A stretch of DNA of 64,000 nt, taken from Collybiopsis luxurians FD-317 M1. Lineage: Eukaryota > Basidiomycota > Agaricomycetes > Agaricales > Omphalotaceae. Made by a program: the position numbers and the translations under genes. The stretch is from assembly GCA_000827265.1 (NCBI GenBank), contig KN834819.1, forward strand, positions 62,001 to 126,000, read 5' to 3'. Shown here piece by piece: positions 1 through 64,000 of the stretch (position 1 is the stretch's first letter; each line of letters begins with the position of its first letter). Under the pieces are notes generated by a model, which searched no databases, was not told where the DNA came from, and saw only the letters and a list, made by a program, of their open reading frames with translations.

Positions 1-6
1 GCTTAG

Positions 7-570
7 GCTTTGGGTTTCACCGGAGCCATGTGTGTTGCCGCTTTTGCGCTATATGAGTCCAAGAAATACGTCGAAGGTAGAAGGAGAGCAGATTTGGAGA
101 TTTACGATGCAGGTAAGCTTTCGAATGTATTTTGGTTTCGCAATGAGTTGGGTTAAGGAAATTTTAGTGGTTGCCCAGCAGCGATTGGCGAACGGCGAAA
201 AGAATAGATCAGAATGATTCTTCCTCTCGTACCACCTAAATAGAGTGCCAACGTGTTGTTCGTCTTGGCCAGTGGGATTCTTCGGCGATATCTATCTACA
301 AAAGCAAGCGGCGAAGCTGGGGCTTATCGTATCTTTTTTTCAAGATGTTTCACCCAGCAGATTCTCCTAAAAAGCCTTTCATTTGCTGCACAGCACACTC
401 AAAGGGTATTCTTTCCCCTGGTCCTTCTGCTCATACATCAAATTCAGCAGAAATATGGAAACGGTCCGCCGGTCGAGGAGGTAGCGGAAGAAGATTCAAA
501 GAAGGTTCTGCGGCGGAAAGGAGTTCATTCTTATTCATATAGTGCCTTTGAAATTGATAAAGGAAGGTAG
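7..570 (+). CDS. C-terminal part of a small predicted membrane protein (5' end outside window)
   Basis: Three exons can be joined: 7-112 (after an acceptor at 5-6), 273-328 and 448-570, with phases 1 and 0 fitting. The 94 residues contain one hydrophobic segment (GFTGAMCVAAFALYE) followed by a strongly basic stretch (SKKYVEGRRRAD), then an acidic region (VEEVAEEDSKK) and a tail ending FEIDKGR. The alternative exon 179-207 after the first donor also gives an open end, so the 3' splicing is not certain. A single hydrophobic segment with a basic flank suits a membrane-anchored protein, possibly of an organelle, but I do not recognise the family. The beginning lies to the left of the window. Confidence 0.5.
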
Positions 571-1174
571 GGCACATAGACCGCGAACGTGTTGTATCGA
601 ATGGTATATTTGTTGAACCCTACAGTCCTTACGTTCCCCTTCGTGCGTGAACTTTAGTCTTCCACCTCAAGACGTCATTGTCTACGTCGTCGTTGATGAA
701 GCACCTTTTCAATGCTTGTTGTCATCAAAACAAGCCCTTGGTAACCCACGACGGGCTAATTCTCAGTTCAAGTTTGCTTTTCCTCAATGTGTTGCACTAC
801 CGTGAGGGAGTTCCTTGCGTGCAGAATACTGACATTTTTCTGTGTAGTGGTTGCAGCACCCTCGTCTCGACTCACTATTCTCTTTCACTTGCAGAGCTGT
901 ATGTTCCGCACTCAATATCTACTTCCGTAACGAATATGAGAATCTGATTGCGACTGTATTATTGATTTTAGCCTAACGACCCAGGGTCTTCGCTAACTCA
1001 ACAGCGACCCACGGCTGACCGCACACCTTTCTATAAGATGGGCTAGTCAATGAAGGTAGACGTGATTTTTTTCCCTTTCCTTCAATCCTTCTCCTTCGTT
1101 TTTCTTCCCACTCGTTTACTTGCCCTCGACTGCCAACCTGACGCGTTTCCTTGGGACCAGCGGTTAACCTCACA
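571..1174. other. Intergenic region, no gene seen
   Basis: An open frame at 678-947 has no splice partners and no recognisable product. The stretch most likely holds the terminator of the upstream gene and the promoter of the secreted-protein gene that starts at 1175. Confidence 0.5.
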
Positions 1175-2318
1175 ATGCGCTCATTTTGGCCATCTCTCCT
1201 GCCTCTCGGGATTTTCTTCCTCCTCCTCGGCGCGACTGCTGCCCATACGGTCGACGGACGAGATGAAACCGATGACGAGGGGACCGTTTGTGCGTATCTT
1301 CCCAATAGGCAGTTGCAACGGCGCGCGCCAGATGATTCTGGGAACGGGTCGAGTGTGGGTGTTGGTGTGGATGTAAGCTTCGGATGATGCGGTCGGTTTC
1401 GTTTTGCTGCTGAAGGAATCGTCTCGTAGCTTCCGTCGGTTGGCTTGACTTTGGGAAATATTACTACGAAACTGGGAAACATCAACCTGACGTGCGTTTG
1501 ACTGCTTCCCTCTCCGTATATCATAAAGTTGACGTCGACCTTGGACAGGGTAACGAATGTTACTATATCCGTGGGCGATATCGAGTAAGTGGAGTTTACG
1601 TAGGTAAGCTTCCCACAAAAACGCTGATATCGTATTTAGCATCGAGAACATTACCATTGGGAATATTTCGATCATAGTGTCTGTTCCACTTCCGGGAGCG
1701 AGTCCAATTAATGCATTTAGTGCTTCGGTAAGCCACCGAACCCTTCTTGCGAGGCAAATATTCACCTTTTTCACCCATAGACTGCCAGTCAGAGTATCAC
1801 GACCTCCACCGCTACCGCCACTTCCACAGTTTCTCCATCTACCACCGTATCCCAATCCTCCGGCCTCTTCCGAATGAAGCGCCAAGACTCGAGTGATAGC
1901 ACGATTACCACTGTCACACCTACCGTCACCTCGACGTCCGGTTTAAGCATCCCGAATCCGACCGTCACCGCATCTGTCGGCGGAGGGCCCATAAGTGCAG
2001 GAGCGGGGAATGTCGACACAGAGATTGGAAATATTACCATTTTTGTAGGGAATGTGAATGTTTCTGTTGGGAATGGTACGTGTCGCGCTTGTTGTCGTTC
2101 AGTTTTGGAGAGTGCTGATACCTATGTGTGTGTTGTATGTTCGGATGTGTTCAGTTAATATCAAGAACGTATCTATTGGGAATATATTTGTACTGGTACA
2201 GATTGGCCAGCCGGATGTATGTCGACTTCTCTCCATGCGTGGTCCGGTGCTCATTGGCATTTTGGTTTTACAGCTCACGGGTGCTATCGGGAATCTGACG
2301 AGCCAGCTTGGTGCATAG
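1175..2318 (+). CDS. Secreted 'IGNI'-repeat protein
   Basis: Seven exons fit in phase: 1175-1372, 1430-1491, 1549-1584, 1640-1727, 1781-2075, 2155-2195, 2274-2318, giving about 254 aa. The first ATG starts a clear signal peptide (MRSFWPSLLPLGIFFLLLGA, cleavage near ATAAH). The mature part repeats a short motif of the form (I/L)GNI(T/N/S): LGNITTKLGNINLT, VTNVTISVGDIE, IENITIGNISII, IGNITIFVGNVNVSVGN, VNIKNVSIGNIFVL and IGNLTSQLGA. Each small exon carries one or two repeats. The middle exon is Thr/Ser rich (TTSTATATSTVSPSTT) with a dibasic site (MKRQ). Many N-x-T/S sequons suggest N-glycosylation. The regular spacing resembles a beta-solenoid or adhesin-like repeat, but that is inference. The intron 2196-2273 is a multiple of three and could be retained. 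No known family is recognised. Confidence 0.7.
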
Positions 2319-3014
2319 TATGAGTAAGGGAAGAAGGAATTTGGCAGACTTGATATACCCAAATGATTAGGCGGTTACTTTAGAACAGGTGAGTCAGTCA
2401 CGGTGTTGGTTATCATTAAGATGGACTGATAGACGCCATCTATTGCTCAGCTACCAGAAATACTTCAGCCAAACGGGAGATAATGGGCTTCTATTTACAT
2501 ATACACGTCGGCCACGCAAAATTATCGAATCCGAGGCGTAGTTAGGTATAAAGGTTTCCAGACATTTAGGGATCTCCGGGACACGGGCAACTTGCGGACG
2601 CAATAGTATATTAATGATCTTGGATTGTTGTGTTCCTTGGGAATATATATGAATTGTTTGATTGGTGGACGGTCGTATCATACGAATAGACTGTTCGACG
2701 GCGCACACGTGATTTAATATTTCTTGCTTTGCCCTTCCACCTCTGTACGCGCTGGATATGCTGTCCTCTACCGACCCCGGACGATTCGATTTCGGCATTA
2801 TAAATCCTGACCAACTTTTGACTGCCCATCATGCCGACAGCGAGGGTCAGGCAATACCAAATTTAAATCCACGGCGACGGGCGTTATGTATCATCTGTCC
2901 ACAAGGCACTCGAGCGCTTGAGCGGACGTTGTTCCGCTTTTTCCAAACTCTTTCTCAATCCTTTCCCTGACCCTCTGTGCGTTGGACCAAACTCTTTTCT
3001 GATCTTGGAAAAGT
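2319..3014. other. Intergenic region, no gene seen
   Basis: Two overlapping minus-strand open frames (2451-2798, 2611-2832) show no domain, signal or splice pattern. I take this as spacer and promoter DNA for the CorA gene. Confidence 0.5.
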
Positions 3015-5223
3015 ATGGCGACGGCGGCAGTGACAGACGCCCCTCGGGATCGTCTGCGTGCTGCGGTGCGCAAGGTGATTGCCCTAAACCAAACCAGCAG
3101 GGTTTTCTCATATTATGGCGCTGGCGCTGAACCTGGAGTTAACGCCCGGCACCTCAGCTCTGATTTTCGCTACAATGGAAGTAGAGAGCAATGCCAGATT
3201 CGTGTCGTGGATTATTCGCCGGTGTCAATTTCTTCGAGGACCCTGTCTAACGACCAGCTCATTAACATGCTGAGCGATGCCCGAACCAACGAGAAGCCGT
3301 CCTGGGCCAAAATTAGGTGGATAGATGTCGGGGGTATAAGCTGGGATGTAATCAAAATGTTGTCTATCAAATACAGTGTGTGTTTCTGTTCTTCTGCTCG
3401 CTTGCCCTGTTGATGCCATGGACGACCAGAAATACACCCTCTTGCCCTTGAGAACATCATGCATAGCCACTCCAATGCCACCGCCAGTAAATCAGATTAT
3501 TATTTACAACATTTGTTCCTCAGAATTCTCTGTTTGGAACTCCGCGACGAGGATAGTGCCATCTCACTTGCCGAAGTTCAACGGAAGGCCACTTTGGATG
3601 TCGAAGATTTGAAGCCAGCTGTCGTTGGTAACCCCTTCCCTTCGAAATGGCGGAAAGGGACCGGATATCGAAATCTGAGAGACCTAGACGCGGCTGCCAC
3701 TGTTCAAATTGAAGCGTTAAAGCATGTGGGGTTGAATACTTTTCATGCAGTGGGCACACACTGATGCCAACTCTAGCGGGATCGGGTGGAAGTTAATGCA
3801 TTCCCTATATTCATTCTGCTATTCAGAGATGGTCCGTCGCCTCTATATGTTGAAATTGAAATCGTTTAACAATTTTCTTTGCATAGGCACGGTCATCACC
3901 ATACACCGGACGACTAGTACCAAACTCATGGAGCCCATTTTAAATCGACTTTCACGGCCGGACACACTTCTACGTACGACTAGTGATCCTTCGTTTCTGG
4001 TTCAGAGTTTACTCGATCTTGGTAGGATTTCATCCTTACCCGTTTGCGTGGTGCTGATTATACGTTTCTTGTTCGCTGCAGTTGTCGACAAGGCCCTAGG
4101 ACTCGCGGAGGCTTGCGAGAATAAGATGAAGAAGTTTGAAATGAAACTGCTGCTGAAGCCGGAGGTGGAGACTGTCAGCAATCGTGCGTTCCAGAATCCT
4201 TACAATGCTTCTCCGTCCATCTAATTTGATTCTATGTAGTTCATATCCTAACGGGCGATATTAGCCTTCATCAACGAGCGCTTGAGCCTCTCAGGCGAGT
4301 GATATATGGACTACGGAGATACGACCTCGACCGGTGTATTGCCTTGTTGGACACGCCTCCGGGGGAGGAAAAGACCGTCAAGGTGAAAGGGTACATAAGC
4401 CATGCTGCGCAAATTTATCTTGTGCGTGATCCGAGTCATCGAGGATAACGGTAAACCTGACGCAGTTCATGGGTCGTAGGCAGACGTATACGACCATATG
4501 GACTATATCCTCGCGAGCCTGGATAAAGTCTATCACCTAAGCGAGAACTTGATCCAATACTCGTTTAACGTTGCGTGCTCTCTCCTTACCAGAAATGTAA
4601 TCCACTGACTTGTTTCGTCTTTTCTGCAGTTGACATCCTATGAGATGAACGTTATTATGTGGGTGGTCTCCTCACAGGCACTGGCTGCAGCATAGCTCAT
4701 GGAATTCCACGGTTCTCAGGAGGCGACTTACACTCATTACGGTCATCTGTCTACCTTTGACGTTTCTGACTGGTTACGGCGTAAGTTTCTTTGGTCGCGC
4801 AGGAAGCAGTTGGTTGATTCGTGTTCGTTATACAGGGAATGAATTTCGAAGCGATGTGGTGGACCAAAAATCCTGATCATTCTGATGTCTGGTTCGTCTC
4901 GGCTCCTCTTAGCTGTGTCCAACTTCTACAGGCCAGAGGCTCATTTTTCTTTGCCCAAACTAGGTTCTGGATAGTCGCGCTTCCAGTCATGGCGGTGATT
5001 ATACCTTTCTTCCTTATACCGGATATCAAGAGACTCTATCATACGACGAGAAACGTAAAGGAATCGCAGAACGCGTTGAAGGTCCGTGTTTGTCTAGCCT
5101 AGCATCCATTTGTCATCGTTCTCAATTCTGGAATGCGTTGTTCTTTCAAAGTCGTATCAGGTTCAACGGGGATTGACTCGGAAATCGCCGAGAGGGGTGA
5201 GAGGACGGGGGTTAGGTCGGTGA
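3015..5223 (+). CDS. CorA-family magnesium (divalent cation) transporter
   Basis: Twelve exons join in phase: 3015-3375, 3430-3725, 3777-3831, 3887-4021, 4082-4183, 4240-4421, 4480-4569, 4630-4658, 4720-4780, 4836-4891, 4964-5081, 5161-5223, about 515 aa. The large N-terminal cytosolic domain has family blocks such as IRWIDVGGISWDVIKML, IHPLALENIMHSHS, VEVNAFPIFILLFRDGTVI and LSRPDTLLRTTSDPS. The C-terminus has two membrane helices: LTLITVICLPLTFLTGYG, then the signature GMN (about residues 438-440) in GMNFEAMWW, and FWIVALPVMAVIIPFFLI, followed by a basic tail. CorA/Alr1/Mnr2-type proteins form pentameric Mg2+ channels in plasma membrane, vacuole or mitochondria. The family usually has Y-F-GMN; here the residue before GMN reads glycine, placed across the intron 4781-4835, so that junction may be off by a few bases. 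The length suits the fungal Alr-like group rather than the shorter Mrs2 type. The next gene is on the same strand after 450 bases. Confidence 0.93.
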
Positions 5224-5671
5224 AAGTGCATCGGTAATAGTATTGGGTTTTATGTCGCTTTTGGTATGATGATTTGCTTTGTCTGGACTCTGCCTGCGAT
5301 CGATTTTGTTTTGCTCTGTTTTCCTTATTGCTTTCGTATATGGGGACTCACGCAATGAATGACCGTGCACCTTAACTGTAGATTCTCGCTCATGTCTTAT
5401 GAGTAAATTACTGGATTTTTAAGTAGGATAATTTAATATTTAATGACTACTCGTATCTTGAATGCGACCGTGGACTAGACACTGGCTTTCCGTAACTTCC
5501 CGTCAATCAGCTGCTAGGCTGCCAGCAAGCTTATCTTCTTTTTACGTTTCTATTGGCTAGCTTCTCAGCATTGTGCCTTTTAAAGCTGGAAAATTCTCAT
5601 GTGAGGTCGATCAAGCTGGTCTCTGGGCTGCTCACACACACGTCGCACGCACCTAGTTAAAAGCGATATCC
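5224..5671. other. Intergenic region between CorA and lactate dehydrogenase genes
   Basis: No open frame with coding character. Probably the CorA 3' region and the promoter of the flavocytochrome gene. No clear TATA box seen. Confidence 0.5.
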
Positions 5672-7948
5672 ATGTCTATGCCGCGTTTGACTGTACAGGA
5701 AGTTGCAAAACACAGAGACTCGAGGCGAGTCCCTCACCTATACGTAGTTCATTCGATGTAGCTCACTCGCCTTGATATTCAAAAGCTCTTGCTGGGTGAT
5801 TATCAAGAATGAAGTATACGACGTGACCGATTTTCTTTCGGTGGGTTCTCCTTAGCTCTAGTAGTTTGAATGCTAGGTGCCATTTATTCACGGATGCTGT
5901 CAAGAACCATCCCGGCGGTCCCGGCATTCTGCTCAAATACGCAGGCCGCGATGCAACCGCAGCCTATGAACCGATTCATCCACCCGATGCTATCCAGCAG
6001 AATTTGACACCTTCGCAGTGTCTCGGTCCTCTAGCTCAATCAGCTCAGAGCGGAGCTGTACCGGATATAGCACCTGAACTGGAACGAACGAAGGACGAGA
6101 TGAGGGTTGAACAAACGATGAAACAAAGACCTCCGCTCAATCAAATACTGAGCCTCGCTGATATAGAGGTGAGTTGCGTCTTGCATCTTTGTTTCCACTT
6201 TTCTCTTCGGACCTCGCTTTCATGTTGCTCACTTTACTGCATATTCAGACCGTTGCGAAGGCCGTTCTTCCCTATAGCGCTCTGGCGTTCTATTCCGCAG
6301 GTACAGATGATGAAATTTGTGGGTAGTATCTCGGTTGCCGCTCTAACTTGTTGTGCTTACCAGAACCACCCCCCCCCCCTCTCTTAGCACTTCGAGAGAA
6401 CACTAGGGCGTTTAGCAGGTTCTTCTTCCATCCTCGGGTTATGCGACCTGTATCGAAATGCGATCTTTCGACCAAGATACTAGGATTTGACTCTGCTCTC
6501 CCCTTGTTCGTTTCCGGTGCGGCGCAAGCCAATCTTGGGCATCCTTTAGGTAGACTATATTTCGGACTTTTCTATGAGAGTCCAACATTGAAACGTTTCA
6601 TACTTTCGCGTAGGCGAACTGAACATCACGCGAGGATGCGGCAAAGCCAACATCATCCAGATGGTCTGTGGTTATGCATCTATAGCACGCTCAGAAATCG
6701 CCGCGGCGGCCCTACCTTCCCAGACTCTGTTCTTGCAGCTATACAAAAGCACTGACGAAGAGGCTACGGTGAAGATAGTTCAAGAAGCAGAGCAGCTAGG
6801 ATACAAGGCTATATTCCTCACAGTTGACGCTGTGGTAGTCGGGAATAGAGAGAGGGATGTAAAGAGTACGTGGACATTACAGGCGGAGGAAGGAAAATCT
6901 CGGTATTACAACGAAGGCGACGAGGAAGAAAAGACGAATTATCTGGGAAAGAGCGCTTTGCATTGGAATCAGAGCAGGGGTCTCGATTCGGATATGAGTT
7001 GGGAGCTTACGATTCCGTGGCTTCGCAGTGTAACCAGGTTGCCGATTTTACTGAAAGGTTTTGATCTTTCTGCTTTCTTCGATCTCTGTATCTGAACAAG
7101 CTATCCTTGATTAGGTATTCAATGTATACAGGATGCTGTTTTGGCCGCAGATATAGGTATAGATGGTATTATTCTATCAAATCACGGCGGTAGGGTGTTG
7201 AATTTTCCTTTACTAATAAATGTTTTGACCGATGAGGATTCAAACGATTTCAGGTCGACAGTTGGAATAGTAAGTCATTTGTTTGCATTGGTCGTTGAAA
7301 GTGCTTAAGAGAATCTTTAGCTCCCTGCCCCCTCTTGAAGTCCTTTACAGACTACGCCAGCAACGTCCAGATGTTTTTGAGAAGCTGGAAGGTACGTTCC
7401 TTCCCTGGATACGAAGACTTGACAGAACTTTGATTCTTGCTTGATAGTATATATCGACGGTGAGACATGCTTTTACAATGCGAATAAGACGCTCACTGGG
7501 AATCTCTGTTAAGGAGGGATACGGCGAGGGACAGGTAAGTGCTTACATTGAGTCAGGTATAACATCCTATCCTCGCAAACTTCTTCATATCCTAGATGTC
7601 GTCAAAGCGATTTGCTTAGGAGCCACTGCGGTAGGATTGGGCCGGCCGTTCCTCTTTGCGCTGAGTGTACGATACCATTATATTCACATTTGCAATGTGC
7701 TTGGACTTGACATCTTAATCGATAGGCCTACGGTGAAGCAGGCGTCACCAAGACTATAAGCATTCTGCGCAGAGAAATTGGTACAGCCATGCGACTGCTC
7801 GGTGCAAGTAGTATCAGGGACCTAAACCCAGGATTAGTACGTACCGTTCTTTGTTTTTACCCAATAATCACTCGTGGAAGCTTATAATGCACTTATGTAG
7901 GTGGAACGAGTGGACTGGGAGCCTGTGACGCGAGAGTCAAAGCTCTAG
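5672..7948 (+). CDS. CYB2: L-lactate dehydrogenase (cytochrome), flavocytochrome b2 type
   Basis: Fourteen exons fit: 5672-5724, 5786-5840, 5905-6168, 6249-6318, 6388-6549, 6614-7057, 7115-7189, 7254-7269, 7321-7391, 7448-7459, 7514-7534, 7596-7666, 7726-7836, 7901-7948, about 490 aa. The N-terminus is a cytochrome b5 domain (LTVQEVAKHRD, CWVIIKNEVYDVTDFLS, then NHPGG with one haem-ligand His and AAYEPIHP with the second). After a linker comes the FMN-dependent alpha-hydroxyacid dehydrogenase barrel: FSRFFFHPRVMRPVSK, LGHPLGELNITRGCGKAN, YKAIFLTVDA, the catalytic His in SNHGGRQLEY (about residue 372), IDGGIRRGTDVVKAI and ATAVGLGRPFLFAL. The enzyme oxidises L-lactate to pyruvate, passing electrons through FMN and haem to cytochrome c, in yeast in the mitochondrial intermembrane space. 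No long mitochondrial presequence is visible, so location is open. Intron 1 appears to use a GC donor. Several exons are tiny (12, 16, 21 bases). Confidence 0.93.
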
Positions 7949-8585
7949 GGATGTTACTGACTGTTCAACATTGTGTACTTTTGGTAGCAAGACCAGTGAT
8001 AGGAGGTATTAGGAGTAGATAAGCCACACTTTTCCACGCAATGTTAAAATGACTCGAGGGACCTACCGAGGATGGTCGCGATTTACAGCTTTGACCGGCG
8101 GCCTCGACTACAAAGTCCGAGGAATTCGACAACGTAGTCAGAAATCTAGTACCTCGATAGCATCTAAGATCGTCATGATTGCGCAGACCGCGCGTACTCC
8201 TGAAAAGGTGTCGGCTCACTCAGGCTGTAAGTGGAAGTTTCGGCAGTTTGCCGGTCTCCGGCGGGACTCCGACCCGCTTAGACTAAGGTCGAGCCGACCG
8301 GTAACTGGCTTAGTATTGACTACTTTCAAGGCGATGAAAAAACTATGTTTATGCAATTTTTTTGTGTTTGTGTTATTTCTTTGATTCTACCTTGCGCACT
8401 GTCAATAAAAAGCATTAATGCCACTCTGCCTCCCATTTTGCGTCAGCGAACTTGTTGAGGATCGGACAGGTCCCAAATTGATTCCGCATCGTGCATTTTG
8501 CTTCCGAGACTACTCTCTGAATCGGTCCTCGTCATTATCTCCCAAGCTTTCGTCATTCCGTTGTGAGACACGGATGGAAAAGTGA
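7949..8585. other. Intergenic region, no gene seen
   Basis: Open frames at 7965-8219 (minus) and 8049-8384 (plus) lack splice context and any recognisable motif. Confidence 0.45.
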
Positions 8586-8592
8586 TATAAAA
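8586..8592 (+). promoter_or_regulatory. TATA box
   Basis: TATAAAA within GATATAAAAGTC, 81 bases before the ATG at 8674, with a pyrimidine-rich stretch between them. Placement is normal for a fungal core promoter. Confidence 0.5.
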
Positions 8593-8673
8593 GTCGGTAC
8601 ATCCTCTCTAGACGACATCACCCCATTCCTACCTTGAATCTCACTCTGAACTTATCAGAAGTCCTTACTCGAC

Positions 8674-9210
8674 ATGTCTACAGCATCACATTTCCCTGGT
8701 ACTTCAGGACGTTCTGGCTTGGCACCTAGAACCGGTCGGGTGAGCTTCGTTTTGATTCTAAATCTCAGTCGCGCTGTAAATTCTAATCCATTCGTATTAG
8801 AACACCTTTATTTCCATAGCGTTCTTAGCCTCTGGTTTCGCCGGATTCTTCTATATGCTGAATCAGCGGGACGAAAAACGAAAGTCATCCGGAAAGATGC
8901 ATCAATGTACGTCATGCTTCGTATCAGTACATCGCCGTCTCACCTCCTACTCATAGATGAAGAAGCCCTCCACACGCAACCTGCAGGCCCAGTTGTTGTC
9001 AACGACACAAACTCACCTATCCTGTCTGCTATTCCCAAGGCACCCACTTCGACTCATAATGCCCAACACTTCACCAGAACCCCCGGCTGGACAACAGACA
9101 CTGATGGGATCCATTCTCATCACTCTGCGGGGGGACATATTCATCAGCCGGCGCCTCAGAGAGACAGAGGGGACGGTAGTGGGCTGGCATATACGAAGAA
9201 GTCTGTTTGA
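8674..9210 (+). CDS. Small single-pass membrane protein, His/Pro-rich tail
   Basis: Exons 8674-8739, 8801-8906 and 8957-9210 join in phase, 141 aa. After a Ser/Gly-rich start (MSTASHFPGTSGRSG) there is one hydrophobic segment (FISIAFLASGFAGFFYML) followed directly by charged residues (NQRDEKRKSSGKMHQY). The C-terminal 80 residues are hydrophilic and disorder-like, rich in His, Pro, Thr and Gly (GIHSHHSAGGHIHQP). The layout suits a small organelle or inner-membrane protein with a soluble tail, but the family is not recognised. A TATA box lies upstream and the two introns have clean GT-AG ends. Confidence 0.75.
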   Translation: MSTASHFPGTSGRSGLAPRTGRVSFVLILNLSRAVNSNPFVLEHLYFHSVLSLWFRRILLYAESAGRKTKVIRKDASMYVMLRISTSPSHLLLIDEEALHTQPAGPVVVNDTNSPILSAIPKAPTSTHNAQHFTRTPGWTTDTDGIHSHHSAGGHIHQPAPQRDRGDGSGLAYTKKSV

Positions 9211-9616
9211 TTGTCCGGTTTCGGTGGAAAGCCGGTTTTATTCAGCACGAATTTTTTTGTCCTGTTACGAAAATGTTCACTATCTTGTAAATTAAAAATT
9301 ACCTTTAGTATTTGTACGCATCACGATCTTCGATCTAAACTTGATCTGAACAACAGAATGGCGATAAGGGGTCAGACCGGAAAAGGTATGTCAAAGCAAG
9401 AATTCGTAACTTCCCACTCGACGAAACATATGGAGTGGGTCCGAGTAAGATCTCGCTTTAAAACAAGATGACCAGGACCAGAAAATAAAAACTTGTCTGT
9501 CTCGATACTAAGCGTCACGGTGGACTGAGAGCCGCCTCGGTCAGACGGGGTATGTCTAACTACATGCTTTATAGTCTCCTGGAATGAACGATGAACGATA
9601 AAACCGTAGCCTAAAC
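9211..9616. other. Intergenic region between convergent genes
   Basis: AT-rich, with no coding frame of note. It separates the plus-strand small protein from the minus-strand membrane protein array. Confidence 0.5.
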
Positions 9617-10911
9617 TTATGCAATAAAGTTGGATATTACGAAGACTGTAGTAGGGTAAAATGGCTAACCAACATGAATATGCCATAAGGGGTCGAAGGA
9701 TGAACGAAACGACTTACAAGAATCATAACACCAAGGGGTTGAATGACAGTGCTATATAGCTCTATTACAGCGGACTGTATTGTTGATAGGCTGGCCACCA
9801 TTGAAATAGCATAGTATGCTATCTAAAGATGTAATCGAAGGAAAGGAGAATTGAAGCTTTCACAACCGCCAAAACCAACATAAGGTCAATTTACCTGCAG
9901 AATGCCAAATGCCACCCCAGCTTCCACCACAAACCAAAGTACTTTATCCACTCGAGAGCTATCTGGGTCGCTTTTATATTCTCTTCCAAAGGCATTTGTT
10001 CTTTTTGAGTGGATCCTGTCGGACAAATTTCTGGATTATAATATGAGAGTTTATTGGAAAATCTGGATACGAACCATGCTTTGTATGCAATTGCTGCCGT
10101 AGCCAAGACATTCAATGATAGCGAAAGCAGCAAGTAAAAATTCAGCTTGAACGCTATACCGAAATTTGAACCGGTTCCTCTTGGAGTCCGACTGGTGACG
10201 GCTATGACGGTGAATACTTCCACGAAAGTTCAGCCGAAATCCTGAAGAATAACCTGCCTCGCTCAGTCATTAACTCGCCTGTATTGCATATTCCTAGCAT
10301 GATCCAGATCCATTCCACGAACATATTTCCTCGCCATATCGCCCAAGCTCTCCAGATTAATAATGTATCTCCAATTAAGATCTTTTATCGTTATAGTGAG
10401 GAGAAGGGCAGTCATACATGCACCGATGGACGAACGTTTATGCTGCTTGACCATGCAACAACACTTAAGAAATGGCCTAAGACTATCGACTCACTAAAGG
10501 TCGCTATTCTGTCTTGAAGAGAATGACTAGTGCTTGAATCCATTAGGACTTCCTGAATTTCCATCAGCGGTACCGCGCAGGTGCTCAGAAAGGAGCAAAT
10601 GCAGTTGACAAGGAGACAAAATTGCACGGAAAGAGCGATCCGTTGAGGGCGGCTTCGCACTCCTTTCCGACTACGTCGGCCATGTTTAGCATATTGAGTG
10701 AAATTCAATAGGCTCGATCCTTACACCACAAACCAAATAGCAACTCCTGAGGCTCCGAGATAGATCCCTAAGAATTTCTTCTTCAGCGACCGCATATATC
10801 TGATAGAAATTGCATACCGAATAGGATCGCAGCGGTAATGGTTCCAATGATCATGTCTTTCATAACAGATCCCATACGCGAAGCGATAGTCAAGTCGTCG
10901 CCTGCTTTCAT
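9617..10911 (-). CDS. Multi-pass membrane protein, tandem array copy 1
   Basis: First member of a seven-copy minus-strand array. The start MKAGDDLTIASRMGSVMKDM is followed by a hydrophobic helix (IIGTITAAILFG). Later exons hold the family landmarks: SRPQRIALSVQFCLLVNC, LIGDTLLIWRAWAIWRGN, FKLNFYLLLSLSLNVLATAA, FVVEAGVAFGILQ, VIQPLGVMIL and the last exon PFYPTTVFVISNFIA. Around seven hydrophobic segments are visible, so a seven-helix topology with a short N-terminus is likely. The exon order matches copy 5 (eight exons). One intron (donor after IMLGICNTG, near 10,277) uses GC instead of GT. Its coding frame appears open. Ligand and function are unknown; a receptor role is only a guess from the topology. 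Confidence 0.72.
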
Positions 10912-11061
10912 GTCGGAGCTTTTTAGAGAGACCCAGAGAGAGAGAAAGAGAAAGAGAAAGCAAAATAGAAACGGCAGGCGCTATCGTTCAAGGGTCAACG
11001 TTTCGTTCGAAGGTGCAAATCACTACTAACGAAATGATGATCCACTTGCGAGAACTGAGTC

Positions 11062-11068
11062 TTTTATA
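11062..11068 (-). promoter_or_regulatory. TATA box of array copy 1
   Basis: On the minus strand this reads GCGTATAAAAGACTC, about 150 bases before the start at 10,911. The same block is kept upstream of copies 3, 5, 6 and 7, which supports its function. Confidence 0.5.
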
Positions 11069-12155
11069 CGCAATCAGATCCAGAAGCTGTGTCAATTACT
11101 TACGATATAATTGTTTGACACGTCAAAGGCCGAGCCTGCCAATGACGAAGCAAATAAGAACACAATTTTAGCAACAGTGTGACAGTGCGATACGGGAAAA
11201 TTTCTTGCTTGCTTCTCGCAGCTTCATGCTTTTGTCGACTGAAGGGATGGGACACTATTATAGTCATAGTGGAATAAAATGACTAATTTCTGCAATTTAG
11301 AAAGTTGCGGTGAAATGGAACTGTACCGGCAAAGTACTCATCAGAAGTGTCATAAGTATACCAAAAGGTTTCATGATTGCCCTGATCGGACTGATTGAAA
11401 TACTGCAGCATGCAGTACACTGGACAGGACCACCTGTGACATTATCACATTTTATAGGTCTCATTCTCAGGCTGTTAGGGATCACCATTAATTCTTAGTC
11501 AGGTTTACATATCTGTATGTTATATACAAAAGGAATACATATAGAAAGCTTGGAATAGCGAATGGCTGGGTACAATTTCTTGTAGTTAGACCGGAATATC
11601 AGTGCATTCCTCTGCTACTTGCTCTGTCTCTGTTCTTAGTTGTGTGACGTCTGGCTGCTGTTTGTGGCAATTACAAGTTGTTGACATTGGCCCATGGTAG
11701 GGCACCAAATTAGTTGTTTAATTTTCATTTGTTTACCCATATCCTTTAATATATTTGTGTTTCAGGGATGTTGGAGAATATACAGGGATTTCAATTTGAG
11801 ATCTCAGACCTCCTGTATTTGCCTAGGCAAAAGGTGTTTTTTTCCTTTGAAAGGAACAAACAGAAAGATTGATTGAATACTAGTAGCATCTAAAGTGCAT
11901 ATACTATGTGTAGATAAGTAGTATGAATCAATGGAAGTAATGTTGAATGGCGGAATAGAGTAGTGGTGTGGTCAGACAACTGACGGCACAGGTGTTCCTC
12001 AACAAGGGACATCAATGTGACCTCATTGTCTATGATCTGACTGATTAGCATCGAGTCCAGCAACTCTGAACCTCAGATTTAGTCTTGGGGGAATGGGCTC
12101 TGTGCAGTAGAAACCTACTGAACATTCTTAAAAATGTGCAGTAATATATTAAGTA
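11069..12155. other. Intergenic region, AT-rich, no gene seen
   Basis: Open frames at 11,297-11,498 and 11,694-11,876 have no splice partners or recognisable product. The stretch separates copies 1 and 2. Confidence 0.45.
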
Positions 12156-13481
12156 TTACTCAATTTGTCCAATAAAGTGGGAGACTATGAAGACTGTAGT
12201 GGGGTAGAAGGGCTTTTGAATGCTTATCAGAGAAGACCATACAGGCAAACCATAAATGAAATACAACACACTAGAATCATTAGAGTAAATGGTTGAATGA
12301 CAGTATCATATGCCTCAAGCAAATTAGAGCCCTCAGTCTTCGATAGGCCAACTGCCATAGACATTGCATAGTACACTGCCTAAGATCCAGAATAGTGTGA
12401 GCTCCTGGCAAAATAGTATAGAAAGAGATATTTGCCTGAATAATGCAAAATGCAATTCCATATTCCAGCAAAACCCAGAGCACTCTTTTTACTACAGATA
12501 CACCATCCCCACTCATATATTCCTTGCCAAATATGTTTGTTCTTTGAGAAAGGGTCCTACAAGTGCAGCGCTTAGACTGATTTTCTCTGTTGAACACATT
12601 GAACTAACCATGTTTTGTATGCTGTTGATAGAGTAGCCACTATGTTCAAATTCAGGGAAAAAAGCCAGTAGAAATTATTCTTGACTGCTTTTGCTAGGCT
12701 TTCACCTGGGTCCCCACTTTCGCCTGGGTCCTCCGTTTCAAACCAAACTGTGACACATATGAAAGTGAACACTTTGGAGAAAATGAGCAAGATGAAATAA
12801 CCCAATTAATGACATTCACCAACCTGTGTTGCATACGGCTAAGAATATCCAGAACCATTGAATCCACTTTTTTCCCCGCCATAAGACCCAGGCTCTCCAG
12901 ATTACCAATATATCTCCAATTAAGAGCTATTATGATAAATATGCAAGTGAACGACATGGCATGTGCAAAAGGGTTTGGGATAACTGACGTTAAGGCTGCT
13001 CGACCATGCAATGGTGAGGATTATAAGAGCTGAGGTCCTTGATTCAAAGAAGGCGGCTGTCCTTTCCTCGAGAGGACGACTGGTGTCCGGATAAATGAAG
13101 AGCGTACGAACTTCCGCCAACGGCGTCGTACAGGCACTGAAGAAGGCGCAAGTGGTGCTCACAAGGAGACAAAGCTGCAGGACAAGAGCAATCTGCCGAG
13201 GCCGACTTCGAACTCCGTGCTGGCTACATCAAAAAACATGCAAATAACTGAGCTCGGTTTAGGACATTGAATTACTCAATACTTACATGATGAAGCGAAT
13301 AGCAAATGTCGAAGTCCCAAGATAAAGACCTGGCACGAACCTCGTTCACATTCACATACTTGTGTAGATCGAAGGAAAGTTACAAACCAAAGAGGACGAA
13401 TATAACAATGCAGCCAACCGTCTCGGCTCTCAAAAAATATCCCAGAGCAAAAAGGCTGGTCAGATCATCTGTGTCTGGCAT
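12156..13481 (-). CDS. Multi-pass membrane protein, tandem array copy 2
   Basis: Start MPDTDDLTSLFALGYFLRAE with first helix VGCIVIFVLFG. Following exons give LYLGTSTFAIRFI, VRSRPRQIALVLQLCLLVST, LLIGDILVIWRAWVLWRG, FYWLFSLNLNIVATLSTAY, VLLEYGIAFCIIQ, VYYAMSMAVGLS and the last exon PFYPTTVFIVSHFIGQIE. All landmarks of the family are present and in frame, so this copy looks intact. It is the most diverged of the readable copies and carries an extra repeat of GESGDPGES in the fourth loop. One intron, after VVKRVLWVLLEYGIAFCIIQ, appears to start with GC. Confidence 0.7.
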
Positions 13482-13618
13482 GTTAAACTGGAAGTCCTCC
13501 TGCATAGCTGAGAGAGACACCTCGAAACATTGAGCTAACGGGATGTCAGATTTTTGTCAAACGCACCTGTCTCTAGCCACGCAACTACCTCGATACCCAC
13601 CAGGCATCAATACTGTGC

Positions 13619-13625
13619 TTTTATA
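13619..13625 (-). promoter_or_regulatory. TATA box of array copy 2
   Basis: On the minus strand it reads CATATAAAAGCAC, about 138 bases before the start of copy 2 at 13,481. Position matches the other copies although the flanks differ. Confidence 0.45.
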
Positions 13626-14059
13626 TGGAATTACTTTTGAGTCTCACGAGCGAAAAACGCCGTATTAAACTACTGTACCGCCAAGTTTACTTTTCACCTG
13701 AGGTGAATCACAATTGAAAGGTCATTATTTCACTCCCGTTATTTTGAATCAGGGACAACTTCACCCTGAGAATTTTGGGTCCGGGAGGCAATTGAAATCC
13801 AATCTTTCCAACTATTTTTCACCGCGGATGAAACGTACGAATCAGCGGTGTGATATATGTTGAAGCTTCCCTGATTTTCTTTGAGTTATTTATATTGGTC
13901 TGTAACCTGCTGACAGCTTGGACAGAATGTGGCGTTGGCTACAGGATTCGCAACTATCAATGGTGGTCCAAGTTACAATCTATTATATATAGTACAGTTA
14001 CCGGTACAAAACGAATTCCAGCGACTTCCTTCTTCCTTTCCGTGAGTAACTAAACTAGG

Positions 14060-14795
14060 CCTACGCCTCCGTGATGGCCTGGTAACCAAGCCCTCTGCTG
14101 AACTTAAGGTTCTCGCGTTGCACCAGAAACCTCGTCAGAGGTCTTGGGAAAACGGCCCAAGCAAATGTTGGCGGAGACATTCTTTTTGCATAATTTTGGC
14201 AGACGTCATTACCTTCCTTTTATATTTTTGAAGGTGAGAAAGTTGGACTTAAAAAGGGATTTACGTACCAATTTTCTTCCCTACATCCACATCTAAACTC
14301 CCAAGCACGTCAAAGCTTCTAACGACACGCTGACGTGCATAGATAATTGATAACCATGGCACATACTTTACAATATCTAATCTCATATAAAGGACTTCCC
14401 TCTGAAAAAGGTCCAGATATCCAGTCGCATCCGCAGTGTCTATTGCCGTTGGAGACGTTGGGAAGCCCAAGCCCAACAAATGGCTTCCAACCGTATTGAG
14501 CTCAGCGGTAACATGAAAACGAAAATGTTTTTCATTGCTCATTAAGGTAAATGCGTGTATTAGTGGAATAAACGACCTGTCGTGGATGTAGAAAATAAAA
14601 TTGGTACATAAATCCCGCCAAGTCTGATTTTCCCACTTCTCAAAGGAAGGTAATCACATCTGCCAAAATTAGGGGAAAAAAAGTCTCTGCCAACATCTAC
14701 ATACATACTTCCGTTTTCCCAAGCCGTCTGACGAGGTTCCTGGTGCAAGGTTCAGCAGAGCTTGGTTACCAGGTACGTACTCCGGTAGGCGTTAT
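14060..14795. mobile_element. MITE-like element with about 200-bp inverted arms
   Basis: The stretch 14,073-14,290 is the imperfect reverse complement of 14,578-14,775. Shared blocks include CTGGTAACCAAGC, CTCTGCTGAAC, AACCTCGTCAGA, TTGGGAAAACGG, AATTTTGGCAGA, ATTACCTTCCTTT and GTACCAATTTT. The outer ends also match as ACGCCT..CCGG-like sequence. The middle (about 290 bases) holds only an unconvincing minus-strand open frame (14,261-14,542) that runs into an arm. With no transposase it is best read as a non-autonomous DNA transposon. Target duplication was not clear; a TA at each border is possible. Confidence 0.6.
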
Positions 14796-15261
14796 AGCAT
14801 CCTTACACACACATTCTTTTGGACATATAAATACCAAATTACATATTACCCGTCATTAGTCCCCTTCTTTCACGGCGTGTGGCTTTCCTCAATACATTCC
14901 TAGTCAAGTTCTATTGCATGGCTGAGAATTACCCAACGTCCTTACAATTTTCATCGATACATATGGCAGTGTCATATGTTCTACACACTCAATCATTGCA
15001 TGCAAAGCCACCAGAGCTAAAATATTTCAGTTTTAAAATGTGCGCGTGAACGTCAACGTCTACCCGTTCTAGAAAGTAAGGTACATATCTACATACTATC
15101 CAGGAGGGTTTTAAATGAAACCTAGCATTCTCATGGGCGAGATGACGAGAAGCAGGGTACAGGAAACAGGATATAGAATCAGCGTCCATCCTATCCCATA
15201 TATGTATAGTGCCAAAGCTCGACATCAAGGCTCCGCACAAGACCACAGCCGTGGAATTCAT
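14796..15261. other. Intergenic region, no gene seen
   Basis: AT-rich spacer between the MITE-like element and the 3' end of array copy 3. An open frame at 14,989-15,261 has no family resemblance. Confidence 0.4.
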
Positions 15262-17067
15262 TTATGCTCTAAAGCAGTGAGCAATCGATTCAATTGTAGT
15301 GTACAGGCATGGACAGTAACTTGATTGAGATCTTCCAGCCAGATCGGTTACTATAAAGACTGCAGTCGGATAAAATGGCTATTATATGCGTGTAAGTAGG
15401 TTATGACTTGTCGTGAGCCAGAGCAGACTAAGTCCTGGCCGGAAATAACTCACTAAAATCATATTTCCAAACAGTTGGATCAGGGCATCATACAAGTGTA
15501 ACAAACTAGAGCTATTGTTGCTTGATATATAAGATGCCGTTGTAATTGCACAGAATGCGAAAAGAATTTTTGTATAATTTGTAAAAATCATATAGTTACT
15601 CAAGTACCACCCCGCAGAATGCCAAAAACAACTCCCGATTCTTCCACGACCCCGGACACCTTTTCCGCTCGAGATGAACCGCCAGAATTACGCTTAAGCG
15701 GCTTAAGGACATTTGTTGTTCTGGAAATTATATGGAAGCGTCTCATGAAAATGCTCACACTACCCATGCTTTGTATGTGATTGCTGCCGTAACAAGGACA
15801 TTCAAAGCGAGAGGAATTAACAGGTAGAACTTTAGTTCAAATACTCTTCCCGACGACCCGAGACCCGAACTTGCATTCGACACTCCATCCTTCCAAACGA
15901 TGACGGACGAGTCTGAAATGTACAATGGACCTTTGATGCGACATCTCAAGGTCCCTTTTGTGACTGTAATTCCTCTGTGTACCTTCCATGCTGCAGGACT
16001 CAAGTACTAGAAATACCCTGTCGGCGGAGTTTATATCATGTTCGTCAACCTCCTCTTTGTTGTCTTTTTCGCTATATTCGACTGGGCCGTGTTTTTCACT
16101 TGGGTCAAGGAACTCGAGTCCAAGAGAAAGCCTGTCCCTGCTCTTCTAGCTGCCATTGCAAATCAGGGGACAATCTTCACTCTCTCACTGTTGAGCGTTA
16201 TCCTGCTGTCGTTTGTTATCGGTATGGCCGTCGCCTCCATCTCTGCTCAACCCTCAACTGGCATGGGTGTCGTTTGGTTTGATTATTGAGATCCTGTTCT
16301 ACTGCATAGCACCGGATAGCAGGAAGGGTCGGTTGGTGGAAGGGTCGATTGTTGGTAGTTACTAGTTTGTTGGTAGGTGTGTTTTTAGTGCCAGAGATGA
16401 GTATAGTGAGGAGTGTGATGAGGAGGAAGGAGGTAAGGTTCAATGTGAAGAGACAAGGGTGATGAGTATGATGTTGATTATGGTGATTATTGGGGCTGTT
16501 GCGCCGACGTTGTTTTATCAGTTTTATACAAGTGTGAGCGTTATTTTTTTTGAGCTTTCTTGTGCGTTCTGCCTATCTTCTGTTGCTAATACGTGAATTC
16601 TTTCTTTCAGCTCATGTACCGGCTGTCTGAGCAAGCCACTGAGTTTACCGGATATATCATGGGTTTACGGTCAGCGCTATTGCCAGCATCTGGACCCCGC
16701 GAAGGACCCGTTTTTATCAGAGTACGGTCAAGAATTTGATATTTTTCTGTGCAGCTATTTTGATCTTTCCGAGTATATTTTGCTCGCCGTCTTCGATGGT
16801 ATACTCCCTCGGCATACGTTGTTCATGAAATAAGTTTACTGACAGCTCGTCTTCTACGCAGTCATACCTCCGCCAGCCTATGGCTCTCCCTCCACAAGCA
16901 TGCTTCCCCAGATATGGGAGAATCCTCAACAATTGCTCAATCCAAACAATCTTCCATTCCATCAAAGAATGCACACCGAAAAACATACAAATAATAATCC
17001 GTCCCGCAATTATCGTTTTTAATCCATATCCCAGCTGTAAAATGATTGCCAGATCATTATCATTCAT
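15262..17067 (-). pseudogene. Multi-pass membrane protein, array copy 3, middle replaced
   Basis: Exon 1 is readable (MNDNDLAIILQLGYGLKTII, helix AGRIIICMFFG, start 17,067), and the 3' exons are readable (ELKFYLLIPLALNVLVTAAI, ISSNNSSSLLHLYDALIQLFG, and PFYPTAVFIVTDLAGRS at about 15,340-15,395). The exons for IALFLQ and LLIGDTLVLWRAW, present in all other copies, are missing. In their place (about 15,990-16,760) lies a plus-strand fragment of an unrelated membrane gene. The usual stop after GRS has mutated, so the frame would run on to 15,262. Both changes indicate a pseudogene. Confidence 0.7.
15990..16760 (+). pseudogene. Inserted fragment of an unrelated membrane protein gene
   Basis: A plus-strand frame reads VYIMFVNLLFVVFFAIFDWA, FFTWVKELESKRKPVPALLA, ANQGTIFTLSLLSVILLSFV and then GMAVAS. 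At least two hydrophobic segments are visible. A later exon (MSMMLIMVIIGAVAPTLFYQ) ends at a good donor and is followed by an intron at about 16,532-16,611. The frame is broken between these parts and neither end of a full gene is present. It lies inside array copy 3, in the opposite direction, where that copy's middle exons should be. It is therefore a gene fragment that arrived by rearrangement. Confidence 0.5.
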
Positions 17068-17163
17068 TAATAGTAACAGTTTCAGGGAGGGGGAGAAATG
17101 AAGGTGTCGATACCAATTGCTAGCCACCCTAGCTGGTGAGCAGCTCGATGTTGATATCGAGTC

Positions 17164-17170
17164 TTTTATA
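17164..17170 (-). promoter_or_regulatory. TATA box of array copy 3
   Basis: Minus strand reads GCGTATAAAAGACTC, identical in core to copies 1, 5, 6 and 7, about 100 bases before the former start at 17,067. The promoter is kept although the gene is broken. Confidence 0.45.
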
Positions 17171-17684
17171 CGCAGAGTCAGAAGCTGTGTCACAAACATA
17201 GCCAATACTTATGACAAACTTGTTCAATGTTTATTATCTGCTAAAGAACGGGTACTGGCAACAACAAACACGCCGCCAATAAGTAATAAACTTTCATCCG
17301 AGAAAGAGTATGGTATTGGAAGACCGTTGATCCACACTTATACTAACCTTTCACCAAGAGCGACAGTGTCTTCTAATTCAGACGAATGAATGAAACCTTT
17401 AATTTCTGACAGACATTGAAATATTGAAAAGTAAGTATTCTAATTGTCTTTCGCCGCTTGCAAAAATGAATTAATGGTAGTGTGAAACAGTTCGCAGACC
17501 ATGGAATATCTTATTCACTTCCAATCTATAACTGTATTGTAGCAATTATTACGCTGCCCCGCGGCCTTCTACTTGTTGTGTTGTGTCTAAATGCTGCGAA
17601 GAAAAAAGTCCAGCATGAGGTGCAATCAAGCTACAGTCATACGAAGAACGTCGACATCGGAAGTGAAGGTCAGCTTCTCTAATC

Positions 17685-17875
17685 ACAGCCCAGCCTAGGC
17701 AGTCGCTGCAACCTGCCTTCATCGCCCCAAGCCCGTAATATCAAGGAAAGAATTCAGTACACTAATATGAGAATAACAATATGAATCATGATGGTGGATT
17801 GACATTAGTGTTCGCGTATCTTCTTCTAGCCCTTTGCCCAAGGATTGCTGGCTGATGATGTGAAATACAGATAGT
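17685..17875 (-). pseudogene. Decayed copy of the caleosin 3' end (relic 1)
   Basis: Resembles the last two exons of the caleosin gene (49,936-50,123): CAGCCTAGGC..GTCGCTGCAACCTGCCT, then CCCTTTGCCCAAGGATTGC and GATGATGTGAAATAC. It lies between array copies 3 and 4 and is the most decayed of four such relics. Confidence 0.5.
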
Positions 17876-17882
17876 AATGGAA

Positions 17883-19110
17883 TTAAGATCTTCCAACTAG
17901 ATTTGCTACTATAAAGACTACAGCTGGATAAAATGGCTAATGTATGCGCGTAAATAGGTTATCAAGAGTCAGCGGAGACCTATCTTCTGAACTCACTAGA
18001 ATAACAATTCCAAATGGTTGGATGAAAGTGTCATACAATTGCGGCAAACTAGTAGTAGCAGAACTATTGCTGCAGGGCATGCTGGACGCCATGGAAATTG
18101 CATAGAATACTGTCTAAGAACATGAAAAGAATTTTCATTCGTGTTGAATGATGGGATAGTTACTCAGCGACTCACTTGCAGGATGCAAAAAACAACTCCA
18201 GATTCTACTACCATCTGGTGCGCCTTTTCAACTGGAGAAGTACCACTGGAATTACGCTTATGTTTTTTTCCAAAGACATTGGTTGACCTTGAATGTAACC
18301 TATTGGAAGGGGCATAATATGGATGCATTTTCAGATAATACTCACACCAACCACATCTTGTATGTAATTGCTACCGTAGCAACGGCGTTCAAGGCAAGAG
18401 AAGTCAACAGATAGAAATTCACCTTGAATGCTTTCCCTAAACTTTCACTCGGACCTCCGGAACTCCAAGCACTAACAGTGAGAGACAATGTGTTGATCAA
18501 GTTTGAGATGATTTAGACGATCATAGTAGAGAAGAGTATAAAGATGCTGCCGACCTGCATTGGATATTACTAAGACAATCCAGAGTGACTGTACCCATCT
18601 ATTGCCTCTCCATATGGCCCAAGCCCTCCAGAGAACTAACATATCTCCAATCAACAGCTGATAGCAGTTACAAAGGATCAGTATACTATTTAAATCCAGC
18701 ATGTCAGAAATGAATTTAGCAACTCGACTGACATTCATATTGCTTCACTAAAAGAAAGTCTTGGAAAAATTATTTCAAACCTTCGATCTTCCGAGCGCGC
18801 CGACTAATCTATCTTGTATAGAATAGCTGAGGTCTGGGTCCATGATAGAGGTAGAATGAATGCCCATGAAGATTATCATGCAGGCATGGAGAAAGGCGCA
18901 GATGCAGTTTATAAAGAGACAAAGCTGCAGAAAGAGAGCAATCTGTCGAGGATGTCTACGTAGTTTTCTCCGGCTTCAGATATTTTTGGTCCGTCCAATG
19001 GATCAAGTCAGTCGAATGAAAGCAATTTTCATTCTTACACTAAAAATTGAAATGCTATCCCTGAAGTTGCAACATGAAACCCTAGACACTTTTCTCTTAG
19101 TCATTTGAGG
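17883..19110 (-). pseudogene. Array copy 4, exons 2-8, cut off by the 24.6-kb element
   Basis: The 3' exons read normally: PFYPAVVFIVANLVGRS (stop at 17,883), HSRSTNVFGKKHKRNSSG, FKVNFYLLTSLALNAVATVA and LLIGDMLVLWRAWAIWRGNR. The exon that should hold IALFLQ is partly decayed. The last readable exon before the element is exon 2, reading GFHVATSGIAFQFL at about 19,035-19,080, aligning to GIYIMASGIAIRFL of copy 5. A further 30 bases of intron 1 follow up to 19,110. Exon 1 and the promoter are found on the other side of the element at 43,690-43,920. Confidence 0.75.
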
Positions 19111-19690
19111 CCTCCCCCGAATGGTGAAAATTTAAACCCCGCGCAAGCGCACAAATTTCCTGTTAGCACGCACAAAATTGTCTTCTAGCGCAACTAGATT
19201 AGTAACTATACACTAGCGATTACATGCATAGATAAAAATTTCTGTGTGCATGCGCGCAATATAGTTTACAAGTGCACTATTCGAAGGTGGAAAATCACTT
19301 AAATTTTAAGAAAACTACTTAGAGAATGACTCTTATAATATCCATGAAGTGGTTTGCAGAAGACCTTTGTCCACTTAAGTTAAGAAATGTACCTTCATTT
19401 GAGATAAGAGCCAAGTAACTCGAATGAAGTGTCAAAAATGGTAATCGGTTAAAATTCGGCTAGCTATTGCCGGAGTCCAGCCTGTGATCCATATTGCTCA
19501 CCCATCACAAGGCCTGGCACAAATCATCTTGTGATGTATGAGTAATATGGATCGCTCACATAAGAGACCTGGGCCCCTGGCAGATACCTCGGAAACGATA
19601 AACGTACTTAACGGTACCCGGTAACCGGTAAAAACAGGGTACGCTGATGGGACTGGAGAGGGCCCGCGACGGTACCTCTCTGACATAAGC
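19111..19690 (+). repeat. Left terminal inverted repeat of the element
   Basis: Aligns with the reverse complement of 43,215-43,689 over its full length. Shared blocks include AAGCGCACAAATTTCCTGTT, CTTCTAGCGCAACTAGATTA, CACTAGCGATTACATGC, GAAGTGGTTTGCAGAAGACC, CTCGAATGAAGTGTCAAAAA, TCGGAAACGATAAACGTACT and ACGGTACCCGGTAACCGGTA. By eye the identity is high, perhaps 85-90 percent. The left copy contains an extra hairpin of about 100 bases (see 19,470-19,565). Confidence 0.85.
19470..19565. repeat. Hairpin inserted only in the left terminal repeat
   Basis: The arms read GTGATCCATATTGCTCACCC and, reversed, GTGAGCGATCCATATTACTC, then both CATCACAAG, around a short loop (CCTGGCACAAAT). The right terminal repeat lacks this stretch: it goes directly from GGCTAACTATTAACGGGGCC to GGGCTATCTCGGAAACG. 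It is therefore a secondary insertion or local inverted duplication after the element was formed. Confidence 0.55.
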
Positions 19691-19789
19691 GCACATTATT
19701 GGTCGAATATCACTAGACAAATAGTCACTGTATTGATTGATTTAGTTTATACCCTAGGTGTATTAAAATGCTAGGGTATTATGATGCAG

Positions 19790-21725
19790 CCCTTTGAAGA
19801 CTGGATGTGAATGCAGACTAGAATTGATTTGAAGGTTTTTAAACTGGCAGCATAGGCAGGTGCACTTTGAATATGTCCTGAATTTAGATGCATCATTGTA
19901 AACTGTATTTACATGCAGATGAATTGTGAAAGTCTGTATCCAAAATCAGCCTTTCAGTAGGTTGCATTTGAATGTCACTTTCCATTTGAAGATCCTGCAA
20001 TCAGATGCAGTCTACAGTAAGCTGCATCTGGATGTAGGGGCACTGTGAGCAGCTACATTGAAATACAGCTTAGGAAAGAATGTATTTGTATGCAGAAACA
20101 TTTACAGCTGCTCCTGCATTGAAATACAGTTCACAAGAGACTGTATTTATATGCAGAAACTTTTACGGCTGCTCCTGCATTGAAATACAGTTCACAGGAG
20201 ACTGTATTTATATGCAAAAACTTTTATGGCCACTCATGCATTGAAATACAGCTCAAAAGTGACTGTATTTGTATGCAGAAACATTTACAGCTGGTTCTGC
20301 ATTGAAATACAGTTCATATACAGTTCATATACAGTTCATAAGAGACTGTATTTGGATGCAGAAACTCTTACAGCTGGTCCTGTATTGAAATACAGTTTAT
20401 AAGAGAATGTATTTGGATGCAGAAACATTTACAGCTGGTTCTGCATTGAAATACAGTTCATAAGAGACTGTATTTGGATGCAGAAACATTTACAGCTGGT
20501 TCTGCATTGAAATACAGTTCATAAGAGACTGTATTTGGATGCAGAAACTCTTACAGCTGGTTCTGCATTGAAATATAGTTCATAAGAGACTGTATTTGGA
20601 TGCAGAAACTCTTACAGCTGGTTCTGCATTGAAATACAGTTCATAAGAGACTGTATTTGGATGCAGAAACTCTTACAGCTGGTTNNNNNNNNNNNNNNNN
20701 NNNNNNNNNNNNNNNNNNNNNNNNNNNNNNNNNNNNNNNNNNNNNNNNNNNNNNNNNNNNNNNNNNNNNNNNNNNNNNNNNNNNNNNNNNNNNNNNNNNN
20801 NNNNNNNNNNNNNNNNNNNNNNNNNNNNNNNNNNNNNNNNNNNNNNNNNNNNNNNNNNNNNNNNNNNNNNNNNNNNNNNNNNNNNNNNNNNNNNNNNNNN
20901 TCATAAGAGACTGTATTTGGATGCAGAAACTCTTACAGCTGGTTCTGCATTGAAATACAGTTTATAAGAGACTGTATTTGGATGCAGAAACTCTTACAGC
21001 TGGTTCTGCATTGAAATATAATTTATAAGAGAATGTATTTGAATGCAGAAATGTTTAAAGCTAGTCCTGCATTGAAATACAGTTCATAAGAGGCTGTATT
21101 TGGATGCAGAAACCTTTATAGCTGCTCCTGCATTCAAATATAACTAAAGAAAGTGAATGTAGGAGGCATTCACAGCTGTCCTGTACTGAATACAGTTGAT
21201 ATGAGACTGTATTTGGATGCAGAAACTTTTACTCTACAGCTGCTCCTGCATTAAAATACAGTTCAAGAAAGATTGGATTTGAATGCAAGAGGCCTTCACA
21301 GCTGTCCTGCACTGAAATACAATCTCCATAAGAGACTGTATTTGGATGCAGAAACCTTTACAGTTGCTCCTGTGAATGGCAGGAAGCCTTTAGTACAGCT
21401 GTCCTGCAGAGATGTAGTTCACGAGAGACTGTATTTGGATGCAGAAACTTTTACAGCTATTCCTGCATTGAAATACAGTCTTTTCAACTGTATTTGGATG
21501 TAGAATTCTTTACTACTGCCCTGCATTCAAATACAGTTAGCTCCTCCTGCATTGAAATACAGTTCAGGGAAGGCTGTATTTGAATGCAGGAGGCTTTCAC
21601 AGGTGCCCTGCATCAAAATACAGTTCTGAAGAAACTGTATTTGTATGCAGAAATCCTTACAGCTGCTTGTATTAGAATGCAGGAGGCCTTTCCAGCTCAG
21701 GAAAAACTGTATTTGGATAGGCACC
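19790..21725. repeat. Left subterminal satellite array (61-bp units)
   Basis: The core is a head-to-tail repeat of 61 bases: for example ATGCAGAAACTCTTACAGCT recurs at 61-base spacing between 20,480 and 21,010. Each unit has a motif CTGTATTTGGATGCAG and, in opposite sense, CTGCATTGAAATACAG. Towards both edges the units decay and change length. Open frames reported in this stretch are artefacts of the repeat. The array contains a sequence gap at 20,685-20,900. Confidence 0.85.
20685..20900. other. Assembly gap (216 N)
   Basis: All bases are N. The gap sits within near-identical 61-bp units, so it probably marks a collapsed or unbridged satellite and the real number of units is unknown. Confidence 0.95.
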
Positions 21726-22034
21726 CCACAATAAACTAAGTGAACAAGTTGAGATTCACTTTGATTGTAGCAATATTATGTAGAACAAGCTCAAGATTCT
21801 AAAACTTAATGCAGTCTATGGGGTGTTGCATCTGGATGCAGGTGCTCTGTAACATCTTTCCAATAACTTGAACCATTCAAAGCTAGACATTGAAACTCAG
21901 AATTCACAATAGATTGAGTGAGCAGGTGGTCCCAAATGAGATTAGCTGTTGTTCTAGTGATATTGCAAGATAGTAAGATACAATATTCAAGGATTCTAAC
22001 GACTAGCAGAATGAGATAATACAAGATAAATGGA

Positions 22035-24159
22035 TCACAACGAGTATGGGATAGATGCCGCACGCCCAAAAGATTTCAGAAAGGTGTCTACAAAGAAGTT
22101 CGCTAGCTCTCGGTGGATACAGTCAACAAAGGTACGGAAGTTGTGAATTCGATTGTCAACAGGGAATGGCTCTGAAAGCACCTGGGGTTTCGAGCCACGC
22201 CAGGTGCACATTACAGCATGTAAAGCTTTGATATGTGGGACTCGGTCATCCCATGACTGTGACCCCAATCCTTGACCAAGCATAGCGAGATCAACATAGC
22301 CTACAGTACCGCACCAACAACGATCCAACATGTCTTGTCGCTGCAGGGGTGTCATACCACTGTTGTCCACAAACCGGTCCAGAGCCATAAGCTCATTCCT
22401 GAAATTCAATTCGCAGAGCTCCCAAAGTATCTCCCTAGTAATTTCGGCTGAAGGTAGACCTGTGATCACCGTGCCTTTCCAACTGACAGTTTTGGTAAAC
22501 AGATTTTCAACTCGAAGAAAAACATTGCTCTTTTCCAGGCCTTTTTCCAGCTGTTCACGTACTTCCTTTCGCCGAGCGGCACCCTTCGTGCCATCGTCCT
22601 GACTTAGATCGCTTCGCGCGCATACGTTCAAAAGTGTTCGCCATTGTTTATTGGAGAGCTGCAAAGGTGAGCACCCAGGATTCGACAAAAGGAAAAGAAT
22701 CAAATCTCTGATCCTTAGCCATCCAACAAACAACAGCCCTTTCTTCTGGTCATTTTCCGGCGAAAGAAGACAGCGAGCAGGAGGGAGCCAGAAGTTGTAA
22801 TGCCCTCCATCCTCGGGCCGAGCTGAGTGGTACCCTGCTAGATATTTCAGGGCCAGGATCCAATGATCCACCCCTGGTGGCATGAGTGGATGCGAGAACT
22901 CCATAAAAGGGTTCTTGCCGCCTTTTTCACTCGGTACTTTACGTCGTTCTGGGCGGGCATCTGTACGTAGCAATCAGGATGTAGTTCACAGAAATTGGTT
23001 GCGAATTTCGAAACCCGGACTTACATGGCACAAATCTTTCTGACTTTGACCCGTGTGGTCCCTCTGAAACTGAAGTTACCGCGTTCCGTAAGGAAAGAGA
23101 ACTCCGAGGCTCGTCCGATCCCAAAAGCAACGGGTACTGTAGTCGACTTCGCAGGTACCCTCCCATTCTGATGTACCGCTCAGGTTTAGCACATGCGCCC
23201 GAAAAGATGACAGGGTGAGGGGGGGATTCGTCCATACAATCTATGACCGTGTTCGATCGTAGATGAAACCTATGCTGATTATCCTCTCGGATAAAGGGTA
23301 CAACTTCGTCTATCCGAGCATTCGGGGAGTTATTAGCCAGACGAACCCACCAGACTGGAATCCCAGCATGAAAGAGAAAGTCCAGAGTTTCCAGATCCTC
23401 GGTAAACGCACCCATCACGTCAACTGCTTCGTGAATTCGTGCTCGCAGCTTGGCGTCCTTCCGTCGCTGCGTCCACTCTTTACCGATCCATCGTATTCTT
23501 GCATGTAACTCCAATGCCATGCGTTGAGCCCAAGCTACGCGTATGAATAAATCTGATCGAGAAGCTGGAAGTTTTAAACAAGCTAGAACGGTTTGGAGTT
23601 GCGAGCTGGCTTCTAGAACAAACCGGTCTTCACTGATGCGGTCACCGGTAACCTTTTTTAGTACCCTCAGGAAAACAGCCTCCAGACCAGCATAGAAAAC
23701 ATCATCCAGACATCCAAGCCTGCCAAGCAGACTTGTGGTATCTTCAGCAATGAAATGAGCAGCTGTTGGCTGAACCCAGCAGTAGTAATATGGATCATCC
23801 GGCACCATGTTAGGCCTCAGGATTAAGCAAAGATGACCAACGTATTCTGCGAACGGTTGAGGATAGTACAAAGGGTCATAAACCCCATAATGATTGTCTC
23901 GTTTCAGGCTGATCAAGATTTTTCCCAACGGGGGCAAGTATAACACATGGGTATTTGGGGATGTAACTAGGATATCATTTGGAAGAATATTACCAACCCA
24001 ACCATCCCTGGAGCTGAGTATATCTATTATTTGGGATCAGTTATATCCGACGAAATAACGAGCTATCTACCAACCTGTTTCGGGAGCCGCAAACTGCGTT
24101 AGTATAGATTTGTCACTCTCCGCCGCATCATACGAGATTTTCTGAGGCTGCAATGTCAT
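22035..24159 (-). CDS. Cargo protein of 667 aa, family unknown
   Basis: Three exons join in phase: 24,159-24,071, 24,013-23,025 and 22,960-22,035. It starts MTLQPQKISYDAAESDKSIL. Recognisable stretches are YYYCWVQPTAAHFIAEDTTS, FIRVAWAQRMALELHARIRW, DVMGAFTEDLETLDFLFHAG with IPVWWVR, HYNFWLPPARCLLSPENDQK and DRCWCGTVGYVDLAML. I recall similar 'AFTEDL..LFxAGIPVWxVR' proteins as a large family of hypothetical proteins in mushroom genomes, often near transposons, but I cannot name a domain. No signal peptide or membrane helix; composition suggests a soluble, mainly helical protein. It is the first gene inside the left repeat array and is transcribed outward toward the left end. All three frames are open, so the gene may be active. 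Confidence 0.75.
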
Positions 24160-24694
24160 GGGTTTGCTGCAATGAACTTAGATATGAATACAGAGGAGAA
24201 AGGAGAAATGAAACTAACCGTAAGTTAAAGTCAATGACAGCTGAACATCGACTCCAGAACTCAATCTGGGAATCGTGAGGGACAGACGGAGGCTAATCCG
24301 ACTATCACGACAGCGGAGATTAATCCGGCTGCCAGAGCTATGAAAAAGTGGGCGGTCGGGACTCGGGATGCTTGCTTTTGCCGTGGTGGTAGACTGTCAC
24401 TGGTGGATGGTCGTTAAGCACCCGTGGAACGTTCACGTGGTATTCGCTGGGCGCCTGAAACGTTGGTGTCTTCTTCTTCACCACTCATGTTGCGGGCTAG
24501 TCCCAAATTTGTAGAATGTACGGAATATCGAGTAGCCTCGAATTCATGAGTGTTACTTTCGGGTTAGTCCTGAATGGAAAAACAATGTTGCTCTCTGGGG
24601 CAGTTTCAAGAATGAGCCATTTACCAGGTTTCGCGCCGAGCTTCGGACTCCTCGATGACCCCGAATTGCGACCAGAGATAAAATGTGAGTAGTG

Positions 24695-26255
24695 ATGGCT
24701 CGCCGATCATTCATTATGCCTCCGCTAGTTTCTGGTAATAATACGGGACCATTAGCTTTCGAATTACTCCAGAGAGTGGCCTCGGAATCGTCTTCTATAC
24801 ACGAAATTGCTTTGCTTTCCCGGGTTTGCAAATATTTTAACGCAACTTTCAATGATCACTTATACAAATCTCCTTCGGTGTCTGCTCTGCCTACTCTCGC
24901 CCAAAGTATTGCCGACAGATTTCCTCTCGAAACTCCTCACCCCGCTTCCTTCGTCCGAAACCTTACTGTTGGGCCCAAGTCCACATCTGAAATGGTTATC
25001 GCTGCCCTAAAAAACATCGAGGTCTCAGGAAAACCCTTAATGGGCCTCTTTATTTCTTCCTCGACCTTCTCTCTGGCCGATGTCATGAGATATCCTTTGC
25101 CCGAATTTCTGGGATCTCTTCATTGTCTTCGCTTGCGCACTCCTTACCCGAGGATGCCTCAGGGCCGAGCCTTGGAAATTGCGGTAAGTCTATTGCTTTA
25201 ACTTCTATGAGTGTACGAGCACTAATATAATAGTAGCGTTCATTATGTGCTTCCTCCCTTACAGTTTGTAAGCTGGCCTTTAACACAAAAACCTCTCCAG
25301 GTACGATTACCTCTGTTTTTCCTGCTCACTCAGCTAATTTCGGTTCATTGTAGGCAACTATCTCGTCATTGTTGATCTCTTGCGGGCTCTTGTTTTGACG
25401 AACCTCACCTATTTTAACTTACACATCCCCGAACCGTCCTTTGTCGACGATCATGAGCATGTACTCGCCGAATTGCTTGATAATCCGACATTTCGTTTCG
25501 AGAGTCTTACAAGCTTGACTCTGCTGGTGGACATTGACATGATATCTTTCGACAAGTTTTTCAGGCAACACCTTGGTTTGACAGAGTTGCGTTTCACTGG
25601 AAGCCCTCGATTGTGTGATGTGACTGACCTCTCGTCGAATGAAGTTTTGATGGACCTTCGTGCATTTCACGGTGGCCTTGATGACTTGATTGCACTATCT
25701 CGTCGTCCTGGATGTCGTTTGCAGGCAGTGACTGTCACCGATATCAGCGTCTCTTGGGCTCGAAATACTATGCATCAAGTGCTTGCAAACTTACCCAACC
25801 TCAGGCACTTGGCTGTACAGGATGCATCTGATAATCTGGCAGGCTACACCACAGTAACTTTGGTGGACATGAAGCGCAGCTGTCCTGATCTTGAACTTAT
25901 CGACTTGATCCTCAATACACAAGCACTTGGCCGGATAGGTCTTGTAATTGAACTTGTAAGTCCACTTATACCTTGGTTGACCTTCTGCATTGACTGATAG
26001 TTATCTCCCCAGCATCTGTCATCCTTCATCCTCCGCCTCATTAATGGGTTCCAGAATCTGAGCCGCGCTATCATGAGGGTCTCCGCCGAGCAACTACCCT
26101 CGGTGAAGAACGCCATAGATGGTGCGATGGAAAAGGCCATCCCGTTCTTCGGTCATATTGACAGACAAATTGTATTCGAGTTGCGTGTAGTTGATACGTT
26201 CATGCCGGTATGGGAATATGTATACAGGAAAGGACCTCGCGAGTTATCGACCTAG
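24695..26255 (+). CDS. F-box protein with degenerate leucine-rich repeats
   Basis: Exons 24,695-25,183, 25,237-25,300, 25,354-25,955 and 26,013-26,255 join in phase, 465 aa. The F-box-like segment is at residues 15-55 (LAFELLQRVASE..EIALLSRVCKYFNATFNDHLYKS). The rest has LRR-like runs: LVLTNLTYFNLHIPEP, FESLTSLTLLVDIDMI, LGLTELRFTGSPRLCD and LPNLRHLAVQDASDN. Such proteins act as substrate receptors of SCF ubiquitin ligases; mushrooms have hundreds of F-box/LRR paralogues. It may start at 24,695 or at the next in-frame ATG 24,716. Transcribed divergently from the 667-aa gene, with about 530 bases between starts. Whether it belongs to the element or is captured host DNA is unclear. Confidence 0.8.
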
Positions 26256-26519
26256 CTATCGAACCATTTTGATCTCAAAATTTGTATCACATTCTCATTG
26301 CAAACCTCTTTACAAAATCTACCGATATCAATTCACACCCTTCTACTCAACATTGTGAATATGGAAGGCTAACCTCTACGAATATACGGGCCCAAATTTG
26401 AGCAGTCCATACACTAAAGAAAAAAAAGACAGCCCGGTAGTGGGCATGTGGGTAGAGGTCGCAGAACAACTCAACGGAGCGGCTTGCCAGCCTATACCCA
26501 CACCCACCCCGGGCTGTTT

Positions 26520-26603
26520 GCCCCCATGCGAGATTCGAACTCGCTGCGCTCAGCTTGAAGCTGATTCTAACACCGGCTCCATTATCCATTGAACCATGAG
26601 GGC
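26520..26603 (-). tRNA. tRNA-like sequence (probably degenerate)
   Basis: On the minus strand GCCCTCA pairs with TGGGGGC (7 bp), a D-arm-like GTTC..GAGC surrounds an A-box-like segment, and GCGAG-TTCGAAT-CTCGC is a perfect T arm with B box. The middle does not fold into a normal anticodon arm: a 5-bp stem TCAGC/GCTGA closes a loop of only 5 bases, and there are 9-10 surplus bases before it. One extra A separates T stem and acceptor stem. It could be a tRNA with an unusual intron, a tRNA pseudogene, or the head of a SINE; a T-run follows about 110 bases downstream. Confidence 0.45.
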
Positions 26604-26847
26604 GACAATCGCAAACCTCTCTAGCTATCCTGTGTGGCCCCAAATCGGACGCCGGTAATCAGACGCCTGGTTTATCTTATCATTCGGCCCGGCTATGAAA
26701 TGTTCCCACCTCCTGTTCCCACCTCTCTTCTTCGCTACCGCCATTGTTGAGCAGAGCTTGGGTTAACATCCAGCGCGCTCGTCTATTTTACAGGCGAAAC
26801 CCCGAGAGTATGTAGTTGCGAAATTACTTTCGAACTAAAATTTAATT

Positions 26848-29588
26848 CTACATGTTGACGTTCATCTCGGTGTTCTCAGCAGTGTCCGCAGCAGTGTCCG
26901 CATCCTGCTTCTCCGCCGCCTCCCTCAGTTTGAGCCATTCCAATCTTTGGTACATCCTCGTTATATGTTTTACTTGCCTTTCAATGGGTGATATGGGGAC
27001 TACCCATTGTCCTTCATCGTTCTCTCCTCTTTCCCAAATACAGTCCAAGTTCCAAGCCATATCATTTTTGATCTGCCGAAAAACCAATACCCTTTGGCGT
27101 GGTAGGAGTCGCATTCCACACCAGCTCTCTTCAATTTGGTCTTGCTTTGGTTCCCCGGCTGGTCCCATTTTTTCGCAGAGAATCTTGCCAGTCTTGTAGA
27201 AGTAGAACTCCATCAGTGCAGTGTCGATGCTGCATCCGCAGTGAAGAAACCCAGGTTCTGGTTTCTCTTTGGCCAGTACGGGGCGGCGGGGGATTCCAGT
27301 TGCCTTATATCCCTTTACACTTCCAACCTGGTTGTGCTGCTTCTTATTGCGCGTGAAAGTGTGAGCCAGGCACCGAGTCGTCCCATGATCGCTCGTTAGT
27401 ACCTCCAAGCTCAATCTTTGGCATGTTGTCGCCAGCTGCGGGCAGTATTCGGACACTTCTCTTGCTCTGGCCTTGACACTCTTGGGTAGGGGATTTGCGT
27501 CGGGATCCAAGCACCACTTCTTCCACGCCTCTTCTCCTTTGCCTATCCCATAGTTAGCTCGATGACTGGAGAAAAAGCGCAAATCAACCTACTCAACCAT
27601 TTTAGAGTCATTGCTTTCGCGACTAACTCCTGCCCTATTGCTTATAATCGGAACATGCCACCATTACTACATAGGTAAGACTCACAAGTTGGTTTCTTTG
27701 TCGACTTTTTGACAGGTTTTGCATCCTCCTCTTCTTCCCCACTAGCATCTGCACCGGAACTCTCGTCCTCAGTTACGTCGACATACACTGCCTCCCCTGG
27801 ATCTGGTTGGTTAATGAATAATACAGTTTAGTTGCAACGCGTACGAACCGTGGGACTCTTTCTTCTTCCCCTTCGAGGATTCCGGTGCAATGGCAGGGAC
27901 GGTGTTGCGCTCTTCCTTTACTTCTTCATTATCTATTGGTAAGTGTGAGCTTCTATTAACCTTGCTTGTGGCATTTGCTAACCTTCACCCTCAGATTCGG
28001 TATCAATCCCGACTCTCCTCCGCTTAGTGCCTGCTCCAAATTAAACAGTAAGTGTGGCTCCCCTTCACGTATGACATTGCTTACTGGTGGTTGTAGCTTG
28101 CTTTCCTCCGGCTCGTGTTCTCTTCTGGCCTTTTGGTTGCTTTGCAGAGATCTTTCCCCTCTCCAGCTTAACATTCAAGGAAATGGGTACTGTGTCGAAG
28201 GGTTCGCTCTTCACGTCGAACGGTGGAAGTGTATGGAGCTCGATATTGTTCTGTCGCGCAATGGCGTACATCTGCTCCAGCGCTGTCTCGACTCGCCCTC
28301 CACTGGCTCCCTGTTTGGCTTCCATGGAGTGTTCTTGGGAAGCATTCTCGTTTCCAGTGACCGACAAAACCTTTGCCGCAGGGTCATCAAGTTGGGTTAC
28401 ATTTTCGTTCGTAGTCGGAATTGATGTGGGAGAGACTTCGTTCTTAGTGGCTGTCGGAATCTCAGTGGTTGTCAGGATCGTGGTGGGAGGGACAACAATT
28501 GCGGCAGATTCCTCATTGCCATTTGATTCTATCGCTGTGGCGGGACCGGTTAAAGTGGAGCCGTCGGCTCTGGCAGTCTCCTGGACCTCCTGCTCCCGCA
28601 ACACAGAGGATTGGCCGTCAGATGCAGGCGTCGGCAGCCTGGGAATTTGAGGTTCCCAAATACTCTTCACAGAGCCTATGTCTCTGGAGAGCCTGGTTGG
28701 GGGATGGGCACTAGTATTGGGTAGTGTAGGTGGAGTAAAAGGCACCATAGTAGGGTCCAAAAATCTCTCCATGACTGAGGAAAAACGTCGCTCGGTATCC
28801 AAAGGTCCACGTGCGAATATTGCGCCTTCATTGGCTACAGGGGGCGCTTGATCGACGGTGAAGGAGGGGGCAGACAGAGGAAGGCTGGAAGGTCCATCTT
28901 TAGGAGCTGTTGTATCTCCGGACGCTGTGTCAAATGGAGAGGAATCATTCTCGGGCTTGTGGTTTTCCTCATTGTTGACTTGATGGGATTCTTGCTCGAC
29001 GTTGGAGGAGGCGACAGATGGAGGAAGATCAGATGGTCCGGCTTTGGCAGCATCTGTGTCTCTGGAGCCTGCCTCAACTGGAGGGACGGGTGCCGCATTC
29101 TCCGAAGCCAATGTAGACTCACCTGTCATATGAATCAAAAATTCAGCCTTATAGAATATAAAGAAGATAATACTTACGGCTTTCTTTCTCAGTCTGAGAC
29201 CCTTGGGGAAGATCTTCTGCTATAGGAGATAGCGGAGACGAGGCTGCAATACCACAAATTGAGACATTTCGGCGCTGAACGAATGAAAAAGAATGCCTAC
29301 GGCGACGACCCTCCCCCTCCTGACTCTCCAACTCCTTCCAAGCGTTTCTAGCGTCTTGAAGCTCCTGCTCCCATTTTTCAATATTTTTTTCCCTCGCCTT
29401 CCAGCCATTCGCTGGCGCGGTAGGCAGCTCCGCTCTCTTTTTCGATAAGGTGTTCGTCAGTTTCGCGATCTGAATGCTCAGCTCGGTTTTACTGGGAGCT
29501 GTACAGATTCAAAGTCAGCTACAGAGGACAGGGTCTAGCGGTCCTTACCAATACTTTCAGTCTTCACATCAGATTTCGAGTTCTGCAT
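26848..29588 (-). CDS. Cargo protein of about 780 aa: coiled coil, disordered middle, folded C-terminus
   Basis: Seven exons fit in phase: 29,588-29,549, 29,498-29,178, 29,122-28,085, 28,030-27,983, 27,932-27,849, 27,802-27,686, 27,542-26,848. The N-terminus (MQNSKSDVKTESIAPSKTEL) leads into a coiled coil (REKNIEKWEQELQDARNAWK). The next 400 residues are low complexity, rich in Pro, Thr, Ser, Glu, followed by a Lys/Arg-rich block (TKRRRVGID, SSKGKKKESHG) that could be a nuclear signal. A segment VYVDVTEDESSGADASGEEE looks like a SUMO-interacting motif with acidic tail. The C-terminal 230 residues (GEEAWKKWCLDPDA, FLHCGCSIDTALMEFYFYKT, RLLPRQRVLVFRQIKNDMAW) look globular with several Cys, but match no domain I know. 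A nuclear role is inferred from the composition only. Confidence 0.65.
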
Positions 29589-29869
29589 AGCGATTCAGCT
29601 GTAGGACGATGCTGAAGTGGATGAAACAGTTGCAAGATACAGGATAAAGAAAACCGCAAGCCCTTATTATGTCCTTATCAAGGACCGTACATCTCATCTT
29701 TGGGACAATCCAAATGGTTTTCCCTCACCGTTTAGTTGTTGTCTTGACATCTTTGGTTCGGCAACTCGTGGTACCGATGAACCGCAAGAGACCTGCGAAC
29801 TGATTTGGTGCAGGCGGCTGCAGCTTGACCAAGGGTCGTGAGTGAGCCAGTCTCCCGATAATTCTAGCA

Positions 29870-30967
29870 ATGGCGAGAAAGAAGAACAAAAAATCTCAAA
29901 AGCAGTTGTCTAATTTGAGTGACAGAGACAACACGCAGAAGCCTCGCAAAGATTACAACTATTATTGGAGGTACGTGCAAGTCCTAAGCAAAATGAATCT
30001 CTTCTGAAATTCCAATGTAGCCACGCAGAGGTGCGGCGAGCGCAAAGCCGCAATTATGCTCGGGAAAAAAGGGCAGCGACGTGCAGCAAAAGAGAACATT
30101 CCTCGATGGCACAAGTCTTCTCTTCCACTGTCTGACTCTCCTCTTCCACTGTCCGATCCTCCCCTTCCGACGTCTCCGCGATGGTCAGAGTCTCCTCCTC
30201 CTCCCCCATCTGAGAATCCTCAAATCAGTCGTTATAGCACTATACCCATGGAGGGGCTGGTTCCAAGCGACGACAGCCATCGATTGCATGACATACATGA
30301 CATCCTTCCAACGTATAAGCTCTTTCGTGAGCTCCTTGACCTTCAAGGTGACTATGAACAGTGGGTTACTCAAGCTGATTGTGCCACCCCTGTCACTCCT
30401 GTAGCTGCTATTAAGCAACATGTAGCTGAAGCGGGACTTCTTGCTTGTAAATTACACAACCTGCTCCGGTCGCATATCCCCGCAGATGACTATGACCTGT
30501 GTGCCATACACTCATCTGTATGCTCTATGCAGTTAGCTCTTGGTACTCGCCGAGCCATTATGTGCTTCAATTGTCTTTCCACTCTCGATCATCACCTAGA
30601 GTGTCCCGCATGGGATGAGCCGATGGGTGTTCTACCAATTGGAACCGATGAGGACTCACTGTGGCTCTTCGAGTGGACACTGATTCCTCTGCAAAAGAAA
30701 ACCACAGCGTATCTGGCTGAATGGGGAGTACTGGGTATCGAGACGCAAGTTCGACGGTACAGTCTTATTGCATTACAAAGGGCCGAAATGGACGGGGACA
30801 CTGTGTATCAAGAGTGGCGACAGTTTTTTGAGCTCCCCCAGGAATATTTCACTGATAAACGAGATACTTTGGCATTTTTCCAAGAGGCCTGTGCATCCGT
30901 GTTTGCATTGGGGGAGGCCCTCGTGAGGATAGGTTACAAGTTGAAGGTCCTGGAGAAGAGGGCGTAG
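29870..30967 (+). CDS. Cargo protein with basic N-terminus and Pro/Ser-rich linker
   Basis: The main open frame (30,056-30,967, 303 aa) reads GKKGQRRAAKENIPRWHKSS, then a Pro/Ser repeat (LPLSDSPLPLSDPPLPTSP), then a folded-looking part: YKLFRELLDLQGDYEQWVTQ, CKLHNLLRSHIPADDYDLCA, MCFNCLSTLDHHLECPAWDE, SLWLFEWTLIPLQKKTTAYL. A likely first exon begins at 29,870 (MARKKNKKSQKQLSNLSDRD) and can be joined in phase by 29,974/30,029. The better donor at 29,971 gives a short frame (SHAEVRRAQSRNYAREKRAA) that soon stops, so a frameshift is possible. No family recognised; the basic N-terminus could bind nucleic acid. Confidence 0.55.
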
Positions 30968-31033
30968 ATCTACATACTTTACTCAGAAAGGATATATATA
31001 TTTTGCATGAATCCAGATGAGAGCTCGAGATCG

Positions 31034-31137
31034 GCGAGTAAATTGGTGAATAGGTTGGCGAGTAGATGGGCAGAAAAAAAAAGGTTGGCGAGGAGGTTGG
31101 CGAGTAGGTTGGCGAGCGAGTTGGCGAGCTAGTTGGC
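31034..31137. repeat. Minisatellite of about 12 bp
   Basis: GGTTGGCGAG(T/G)A units recur about eight times with substitutions (31,050 to 31,135), directly behind the stop of the preceding gene. Confidence 0.7.
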
Positions 31138-32006
31138 ATCCGCATCGTCAATCAACACCTTAAACAGCACTTAGGATCCGTAATGGCTATTCTGGCATAA
31201 TACCCTGTATTTTAAAGACATATCCCAGCGGTTTTGGATGGTTCGTATCAATGTTCAAGTTTAGGGATCGCGTAAACCTCCACAAAAACCTCCACATGCG
31301 ATTGTGTCTATTATTCCACATTTGTCGCTATTTTATTGTTTTTTGCTAGAATGCTGGATTGCAATCTAAGGTAAGTAGTCTATCAATCTAGCCCAGTTGA
31401 CCTTCTACGAGACTTTTTGACATTGAAAACTAATGTGTTTACTTTTTAGATTTACTTACGACGAAACACTGGGCTTCATTGTGGCGCACATAGATGTGAT
31501 CGATATGGAATCCTCTATTGCAGCTTATATGTACCTATCAGGTTGCTCCAAAATTATCTGTATGGATAACAGAAGTCGGCTATTGAACAAAATACTTATA
31601 TCTCAAGGTCGTTAGTATTCGCGTCGCTGCATGCGAAGTCGGTAGTCACTCTCGGGATACGTATATACTTTCTCTTTCCTTTTTTACTTTGTCGATATCA
31701 TGCTGTGTTCATATGTAGATTCCATCTACTGCAGACTGGTTTCCTCCACAGCAAAGATGCATTTTGAATGTATTAGAGATTGAACTTACTACGGCGACGG
31801 CTTTTTACACTTAAGTACATTCCATAATTGTCTGGTTCAATACTTTGACGAAAACTTGCAATGTATGTAAGTATATTCTATAAATTTGTTTCCTCTGTTC
31901 AAAAAAGAGCAGTCAGTGTGGATACGAATAAACAACCATAGGTACTACAACGCGACATTTGCTGCAAAATGTAGAAGAAAAAAAAATCGCCACCCAAATA
32001 TTTAAT
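31138..32006. other. Region inside the element without a recognisable gene
   Basis: AT-rich with only a 60-codon open frame at 31,433-31,615 (TYDETLGFIVAHIDVIDM) that lacks context. An A-run at 31,978-31,986 is probably the pol III terminator of the tRNA-like sequence on the minus strand. Confidence 0.4.
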
Positions 32007-32101
32007 GGTAGCATCGGGAGTCGAACCCTACGCAACGGTGTTTACGGCAAACAAAGTGCACACTATCCGGCAGACCACGCTAACCGATAGACCATGCTAC
32101 C
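32007..32101 (-). tRNA. tRNA-like sequence with A and B boxes and T-run
   Basis: The minus strand has a perfect 7-bp acceptor stem (GGTAGCA/TGCTACC), an A-box-like TGGTCTATCGGTTAGCGTGG, a B box GGTTCGACTCC in a T arm with one mismatch, and nine T's about 20 bases downstream. At 95 bases it is longer than a normal tRNA. The middle holds TGTTT/AAACA closing GCCGT and cannot be folded confidently as an anticodon arm. It may contain an intron or be a tRNA-derived relic; the amino acid cannot be assigned. Confidence 0.5.
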
Positions 32102-32269
32102 TTGTTTAAAAGGGGCCTAGGCAGTACCAGGTAGCGCTGAAGCTGTACTAGCGTCTAACTGCACACTAAGCGCTGGCACCTCTTCTCTCAAACCACCACC
32201 CACCTTTTTTGGTAAGTGAGCTCATCCTGCATTCTAGTGCAGGCCTGGAAACACCTTTCCACAGATCAT

Positions 32270-32510
32270 CAAGCTCAAGACTTTGTCTAGTTCTGGAGAC
32301 ATCCAGACTGGCTCAGACTGCGGATTGACTTCCAAGTCTTCTTTCCAATGACGGATGACTCTGTATTGGTCATATCTACCTCGATATTTCAAGCTCAAGA
32401 CTTTGTCTAGTTCTGGAGACATCCAGACTGGCTCAGACTGCAGATTGACTTCCAAGTCTTCTTTCCAATGACGGATGACTCCGTATTGGTCGTATCTACC
32501 TCGATATTTC
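32270..32510. repeat. Direct tandem duplication of about 121 bp
   Basis: TCAAGCTCAAGACTTTGTCT..CATATCTACCTCGATATT occurs twice in a row with four or five differences. On the minus strand both copies read SEPVWMSPELDKVLSL and YDQYRVIRHWKEDLEVN. It lies directly behind the transposase stop and may be a duplicated former C-terminal exon or 3' region. Confidence 0.7.
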
Positions 32511-32555
32511 TACCTCTACCTCGATATCACTATCAGCCATTCTTTTGGAGGTAAT

Positions 32556-34357
32556 TCATGTCTCCTGGCCTTTTTTGAAAATTTCCCTGATCCGGAGCCG
32601 GTTCCAGACCCACAGGAAAACCCAGCAATACAGAATCGCTCGCTCTTGGCCCATATAACTCACGGATTTGCGAATCCTGGCCAGGCCGCTGTTTCCGCAT
32701 TCTGCAGCACTCGAATTGATTTTTGCCAAAGCGGGGACTATGTCTGCATAGGTCTTCAAAAAAGACGCATTCGAACACTTTGTATGCCCTGTTGCGTGAA
32801 ACCCATCCACCACGAATAGGGTATCGGCGAAAAAGTCTGGCTCCCGGGTCCAACAGTATGGGCCCAGGGCGCATGCGTAGTCGTAGATTATCCTTTCCGG
32901 AGCCTTTGGCCACCTTGTGATGAGTGCGGAGAACACGTTGTTATGTCCCTCGGACACAGGTATACAATGAAAACCATAACAAACGCTATGGCTGCACCAG
33001 CAAGCCATGATCCCACCTGTAAGTTGTTTTTTTGAGTATTCGTCGTAGTATTTGCAGCACATTTCTGATTTCTCCTTGTTCACTTCAGCTTTCCCGTCGC
33101 GAGGAATGTAGGGATAGATTGGCCACCTTCGTATTTGTGGAAGCGTATACCAACAGCCGGTCTATTTTGCACTGTGAGTATCCTCTTTGTAGCTAGCCTC
33201 ATACGCTCACCTTTTCCCAGTCTCGAATCTCTGTCTCTGTTGGTTTATCTAGGATTGTCGGCTTTGGCAATAGTCTGAGAGGGACACTTTCCAATGCAAG
33301 CACCCGTGTTAGAACGTCGTCGGCTCTTCCACACATCCATTGTGCCACACCGATGATATCTGAATGAAACACTTGTTCTCGTTGGTTGTATTCGATTTCC
33401 AAAACTTTATATAGGGCTGGTATTTGAACAAGAGCTCGGGCGTTAGGGTACGTTGGATGGGCAACGAAGACTTGCAAGAGCTTTAGTGCGGATCGATTAA
33501 CGGCTTGTACTGTGGATTCCTCCGCACTGAACTTATATTCCTGTAAATGGCTCCAATATATCAACAATAACGATACTACTACTCACCAACTGGAACAATC
33601 TGAGGTGTTGAATGCGAGGTTTCCAACTCAAATCATCACGTAGAGCGCTAAATCCTAAAGTTCTTCGGAAGAGGTTTCCAAGAGGCTCGTTCTCTGTCTC
33701 GAGCCACTTGTGCAAGTCAAAAAATGCATTTCGCCTTGCCAGAGCACCCTTGAGCAGTTTCTGCTCGTTCTTGTCCCCAAGCGGAATCTTGCTATCGAGT
33801 CCGCTGCCCAGCCAGTCTCAAAATTGTTTTCGCTGCGATCTATCGCGGAACCACTCCTTTTGTGAGCACGGGGCACTGGAACGTACGGCGGAATCTGCGG
33901 CCACAACTGTGGGAGGCTCTAGATGATTGTTGACTTGCTTGCGTCCAAAGGAAATGGATACCCCGTCCCATATTACGTTCTTCGGCGTCGTCTTACACAA
34001 CGGACATGCTTTCATCTCATCGAGCTGTGGCTCGAGGTTCATAAGCCGGACGAAGGAGAACCATGCTGCTCTAAACAATTCCCCCCCAATAAACGGAATA
34101 CTCTCTTTATTGTATGCTGTCTCCCCGTATCGGCGCACGATCTGTTCTATCCAGGGATCTATGGGTGTTTCGGAGCTCGTGAAGGCACTTATATATTCGG
34201 AGAAGAGTTCATGAGTGAAAAGCCGCCGGTTATTGTAGTTGAATAGTCCGATGTTTCTGGTATCAGGGCCTATGTACTTGCGACTGGCTACAGGACATCT
34301 CGGGCAAATCTGTAGCTCAATGTCCACCCTGAAAGCTTGGAGAACAGTGTACACCAT
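32556..34357 (-). pseudogene. KDZ-type DDE transposase with CxC5/CxC6-like cysteine cluster, frame-broken
   Basis: The N-terminal part (34,357-33,818) has a zinc-binding-like cluster: LQICPRCPVASRKYIGPDTR, GLFNYNNRRLFTHELFSEYI and MKACPLCKTTPKNVIWDGV. Then the frame shifts near 33,805-33,830 with no splice donor present. The rest is open in three exons: about 33,800-33,587 (KGALARRNAFFDLHKWLETE), 33,540-33,211 and 33,161-32,556. The catalytic region is recognisable from KDZ transposases: LTGGIMACWCSHSVCYGFHC, RIIYDYACALGPYCWTREP, FVVDGFHATGHTKCS and INSSAAECGNSGLARIRKSV; the Asp in YDYA, the Asp in VVDGFH and the Glu in AAECGN are likely the DDE residues. The upstream end of the cluster domain (34,360-34,500) is also out of frame. 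It transposes DNA by cut-and-paste in known relatives; this copy is probably inactive unless the break is a sequencing error. Confidence 0.82.
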
Positions 34358-34632
34358 GGTTTGTCATACCACGATTGGACGCTCCAGATCGAAAAACGAT
34401 TGCCCTCCATCTCTACAGTCGCATGAGGAGGACTCATCAAGTTTGAGTATCGCGGGTGGCTCTCTGAGTGGAGGAGGTCAGCAGTAATTCGTTTGTTCTT
34501 GAGGAAGCATAGCCCAGTGTGGGGGAAGAATCGGTAAGTAAGAAATGGCTCTATGGCTATTATATTCCCTCTGATTGGCTTGTATTTTCAATAGTCAGAA
34601 AGATGTATTTAAAAAAACCCGATAGTGCTTAC

Positions 34633-35718
34633 AGATATCTATGTTGACCGAACTATCATCGACTTCAACTTTCTCGTCATTTTCACTGTCATCGTCGTCC
34701 AAGAAAACACCCCGCATTGATTTCCGAGCTACTGAAATATGGATGCACGCCGATCCATCTTTGGCGCATTTCCATACCCCATCCCCTCCGATGGAGGCTT
34801 CGTAGCTGACCATAGCTCTGTGAGCCATTCCCAACTCGTCATTCAATTTTGCAATGGAGAAGTGATGTATGGCCAGTATCCCACCCATATCCGTAATTTC
34901 CTTCCGAAACAGGATTACACAGTTGCACAATCCTATACATTGTTCTGGTCAATGCCTACAATTAAGGATGACTATTGTTGCACACCTGAGCTTGGTTCTT
35001 TCTCTGTGAGGCGATGTATTAGGTGTTGGGCAAAAAATCATTTGTGGATGCACTGAAATTCACTTTTAGGACATGTACACACCATCACACTGCTTGATCC
35101 GTGTACAGATGCATCGAAATGATACCAACGGTCCTATCGACAGTCAGTAAATGTGGTTTCATCTAATTGGTGACCGCTCACCGTCCCTTCTCCTTTTTGA
35201 CTTGACCAGCCTTCAACTGCAAACATCATGCCATGAAGGTGAATAAATCCAACGCATCCCAACAAAACCGCTTCTGTGTAATAGGCAAAGTCTTCCGGGT
35301 CATAATTGGTCGTGGGCGGAGGCACATATCGACCAGGAGCTCCAAATCCATTGTCTGCCGTCGATGAAGATCTTTCAGGGCTTGAAATAACGCCGATGTC
35401 ATTGACTGGGAGGAGAGATTCATCGATCGGGTCTTTTGTTGCTGCGTTTTCTTGCCGTGGAGGACCCTCAGTTAGTCGTTGGGGGGAGCCGTGTCCTAAC
35501 TCATGAGCCGGTAATTGGTGGGTGCCTTTTGCGACTCTCCGGCCCCGTTGAGCGCGTCGCCTTACCGGAGGCTTAATAGCCCGCATCTTTTTCTGGGGAC
35601 TGTAGGCGACATTGGATAAACCCCTCTGTAAAGGTTCTAAGTTCCCTTCAAGCTCAGCAGATTCGCGAGCGCACAAAGGAAGCGGGGAGGGTGACCTCTT
35701 TGCTGAGTTTCTACGCAT
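34633..35718 (-). CDS. Cargo protein, basic disordered N-terminus, family unknown
   Basis: Exon 1 (35,718-35,182, 179 codons) begins MRRNSAKRSPSPLPLCARES, continues with an Arg/Lys-rich block (KPPVRRRAQRGRRVAKG, a possible nuclear signal) and ends with YYTEAVLLGCVGFIHLHGMM..EGWSSQKGEGT before a GTGAGC donor. A second coding stretch ends at 34,633 (GGILAIHHFSIAKLNDELGM, VSYEASIGGDGVWKC, FLDDDDSENDEKVEVDDS). The junction between them could not be fixed in phase, and the 3' end beyond 34,633 is unknown. It could be a neighbour or a 5' partner of the transposase unit. No domain recognised. Confidence 0.5.
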
Positions 35719-35812
35719 GGTGAGCTGACTGAGAGACTGAGAGTCAGCGAGAGCCGAGAGGCGCTCAACAAGCTATATAAGTTTCGGTATTCCTTTCCTC
35801 CTTCATACTATC
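35719..35812. promoter_or_regulatory. Bidirectional promoter with palindromic TATA box
   Basis: Only 94 bases separate the divergent starts at 35,718 (minus) and 35,813 (plus). The centre holds CTATATAAG at 35,773-35,781; CTATATAG-like symmetry lets it serve as TATA box on both strands. The plus-strand ATG is 32 bases behind it. Confidence 0.5.
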
Positions 35813-37462
35813 ATGGCTCCTACCAAATCTCCTCGCAAATCTCCCCGGAAGCCCTCGTCAAAAAGTCAAGCTTCTCTTCGAAAACCTTCTGCAAAGCAAA
35901 CTCAACCCAAATCTCCATCGCACGCACCTGCGGCAAAGAAGAGTCGTGGTCCTCAGCACTGTAAACAGTGTCCAGGTCGCCCTCTGCGCACATCCCTCGA
36001 TTGCATACACTCAAAGGCCTACAGCAACTTGGTGAGACTTCACATTGTACTCGCAACCCACTAATAAAGTAATAAATGTATTGTTCTTGTGCTTCTAGAG
36101 AAAAGCGGTCCTGCTTCTTAACATCACCATCCCTCCAGATGCCAGCGCAGTTCATCTTCAAGCCCTGCTCTCTTGTGGTGGAGCCGACGGGCAAGATTCA
36201 ACCACCACTCATGGAGCTCCCATTCCCAGTCGTGATGTCCTCCACCCGGAGGCTGCTGCTGCTATGATCCATTCAGCTGCTACACATGGGATGACTCACG
36301 GAGCTCCTACGACAACCCAGAGTAGTTCCCATCCCGAGAGTACTATTTCCCCCATTTGTCCAGCTCAAGCGATGAGCTCACTGTTGGGTCTTAGTACCCG
36401 TTCACCTTCAGACCCTTTCAGTACGGTACGCCTTCCGGCTTTGTTGTCAAACAATTTCACTGACCTCAAGCCTCAGCCGGGTTTCATGACAAATGTTTTT
36501 GATCATAATGGGGTCCAATACACCCAGGTGGGTTCTCAAATTTTAACCCTCAACTCAGGCTGACTGGTCTCTACTTTTAAGGTGTATGATCCAGCTCTCG
36601 TCCCTCCTGAGTACACCCCGGCGGTTGCTTCACGATCATCTGGAACCACCTCTTCTACCTCCACGAGATCAGGACCATCTGGACAAGTCTCTCCTGCCTC
36701 CATAGGTTCAGGATCATCCGGTTGAGTCGCACTTGCCTCCTTGAGTTCTGGATCTTGTGCAACCATGCCACCTTCTGTGCCCAAGAATCTTCGAAAGCAT
36801 CGCCGCACTAGAAATGAGGACAACGAGGACAACGAGGACGATGATGACAACGAAAAAGAAGATGTTCCCGAGGGTGACTTTGGATACGTCGAAGGCCTAG
36901 GTCGTGGTTCGGTTGAATACAGTAGGTGTTCATTCATTTTTCTCTATTCACAATTCTCATTACAGTACCTGGTTAGAACTGGCTAGGACACATCCTCTCC
37001 CCTTATTTTTGTCTGATACCACAAAAAGTTCACGTCGGTATGGGCGGGCGATGCCGCTTTTGTTTAAGCGGGTCAGTAATGAAACAAGTTTCATTTGGCT
37101 GATAGTCTTGTACTGAATGATCAGCTTAGCTCGAACATCTCTGCGTTGAGACCGGCTGTTGGATGTATCTCGTAACTGCCTTACCCAATGGTCATTTGGC
37201 ATTCCAGCATTTCACCTCTCAACGGTTGTTGGATGAGCCTGACCAGTCGCTACTTGATAATCTGCATCGCACAGCGGCCCGTGCTGTTACTTCGCTCCAG
37301 CGTTCACGTCGTATGACCACTCAGGAACTGGCGGCCGACAATCATGACAAGGAACTAGAGAATGAAGAACTGCGGGCTCAGAAAGCAGCTCTCGAGAAAG
37401 AGCTGAAGCAACAGCGAGAGCTACTGGGTCGCCTGCAAGACTCACCAAACCGAAGTGTCTAG
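35813..37462 (+). CDS. Cargo protein: histone-tail-like N-terminus, coiled-coil C-terminus, one in-frame stop
   Basis: Five exons fit in phase: 35,813-36,031, 36,099-36,527, 36,582-36,925, 36,966-37,071, 37,130-37,462, 477 codons. The start is a Lys/Ser/Pro-rich tail with KSPRKSPRKP repeats, followed by a small Cys/His group (CKQCPGRPLRTSLDCIH). The middle is Ser/Thr/Pro rich; then comes an acidic run (NEDNEDNEDDDDNEKED). Exon 4 reads LPLFLSDTTKSSRRYGRAMP. The end is a coiled coil (LENEELRAQKAALEKELKQQ). A TGA at 36,722-36,724 interrupts exon 3 (expected SSG-R-VALASLSSG); the frame is otherwise open, so it is a nonsense change, a CGA to TGA transition in the simplest reading. The composition points to chromatin or DNA contact, by inference only. 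Confidence 0.6.
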
Positions 37463-37534
37463 TCAAACTGGGCGTCCGGTTCCCTTCTATCCATCTCGTT
37501 TGCTCTGATGTCGAATAATTGATATCGTCAATTT

Positions 37535-37650
37535 CATGCCTTCCTATGCCCTTTTCCCTTTTATCACCTATGCCCTTTTCACTGATACTCCCTATGCCCT
37601 TTTCACTTCCTATGCCCTTTTCCCTGTTATTCCCTATGTCCTTTTTACAC
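37535..37650. repeat. Minisatellite with CCTATGCCCTTTTC units
   Basis: CCTATGCCCTTTTC occurs five times with variable spacers (TTTATCA, ACTGATACTC, AC, CCTGTTAT), directly behind the coiled-coil gene. Confidence 0.75.
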
Positions 37651-37921
37651 TCCATGTTATCCTTCTCTACTCTATAGGATATTCAATTTGATATGCGAAT
37701 GTCGCTATCCGTCCGGCTGCATTGAGGAATAAGCGGGGCCCGTTCGATTAGCGTTGAATTAATGACTCGATCAGCGTATAGCATATAATATTGGATACGC
37801 GTTTTCGCAGGTCAGAAATTCGTGAGCTGGCATCCCTCAATGTGAGTATCATCAAAAATATCATTGATACATCGTAACTGAGACAGTATTATTTAATGGA
37901 CATTCAGTCACTTCTTCAGCC

Positions 37922-38295
37922 ATGTCTCACCCGAAGCCCAAAGCTTACATTCCGGAGAATTCAGGAAACGCGCTTGGTGAGTTTTAGTGTGTTCATAGTT
38001 CCAAAGATGTTAACATGTACACTCACCAGAGGAACCTGTCTCGCAGTCGCAGCATCAAATGTTGAAGCAAGTATTGGCCAAGATGGTGGGCCGTGTGCAT
38101 GCAGCTCTCGCGGAAAAACATGAGTGCCTCACAATCGTGCTCACCAATTACCGCAAGGCCGCCGAAACAGCTGCATCAGAAGGGCAAGCTCCGGAAGGCG
38201 ATGAACTGGTTCAGTTCTGGCTGTCTTGGTACCACAATATCGCAGCTCGTCGCGTAAAAGGTGGTGCTTATTTTGAGTCTGACAGCGGGTATTAG
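37922..38295 (+). CDS. Small cargo protein of 106 aa, unknown
   Basis: Exons 37,922-37,976 and 38,030-38,295 join in phase. It reads MSHPKPKAYIPENSGNALEE, then a helical stretch (HQMLKQVLAKMVGRVHAALA) and ELVQFWLSWYHNIAARRVKG. Soluble, no signal, no recognised domain. It is one of four compact plus-strand genes in a row. Confidence 0.6.
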
Positions 38296-38374
38296 TTTTA
38301 CGATGGGGCTCTATTCAAGTGTTACGATGGTATTATAAGCTTATTGAAAATACGGCGTTAATACTGTTGACAAA

Positions 38375-38968
38375 ATGCCAGATACTTCATGTCCTCATAG
38401 TTTGAGTGCACTTCTTGAACCCTACGAAGGCTTCAGCCCTCGCGTGCGCGGGGCGATCTTGCCTCATTTCATGGGATGTTATGTGACTTTACGCTGCAAA
38501 TTGATCAAGGTGAGTTGCTTGCTGGCACCTGCACATCGTCGGCTCACAAGACCAAAGGACGGTCAGGAGTTTTTGCAAGTACTTGCTTGTGATGAATTCT
38601 GTGTCAAAGTATCTATGATTATGATACAAGACCGTAAGGTAAGCTCTGGAACCTCACTCCATCTTAAACACTCAGTTTACTCAACAGCCGATGACGGAGT
38701 TTCTTGAAATCCTTGGCAAATACTGCAGCGACGATGGGGGTGTTCTGCTCGCAACAAGGATCACAAATATCGGGAACTCTATTGGTCAGTTCAAATTGTC
38801 GACTATTCCCCTTTTGTTCATTGCAGAACAGATATGCGTATGGAGAAGTCCTTCATTGATGTAATTCATCGTGAACCATGGGCGACGGATATTTTCAATG
38901 TGCACGCCCAACACGACCGTGCTGTCATTCAAGCACTAGAGGAGGGTAATGCAGAGGGTGGCGCGTAA
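38375..38968 (+). CDS. Small cargo protein of 149 aa, unknown
   Basis: Exons 38,375-38,509, 38,558-38,638, 38,688-38,784 and 38,832-38,968 join in phase with introns of about 48 bases. Stretches are MPDTSCPHSLSALLEPYEGF, ILPHFMGCYVTLRCKLIK, FLQVLACDEFCVKVSMIMIQ and IDVIHREPWATDIFNVHAQH. Soluble and mainly helical. Family not recognised. Confidence 0.6.
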
Positions 38969-39108
38969 CCGATATAAAGATAAAGCGTTTCATCGGATTA
39001 CACGTTTGTTTTGTAGTAGAGATGTATATTTGGCCATCTAATCACTTGCAACACTTCAAGTCGGCTGCCGCCGCCCTAAATTCAACGTCTTTTGAACCAC
39101 CATCCATT

Positions 39109-39690
39109 ATGGATTATGAAGAGCCCATTCCGACGCCCATTGAAGATTTCTCCGTCGACCATACCGACACATCGGCAGCACCTTTGGATGTTAACACTGA
39201 CAGTCCCGGAGAGCCTTCGGACATTCACAGGCGTGTAGCTTTACTCAATAATATCAGGCCTGACTTCTCCGATGCCAATTTGACCTGGGAAGATACAAAA
39301 AATCGAGATCGCTCCCTAGATGGCATTGCCACAGAGACCTGGTCTGCGCTTCAACGTAGGTACTTTTTTAATGCTAAATGTCTCGGCTGATGATCTATCG
39401 TAGTCTGGCGGTGCACTGTGGAGGCTCATGCTAAATGTGAGCGCCTTCCATCCTTCACCGGTCAGCAGGTTCAACGACGCATTTTTGGGATTGTTAAGTC
39501 GAAAGAGTTGTTGAAGAAAGAGAAGGAAGATTTGCATCATGAAGTTGGTGCTATGGAAGCAGAATTGGCGAGAAAAATAGATCGGGAGACGGAGATTAAT
39601 GATGAGCTCAAGTCGCTGCTTACAGCTGAGCGAGAGCTTAAGGACTTGGCCTTAATTGCTGAAGCCTTGCTGCGCGACATTGAATATTAG
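39109..39690 (+). CDS. Small cargo protein of 177 aa with C-terminal coiled coil
   Basis: Exons 39,109-39,355 and 39,404-39,690 join in phase. The N-terminus is acidic (MDYEEPIPTPIEDFSVDHTD); the middle has TWEDTKNRDRSLDGIATETW; the C-terminus is a heptad-rich helix (LLKKEKEDLHHEVGAMEAEL, RKIDRETEINDELKSL). An upstream in-frame ATG at 39,022 would add 29 residues. Function unknown. Confidence 0.6.
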
Positions 39691-39953
39691 CCGCCTTTCT
39701 AGCATAGAATCTAATGGCTTGTGAATACATGTCTATCTTGCGAAAATTGCCTTGCCTGACATAACGCACTCGCTCGGCGCGTTTCTGATGTACCTGAAGC
39801 TGCCTAAAACTTGGAAATTTGTCAAGATAATGACCTTTCATTTGCTATCCGTAACTATCAAAAACCCGCAGGTAAGTTCTGTTTGAAGTATACCGACGAG
39901 CTCAGATATAACAATAGTCTTGAAAAGCCGGCATAATCTTTGAGGGTTATTAG

Positions 39954-40436
39954 ATGTCAGCTGTTTCTGAAGGCAATCAGCGTGCTCAAAGTGGTACAAA
40001 CCCACCTGAGAACATTAGTGATCTCGCACAATATGCTGCAAACTTTCTCTTTGCAGCTGCAGCGACTGATCCTGCGCCCGGGACACCGTATCGTTCAGAA
40101 GTAATGCCTTTAATCCCTGACAATTTACCTGCGGCCAGCACAGGCGATGAAGAGGAACAGGCGGTCCGCCAGCTGCTGGAACGGATCAGGGAGAGTCCGA
40201 CTGGCTACGACATCAACAGGGAGACCCCGGAGCGACGTGCCCTTTGGAAGGAGTGCATCCTTCGCCTGTTGAGGCTCGAAGTGCTGGAGTTAACCCTTTG
40301 GCAGTCCCATTATCTACACTTTCCCTTGTTAGTTGCGGAGGTATGTCTTGTTTACTTTGTGGGTTTGAAGATTTATCACTAAAACAAGTTCTGGTAGAGC
40401 ATGCGTATCAGGGAACACAACGAAAAGTATGCGTAA
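39954..40436 (+). CDS. Small cargo protein of 141 aa, unknown
   Basis: Exons 39,954-40,340 and 40,398-40,436 join in phase. It begins MSAVSEGNQRAQSGTNPPEN, has an acidic centre (AASTGDEEEQAVRQLLERIR) and a hydrophobic stretch late (LELTLWQSHYLHFPLLVAE), ending SMRIREHNEKYA. Last gene before the right satellite array. Confidence 0.6.
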
Positions 40437-40559
40437 TTTTATAGCTGTCAATGGAGAGACTCAGTGAATTATTTACAATATGTACCGACGTGTTTGAATT
40501 TAATTCTACTAGGCTATCTCGATAAGCTACAAGTACAGATGTTATTCCGCTGATGTCTA

Positions 40560-43030
40560 GGTGAATCTGCATTCAAATAGAGCTTGCTGTAGATTGCATT
40601 AGATTGCAGGACCCTCCAAACATGAAGAGTATTTAAATCTAAATGCGAAAGATATTACCTGCATCCAAATACTGCTAATTATAGAGTGCAGTATCCTGCC
40701 AATGGAACAGCATTGAAATGCAGCTGACCAGTGAGCTGTATCTGCATGCAGGAGATACTGAGAGAGTGCCTGCATCCAGATACTACAGCTGGCTGGAGAC
40801 TGCAGAACATATTTACATCTAGTCAACCTACTGCCTGTATCTGTATGCTAGAAATATTTAAGAGATCTCTGCATCTGGATACAGCTGAGCTTCAGGTTCA
40901 ATTTCAGGTTCATATCATTGATGTCTACCAGTGAACTGTATCTAAATGCAGGAGTCCAGACACAAATGCATCCAAATTGGGGACTGTATCTGAATGCAGG
41001 ACATATTCATAGTGCATCTACATCCAGATACAGCTTACTACAGTCTGCATCTGAATTCGGGAGCATTCAAATGAAGGACAGTATTTAAATACAGCCCCCA
41101 ATGATACTGTATCTGAATGCAGGATATATTCACAGTGCATCTGCATCCAGATACAGCTTACCATAAGGCTGTATCTGAATACAAGAGACTTTTTCAGAGC
41201 ACCTGCATTCAAATAAAGGGCAGTATTTAAATACAGTCTCCAATGATGCCGCATCTGAATGCAGGACATGTTCAAAGTGCATCTGCATCCAGACACAGCT
41301 TACCATAAGCTGTATCTGAATACAGGAGACTTTTTCAGAGCACCTGCATCTGAATTCAGGAGCATTCAAATGAAGGACAGTATCAAATACAGTCCCCAAT
41401 GATACTGTATCTGAATACAGAATATATTCATAGTGCATCCGCATCCAGACACAGCTTATCATAAGCTGTATCTGAATACAGGAGACTTTTTCAGAGCACC
41501 TGCATCTAAATTCAGGAGCATTCAGATGAAGGGCAGTATTCAAATACAGTCCCCAACAATACTGTATCTAAATGCAGGATATATTCATAGTGCATCTGCA
41601 TCCAGATACAGCTTACCATAGGCTGTATCTGAATACAAGAGATTTTTTCAGAGCACCTGCATTCAAATGAGGGGCAGTATTTAAATACAGTCCCCAATGC
41701 TGCTGTATCTGAATGCAGGACATATTCATAATGCATCCATATCCAGACACCGCTTACCATAGGCTGCATCTGAATCAGAGCTCCTCCAAACAGAGAACTG
41801 CATTCAAATGCAGCTTACTGAGAGCCTGTATCTGGATACAGGATACCTTTCCAGAGCACCTGCATCTGGATTCAGGAGACTTTTCTAGAGCACCTGCATC
41901 TAGATACAGCTGACTGGTATAGCCTGTATTTGAATTCAGGAGCCTTCAAAAGAAGGGCAGTATTCAAATACAGTCTCCAATGATGCTGTATCTGAATGCA
42001 GGACATATTCATAGTGCATCTGCATCTGAATCAAGCTCCAAACAGAGAACTGCATTCAGATGCAGCTTACTGGTACCTGCATCTGGATTCAGGAGCTTCC
42101 AATTAATAAGCAGGATGTAAATGGTGCTGTGTTTGAATGCATGGCATGTTCTGTGTCAGTATTCAGGTGCAGGATTCCCTGAATGAAAAGTTGTATCCAA
42201 ATGCAGGATCCCTAGCAGACTGTGTTTAAATGCAAAAGAATTTGATAGTGTACTTGCAGTCCAATACATCTTGCTGTAAAGATTTGTATCAGTACTCAAA
42301 TGCAGGATCCCGTGAATGATAGATTGTATTCAAATGCAGAAGAATTTTATAGTTTACCTGCATCCAAATACATTTCTCTGTAAAAAGCTGTATTCAAGTG
42401 CAGGATTCCCAAAATGAAAGATTGTATTCAAATGCAGGATCCCGAGTGACTGTATTTGAATACAAAAGTTGTATCAGTATTTAAGTGCAGGATCCCCTAA
42501 ATGAAAGATTGTACTGAAATGCAGGAGCCCTCACAATACTGCATTTGAATGCAGAAGAATTTTAGAGTATACCTGCATCCTAATACCTCTTTTTCACAGA
42601 AAGATATATTAGTATTCAAGTGCAGGATTCCCCGAATAACAGATTGTAATCAGTTACAGGATAAAAGCTGTATTCAAATGCAGGATAACCAACAGACTGT
42701 ATTTGAATGCAGAAAAATTTATAGTATACCTGCATCCAAATACATCTTGCCGTAAAAAGTATTCGAGTGCAGGATCCCCAAGACACTGTATGTTAATGCA
42801 GAAGAACTTTATAGTATACCTGCATCTAAATACAACTTTCTGCAAACTGCATCCGAATTCAGAGGCCTCCAAATGGAAAGGGTCATTCAAATGCGGTACC
42901 CAGTGAAGCTGTATTTGAATGCAGTGGGTATTGATAAGGCACCTGCATCCAGATGCCACACAGTGTATGTAGAAGCTTCCAATACCCTGCATTTAAATTA
43001 CCTGCACTGATATGCAATGTTTTGAGGCTG
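40560..43030. repeat. Right subterminal satellite array (composite units)
   Basis: Units of about 120-170 bases contain CTGTATCTGAATGCAGGA, CATATTCATAGTGCATCTGC, ATCCAGATACAGCTTACCAT and AGACTTTTTCAGAGCACCTG in fixed order, with clear copies starting near 40,985, 41,108, 41,255, 41,405, 41,563, 41,705 and 41,988. From 42,100 to 43,000 units are shorter and more varied. The recurrent element is the near-palindrome CTG(C/T)AT(C/T)(T/C)(A/G)(A/G)AT(A/G)CAG, the same as in the left array. Confidence 0.85.
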
Positions 43031-43214
43031 CATTGTAATACCCCAGCAGCGTAATGCTGCCAATTGTCAACTGAACCATAACACCTATCTTGCTGCATTT
43101 GGCTATTCTTGTAATTAGATACTGTCTCTCAAATCGATCCCTTTGTTTAAGCATGATCTATTGATATCGTCCACTGGAGTAATAAATAGACTACACTAAT
43201 GAATGCTTATATTA

Positions 43215-43689
43215 CTGAGGTCCCGTCCCGGGCCCTCTCTTGTCCCATTAGCGTACCTTGTTTTTACCGGTTACCGGGTACCGTTAAGTACGTTTATCGT
43301 TTCCGAGATAGCCCGCCCCTGGGCCCCGTTAATAGTTAGCCGAATTTTAACCGGTTACCATTTTTGACACTTCATTCGAGTTATTTGGCTTTTATCTCAA
43401 ATAAAGGTGCATTTCTTAGCTTAAGATGGACAAAGGTCTTCTGCAAACCACTTCATGGATATCATAATAGTCATTCCCTAAGTAGTTTTCTAATAACATT
43501 TAAGTGATTTGTGCCCTTTGAATAGTGCACTGGTAAACTGTATTGCGCGCATTCAAACAGAAATTTATCTACGCATGTAATCGCTAGTGTATAGTTACTA
43601 ATCTAGTTGCGCTAGAAGATAATCATGTGCGTGCTAACAGGAAATTTGTGCGCTTGTGCAGGGTTTATTTTTTCACCATTCGGGGGAGG
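43215..43689 (-). repeat. Right terminal inverted repeat of the element
   Basis: Reverse complement of the left repeat; ends TTCACCATTCGGGGGAGG at 43,689. It lacks the hairpin found in the left copy. Inner border is around 43,215, where similarity to the left copy fades. Confidence 0.85.
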
Positions 43690-43813
43690 ATACTGATCCG
43701 ATGAGTGACATCGCGCATTGAAAAACACAGATACAAGAATCCGTCCGGCAAGTAAGCTTCTTATATCATATCCCATCCGCATAATGAGATCCAGATCGTC
43801 TCCATTTATTCAT
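43690..43813 (-). pseudogene. Array copy 4, exon 1 and start of intron 1
   Basis: On the minus strand this reads, with one frame shift next to the ATG, DDLDLIMRMGYDIRSLLAGR then ILVSVFFNAR, which aligns to DDLALILQLGYAGRTMIVGR and IIVSMVFG of copy 5. The following intron bases (GCGCGATGTCACTCATCGGATCAG-like) also align to intron 1 of copies 5-7. It is the missing 5' end of the gene fragment at 17,883-19,110. The TATA block upstream (about 43,912) has changed from TATAAAAG to TATGAAAG. Confidence 0.75.
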
Positions 43814-44264
43814 AATAAGAGTCAAAGGGGAAGGGGATAAATGAACGTGTGGACGCAAATCCCTCGTTGCCCTAGCCAATCTGGTTGATGGAATGTTTCA
43901 TATCGATATCGAGTCTTTCATACGCAATCAAGTGCCGTGTTACATCCACAGTCAATATTTACCACAGTCGAAAGATGAGCCCTGCTACCGTCAACGATAG
44001 ACTGCCCGGCCACCTAAGGGTATTTGGCCAATTGCAGTGACACTAGCTAGCTTGAAGCTGGGTCTTCAACGTGGCCACAGTGCTTAGTCCCCGGGCTTCT
44101 ATGATTATCTTATTCGCTTCCATTCTACAAAACTGCTATATAGTACTAGTACACTGTCGCGGTTGTTGCGGTGCGGTGCGGCCATTTGTGTTTATCGAGC
44201 CATTCCACTTAGAAAGTTTGGCACAAAGGTGCGATCGAGTATATCAGGACTCTAATTCCTGAGG

Positions 44265-44450
44265 AATCGCAGCCTAGGCTTTCGCTGCAACCTGCCTCTA
44301 TCGTCCGAGGCCTGTAATGTCGAGTAAAGAATTCAGTGCACTGAACATCGAGGAAAGGATATGGTGAAACGACGTCTACGTTCCTGCTTCTTCTGCCATT
44401 CCTTCGCTCAAGGATTTCCGGCTGTAACTTTGCGCTTTATGATGATGTGA
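44265..44450 (-). pseudogene. Decayed copy of the caleosin 3' end (relic 2)
   Basis: CAGCCTAGGCT..TCGCTGCAACCTGCCTCTA, then GAATTCAGTGCACTGAACAT and CTGCTTCTTCTGCCATTCCT match the last two exons and last intron of the caleosin gene, with several frame changes. Confidence 0.6.
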
Positions 44451-44469
44451 AGTACGAACAGCAATAGCA

Positions 44470-45774
44470 TTAAGATCTTCCAATTAGATTCGTTACTATA
44501 AAGACTACAGTCGGATAAAATGGCTAATATATGCGCGTAAGTTTGCAATCATGAGCCTCCGGGCAGGATATAACTCACTAGAATAATAATTCCAAACGGT
44601 TGAATGAATGCAGTAAACAATTCTAACAAGCCAGTTGTAGAGTTGTTACTGGATATACTGGCCACCATGGAAACTGCAAAGAATGTCCCCTAGAATCATG
44701 AAAAGAATTTTCATTCATCGGATAGCTACTCAGAGACTCACTTGCAGAATGCAAAAAACAACTCCAGATTCTGCCACCACCCAGAGGATTTTTTCGACTC
44801 GAGATATGCCACCAGAATTACGCTTATATTTTTTTCCAAAGACATTAATTGACCTTGAATGTATCCTATTGGACGGGACATTATCTGGAAAGCATTTAAT
44901 GAAAATACTCACACTAACCATGCTTTGTATACAATTGCTACCGTCGCAAGGACGTTCAAACCAAGAGAAGTCAAGAGGTAGAAATTCAATTCGAATGCTC
45001 TTCCCAAACTTTCACTCGGCCCTGCAAAATTCCAAATGGTGACTGACAGGATACTGAACACTTTTCAAGCTAAATTAGATGGTTACAGCAGGGAGGAGTA
45101 TAACGACGCTGACCTGTATTGGATATCCCCAAGGCTATCCAGATTAATTGTGCCAACTTATTGCCTTGCCATATTGCCCAAGCTCTCCAAATCACCAACG
45201 TATCGCCAATCAATAGCTGATCAAGGTTCAGCATTAGAATATGCATTATCGAAACTCCAGAAAAATCAGAAAAAAAAGTAGCGATTCGACTGACATTGAT
45301 CGTGCTTGACCATTCGAGAATATGATAAAAATGACCCAAAGGTTTCGACTCATTGAGGGTGGCCTTTCTGTCTTCAAGGGAACGACTTGTATCTGAGTTT
45401 ATAAATACACCATGAATGTCCATGAAGCCTACGGCGCAAGCGCTAAGGAAGGCACAAATGCAGTTTATAAGAAGACAAATTTGTAGAAAAAGAGCAATCT
45501 GTTGAGGACGAGTGCGTAGGCCTGTCCGGCTGCAACGTTTGTGAGCGAATCGACCAAATGACAGGCGCAATCTTGACTCTTACACCAAAAACCGAATGGC
45601 AATTCCTGAAGCCATTATATAAATACCTACAAATTTCTTCTAAGCATCTACGTACTTGAGTTCATCTGATCAGGATCGCGCACCGAAAACCATAGAAACA
45701 ATAATTCGTCCTACAATCATTGTCCTTCCTGCATACCCCAACTGTAAAATGAGAGCCAGATCGTCTTCATTCAT
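44470..45774 (-). CDS. Multi-pass membrane protein, tandem array copy 5 (reference copy)
   Basis: Eight exons were placed in phase: 45,774-45,684, 45,626-45,584, 45,529-45,295, 45,216-45,114, 45,060-44,913, 44,865-44,742, 44,689-44,579 and 44,523-44,470, giving 302 aa. Order of landmarks: MNEDDLALILQLGYAGRTMI (helix 1 starts), GIYIMASGIAIRFLVRTGLR, PQQIALFLQICLLINCICAF (helix), a loop with SDTSRSLEDRKATLNES, LLIGDTLVIWRAWAIWQGNK, FYLLTSLGLNVLATVAIVYK, HSRSINVFGKKYKRNSGG, KILWVVAESGVVFCILQ, LFTAFIQPFGIIIL and PFYPTVVFIVTNLIGRS. Six or seven helices are likely. The family resembles unnamed mushroom-specific multi-helix proteins with a WRAWxxW motif; no ligand or pathway is known. Stops that appear between exons 3 and 4 lie in an intron. 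Confidence 0.8.
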
Positions 45775-45890
45775 CAGTAGAAAAAGTTTCTGGAGGAAAG
45801 GGGGGGATATGAAGGTGTTGATGCCCGTCGCTAGTCGCCCTAGCTCACCTGGTTGAGGAACAGTTTGATTGATGATATCAATATTGAGTC

Positions 45891-45897
45891 TTTTATA
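45891..45897 (-). promoter_or_regulatory. TATA box of array copy 5
   Basis: Minus strand GCGTATAAAAGACTCAATAT, 117 bases before the start at 45,774, preserved in copies 1, 3, 6 and 7. Confidence 0.5.
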
Positions 45898-46177
45898 CGC
45901 AATCGGGAAATACAGTCAATATATATTAACGACAGACTTGGACATCTGTCAAAGGACGGGCGCTGGCAGCAACAGACAGCCCACAAGCTTCATTTCATAA
46001 TCTTATTTGCTTCCAATTTACACCACTATTATATAGTACATTATTGCGCTGCGATCATTTATCTTTGTCCTATCTAAATGCTGCGAAGAAAAGAAAAGTT
46101 CGAAACGAGGTGCGATTAAGCTTAGTGACGCGGAAGAATGTCGGCATTGAATATATCGGGACTCGGATGCCCGCGGA

Positions 46178-46360
46178 ATCACAACCTAAGCTGTCGCTGC
46201 ATCCTACCTCTATCGCCCAAGGCCTGTAACGTCCAGAAAAGAGTTCCGCGCAGTGAACATCGAGGAAATAATCTGGCGAATCGAGGCTTACGTTCGTCCT
46301 TCTTCTTCCAATCCTTCGCTGGATTCTCAACTTTAGCTTCGCACTTCATGATGATGTGAA
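46178..46360 (-). pseudogene. Decayed copy of the caleosin 3' end (relic 3)
   Basis: Contains CACAACCTAAGCTGTCGCTG, GGCCTGTAACGTCCAGAAAA, CTTCTTCTTCCAATCCTTCG and TTCATGATGATGTGAAG in the same order as the caleosin tail. Confidence 0.6.
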
Positions 46361-46378
46361 GTACGAATAGCAATGGCA

Positions 46379-47688
46379 TTAAGACCTTCCAACTAGATTG
46401 GCTACTATAAAGACTACGGTCGGATAAAATGGCTAATATATGCGTAAGTTTGCAATCATGAGCCTCCGGGCGGGATATAACTCACTAGAATAATAATTCC
46501 AAACGGTTGAATGAATGCATTAAACGATTCTAACAGGTCAGTGGTAGAGTTGTTACTGGATATACTGGCTGCCATGGAAACTGCAAAGAATGTCGCCTAA
46601 AATCACGAAAAGAATTTTCATTCATCGGATAGCTACTTAGAGACTCACTTGCAGAATGCAAAAAACAACTCCAGATTCTGTCACCGCCCAGAGGATTTTT
46701 TCGACTCGAGATACGCCACCAGAATTACGCTTATATTCTTTTCCAAAGACATTGATTGATCTTGAATGTACCCTATTGAACGGGACATTATTTGGAAAGC
46801 ACTTAATGAAAATACTCACACTAACCATGCTTTGTATGCAATTGCTACCGTAGCAATGACATTCAAGACGAGAGAAGTCAACAGGTAGAAATTCTGTTCG
46901 AATGCTCTTCCCAAACTTTCAATCGGCCCTGAAAAATTCCAAATGGTGACGGACAAGATGTTGAACACTTTTAAGGTAAGTCAGATCATAGATGGTTCAG
47001 CGGAGAGGAGTATAACAGCACAGACCTGTATTGGATATTCCTAAGACGGTCCAGATTGATTGTACCAATTTATTGCCTCTCCATATCGCCCAAGCTCTCC
47101 AGATCACCAACGTATCTCCGATCAATAGCTGGTTACAGTTCAGCATTAGTATATGCATTGTCGGAACTCCAGCAAATCAGAAATAAAAGTAGCGATTCGA
47201 CTAACATTTATTGTGTTTGACCATTCGATACTATGGTAAAAGTAATTCAAAGGTTTCGACTCATTGAGAGTGTCCATTCTGTCTTCAAGGGAACGACTGG
47301 CATCTGGATTCATAGTTACTACATGAATGTCCATGAAGCCGACGGCGCAAGCGCTAAGGAAGGAACAAATGCAGTTTATAAGGAGACAAATTTGTAGGAA
47401 AAGAGCGATCTGTTGAGCACGAGTGCGTAAGCCGGTCCGGCTGCAAAGTTTGAGCAAGTCGATTAAGTTGCAGGCGCGATTTTGATTCTTACACCAAAAA
47501 CCGAATGGCAACTCCTGAAGCCATTATATAAACCCCTACGAAATTTTCTCTAAGCATCTACGTACTTGAGCTTACTTGGCTGATGAAGATCGCGCACCGA
47601 AAAACATAGAAACAATAATTCGTCCTGCGATTATTGTTGTTCCTCCATAACCCAACTGTAAAAGGATAGCCAGATCGTCTTCATTCAT
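46379..47688 (-). CDS. Multi-pass membrane protein, tandem array copy 6
   Basis: Same eight-exon layout as copy 5 and very similar in sequence. Start MNEDDLAILLQLGYGGTTII, then RTGLRTRAQQIALFLQICLL, a loop NPDASRSLEDRMDTLNESKP, LLIGDTLVIWRAWAI, FEQNFYLLTSLVLNVIATVA, KILWAVTESGVVFCILQ and PFYPTVVFIVANLVGRS. A one-base deletion relative to copy 5 falls within intron 3 and does not affect the protein. The frame looks intact. Confidence 0.78.
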
Positions 47689-47797
47689 CGGTAGTAAAAT
47701 TTTCTAGAGGAAAGGGAGAGAAATGAAGGTGTTGACGCCAATCGCTAGTCGCCCTAGTTCACCCGGCTGATGAATAGTTCGATATCAATATCGAGTC

Positions 47798-47804
47798 TTT
47801 TATA
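47798..47804 (-). promoter_or_regulatory. TATA box of array copy 6
   Basis: Minus strand GCGTATAAAAGACTCGATAT, 110 bases before the start at 47,688. Confidence 0.5.
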
Positions 47805-48021
47805 CGCAATCAGGAACCGAGTTGTAAGCACAGTCGATATTTACGACACACTTGGACATATGCATCTGTCGAAGGACGGGCGCTGTTTCCAATCTACAAC
47901 ACTGCTATATGGTACATTATTACAGTACGCTGCGGCCATTAAAGTTCGGCACGAGATGCCATCAAGCTTAGTGACGCGGAAGAACGTCGGCATCGAATAT
48001 GTCGGGCTCCGATGCTCGGGG

Positions 48022-48180
48022 AATCACAGCCTAGGCTGTCGCTGCAACCTGCCTCCCTCGCCCGAGACCTGTAATGTCCAGGGGAGAAGATGTGGTGAAT
48101 TGATGCTTATGTTCATGCTTCTTCTTCCAATCCTTCGCCCAAGGATTCCCGGCTTTAGCTTCGCGCTTGATGATGTGGTA
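48022..48180 (-). pseudogene. Decayed copy of the caleosin 3' end (relic 4)
   Basis: The best preserved relic. On the minus strand it reads MKREAKAGN-like MIKREAKAGNPWAKDWKKKH, matching MKREAKAGNRWAQDLKKKHE of the caleosin, followed by the last intron and the CAGCCTAGGCTGTCGCTGCA segment of the last exon. Confidence 0.65.
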
Positions 48181-48200
48181 AAATGCGGACAGTGATGGCA

Positions 48201-49527
48201 TTAAAATCTTCCAACCAGATTTGCTACTATGAAGACTACAGTCGGATAATATGGCTAATATATGCGCGTAAATAGGTTATCATAAGTCGACGGAGACCAG
48301 GTCCTCCGGGAGGAATATAACTCACTAGAATAATAATCCCAAACGGTTGGATGATGGCATGAAATACCTCCAACAAGCTAGTAGTAGAGCTATCGCTGCT
48401 GGATATACTGGACGCTATGGAAATTGCAAAGAATGCTCCCTGAAGACATGAAAAAAATTTTCGTTCACTTTGACAAGATCGGATAATTACTCAAAGACTC
48501 ACTTGAATAATGCAAAAAACAACTCCAGATTCTGTTACCACCCAGAGGATCTTTCCGACTCGAGGTCTGCCACCAGAACTACGCTGGTATTCTTTCCCAA
48601 AGACACTGGTTGCTCTTGAATGTATCCTATAAGACGGGACATTAGGTAGAAGCACTTAGTGAGACTACTCACACTTACCACGCTTTGTATGCAATTGCTA
48701 CCGTAGCAAGGGCGTTTACGATGAAAGAAATTAGCAGGTACAAATTCTGTTCGATGTAGGTTGCCCCTGGCCCATTAAAATTCCAGATGGTGACGGACAA
48801 GATGTTGAACACTTTCGAGATAAGTTAGATGGTTACAGCTGAGAGCAGTCTAATAGTGCTGACCTGTATTAGATAGCCCTAAGGCTATCCAGATTAATTG
48901 TGCCAACTTATTACCTCGCCATATCGCCCAAGCTCTCCAAATCACCAACGTATCTGCAATCAATAGCTGATGAAGGTTCAGTATTAGAATATACATTATC
49001 GAAACTCCAGAAAAATCAGCGAAAAAGTAAGCGATTCAACTGACATTGATAGTGCTTGTCCACGCGATAATAAGGTTAAAATGATTCACAGATCTCAACC
49101 CATCGAGGGTGATCTCTCTGTCTCCAAGAGAACGACTAGCGTCCGAATGTATGAGTAGCACACGAATGTCCGTAAAGCTTATGGCACAACCGCTAAGGAA
49201 GCAACAAATGGAGTTCAAAAGGAGAGAAAGTTGTAGGAAAAGAGCGATCTGTTGAGGACGAGTGCGTAAGCCTGTCCGGCTGCAAAGTTTGAGCAAGTCG
49301 ATCAAGTGGCAGGCACGATTTTGATTCTTACGCCAAAATCCAAATGGCAATTCCTGAAACCATTATATAAATCCCTACGAAATTTTCTCTTAGCACCTAC
49401 GTACTTGAGCTTACTTAACTAATGAAGATCGCGCACCGAAAAACATAGAAACAATAATTCGTCCTGCAACTATTGTTATTCCTGCATATCCGAACTGTAA
49501 AAGGATAGCCAGATCGTCTTCATTCAT
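48201..49527 (-). CDS. Multi-pass membrane protein, tandem array copy 7
   Basis: Nearest to the caleosin gene. Same exon layout as copy 5: MNEDDLAILLQFGYAGITIV, RTGLRTRPQQIALFLQLSLL, a loop HSDASRSLGDREITLDGLRS, LLIGDTLVLW-type helix, EQNLYLLISFIVNALATVA, KILWVVTESGVVFCIIQ and a last exon like PFYPTVVFIVANLVGR. Exon 5 ends two bases earlier than in copies 5 and 6 (donor GTAAGT), which avoids a TAA. A TGA close to NVS lies in intron 3. The frame looks intact. Confidence 0.75.
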
Positions 49528-49636
49528 CGGTAGTGAAAGGTTCTAGAGGAATGGGAGAGAAATGAAGGTGTTGACGCAAATCGCTAGTTGCCCTAGTTCG
49601 CCTGGCTGATGAACAGCTCGATATCAATGTCGAGTC

Positions 49637-49643
49637 TTTTATA
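49637..49643 (-). promoter_or_regulatory. TATA box of array copy 7
   Basis: Minus strand GCGTATAAAAGACTCGACAT, 110 bases before the start at 49,527. Confidence 0.5.
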
Positions 49644-49935
49644 CGCAATCAAGAGCCGAGTTGTGAGCACAATCAGTATTTACAACACACTTGGACATAT
49701 GCATCTGTCGCAGCACGGGCGCAGTAACTGACAGGTTCAATAATCATCTTATTCGCTTCCAATCTACAACACTGCTATATGGTACATTATTGCGGTCCGC
49801 GGTCATTTATCTTTGTCGAGTCAATCTATCTAAATGCTGCGAAGAAAAGTTCGGCACGAGGGGCCATCAAGCTTAGCCACGCGGAAGAACGTCGGCATCG
49901 AATATGTCGGACTCCGATGCCCGGGGAATCACAGC

Positions 49936-51390
49936 CTAGGCTGTCGCTGCAACCTGCCTTCCTTGCCCGAGACCTGTAACGTCCAGGGGAGAATTCAGCG
50001 CAATGAACATCGGGGAGAAGATATAGTGAATTAACACTTACGTTCATGCTTCTTCTTCAAATCCTGCGCCCAACGATTCCCGGCTTTGGCTTCGCGCTTC
50101 ATGGTGGTGTAGAAGATCGTACCCTGCGGCAAGAACGTAGACAACCATCAGTACTGTATCATCCCGAGATCTCCAACGTAGAACGAAGAAACTGGAAGTA
50201 AAGCAAGACATACATCATAAATACCCTTGACATCGTCCTTCTTGATGTTACCTCCGCTACAAGCCATCTTAAGCGCTACGGTCAAGTCATTTTCGGCTTT
50301 CCTAAGCTTCAGAGCTACGGCTTCAGTCAAAGACTTGGAGTGAGCAGATTCCTCTTCCTGCCCCTTCTTCGCTCGGTCCTCTCCCTTCTGATCATCTTCA
50401 ACCTGCTTTCCTTCGCGATTCCCGTTGGTCTGAGCAAGTATAAATTCCTTCAACTTCTGCATCGCAAGTCTCGCGTTAAAGTGGAAGGTTGGATAGCCAA
50501 ACAAGAGCCAAGTAGCGACCCATTCAAAAATAGCGGCGAAGGTTCCGTAAAAGTCAAACTGGAAACAGAGAAAAATTAGCCAATACGAAACAGATCAGCT
50601 ATGAATATCAATTGAAACTTACGGCCAACCTTCGCTCAGAAACGGATCGATACAACTGCGCTGGGGTAATCTCGTCATGAGGAACATCGGTGTGGGAGCT
50701 GCGGGTGATGAGCGTCAGGGTCAGCATTTAGGAGCAAAGAGAGACTGAATGCTTACTTCCAAAAATTGTCGAACTGTTCTTCGTCAAATTTACCATCTCT
50801 CTTGAAGCTCCCGGTATCACTTCCATGCTTCGCCTTGTGCAATCCATCCACGTAAATCCTGAAGAACGGGTCAGGAAATTTGATTTGAATAAGTTTGGTG
50901 GGCGGCGGGGGAGGCAGGGACGCGTAGGACATGGTGCATATGACCATGGTCGCGAAGATTGAGAGTGGGAATGAGTACCCGAGTGCAAGGAAGCCACGGA
51001 GGGTGTCAGTCCTTTAGGCGTATTGAGCATGACAATGTTGAATCCGAAGGAAAACCAGACTTACGGCCAAACAACCCCATCTCCATCTGCATCAAAGAAC
51101 TCGCCATGGCCAATCATCGCTTGCTCTTTATCTTTATCCTCGTTCTCTTCGCTGTCGTTGCTTTTACTCGCATAGCCATGGTTCTTGTGGCCTTTAGCTC
51201 CAGTCTTCTTCTTTCTAGGCTTCGTTTCACCCGGATCGACGGTAGCTCCTCGAGCCGCAGCAGCAGCATAAGAGTCGTCGCTGGGATTCGCTTGATAGCC
51301 ACCACCGGCAGGATGGTCGTTCGAGTCGTTGGCGTATTTCGACTCATCGGTGTCGTTCGACTGCCATGCATTGGATTGAGAGTCGCTCAT
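49936..51390 (-). CDS. Caleosin-family protein (peroxygenase-like) with charged insertion
   Basis: Six exons fit: 51,390-51,065, 51,011-50,757, 50,698-50,623, 50,558-50,214, 50,123-50,042 and 49,973-49,936, 373 aa. The N-terminal 90 residues are hydrophilic. Then comes the EF-hand loop FFDADGDGVVWP with a preceding His (HGEFF, candidate haem ligand) and TDTLRGFLALGYSFPLSIFA leading into the membrane/proline-knot segment (SYASLPPPPPTKL). The family block FPDPFFRIYVDGLHKAKHGS is excellent, followed by FEWVATWLLFGYPTF and GIYDGTIFYTTMKREAKAG. Caleosins are calcium-binding haem proteins of lipid droplets and membranes that oxidise unsaturated fatty acids with hydroperoxides. A Lys/Glu-rich insertion of about 70 residues (VEDDQKGEDRAKKGQEEES) before the C-terminal block is unusual. 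The last exon could also be read through to a stop at 50,031. Its 3' end is repeated four times in the neighbouring array. Confidence 0.85.
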
Positions 51391-52660
51391 TGTACAAGCT
51401 GTCTATGAAGGCGGTAGGCGATGGTGATGGTGGTTGGAGTTTAAGACAAGTCTAAGACAAGTTTAAGATGGGTTTTGGCTGTGATCCAACGCGTGACGTC
51501 GAAGGCGCGTCACTGCAGCGCCAGTGATGCCGCACAGCGGCTCCCGATTTTTTCTAAGTTCAAACGTCCTCGTCCTCGTCCTCAGTGAGCTCCCCGCTAT
51601 GGCCAGCTCATATGACTAAAGTACCGGCAGCAATTGACTGAAACTGCAGAGTTGTATATACGCTGCCAAAGATCATGTCAAAGCGTACTTTTGCAGACTG
51701 GAAAAGGAAATTATCAAACGCACCTGCCTTTCACAGCAAACAAGTTATCGCAAGCTCACTCAATTACACTGAAATTACTTTAAACAAACAATAAAAGAGC
51801 GTTTATTTAAAGTAATTTCACGGTAGTGCTGCGAACTTACGATGACTTGTTTCCCGTCTCTGTATCAATTTTTCAAGACACTAAATTCAAGGATTGCTAG
51901 CCGCTAGCCATGACGTCGGAGGCTCGCTGTACAACAGCATGTAAGTTTGTAAAAATCTCCTGTTTGAGTATCCTCAGCGATTCGAGATAGGTTGAATCCG
52001 GAGTTGACCTCCAGCTATCGGCAGGCAAGTTCCTTCGTCGTTCTCCGATCCAAAGCACACAAGCAAGTTGTCCAATTCGATTCTATGCGGTTTTTTTGGA
52101 TTCAGTTACTTGCGGTGGCAGCATATATAGAGTTCCACTCAGTGTCAGGTCCTCCTCTGAGCCCTCCTCTGAGCGTGAGTCCTGCAGTTCAGCCTGAGGG
52201 CATGATGGAGCTGGAAAAGGACTCCTATAATCTGCAAATGCGTACTCGTTTTGACCCGGCCGATCGAGTCTGAGAGCTGTACTTTAGATCTTTTGGAGTA
52301 CTGAGTACGGTGAATTTTTCTCGCCAATTGGATGGGCAATTCTCAGTTTGAAGCTTTAGGAGTTCAAGTTCAAGCAATGAACGTTGAAGTTGCAACACCA
52401 CTCGATGATAACCGGGAACCCCGGAAGCATCCGAGTCTATACTTATATGCATGTGGGTTACCGTCAGGCACATTGCTGACTGTGACATATCTACATTTCG
52501 GCGGCCGAAGGTGGGGGTAACTTGTCCGCATATAGAAAATCTCAGGGGACTATCCTCAAGTCAACGCAATCTTGTCGCGGCCTTTCATCGGCAACGATGG
52601 GCGAGGAGGCTGGTGGCACAAACGCTCGCATCATGAAACCTTTTCTTTCCTCCTACTCCC
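51391..52660. other. Intergenic region with a perfect 15-bp hairpin
   Basis: No supported gene; the frame at 51,992-52,273 has no splice context or domain. TGAAATTACTTTAAA (51,770-51,784) and its exact reverse complement (51,806-51,820) flank a 21-base loop. TGACGTC occurs at about 51,493 and 51,912. Confidence 0.45.
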
Positions 52661-53872
52661 ATGTCGCCGAGTTTCCTTGGCCTTCACCTGAGGCTTCTAT
52701 GGGTGTTGACCCTCGTCCTCTCCGTCCTAGCAGCTAGGAAGACAAACTTACCTCGGCCAGCGGATCCATTTGCAGATCCTAAACATGACCCATACAACCC
52801 TCTACGTTATATCGCTTCTAATGTTCTCACCGGAATCGCTTTCGGTCTTGTTATTTTCGTCGCAATAGCACAGTCACTGTGTATCTGGAAATGGGGAGCA
52901 AAATTTATGCTATCAATGACTATCGGTGCTTACAGTGAGTATCCCTTCATGCCTTCCAACATCCTCTCTCGTTAACTGTTCGGCAGCATTTGCTTTCGGT
53001 CTCTCCACTCGTTTCGGTCTTCATATACATCCAGAATCGAAGGGTCTTTACATCGTGGAATATCTCTTCGTAGTCTTGAGTGTGAGCAGATCCAAATTCG
53101 CCTCCTTGTCGAGTCTAACATTTACTCAACGCACCGCCTTCTAGCCTTGCGCTTTCATCGCAGCAGAATACGTGTTGTTGGGCCGATTAGCGCGATACCT
53201 TCGATGTGACAAATATCTCATGGTCACCTCGCGCCGAATTACCATCACGTTCATCTCGTCCGACATAACAACTTTCTTAATTCAGGTAAGCCCGGTATCC
53301 ACCATGTGCTTCCCAAACGTATGCTCACTGTTCATATGAATTAGGCGCTCGGAGGTGCTCTCTCAATCTCAGCAAACGACGAGCCTTTGGCTCTTACAGG
53401 AAGTAGAATCTTCCTCGCCGGACTCGCCCTACAGCTACTGTCCTTCCTGACATTCACCTGCATCTTTTTGGTCTTCCTGTATCGCGTTCGAAAACATGAG
53501 CATGACGTTTACGTGAAAGACGAGGCACTGGTTTGGTATGCAGATTGGCGTGCGTTGGCAGGAACGATGATAGTATCATGTATAGGCATCCTGGTACGTG
53601 AAATCAGTCCTGTTCCAGTGATGATTCGAATCCTAACTTGTTACTCTTCTTAGATTCGTTCAGTCTACCGAACAATCGAACTCTCGGAAGGCTTCCAAGG
53701 GCACCTTGCCACAACGGAATCGTTCTTCTACGGTCTCGATACGCTTCCGCTCTTCATTGCAATTGTAGTCTATCTTCCTTTCTGGCCTGGGAGATTTATT
53801 CCACCTTTCACCGCCGAAGACAACGTAGAGAAGAGAAGCCAAGATACGGTCATCGACGCTGAGCCGAAGTAG
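52661..53872 (+). CDS. RTA1-like membrane protein (lipid-translocating exporter family)
   Basis: Five exons: 52,661-52,934, 52,987-53,081, 53,145-53,285, 53,345-53,593 and 53,654-53,872, 325 aa. Seven hydrophobic segments are visible, starting with LRLWVLTLVLSVLA-like MSPSFLGLHLRLLWVLTLVL. RTA1 landmarks are present: NPLRYIASNVLTGIAFGLVI, PCAFIAAEYVLLGRLARYL, ITFISSDITTFLIQALGGAL, RIFLAGLALQLLSFLTFTCI, IRSVYRTIELSEGFQGHLAT and FYGLDTLPLFIAIVVYLPFW. Yeast RTA1/RSB1 relatives confer resistance to aminocholesterol or sphingoid bases and lie in the plasma membrane or ER. The first segment may act as signal anchor. Substrate of this member is unknown. Confidence 0.85.
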
Positions 53873-54215
53873 ATGTTTTTCTTTTCTTTTCTCTAGAGTA
53901 GTAGCGTATGATTTTCGACACTTTGTCACCACCCTCGCTTACCCGCTTTGATATAAGTCCATACGCATCAAGCTTGCTGCTTCAAGCCCACCGCGCGCGG
54001 GACATGACACCTCATAATGAAGAATCGGCCGCGGCTGCTACTCATCACAAGCCGGCCGACACTATCTTCGGCCCTGACCAGCGGCCACTCAAAGTGCAAT
54101 CACAATCTTCGCCATACCAACTGTCTCTTCATTGTACCAGGCCAAAATACAAAGATCATATGCGACACATATTCCATATAATTTCAGCATCTTCTTACAG
54201 CCTGCCCACCGATAT

Positions 54216-55926
54216 TTACTTGAAAGCTGAACCTTTGACCGTACTAATCCACTGAGCATTTGCATTGGGGTACTGTCGAATAGCGTCAATACGCCGAATT
54301 ATTTTCCAGAGGGATCAAAAGTCCTACCTGCCATGACATGACTCCAGCATCTAAAAAGTGAGAGGGAGAGAGAGAACCAAACATCATCAGATCCGAACCA
54401 AAAAGCCCCATTGAAAACTATACTCACTCCATTGCTTGCTCGTAGCCGTTGCCACGCATTGCGCAAATGTAGCGGGTCTATATATCCATTACTCGCATCG
54501 CTAGTCGCTCCAGGCTTCCCAATAACGATCTTGTTCAATGGGATACCGGCAGCACCTATTTCGAACACGGAGGTTCCGGGGAAAGCTTTGGACTGGTTGA
54601 GGAGACCATTGCAGTCTGTGTACTCCGTGGCACCCTCTGAAGTTTAGAGTACAAATATTAGAGGGGGTGAAGACAAGGTGGAGAGAAACTACGTACGGTT
54701 GTAAAACTACGATTACAAGATGTGAGTTAGTCGCTGTGTAGGTGGATTCCACAAGACATTCATACCTGAACATTGTACTAAGGATAATATATCAGCAAGA
54801 CGAGAAAAGCACTGAGAAACGAGTAAAGAGCTCACCCAATCAATCATGCTACCAACTTGCTTGTCTACAGTGAGATAAGCTCCGCTTTTGTAGGTCGTCT
54901 TGCTGAACCTATGGCAACAAAGGTTTACTGGCTGCTCCCGCGTAAGGCAGATGCGAACAGGGAAGGGCTTACCATGGTGCCAAAGCTGTGAAGTTGAGAA
55001 AGCACCCCATAAGCCTGGCTCGATATCAAATCTCATGTTGCGAACTTACGAGCATGGGTTAGGATATACTGTCCCTGAGGAAGCTCAGCGCGAAGAGCCG
55101 TGGTGAAATCTACTAGCCATTGTTCAGCCTTTCCGTCATTAGCTGACATAGCTTGTAAATCCTGGCAATGGGATTGCGTTAAGAAAAGTACATGCAGTAC
55201 AGACAAACTGTTAGCATCGGTACTAACCTCATAGTCGACGTCAATACCATCGACATCGTTATCCTTCACCCATTGGGCCATGGTAGATGCCAGTGCCTTG
55301 GGATCTTTCCCGCTAAAATCAAGATGCGATTAGAAAGGTTTCCCGTGTATTTGCAGAGATCATAGGTACCTTGTAGTCGGAAGTTCCGTCGAACCAAATG
55401 CGGACACGACCAGTTTGATACCAGCCTTCTCGTAAGATGCTTTGATTGTCTGTCGCTGAGCTGCCGGGAGTTGTTGCCAGGTTAACGCCATGTCGGCGGG
55501 TCCGGTACTGAGCATGAAAGACATTGCACTGCAAAAGGTCATGGAGTTAACCAACAACACGTAGTAGAGAGCCTATAAGGATACGCACACGACATTGAAT
55601 CCCTAAAGAAACCATGTTAAAAACTGAGTGGTGCTTTAGACCAAAAGAAAGCAATACTTACAGCCACTGCCGAAGGATCAGGCGCCTGAACAAAAAATAT
55701 GCGAGTCAGTTGCAAAGTTGTTTACAAGAGAAGGAGAGCTGATTACAGGATCAGGACCTCTGTCGTTGTACACAACAAAATGAGGAGGTTGAGGGACCCC
55801 ACCAGCACCAGAGGTAGCAGGAGGAGCAGCTGGCGGAGGCGCATCTGGAAGAGGAGCCCCAATTACACTATGCATACAAGCCAATGCAGCAAAAATTGTG
55901 GTGGCAAGAATAGTTCTACCGAACAT
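54216..55926 (-). CDS. Secreted GH18 chitinase
   Basis: Exons read from 55,926: 55,926-55,747 (signal peptide MFGRTILATTIFAALACMHS, then a Pro/Ala linker), 55,685-55,662, 55,602-55,589, 55,528-55,370, 55,312-55,228, 55,161-55,050, 54,985-54,973, 54,908-54,836, 54,777-54,766, 54,705-54,696, then 54,637 down to about 54,430, about 54,352-54,330, and a last exon ending at 54,216. The active-site motif DVDGIDVDYE is at about residue 150, with the catalytic Glu last. Other blocks are GFNVVAMSFMLSTGPADMAL, LTHAPLAPWFSKTTYKSGAY, YNVQFYNQGATEYTDCNGLL, GVMSWQYPNANAQW. It hydrolyses beta-1,4-GlcNAc polymers outside the cell. The intron near 54,355-54,430 does not fit in phase by one base; an error or a different junction there is likely. 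No chitin-binding module seen. Confidence 0.88.
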
Positions 55927-57884
55927 CCTGGGTGCAAGATTCAGCAAGTAGGGAGAAGGTACAGTAGGAGAGATCGTAAAGTTGAATTGGGCCTGCCAAT
56001 AGAACAATCTGTGGACCGGCCACAGAAGTTTGGTGAAGTCACAGAAGGAACCAGCCGTGAGGTTTGCGGTAGAAACAGGACACTTTTATAGCTGGGTACA
56101 GCAACGAATCTCCCGTAAATGCACTGCGAATCCATGTTGTTCCCGAGAGCGGTTCATAGGTGAGCAGCATATTTAGAATCACGGCGCCTGGAACGAAGCA
56201 AGGAAAGGTGTTGTTACACGGTAAGGTCCACGATTTAAACGCCGATTTAAATAGACATTCCATCGACATTAACGGTCAATGATGGTTACTGGCTGACTCG
56301 ATGGTCTTTAAGGCGTGCCAAATTTGAATCGTCTTTGGCGAAATGAAGGAAGGTGCAACTTTGCCTCACTGATAGAACAGTAAGGTCAGCAGAAGACTTA
56401 AACAAAGAAGCACGTAAGAACGGAAGGATGAGTAGTTACCGCAAGCACACCACAGACATAATTTGATGATATATGGCGAAACACACAGATCACTGTTGCC
56501 CTTTGGTCGCTACTGTAGTACTGCGGGACTTATCCATGACAATTGAGGCTAAAAGATACCGGTAGTGCGATACCCAAACGCCCAGGACGTTGCAAGTGAT
56601 TCGGGTGTTGTCCAGTGACGAATTTCTGCGAAATACCTTGAAGATCTCCCTTCTGTACCAGGAACTTCTCCGAGTCAAGACTCAAGAGACAGATTAGCGA
56701 ATACTGAGCTAGTGTTCGAACTAACATCGGCAGTCAACTAAATTTAAGCAAACCTTTCACCACTTGAAGAGATGTACCACAGCAGTAGACCTGGCTATAC
56801 CCAGCCCTGTAGTTATGCGGGTGCATTGATTCATTATTTTACGACGACTCGAGCACTGTCCACGATCTCGGCGGATTATTCCTGAATCCTCAGGACAACT
56901 TACTTCCCCAAGGCACTGACAAGGCAAAGGATGGCTGCAGCTCATTAGAGCTCATAGAAGCATTGAAAAAGGATCGGAGACTCGGAATTCGGGTAGCCGT
57001 TGTGATGGCGCTGTGATTAGGTAAGACTCGCCCCGGACAGTTACGGCATTTGCCCGACTTCTTCATTGTTGACCGCCATCGCAGAGTACAAACTTCGTCT
57101 ATGTCAGACTTGAAGGTGAATTAGCGCAACATTTCGGCTCTGAGGTAGGAGCACGCTCCCCTTGCTTATTAGCTATTTACGTCTCCAATCCAATACTTAC
57201 CGGAGATTACCCAGTCTTTAACAACTTTCGTCGTTTGCATCTGCTTTACGCCCAGGCACTCAGCGCTCAGCATTGAACAGCATTGAAATTCTTTCGCGGC
57301 TCTCCGTCTCATTTTATTTGTCGAATCATCATGAACCGCCTCATAAGACCCCAGTACCATTAGCCTCATCAAAGAAAGTGGAGTGGGTAAATACTCATCT
57401 TGAACTAGTGGAACCACCTTATGACACGAGGCAGCAACCGTGGAAGGAAGGAATGAAGGGTGCGAGAGGGAATGTAGGTAACACATAGCCTCTCGGAGTG
57501 TAGAAGGTTGCCGATCATACTATCTATCTCCCACCGTAATCGATATCGCGCTCTCCCTTGCTTTGAGTGTCACGGACGATGGTACGGAAAAAACATAATA
57601 TCTCCATTGGCCTCTGCACACTTGAATGTAACGGCTTCCCTAGTTTCAGGAGAGAAGAGAAGCTGCGAATCAATTATCAACTCCACTACTAGCACCGGCA
57701 CCAGCGGATGATTGCCTTGTTAATGTGCACTGCCGAGATGAGAGCGTCAATCTGCAACAACATCTAAGTACTTAAACATATCTATTCCGAAAATTGGCAA
57801 CTGGGCCGTTCCTTCTTTCCTTTCCCTCCCCTTGATACAACCCAGTGCCCCTCGCCGAGCAGAACAGTATAACGGGATCCAAAA
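55927..57884. other. Intergenic region; start of the segmental duplication
   Basis: From about 56,590 onward the sequence matches 60,250 onward in patches (TTGCAAGTGATTCGGGTGTT, CCTTTCACCACTTGAAGAGA, ACGGCATTTGCCCGACTTCT, TTCGTCTATGTCAGACTTGA, CACTACTAGCACCGGCACCA). No coding frame in it is supported. Confidence 0.5.
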
Positions 57885-59900
57885 ATGGCAGACGAGGTAT
57901 CAGAGGCTTTCCAAGGTGTACGCCCGTTGGTGGATTCATTGATTGTAAGTACGGAGAAACGTTTTTGGTGACTTTCGAGTGATAAAGATGGTCGTCCCCG
58001 GTTAAGTTTCAGTTTCTTTTCTACGGCACGTCATATCCTATCGCCAGGCCTTCTTCTAAACTAACGACTACTCACGCTGTCTTGTGCCTCTACAGGCGCC
58101 TCCTTAATCTTGGGAGCAGTGTACATCTCCCTACAGCTTCAACAACGTCGATCACAATCTCAGAAAAAGTTTCAGCATCCATTTTACCCAACTTCTCTCG
58201 CCGCCCTTTACATTCTCGCTACAGCAGGGATTATTGTTTCGGTTTACGACGTAGAGAATATCATCCAAGAGTTTATGTTCGTTCTTGCCGTCGAACAGAA
58301 TCCAATTCACAGACTAGAACTTACTGTAAAGTACCGGTTCGTCATGCATTTACTATCGTCCTGTTTGTCCAGTCAATTACAATCCGCCCTGTGTCTCAGG
58401 ACTGCGATTGGATCGCTCTTCACAACCGCAAAGTGAGTTAGTGATCTCTTATTGTCGATCCGACACATAGAAGACTTATGGATGTTACTGTCCAGCTGGG
58501 TAGCTGATGCAATTCTCGTATGTTACCACATTGTTCTCTCATCAATTTTAACAAACGCAGTTGGCAGATTTATCGCTGTTACCATGTATGGAACGGAAGG
58601 CTTTGGGTCCCTGTCATCCCCGGGGTATTGTCCATTATTTATACTGGTAGATAGAAGCGGTTCGCCCTCTCCAAGTTTTGATTCTAATACCCAACGTCAA
58701 GGGATTGCCTTTGCCTCTGTAGCGACTATCAAAATCGGCTCTCCCGAGCAAATTACCACCAACCATTCCCATGAAGTCGAAGTTGGCGATCGCCTCGATT
58801 ACATTTTCTTGGGTATAAACGCTTTTAATAATGTTCTTCTGACAGCCTTGATCGGTAGGTTTCCCAAAAGTTGATAACCCAAAATTGATTTTGTTTCAAC
58901 TTCAGCTGGCAGGATTTGGTGGTTGAGCAGAGTTCACAGTCGACTACTGAAAGCTGAAGGAAGTGATAAGCGACTAAATGCGATTGTCTCTATATTGTCA
59001 GTCTTGCGTGATCTTCCAATAATATTGAATTCTCATTTTTCTTTTAGCGTTGAGTCTGGAACTTTGTATCCAGTTGCTCTTATCATCTGCTTGATCATTC
59101 AGGCCAAGGGCTCTACAGCTACCATGGATCCCATTTTGCTACAGATTGTCGTACGTGGCTTGTCTTTTTCGCTTCGGTATTATCGGGTATCAAACGCTAT
59201 TCTTATAGGGAATCGCTCCTACGCTTATTATGGTTCGCACCTCTCTTGGCCTCGGAGTAGACGGCCGCTCTCCTCATCAAGATACAGGAGTCGAACTCGG
59301 GAATGCATTTTCATCCACTCGTGTTATCTCAGATGTCAAGGACACAATTCATTCCTCCGCGTCTAGTCCGTACCAGCCTACATTCACCCTACCTTCAGAT
59401 TATCTATCTACTCCGTTACAATCTCCACGATCAGTTCATAGCGGAGGCGGTAGCATTTACTCCAGTAATATCGGCCATGGCAACTTTCAAACCATGTCGT
59501 TGACCAATACCGGTACTGAGGGTACTAAGCCATCTTACGATAAGCACACAGAGATGGCAGATGGGACGGGATTTAGGCCTGAGAAGATGTTCGCGGAGCT
59601 ACGCCCGCCACCATCACTACAGTCTACACCGACCCAAACGCTCTTCTATTCTGGGAATGGAACGTCTAGCGAGCCTTCGTCATCGCGGAGTGCGCACTTC
59701 AAAGATAGTGATAGGTTGCAGCCTCTGCGTTATTCTACAAACCAGGCTTGAGCGCTTGAGCGGGAAATGCTTCGAATGTCTACTGATATTCGATTTTATG
59801 TTCTAATCTTTTCTACTCAACAAAAAAATACATCACCTATGTCTTACAATGATCGTAATTTATATATGTAATGGGTCTTTCCTATATAGTTTCGAATCTG
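56590..59900 (+). repeat. Segmental duplication, unit A
   Basis: Matches unit B (60,250 to the window end) through the upstream region, the whole membrane protein gene and its 3' region (GATGCTTCGAATGTCTACTG, GTAATGGGTC). Unit B has an extra stretch at about 60,465-61,145 where unit A has 190 different bases. Confidence 0.75.
57885..59751 (+). CDS. Seven-helix membrane protein, duplicate A
   Basis: Ten exons fit: 57,885-57,944, 58,013-58,025, 58,096-58,336, 58,400-58,432, 58,496-58,517, 58,568-58,646, 58,702-58,854, 58,906-58,996, 59,048-59,150 and 59,209-59,751, 445 aa. Hydrophobic segments: SLILGAVYISLQL, SLAALYILATAGIIVSVYDV, TAIGSLFTTAKNWVADAILI (followed by YRCYHVWNGRLW), VPVIPGVLSIIYTG, LDYIFLGINAFNNVLLTALI, SGTLYPVALIICLIIQAKGS and LLQIVGIAPTLIMVRTSLGL. 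A 170-residue cytosolic tail is rich in Ser, Thr and Gly (HSGGGSIYSSNIGHGNFQTM). The topology resembles a receptor-like mushroom membrane protein family, function unknown. Intron 2 begins with GC (GCACGT) where duplicate B has GTACGT. Confidence 0.82.
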
Positions 59901-61992
59901 GCACAATTCCGAGCAAGATTGCACTATCGTTGAGGTCTTGAGTGTCCGAACATCATGATCTAGCTACAATTTGATTCTATGGCGTTCCGACAGAGATCCC
60001 GAGTTATACTTGTTTGTGCTATGTAGTTGCAGTCGTAGTCACATCGTGTATTGCCTATTCTTCGTAAACTATAAAGACGGCTTGCCAGGCTAATCGTGTA
60101 CGTATGTAGCTTTATCCGCATCCACCGCAGCATCTTCGGCCTTGCGCCTAGCATCGAGCTGCCTCAGGCTCCTCTGGCCTGTCTCAATGGCTGTCAGCAA
60201 AATAGAAGATGTTGCAACTGGTCTAGATAGAACAATAAGACGCGAGACATTGCAAATGATCCGGGTGTTCTTTAGTGACGAACAGTAGAATAGCTTGAAG
60301 CTTGTCAGTCAACTCCCTCTGAACAATGAAACTTCTCAAGACTCAATTCTGAGCCAGAGTAAGAAAGTCAATTGGATGTGTGCAAACCTTTCACCACTCG
60401 AAACATACTACCATGTACCACAACAGTAGACCTGGCTACACGCAGCCCAGTAGCTATGCTGGTGCTCAAAGAATTATTGCATCATACAGTCAGTAGATCC
60501 TTGCCGGCCTGTTGTCAGTTAGGATGCCCTCCCCTCTTTCTCTATATCCTTCATTTTCTTCAGCTGGCTGCTGCTCAAATGCCGTCTTTTTCCCGTCTAG
60601 CGACCAATGTTGTTCATTTGCTGTTGCGTTTCAGCCATGAATCCATCCTCTTCTTCGCCGTATTGTTCTGCATGACTGCATCCCAATCCTCTCCTTCAGG
60701 CTATGTCTCTCAACATTAATGTGATCTACCACATGCTTTCCTCCTGCAACGGATGGGATATTGCCTCCTGTTCCTGAGTTTCCCACTCATTCCACAAAAT
60801 TGCCCTGCCATATATGTGCTCCTCCTTGCTCAGTGCTGAATGCCCAGGAAAGCCCCTTCCACTGACATTAGTAAGCAATGCCTGAATGAGGAATCCTGCG
60901 TATAATATGGCATTCATGTACATCTCAGAGCCTTAGCATTTGTGTAGGATATCAGTCACATTCCATACTGTGGTAGTAGTATACATGGATTGTAATGCCA
61001 ATGAAAGTGTTGTGAATGCAGTGCATCAATAACATGAACATTGCCAATTACTAAGACATTCTCAAGCAAGGTGCCCTCCACCCTAGTTGATTAAAAGTGG
61101 GTGACGGAGGATAAATTCAAAGTGTATTGATTAGGTATACAAGTACGTAAAAACTCGCCGGGCACTTACGGCATTTGCCCGACTTCTTGATTGTTATTTG
61201 CAAGGAACTTCGTCTATGTCAGACTTGAAGGTGATTAACATGACGTTTTGGCTCTGAGGTGGGAGCAAGTTGTTATACGTTCTCCTTGCCTAGCTATATC
61301 CATCTCGAATCTGCATACCTACCGGAGGTTACCAGTCTCCAACAGCTTTCAACGTTGTTTGCATCACTCACATTATCCTCAGGTGCTCAGCGTGAGACAA
61401 CATTGAACTCTCGCTGTTCTCCATCTCGTTACATCTGTCAATATAATATGAACCACCTCTTAATCTTCACAAGACTCCCCAGCACCAGTACTAGCCTCAT
61501 CGTAGAAGGTGGAGTGGGTAATTACTATCTCGCAATATTGGAACTACCATGTGACACGACGACGGAACCGTAGAGGAAGGAAGGATACAAACGGAAATGT
61601 AGGGAGCGCATAGCCTCTCGGGTTGTAGAAGGTTGCCGGTGATGCTATCTCCTACCGCAATCGCTCTCGCTGTGATTTATTGTCACGGACGATGGTACGG
61701 GGATAAAATGAAGCTTCCCAACCTCCATTAACCTCTGCACGCTTACAACTAACGGCCTCACTAGTTTCAGGAGAGAAGAAAGAGAAGGAAGGAATCAATT
61801 AACAACTCCACTACTAGCACCGGCACCAGCGGATGATTAACTTGCTGATTTGCACTGGCGATATCCAAGCGCCGATCGATTAGAGTACTTAGACGAGAAT
61901 TGACCATTGGAGTGAATCTGAATCTGTTCTTTTCCCCCTCTGCACATACCTAGTGTCCCTCGCAGGGCAGAGCAGCATAACAGGATTCGAAA
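59752..61992. other. Intergenic region between duplicates A and B
   Basis: 59,752-60,250 is 3' region of A and unique spacer. 60,250 onward is unit B upstream DNA. A stretch at about 60,465-61,145 (ATTGCATCATACAGTCAGTA to CAAGCAAGGTGCCCTCC) is absent from unit A and holds only unconvincing open frames; it is probably an insertion. Confidence 0.5.
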
Positions 61993-64000
61993 ATGGCAGA
62001 CATAGTGGCGGAAACTTTCAACCAAGATGTGCGCCCGTTGGTGATTTCACTGATTGTAAGTATAAAGGGACATTTTGGTTTCTGAGTGGTTGAGATGGTC
62101 ATCTCTGGTTAAGTTTCAGTTTCTCTTCTACGGTACGTTCTATCCTCTAGAACTTCATTGAAGCTAACAACTAGCTGGTCTGTCTTGAACCTCTACAGGC
62201 TCCTCCTTGATCCTGGGAGCAGTGTACATCTCCCTACAGCTTCAACAGCGTCGATCACAATCGGAGAAAAAGTTTCAGCATCCATTTTACCCAGTTTCTC
62301 TCGCTGTGCTTTTCCTCCTCGCTACAGCAGGCATCATTGTTTCAGTATACGACGTCGAGAACGGCATCCAAACGTTCATGGTTGTTCTGACCGATCAGTA
62401 TCCGACTTATAGGCTACAACTTCTTGCGAAATACCGGTACGTGATGCACTCACTATCGACCTGCCCATGGGATGAACTCTAATTCTCCCCGCTGCCCAGG
62501 ACTGCTGTCGGCTCGCTCTTCGCAGCCGCAAAGTAAGCTAATCATCTCTTATCGTCGATATTCAATGCATAGGAAACTTATATATGCACCCGTCCAGCTG
62601 GGTAGCGGACGCAATTCTCGTGTGTACCATACTGACTCACATGCAATTCCCGACAATTTTAACAAGCGCATCTATGCAGATTTATCGCTGCTATCATGTG
62701 TGGAATGGAAAGCTCTGGGTTTCTTCCGTCCCAGCGGTATTGTCCGTCATTAACACTGGTAGGTGGAAGGGTTATGCCTCTGAAATTTGACACTCACAAA
62801 CTCTTATGGTCAAGGGATTGCCTTTGCCTCGGCAGCGACCACCCAAATTGGGTCTGGCGAGCTAATTGCCACCAGTTATTCCCACGAAGCTGTGGTTGGG
62901 GACGACCTCGATTACGTTTTCTTAGGTTTAAATGCCTTCAACAACATTCTTCTGACGGCACTGCTTGGTACGTTCTTCAAAAGAGCTAATGATTTAAAAT
63001 CGACTCTATTTGTACATTAGCTGGTAGGATTTGGTGGTTGAGTCGAGTCCACAGTCGATTACTAAAGGCTGGAGGAAGGGATAAGCGACTGAATGCGATT
63101 ATTTCCATATTGTTAGTACTGCATTTTGTTCCGACATAGTTTCTCATTTTTCTGTCAGTGTTGAGTCTGGAAGTTTGTATCCAGTTGCTCTTATCATTTG
63201 CTTGATCATTCAAGCCAAGAAGTCTACAGCCACGATGACTCCTATTCTGCTACAGATTGTCGTACGTAGCCTCTCTTTTTCGTTTCGGTATTACTAGGTT
63301 TAGAAAGCTATTTCTATAGGGAATCGCGCCTATGCTTATCATGGTTCGCACCTCTCTTGGCCTCGGAGTAGACGGCCGCTCTCCTCATCAAGATACGGAA
63401 GCTGAACTCGAGGATGCATACTCATCCACTCGTGTTACCTCCGAAGTCAAGGGCGCGGTTCATTCCTCCACATCTGATCCAGATCAACCTACGTTCACCC
63501 TACGTTCAGACTATCTATCCACTCCGTTGCAATCCTCACGATCAGTTTATAGCGGAGGCGGTAGCAATTACTCTGGTAATATCGGTCATGGCAACTTTCA
63601 AACCATGTCGTTGGTCAATACCGAGGGTACAAAGACACCTAATGATAATCATACAGAGATGGAAAATGGGTCGGGATTTAGGCCTGAGAAGATGTTCGCG
63701 GAGATGCATTACCAGCCAACATCAATTCAGTCTACGCAGACCCAGATGATCTTTTATTCTGGGAATGGGACGTCTAGTGAGCCATCGTCATCGCGGAGTG
63801 CACACTTCCAAGAAAGCGGGAGGTTGCAGCCTCTGCGCTATTCTGCAGACCAGGTTTGAGTGGGAGATGCTTCGAATGTCTACTGATATTTTGACATATG
63901 TTCTCTAACGATTTTTTCTACTTTTAATACCCAGAAAAAAACATAAATACATAACCTACGTACTTTACAATTATCATAATTTAGTATGTAATGGGTCCTT
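60250..64000 (+). repeat. Segmental duplication, unit B (continues past window end)
   Basis: Counterpart of unit A. Gene starts (57,885 and 61,993) and gene ends (59,751 and 63,859) are both exactly 4,108 bases apart, so the coding segments have equal total length although individual exons and introns differ. Confidence 0.75.
61993..63859 (+). CDS. Seven-helix membrane protein, duplicate B
   Basis: Ten exons: 61,993-62,055, 62,120-62,132, 62,199-62,436, 62,500-62,532, 62,598-62,619, 62,680-62,758, 62,815-62,967, 63,021-63,111, 63,159-63,261 and 63,320-63,859, 444 aa. It matches duplicate A throughout: SSLILGAVYISLQLQQRRSQ, ATAGIIVSVYDVENGIQTFM, TAVGSLFAAAK, YRCYHVWNGKLWVSSVPAVL, LDYVFLGLNAFNNILLTALL and a Ser-rich tail (HSSTSDPDQPTFTLRSDYLS). 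All introns have GT-AG ends. Both copies look functional; the second loop and the tail have diverged most. Confidence 0.82.

Follow-up and report, generated by a model that had tools for sequence, protein, structure and literature searches.

Does a stretch of more than 20 kb in the Collybiopsis luxurians genome, with a transposase of KDZ type, several other genes and long inverted repeats, represent one mobile element, where does it end, and do its genes belong to it? An earlier note on this DNA had described positions 19111-43689 as a 24.6-kb unit with terminal inverted repeats (TIRs) of ~0.5 kb and internal genes carried as cargo. The stretch analysed here, referred to as the window, is 64 kb long (C71:62001-126000), and positions are those of the window unless preceded by a C number. 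Searches were made in this single genome (64.3 Mb, 200 contigs); those for genes did not handle introns and provide lower bounds.

Edges of the element and the older repeat around it

The following features were recognised at the two ends.

19111-19577, reverse strand: left part of a pre-existing foldback, oriented relative to locus L011 on C33
19568-19577, forward strand: left target-site direct repeat CCTGGGCCCC, a duplication of 8-10 bp
19578-43317, no strand: giant KDZ element of ~23,740 bp, delimited by the direct repeat at both junctions and an empty-site match; edges ±~2 bp within the 10-bp repeat
19585-19701, forward strand: left TIR, 117 bp, inverted pair at 87 %, with relatives at C7 and C43
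19984-21600, no strand: left subterminal satellite with 13 perfect CTGYATYYRRATRCAG palindromes; it holds a run of N (20685-20900)
40860-42930, no strand: right subterminal satellite with 20 perfect CTGYATYYRRATRCAG palindromes
43194-43310, reverse strand: right TIR, 117 bp, of the same inverted pair (87 %)
43318-43327, forward strand: right target-site direct repeat CCTGGGCCCC, the same word as at the left junction
43328-43689, reverse strand: right part of the same foldback, oriented relative to locus L011 on C33

Long inverted repeats flanked the unit as originally described, 19111-19701 and 43194-43689 being similar in four ungapped blocks of 87-94 % identity. Their outer ~0.47 kb turned out to be the halves of a pre-existing foldback, so that the real TIRs shrink from ~0.5 kb to ~117 bp. 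When 19111-19480 was searched against the genome, 12 matches were obtained, those outside the window being on C33, C88, C42, C37, C35 and C8. Oppositely oriented matches on one contig were encountered for the window pair, at C33:540925-541648, where the arms are separated by ~0.1 kb, and at C37:509932-511231, where three matches lie within 1.3 kb; C88, C42, C35 and C8 displayed single matches. The innermost 117 bp had four matches in the genome, namely both window copies, C7 and C43. Since, outside the window, the outer repeat and the real TIR occupied disjoint places, two separate repeat families meet here. This also accounts for the failure of the search proposed earlier for paired hits of the outer repeat: apart from the window, none of the 12 matches formed a pair 15-40 kb apart, as 19111-19480 belongs to the separate foldback family.

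The word CCTGGGCCCC occurred twice in the 64-kb window, both times at an element junction. As a control, random pairs of 20-nt windows were drawn 4000 times; words of at least eight bases were shared by 20 pairs, of at least ten by two and of at least 11 by none. When the flanks were joined through one copy of CCTGGGCCCC, the resulting 870 bp aligned with the reverse complement of the intact C33 foldback over 762 bases, 691 of them identical; the alignment ran ungapped across the junction and had few indels elsewhere. The forward orientation of C33 scored lower (507 vs 571), as expected for a foldback element. The direct repeat at both junctions and the empty-site match thus moved the edges from 19111 and 43689 to about 19578 and 43317, and the length is approximate at the run of N within the left satellite. 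The whole 23.7-kb unit was inserted as one piece into an older foldback of ~0.83 kb, duplicating a target of 8-10 bp, which bears out the proposal that it moved as a single element.

Read by eye, the window foldback displayed no clear target duplication of its own, and L011 (C33, about 540923-541690) was a ~0.77-kb foldback with an imperfect 8-bp direct repeat. Another arm of the foldback family was located inside a giant element on C42 (L071 1848-2220, corresponding to C42:170347-170719), between its left satellite and gene A.

The subterminal satellites reported at both ends were recovered as palindromic arrays, the satellite repeats themselves being detected at 20056-21372 and 40982-42838. 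All 33 window copies of the 16-bp palindrome CTGYATYYRRATRCAG were inside the unit, 13 on the left and 20 on the right; 49 sites were found genome-wide, against one for a reversed-pattern control. With up to two mismatches, 108 sites were counted inside the unit as first reported and none outside it in the 64-kb window. Both TIR matches on C7 and C43 had the palindrome within about 0.5 kb. At these places (C43:120032-121086 and C7:1245397-1245875) the real TIR and palindromes were present and a second end was not detected; they are read as remnants or short derivatives of the giant-element family.

To the right of the element, three consecutive ORFs on the reverse strand (45073-45579, 47149-47523 and 49039-49362) shared a similar stretch, SRTGLRTR.QQIALFLQ, and constitute a small host gene family.

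Transposase and accessory genes

Gene models for A, B, C, D, the transposase and one exon pair of the F-box-like gene were obtained with our own simple gene finder and are approximate.

22035-24159, reverse strand: gene A, 669 aa, three exons (own model); no Pfam family
24689-25994, forward strand: F-box-like gene; weak F-box hit (E=0.0059, below cut-off); in six of six window-type copies
26848-29129, reverse strand: gene B, 669 aa, five exons (own model); conserved C-terminal domain
30056-30967, forward strand: gene C, 303 aa, single exon; no Pfam family
32556-34948, reverse strand: KDZ transposase gene; CxC4 at 33821-34363, KDZ core at 32559-33161, probable N-terminal exon at 34598-34948
35134-35993, reverse strand: gene D, 254 aa (own model); upstream of the transposase on the same strand in 27 of 32 loci

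The transposase was recognised as suggested, cysteine cluster included. It matched Pfam CxC4 (PF18717) with E=2.1e-35 and KDZ (PF18758) with E=4e-5, the latter at 23.9 bits and hence under the Pfam cut-off of 26.6. PF18758 was found at E<=0.01 in all 13 cores tested (best 5.9e-7), which comprised the window and 12 of 26 loci selected as stop-free and long enough. Genome-wide, all 29 CxC4 hits were at these transposase loci. The window locus was not among the 96 matches of a genome-wide Pfam KDZ scan, and profile comparison with other KDZ proteins of the genome was weak (probability 35 %, 79 columns). By its sequence, the transposase belongs to a divergent KDZ type and bears a cysteine cluster of the CxC4 kind. 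The 96 Pfam matches belonged largely to another KDZ type and many displayed stop codons.

The YD and the E of SSAAEC were invariant in 13 of 13 cores, and the upstream D of IWDGVSI was present in 24 of 27 locus rows, in which two places were counted twice. Candidate D, D and E residues were assigned from motif alignment by eye, the second D alone being also indicated by the weak profile comparison. All 78 pairs of cores had dN<dS; dN/dS was 0.04-0.14 in the 14 least divergent pairs, dS being above 1 and near saturation beyond the closest ones. The transposase cores are thus under purifying selection. Twelve cores were 67-73 % identical to that of the window, and many hits at transposase loci contained stop codons, attributable to introns or decay. 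Copies on C114 and C60 were 96.7 % identical over 2.7 kb, which suggests recent activity. Near these two copies, matches to gene B (C114:81877-82239 and C60:117593-117955) fell within open frames 3428 and 3327 aa long, respectively. Among viral contigs, the transposase exon matched two weak loci with 31 matched residues. A 120-bp tandem duplication (97 %) was seen at 32269-32510, immediately past the transposase gene's 3' end.

At least eight further multi-exon genes had been announced. Five could be defended (A, F-box-like, B, C and D), C being a single-exon gene; the figure of eight was not confirmed, and the other ORFs, located at 36-40.4 kb, are uncertain as genes. Pfam was run on 38 of the 41 stop-to-stop ORFs of at least 100 aa inside the element, those crossing the run of N being left out of the 41. 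CxC4 alone exceeded its cut-off in these 38, and their weak hits included no tyrosine recombinase, DNA polymerase or reverse transcriptase. For genes A, C and D, Pfam gave no convincing match. Searched at full length, gene A had no relative in the protein database; its C-terminal exon had ten hits, one of them taken by convention as the window's own protein (100 % identical), two to Collybiopsis luxurians and seven to entries devoid of organism label, while the gene B exon had one match, a metagenome protein. Profiles of A and B gave no matches to PDB sequences. Structure models were poor (pLDDT 58.3 for the C-terminal half of A and 36.9 for B), and Foldseek with the A model (pLDDT 58.3) returned 76 matches at E<=10, none of them at E<=0.001.

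Other copies and the conserved gene core

Matches to the transposase and to A, B and C were grouped by script into 32, 38, 32 and 21 clusters, respectively, window included, and neighbours were sought within 22 kb. Around the 32 transposase clusters, A, B and C were found together at 18, A and B only at six, B only at two, B and C at one, A only at one, C only at one and none at three. A was therefore present at 25 and B at 27 loci, and one or both were absent from eight; the probability that an A cluster lies close to any one transposase cluster by chance was estimated at 0.026 (~2.6 %). Gene D was detected within 3.5 kb of the transposase at 27 loci, invariably upstream and on the same strand (27 of 27); outside the six window-type copies its matches were for the most part confined to short C-terminal segments of about 30-110 residues.

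Two gene orders were encountered. In the window type (C71, C32, C81, C55, C56, and C50 without A), A and B were on the transposase strand, with A about 10.2-10.9 kb off on the downstream side. In the second order the transposase lay on the opposite strand, and A was found upstream of it at a distance of about 12-17 kb. The F-box-like gene had eight genome matches, six of which fell in window-type copies; five of these six were between A and B, and that of C50 adjoined B. The second order displayed two weak matches only, on C23 and C2, between A and B.

Ends were inspected at four of the 32 transposase loci, namely the window, C50, C42 and C55. C50 (366-389 kb), whose transposase is 68 % identical to that of the window, carried satellites in inverted orientation and remnants of the TIR at each end; AAGAAAAGCAC flanked it on either side, with about 21.5 kb between. 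Gene A was absent from the stretch where it was expected. C42 (166-193 kb) displayed an inverted repeat (TIR) of ~100 bp at 77 % identity, outside satellites built on another motif; the word CAAAAAGG stood on either side, with about 26.7 kb between. Direct repeats at the window, C50 and C42 were thus ten, 11 and eight bp long, each compatible with eight bp. C55 had a palindrome array and weak TIR similarity on the A side, and no satellite or TIR in the 10.3 kb examined on the transposase side.

The family consists of 24 loci, window included, that hold the transposase with A and B in two orders, and C, D and the F-box-like gene occur at many of them. The label of cargo does not suit these genes: as they recur around the transposase in most of the 32 loci, A-D and the F-box-like gene are mostly genes of the element instead of one-off cargo, and look like a conserved element core, not random passengers. 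The locus is very probably an autonomous-looking KDZ transposon of CxC4 type, ~23.7 kb long, with ~117-bp TIRs and palindrome arrays, nested in an older repeat and belonging to a multi-locus family.

In the mechanism envisaged for it, the DDE transposase would use its CxC4 zinc cluster, and possibly a helper protein, to bind the TIRs and the palindromic arrays, pair the distant ends, excise the whole unit and insert it by a staggered cut; the proteins of A-D and the F-box-like gene may help to assemble the ends or counter host silencing. A more specific version is tentative, and we lean slightly against it: an undescribed Agaricomycete lineage of giant CxC4-KDZ elements with an obligate core of six genes (transposase, D, C, B, F-box-like and A), whose accessory proteins would work with the transposase and bind the arrays so as to bring together ends separated by more than 20 kb, and whose F-box-like protein would remove a host silencing factor.

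The best surviving rival, in our opinion unlikely, holds that the accessory genes are passengers that play no part in transposition and were kept by host benefit or chance. The copy on C50, devoid of A, agrees with it, as does the restriction of F-box-like matches in the second order to two weak ones. The recurrence of A, B and D at 25, 27 and 27 of 32 loci speaks against it, and so does the dN/dS of gene C, about 0.16-0.20 in the two of five pairs with finite dS, although such evidence separates a helper role from a host benefit poorly.

A composite origin, in which two neighbouring smaller elements or end copies trapped a host gene cluster and moved it once, later segmental duplications spreading it, is highly improbable. 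It would be favoured by the loci with A and B and no nearby transposase hit (C26, C50 at 224 kb, C60 at 18 kb, and C185 at a contig end), whereas target-site duplications at three separate sites, the deep divergence between copies (67-73 % identity to the window for the 12 cores) and the recurring gene order fit repeated transposition of a standing unit. Equally little credit is given to a KDZ element with 0.5-kb TIRs (19111-43689) that took up unrelated host genes in one capture: inverted arms 87-94 % similar and several inner genes that lack transposon annotation would suit it, but these arms occur elsewhere without the element and fold back on themselves in C33, the edges are set at 19578 and 43317 by direct repeat and empty site, no direct repeat was seen by eye at 19111 or 43689, and the genes recur with the transposase at most loci.

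Relation to known elements and significance

As a nested KDZ transposon with its own gene core, the window element was compared with published systems, and the claim that its class is undescribed in this form could not be maintained. In the available text of PMC12477816, KDZ elements reach 30.3 kb in Ectocarpus, where many giant families carry extra genes, a 31.7-kb KDZ element is active in Chlamydomonas, and fungal KDZ elements often bear accessory genes. The algal giants share with the present family the KDZ superfamily, a length above 20 kb and extra genes. The window family differs in being of fungal CxC4 type and in having the same approximately five accessory genes across many copies; no gene core common to copies was found reported for the algal elements in the accessible part of that source. 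Both giant algal KDZ elements that carry extra genes and accessory genes on fungal KDZ elements are already on record.

KDZ1-3 of Cryptococcus neoformans, as described in the accessible part of PMC12810828, are 9.2-11 kb long, with TIRs of 139-241 bp, a CxC1 cluster beside the KDZ domain, and target duplications of eight bp (KDZ1) or 4-8 bp (KDZ2 and KDZ3). They have in common with the present elements their fungal KDZ nature, TIRs, target duplication and a cysteine cluster next to the KDZ domain; in contrast, copies here are 21.5-26.7 kb long, of CxC4 type, and display long satellites and a multi-gene core. KDZ elements of Marasmius oreades, whose TIR motifs are characterised in the supplement of PMC8290104, are also from an Agaricomycete and may overlap the present family.

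Fungal TET-bearing Kyakuja, Dileera and Zisupton elements moved a non-transposase gene along with the KDZ transposase; according to the accessible text, Zisupton and Dileera make 8-bp target duplications, and Kyakuja 7-bp ones without TIRs (PMC12730594). The present elements carry several unrelated genes instead of one, and no TET/JBP match was found in the 38 of 41 ORFs of at least 100 aa, a scan that may overlook a spliced gene made up of short exons only, or a highly divergent protein of PE type. Their TIRs (~117 bp in the window, ~100 bp on C42) and duplications compatible with eight bp are a feature of the Zisupton/Dileera type.

Starships of Pezizomycotina are likewise giant multi-gene fungal elements, which in the sources available use a tyrosine recombinase; the window element has a DDE-type transposase instead, and the scanned ORFs included no tyrosine recombinase. 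A Starship would have its recombinase near one end; here the modelled gene nearest the left end was A, to which Pfam assigns no family. Nor did any of the 38 of 41 ORFs match the Pfam families expected of a Maverick/Polinton (DNA polymerase B, retroviral-type integrase and capsid), so the reported absence of Starship recombinase, Maverick genes and reverse transcriptase held for these ORFs. In Pleurotus, the text available of PMC7641404 mentions CxC5/CxC6 inserts that lack a recognised KDZ gene; by analogy these could be similar elements with a divergent transposase, which is taken as a lead only. No description of a CxC4-KDZ element with the present gene core was found in titles and the beginnings of abstracts, with subscription journals mostly outside reach.

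The nested insertion with its readable empty site is clean proof that a DDE element this large moves as one unit. At about 24 kb each, the 24 loci would amount, by our own estimate, to roughly 0.6 Mb of the 64-Mb genome. Genes A, C and D, for which Pfam offers no convincing family, would be labelled host 'hypothetical proteins' in an annotation; should they belong to the transposon, part of the unassigned gene content of mushroom genomes would be explained. The conserved core makes the need of KDZ elements for helper proteins testable.
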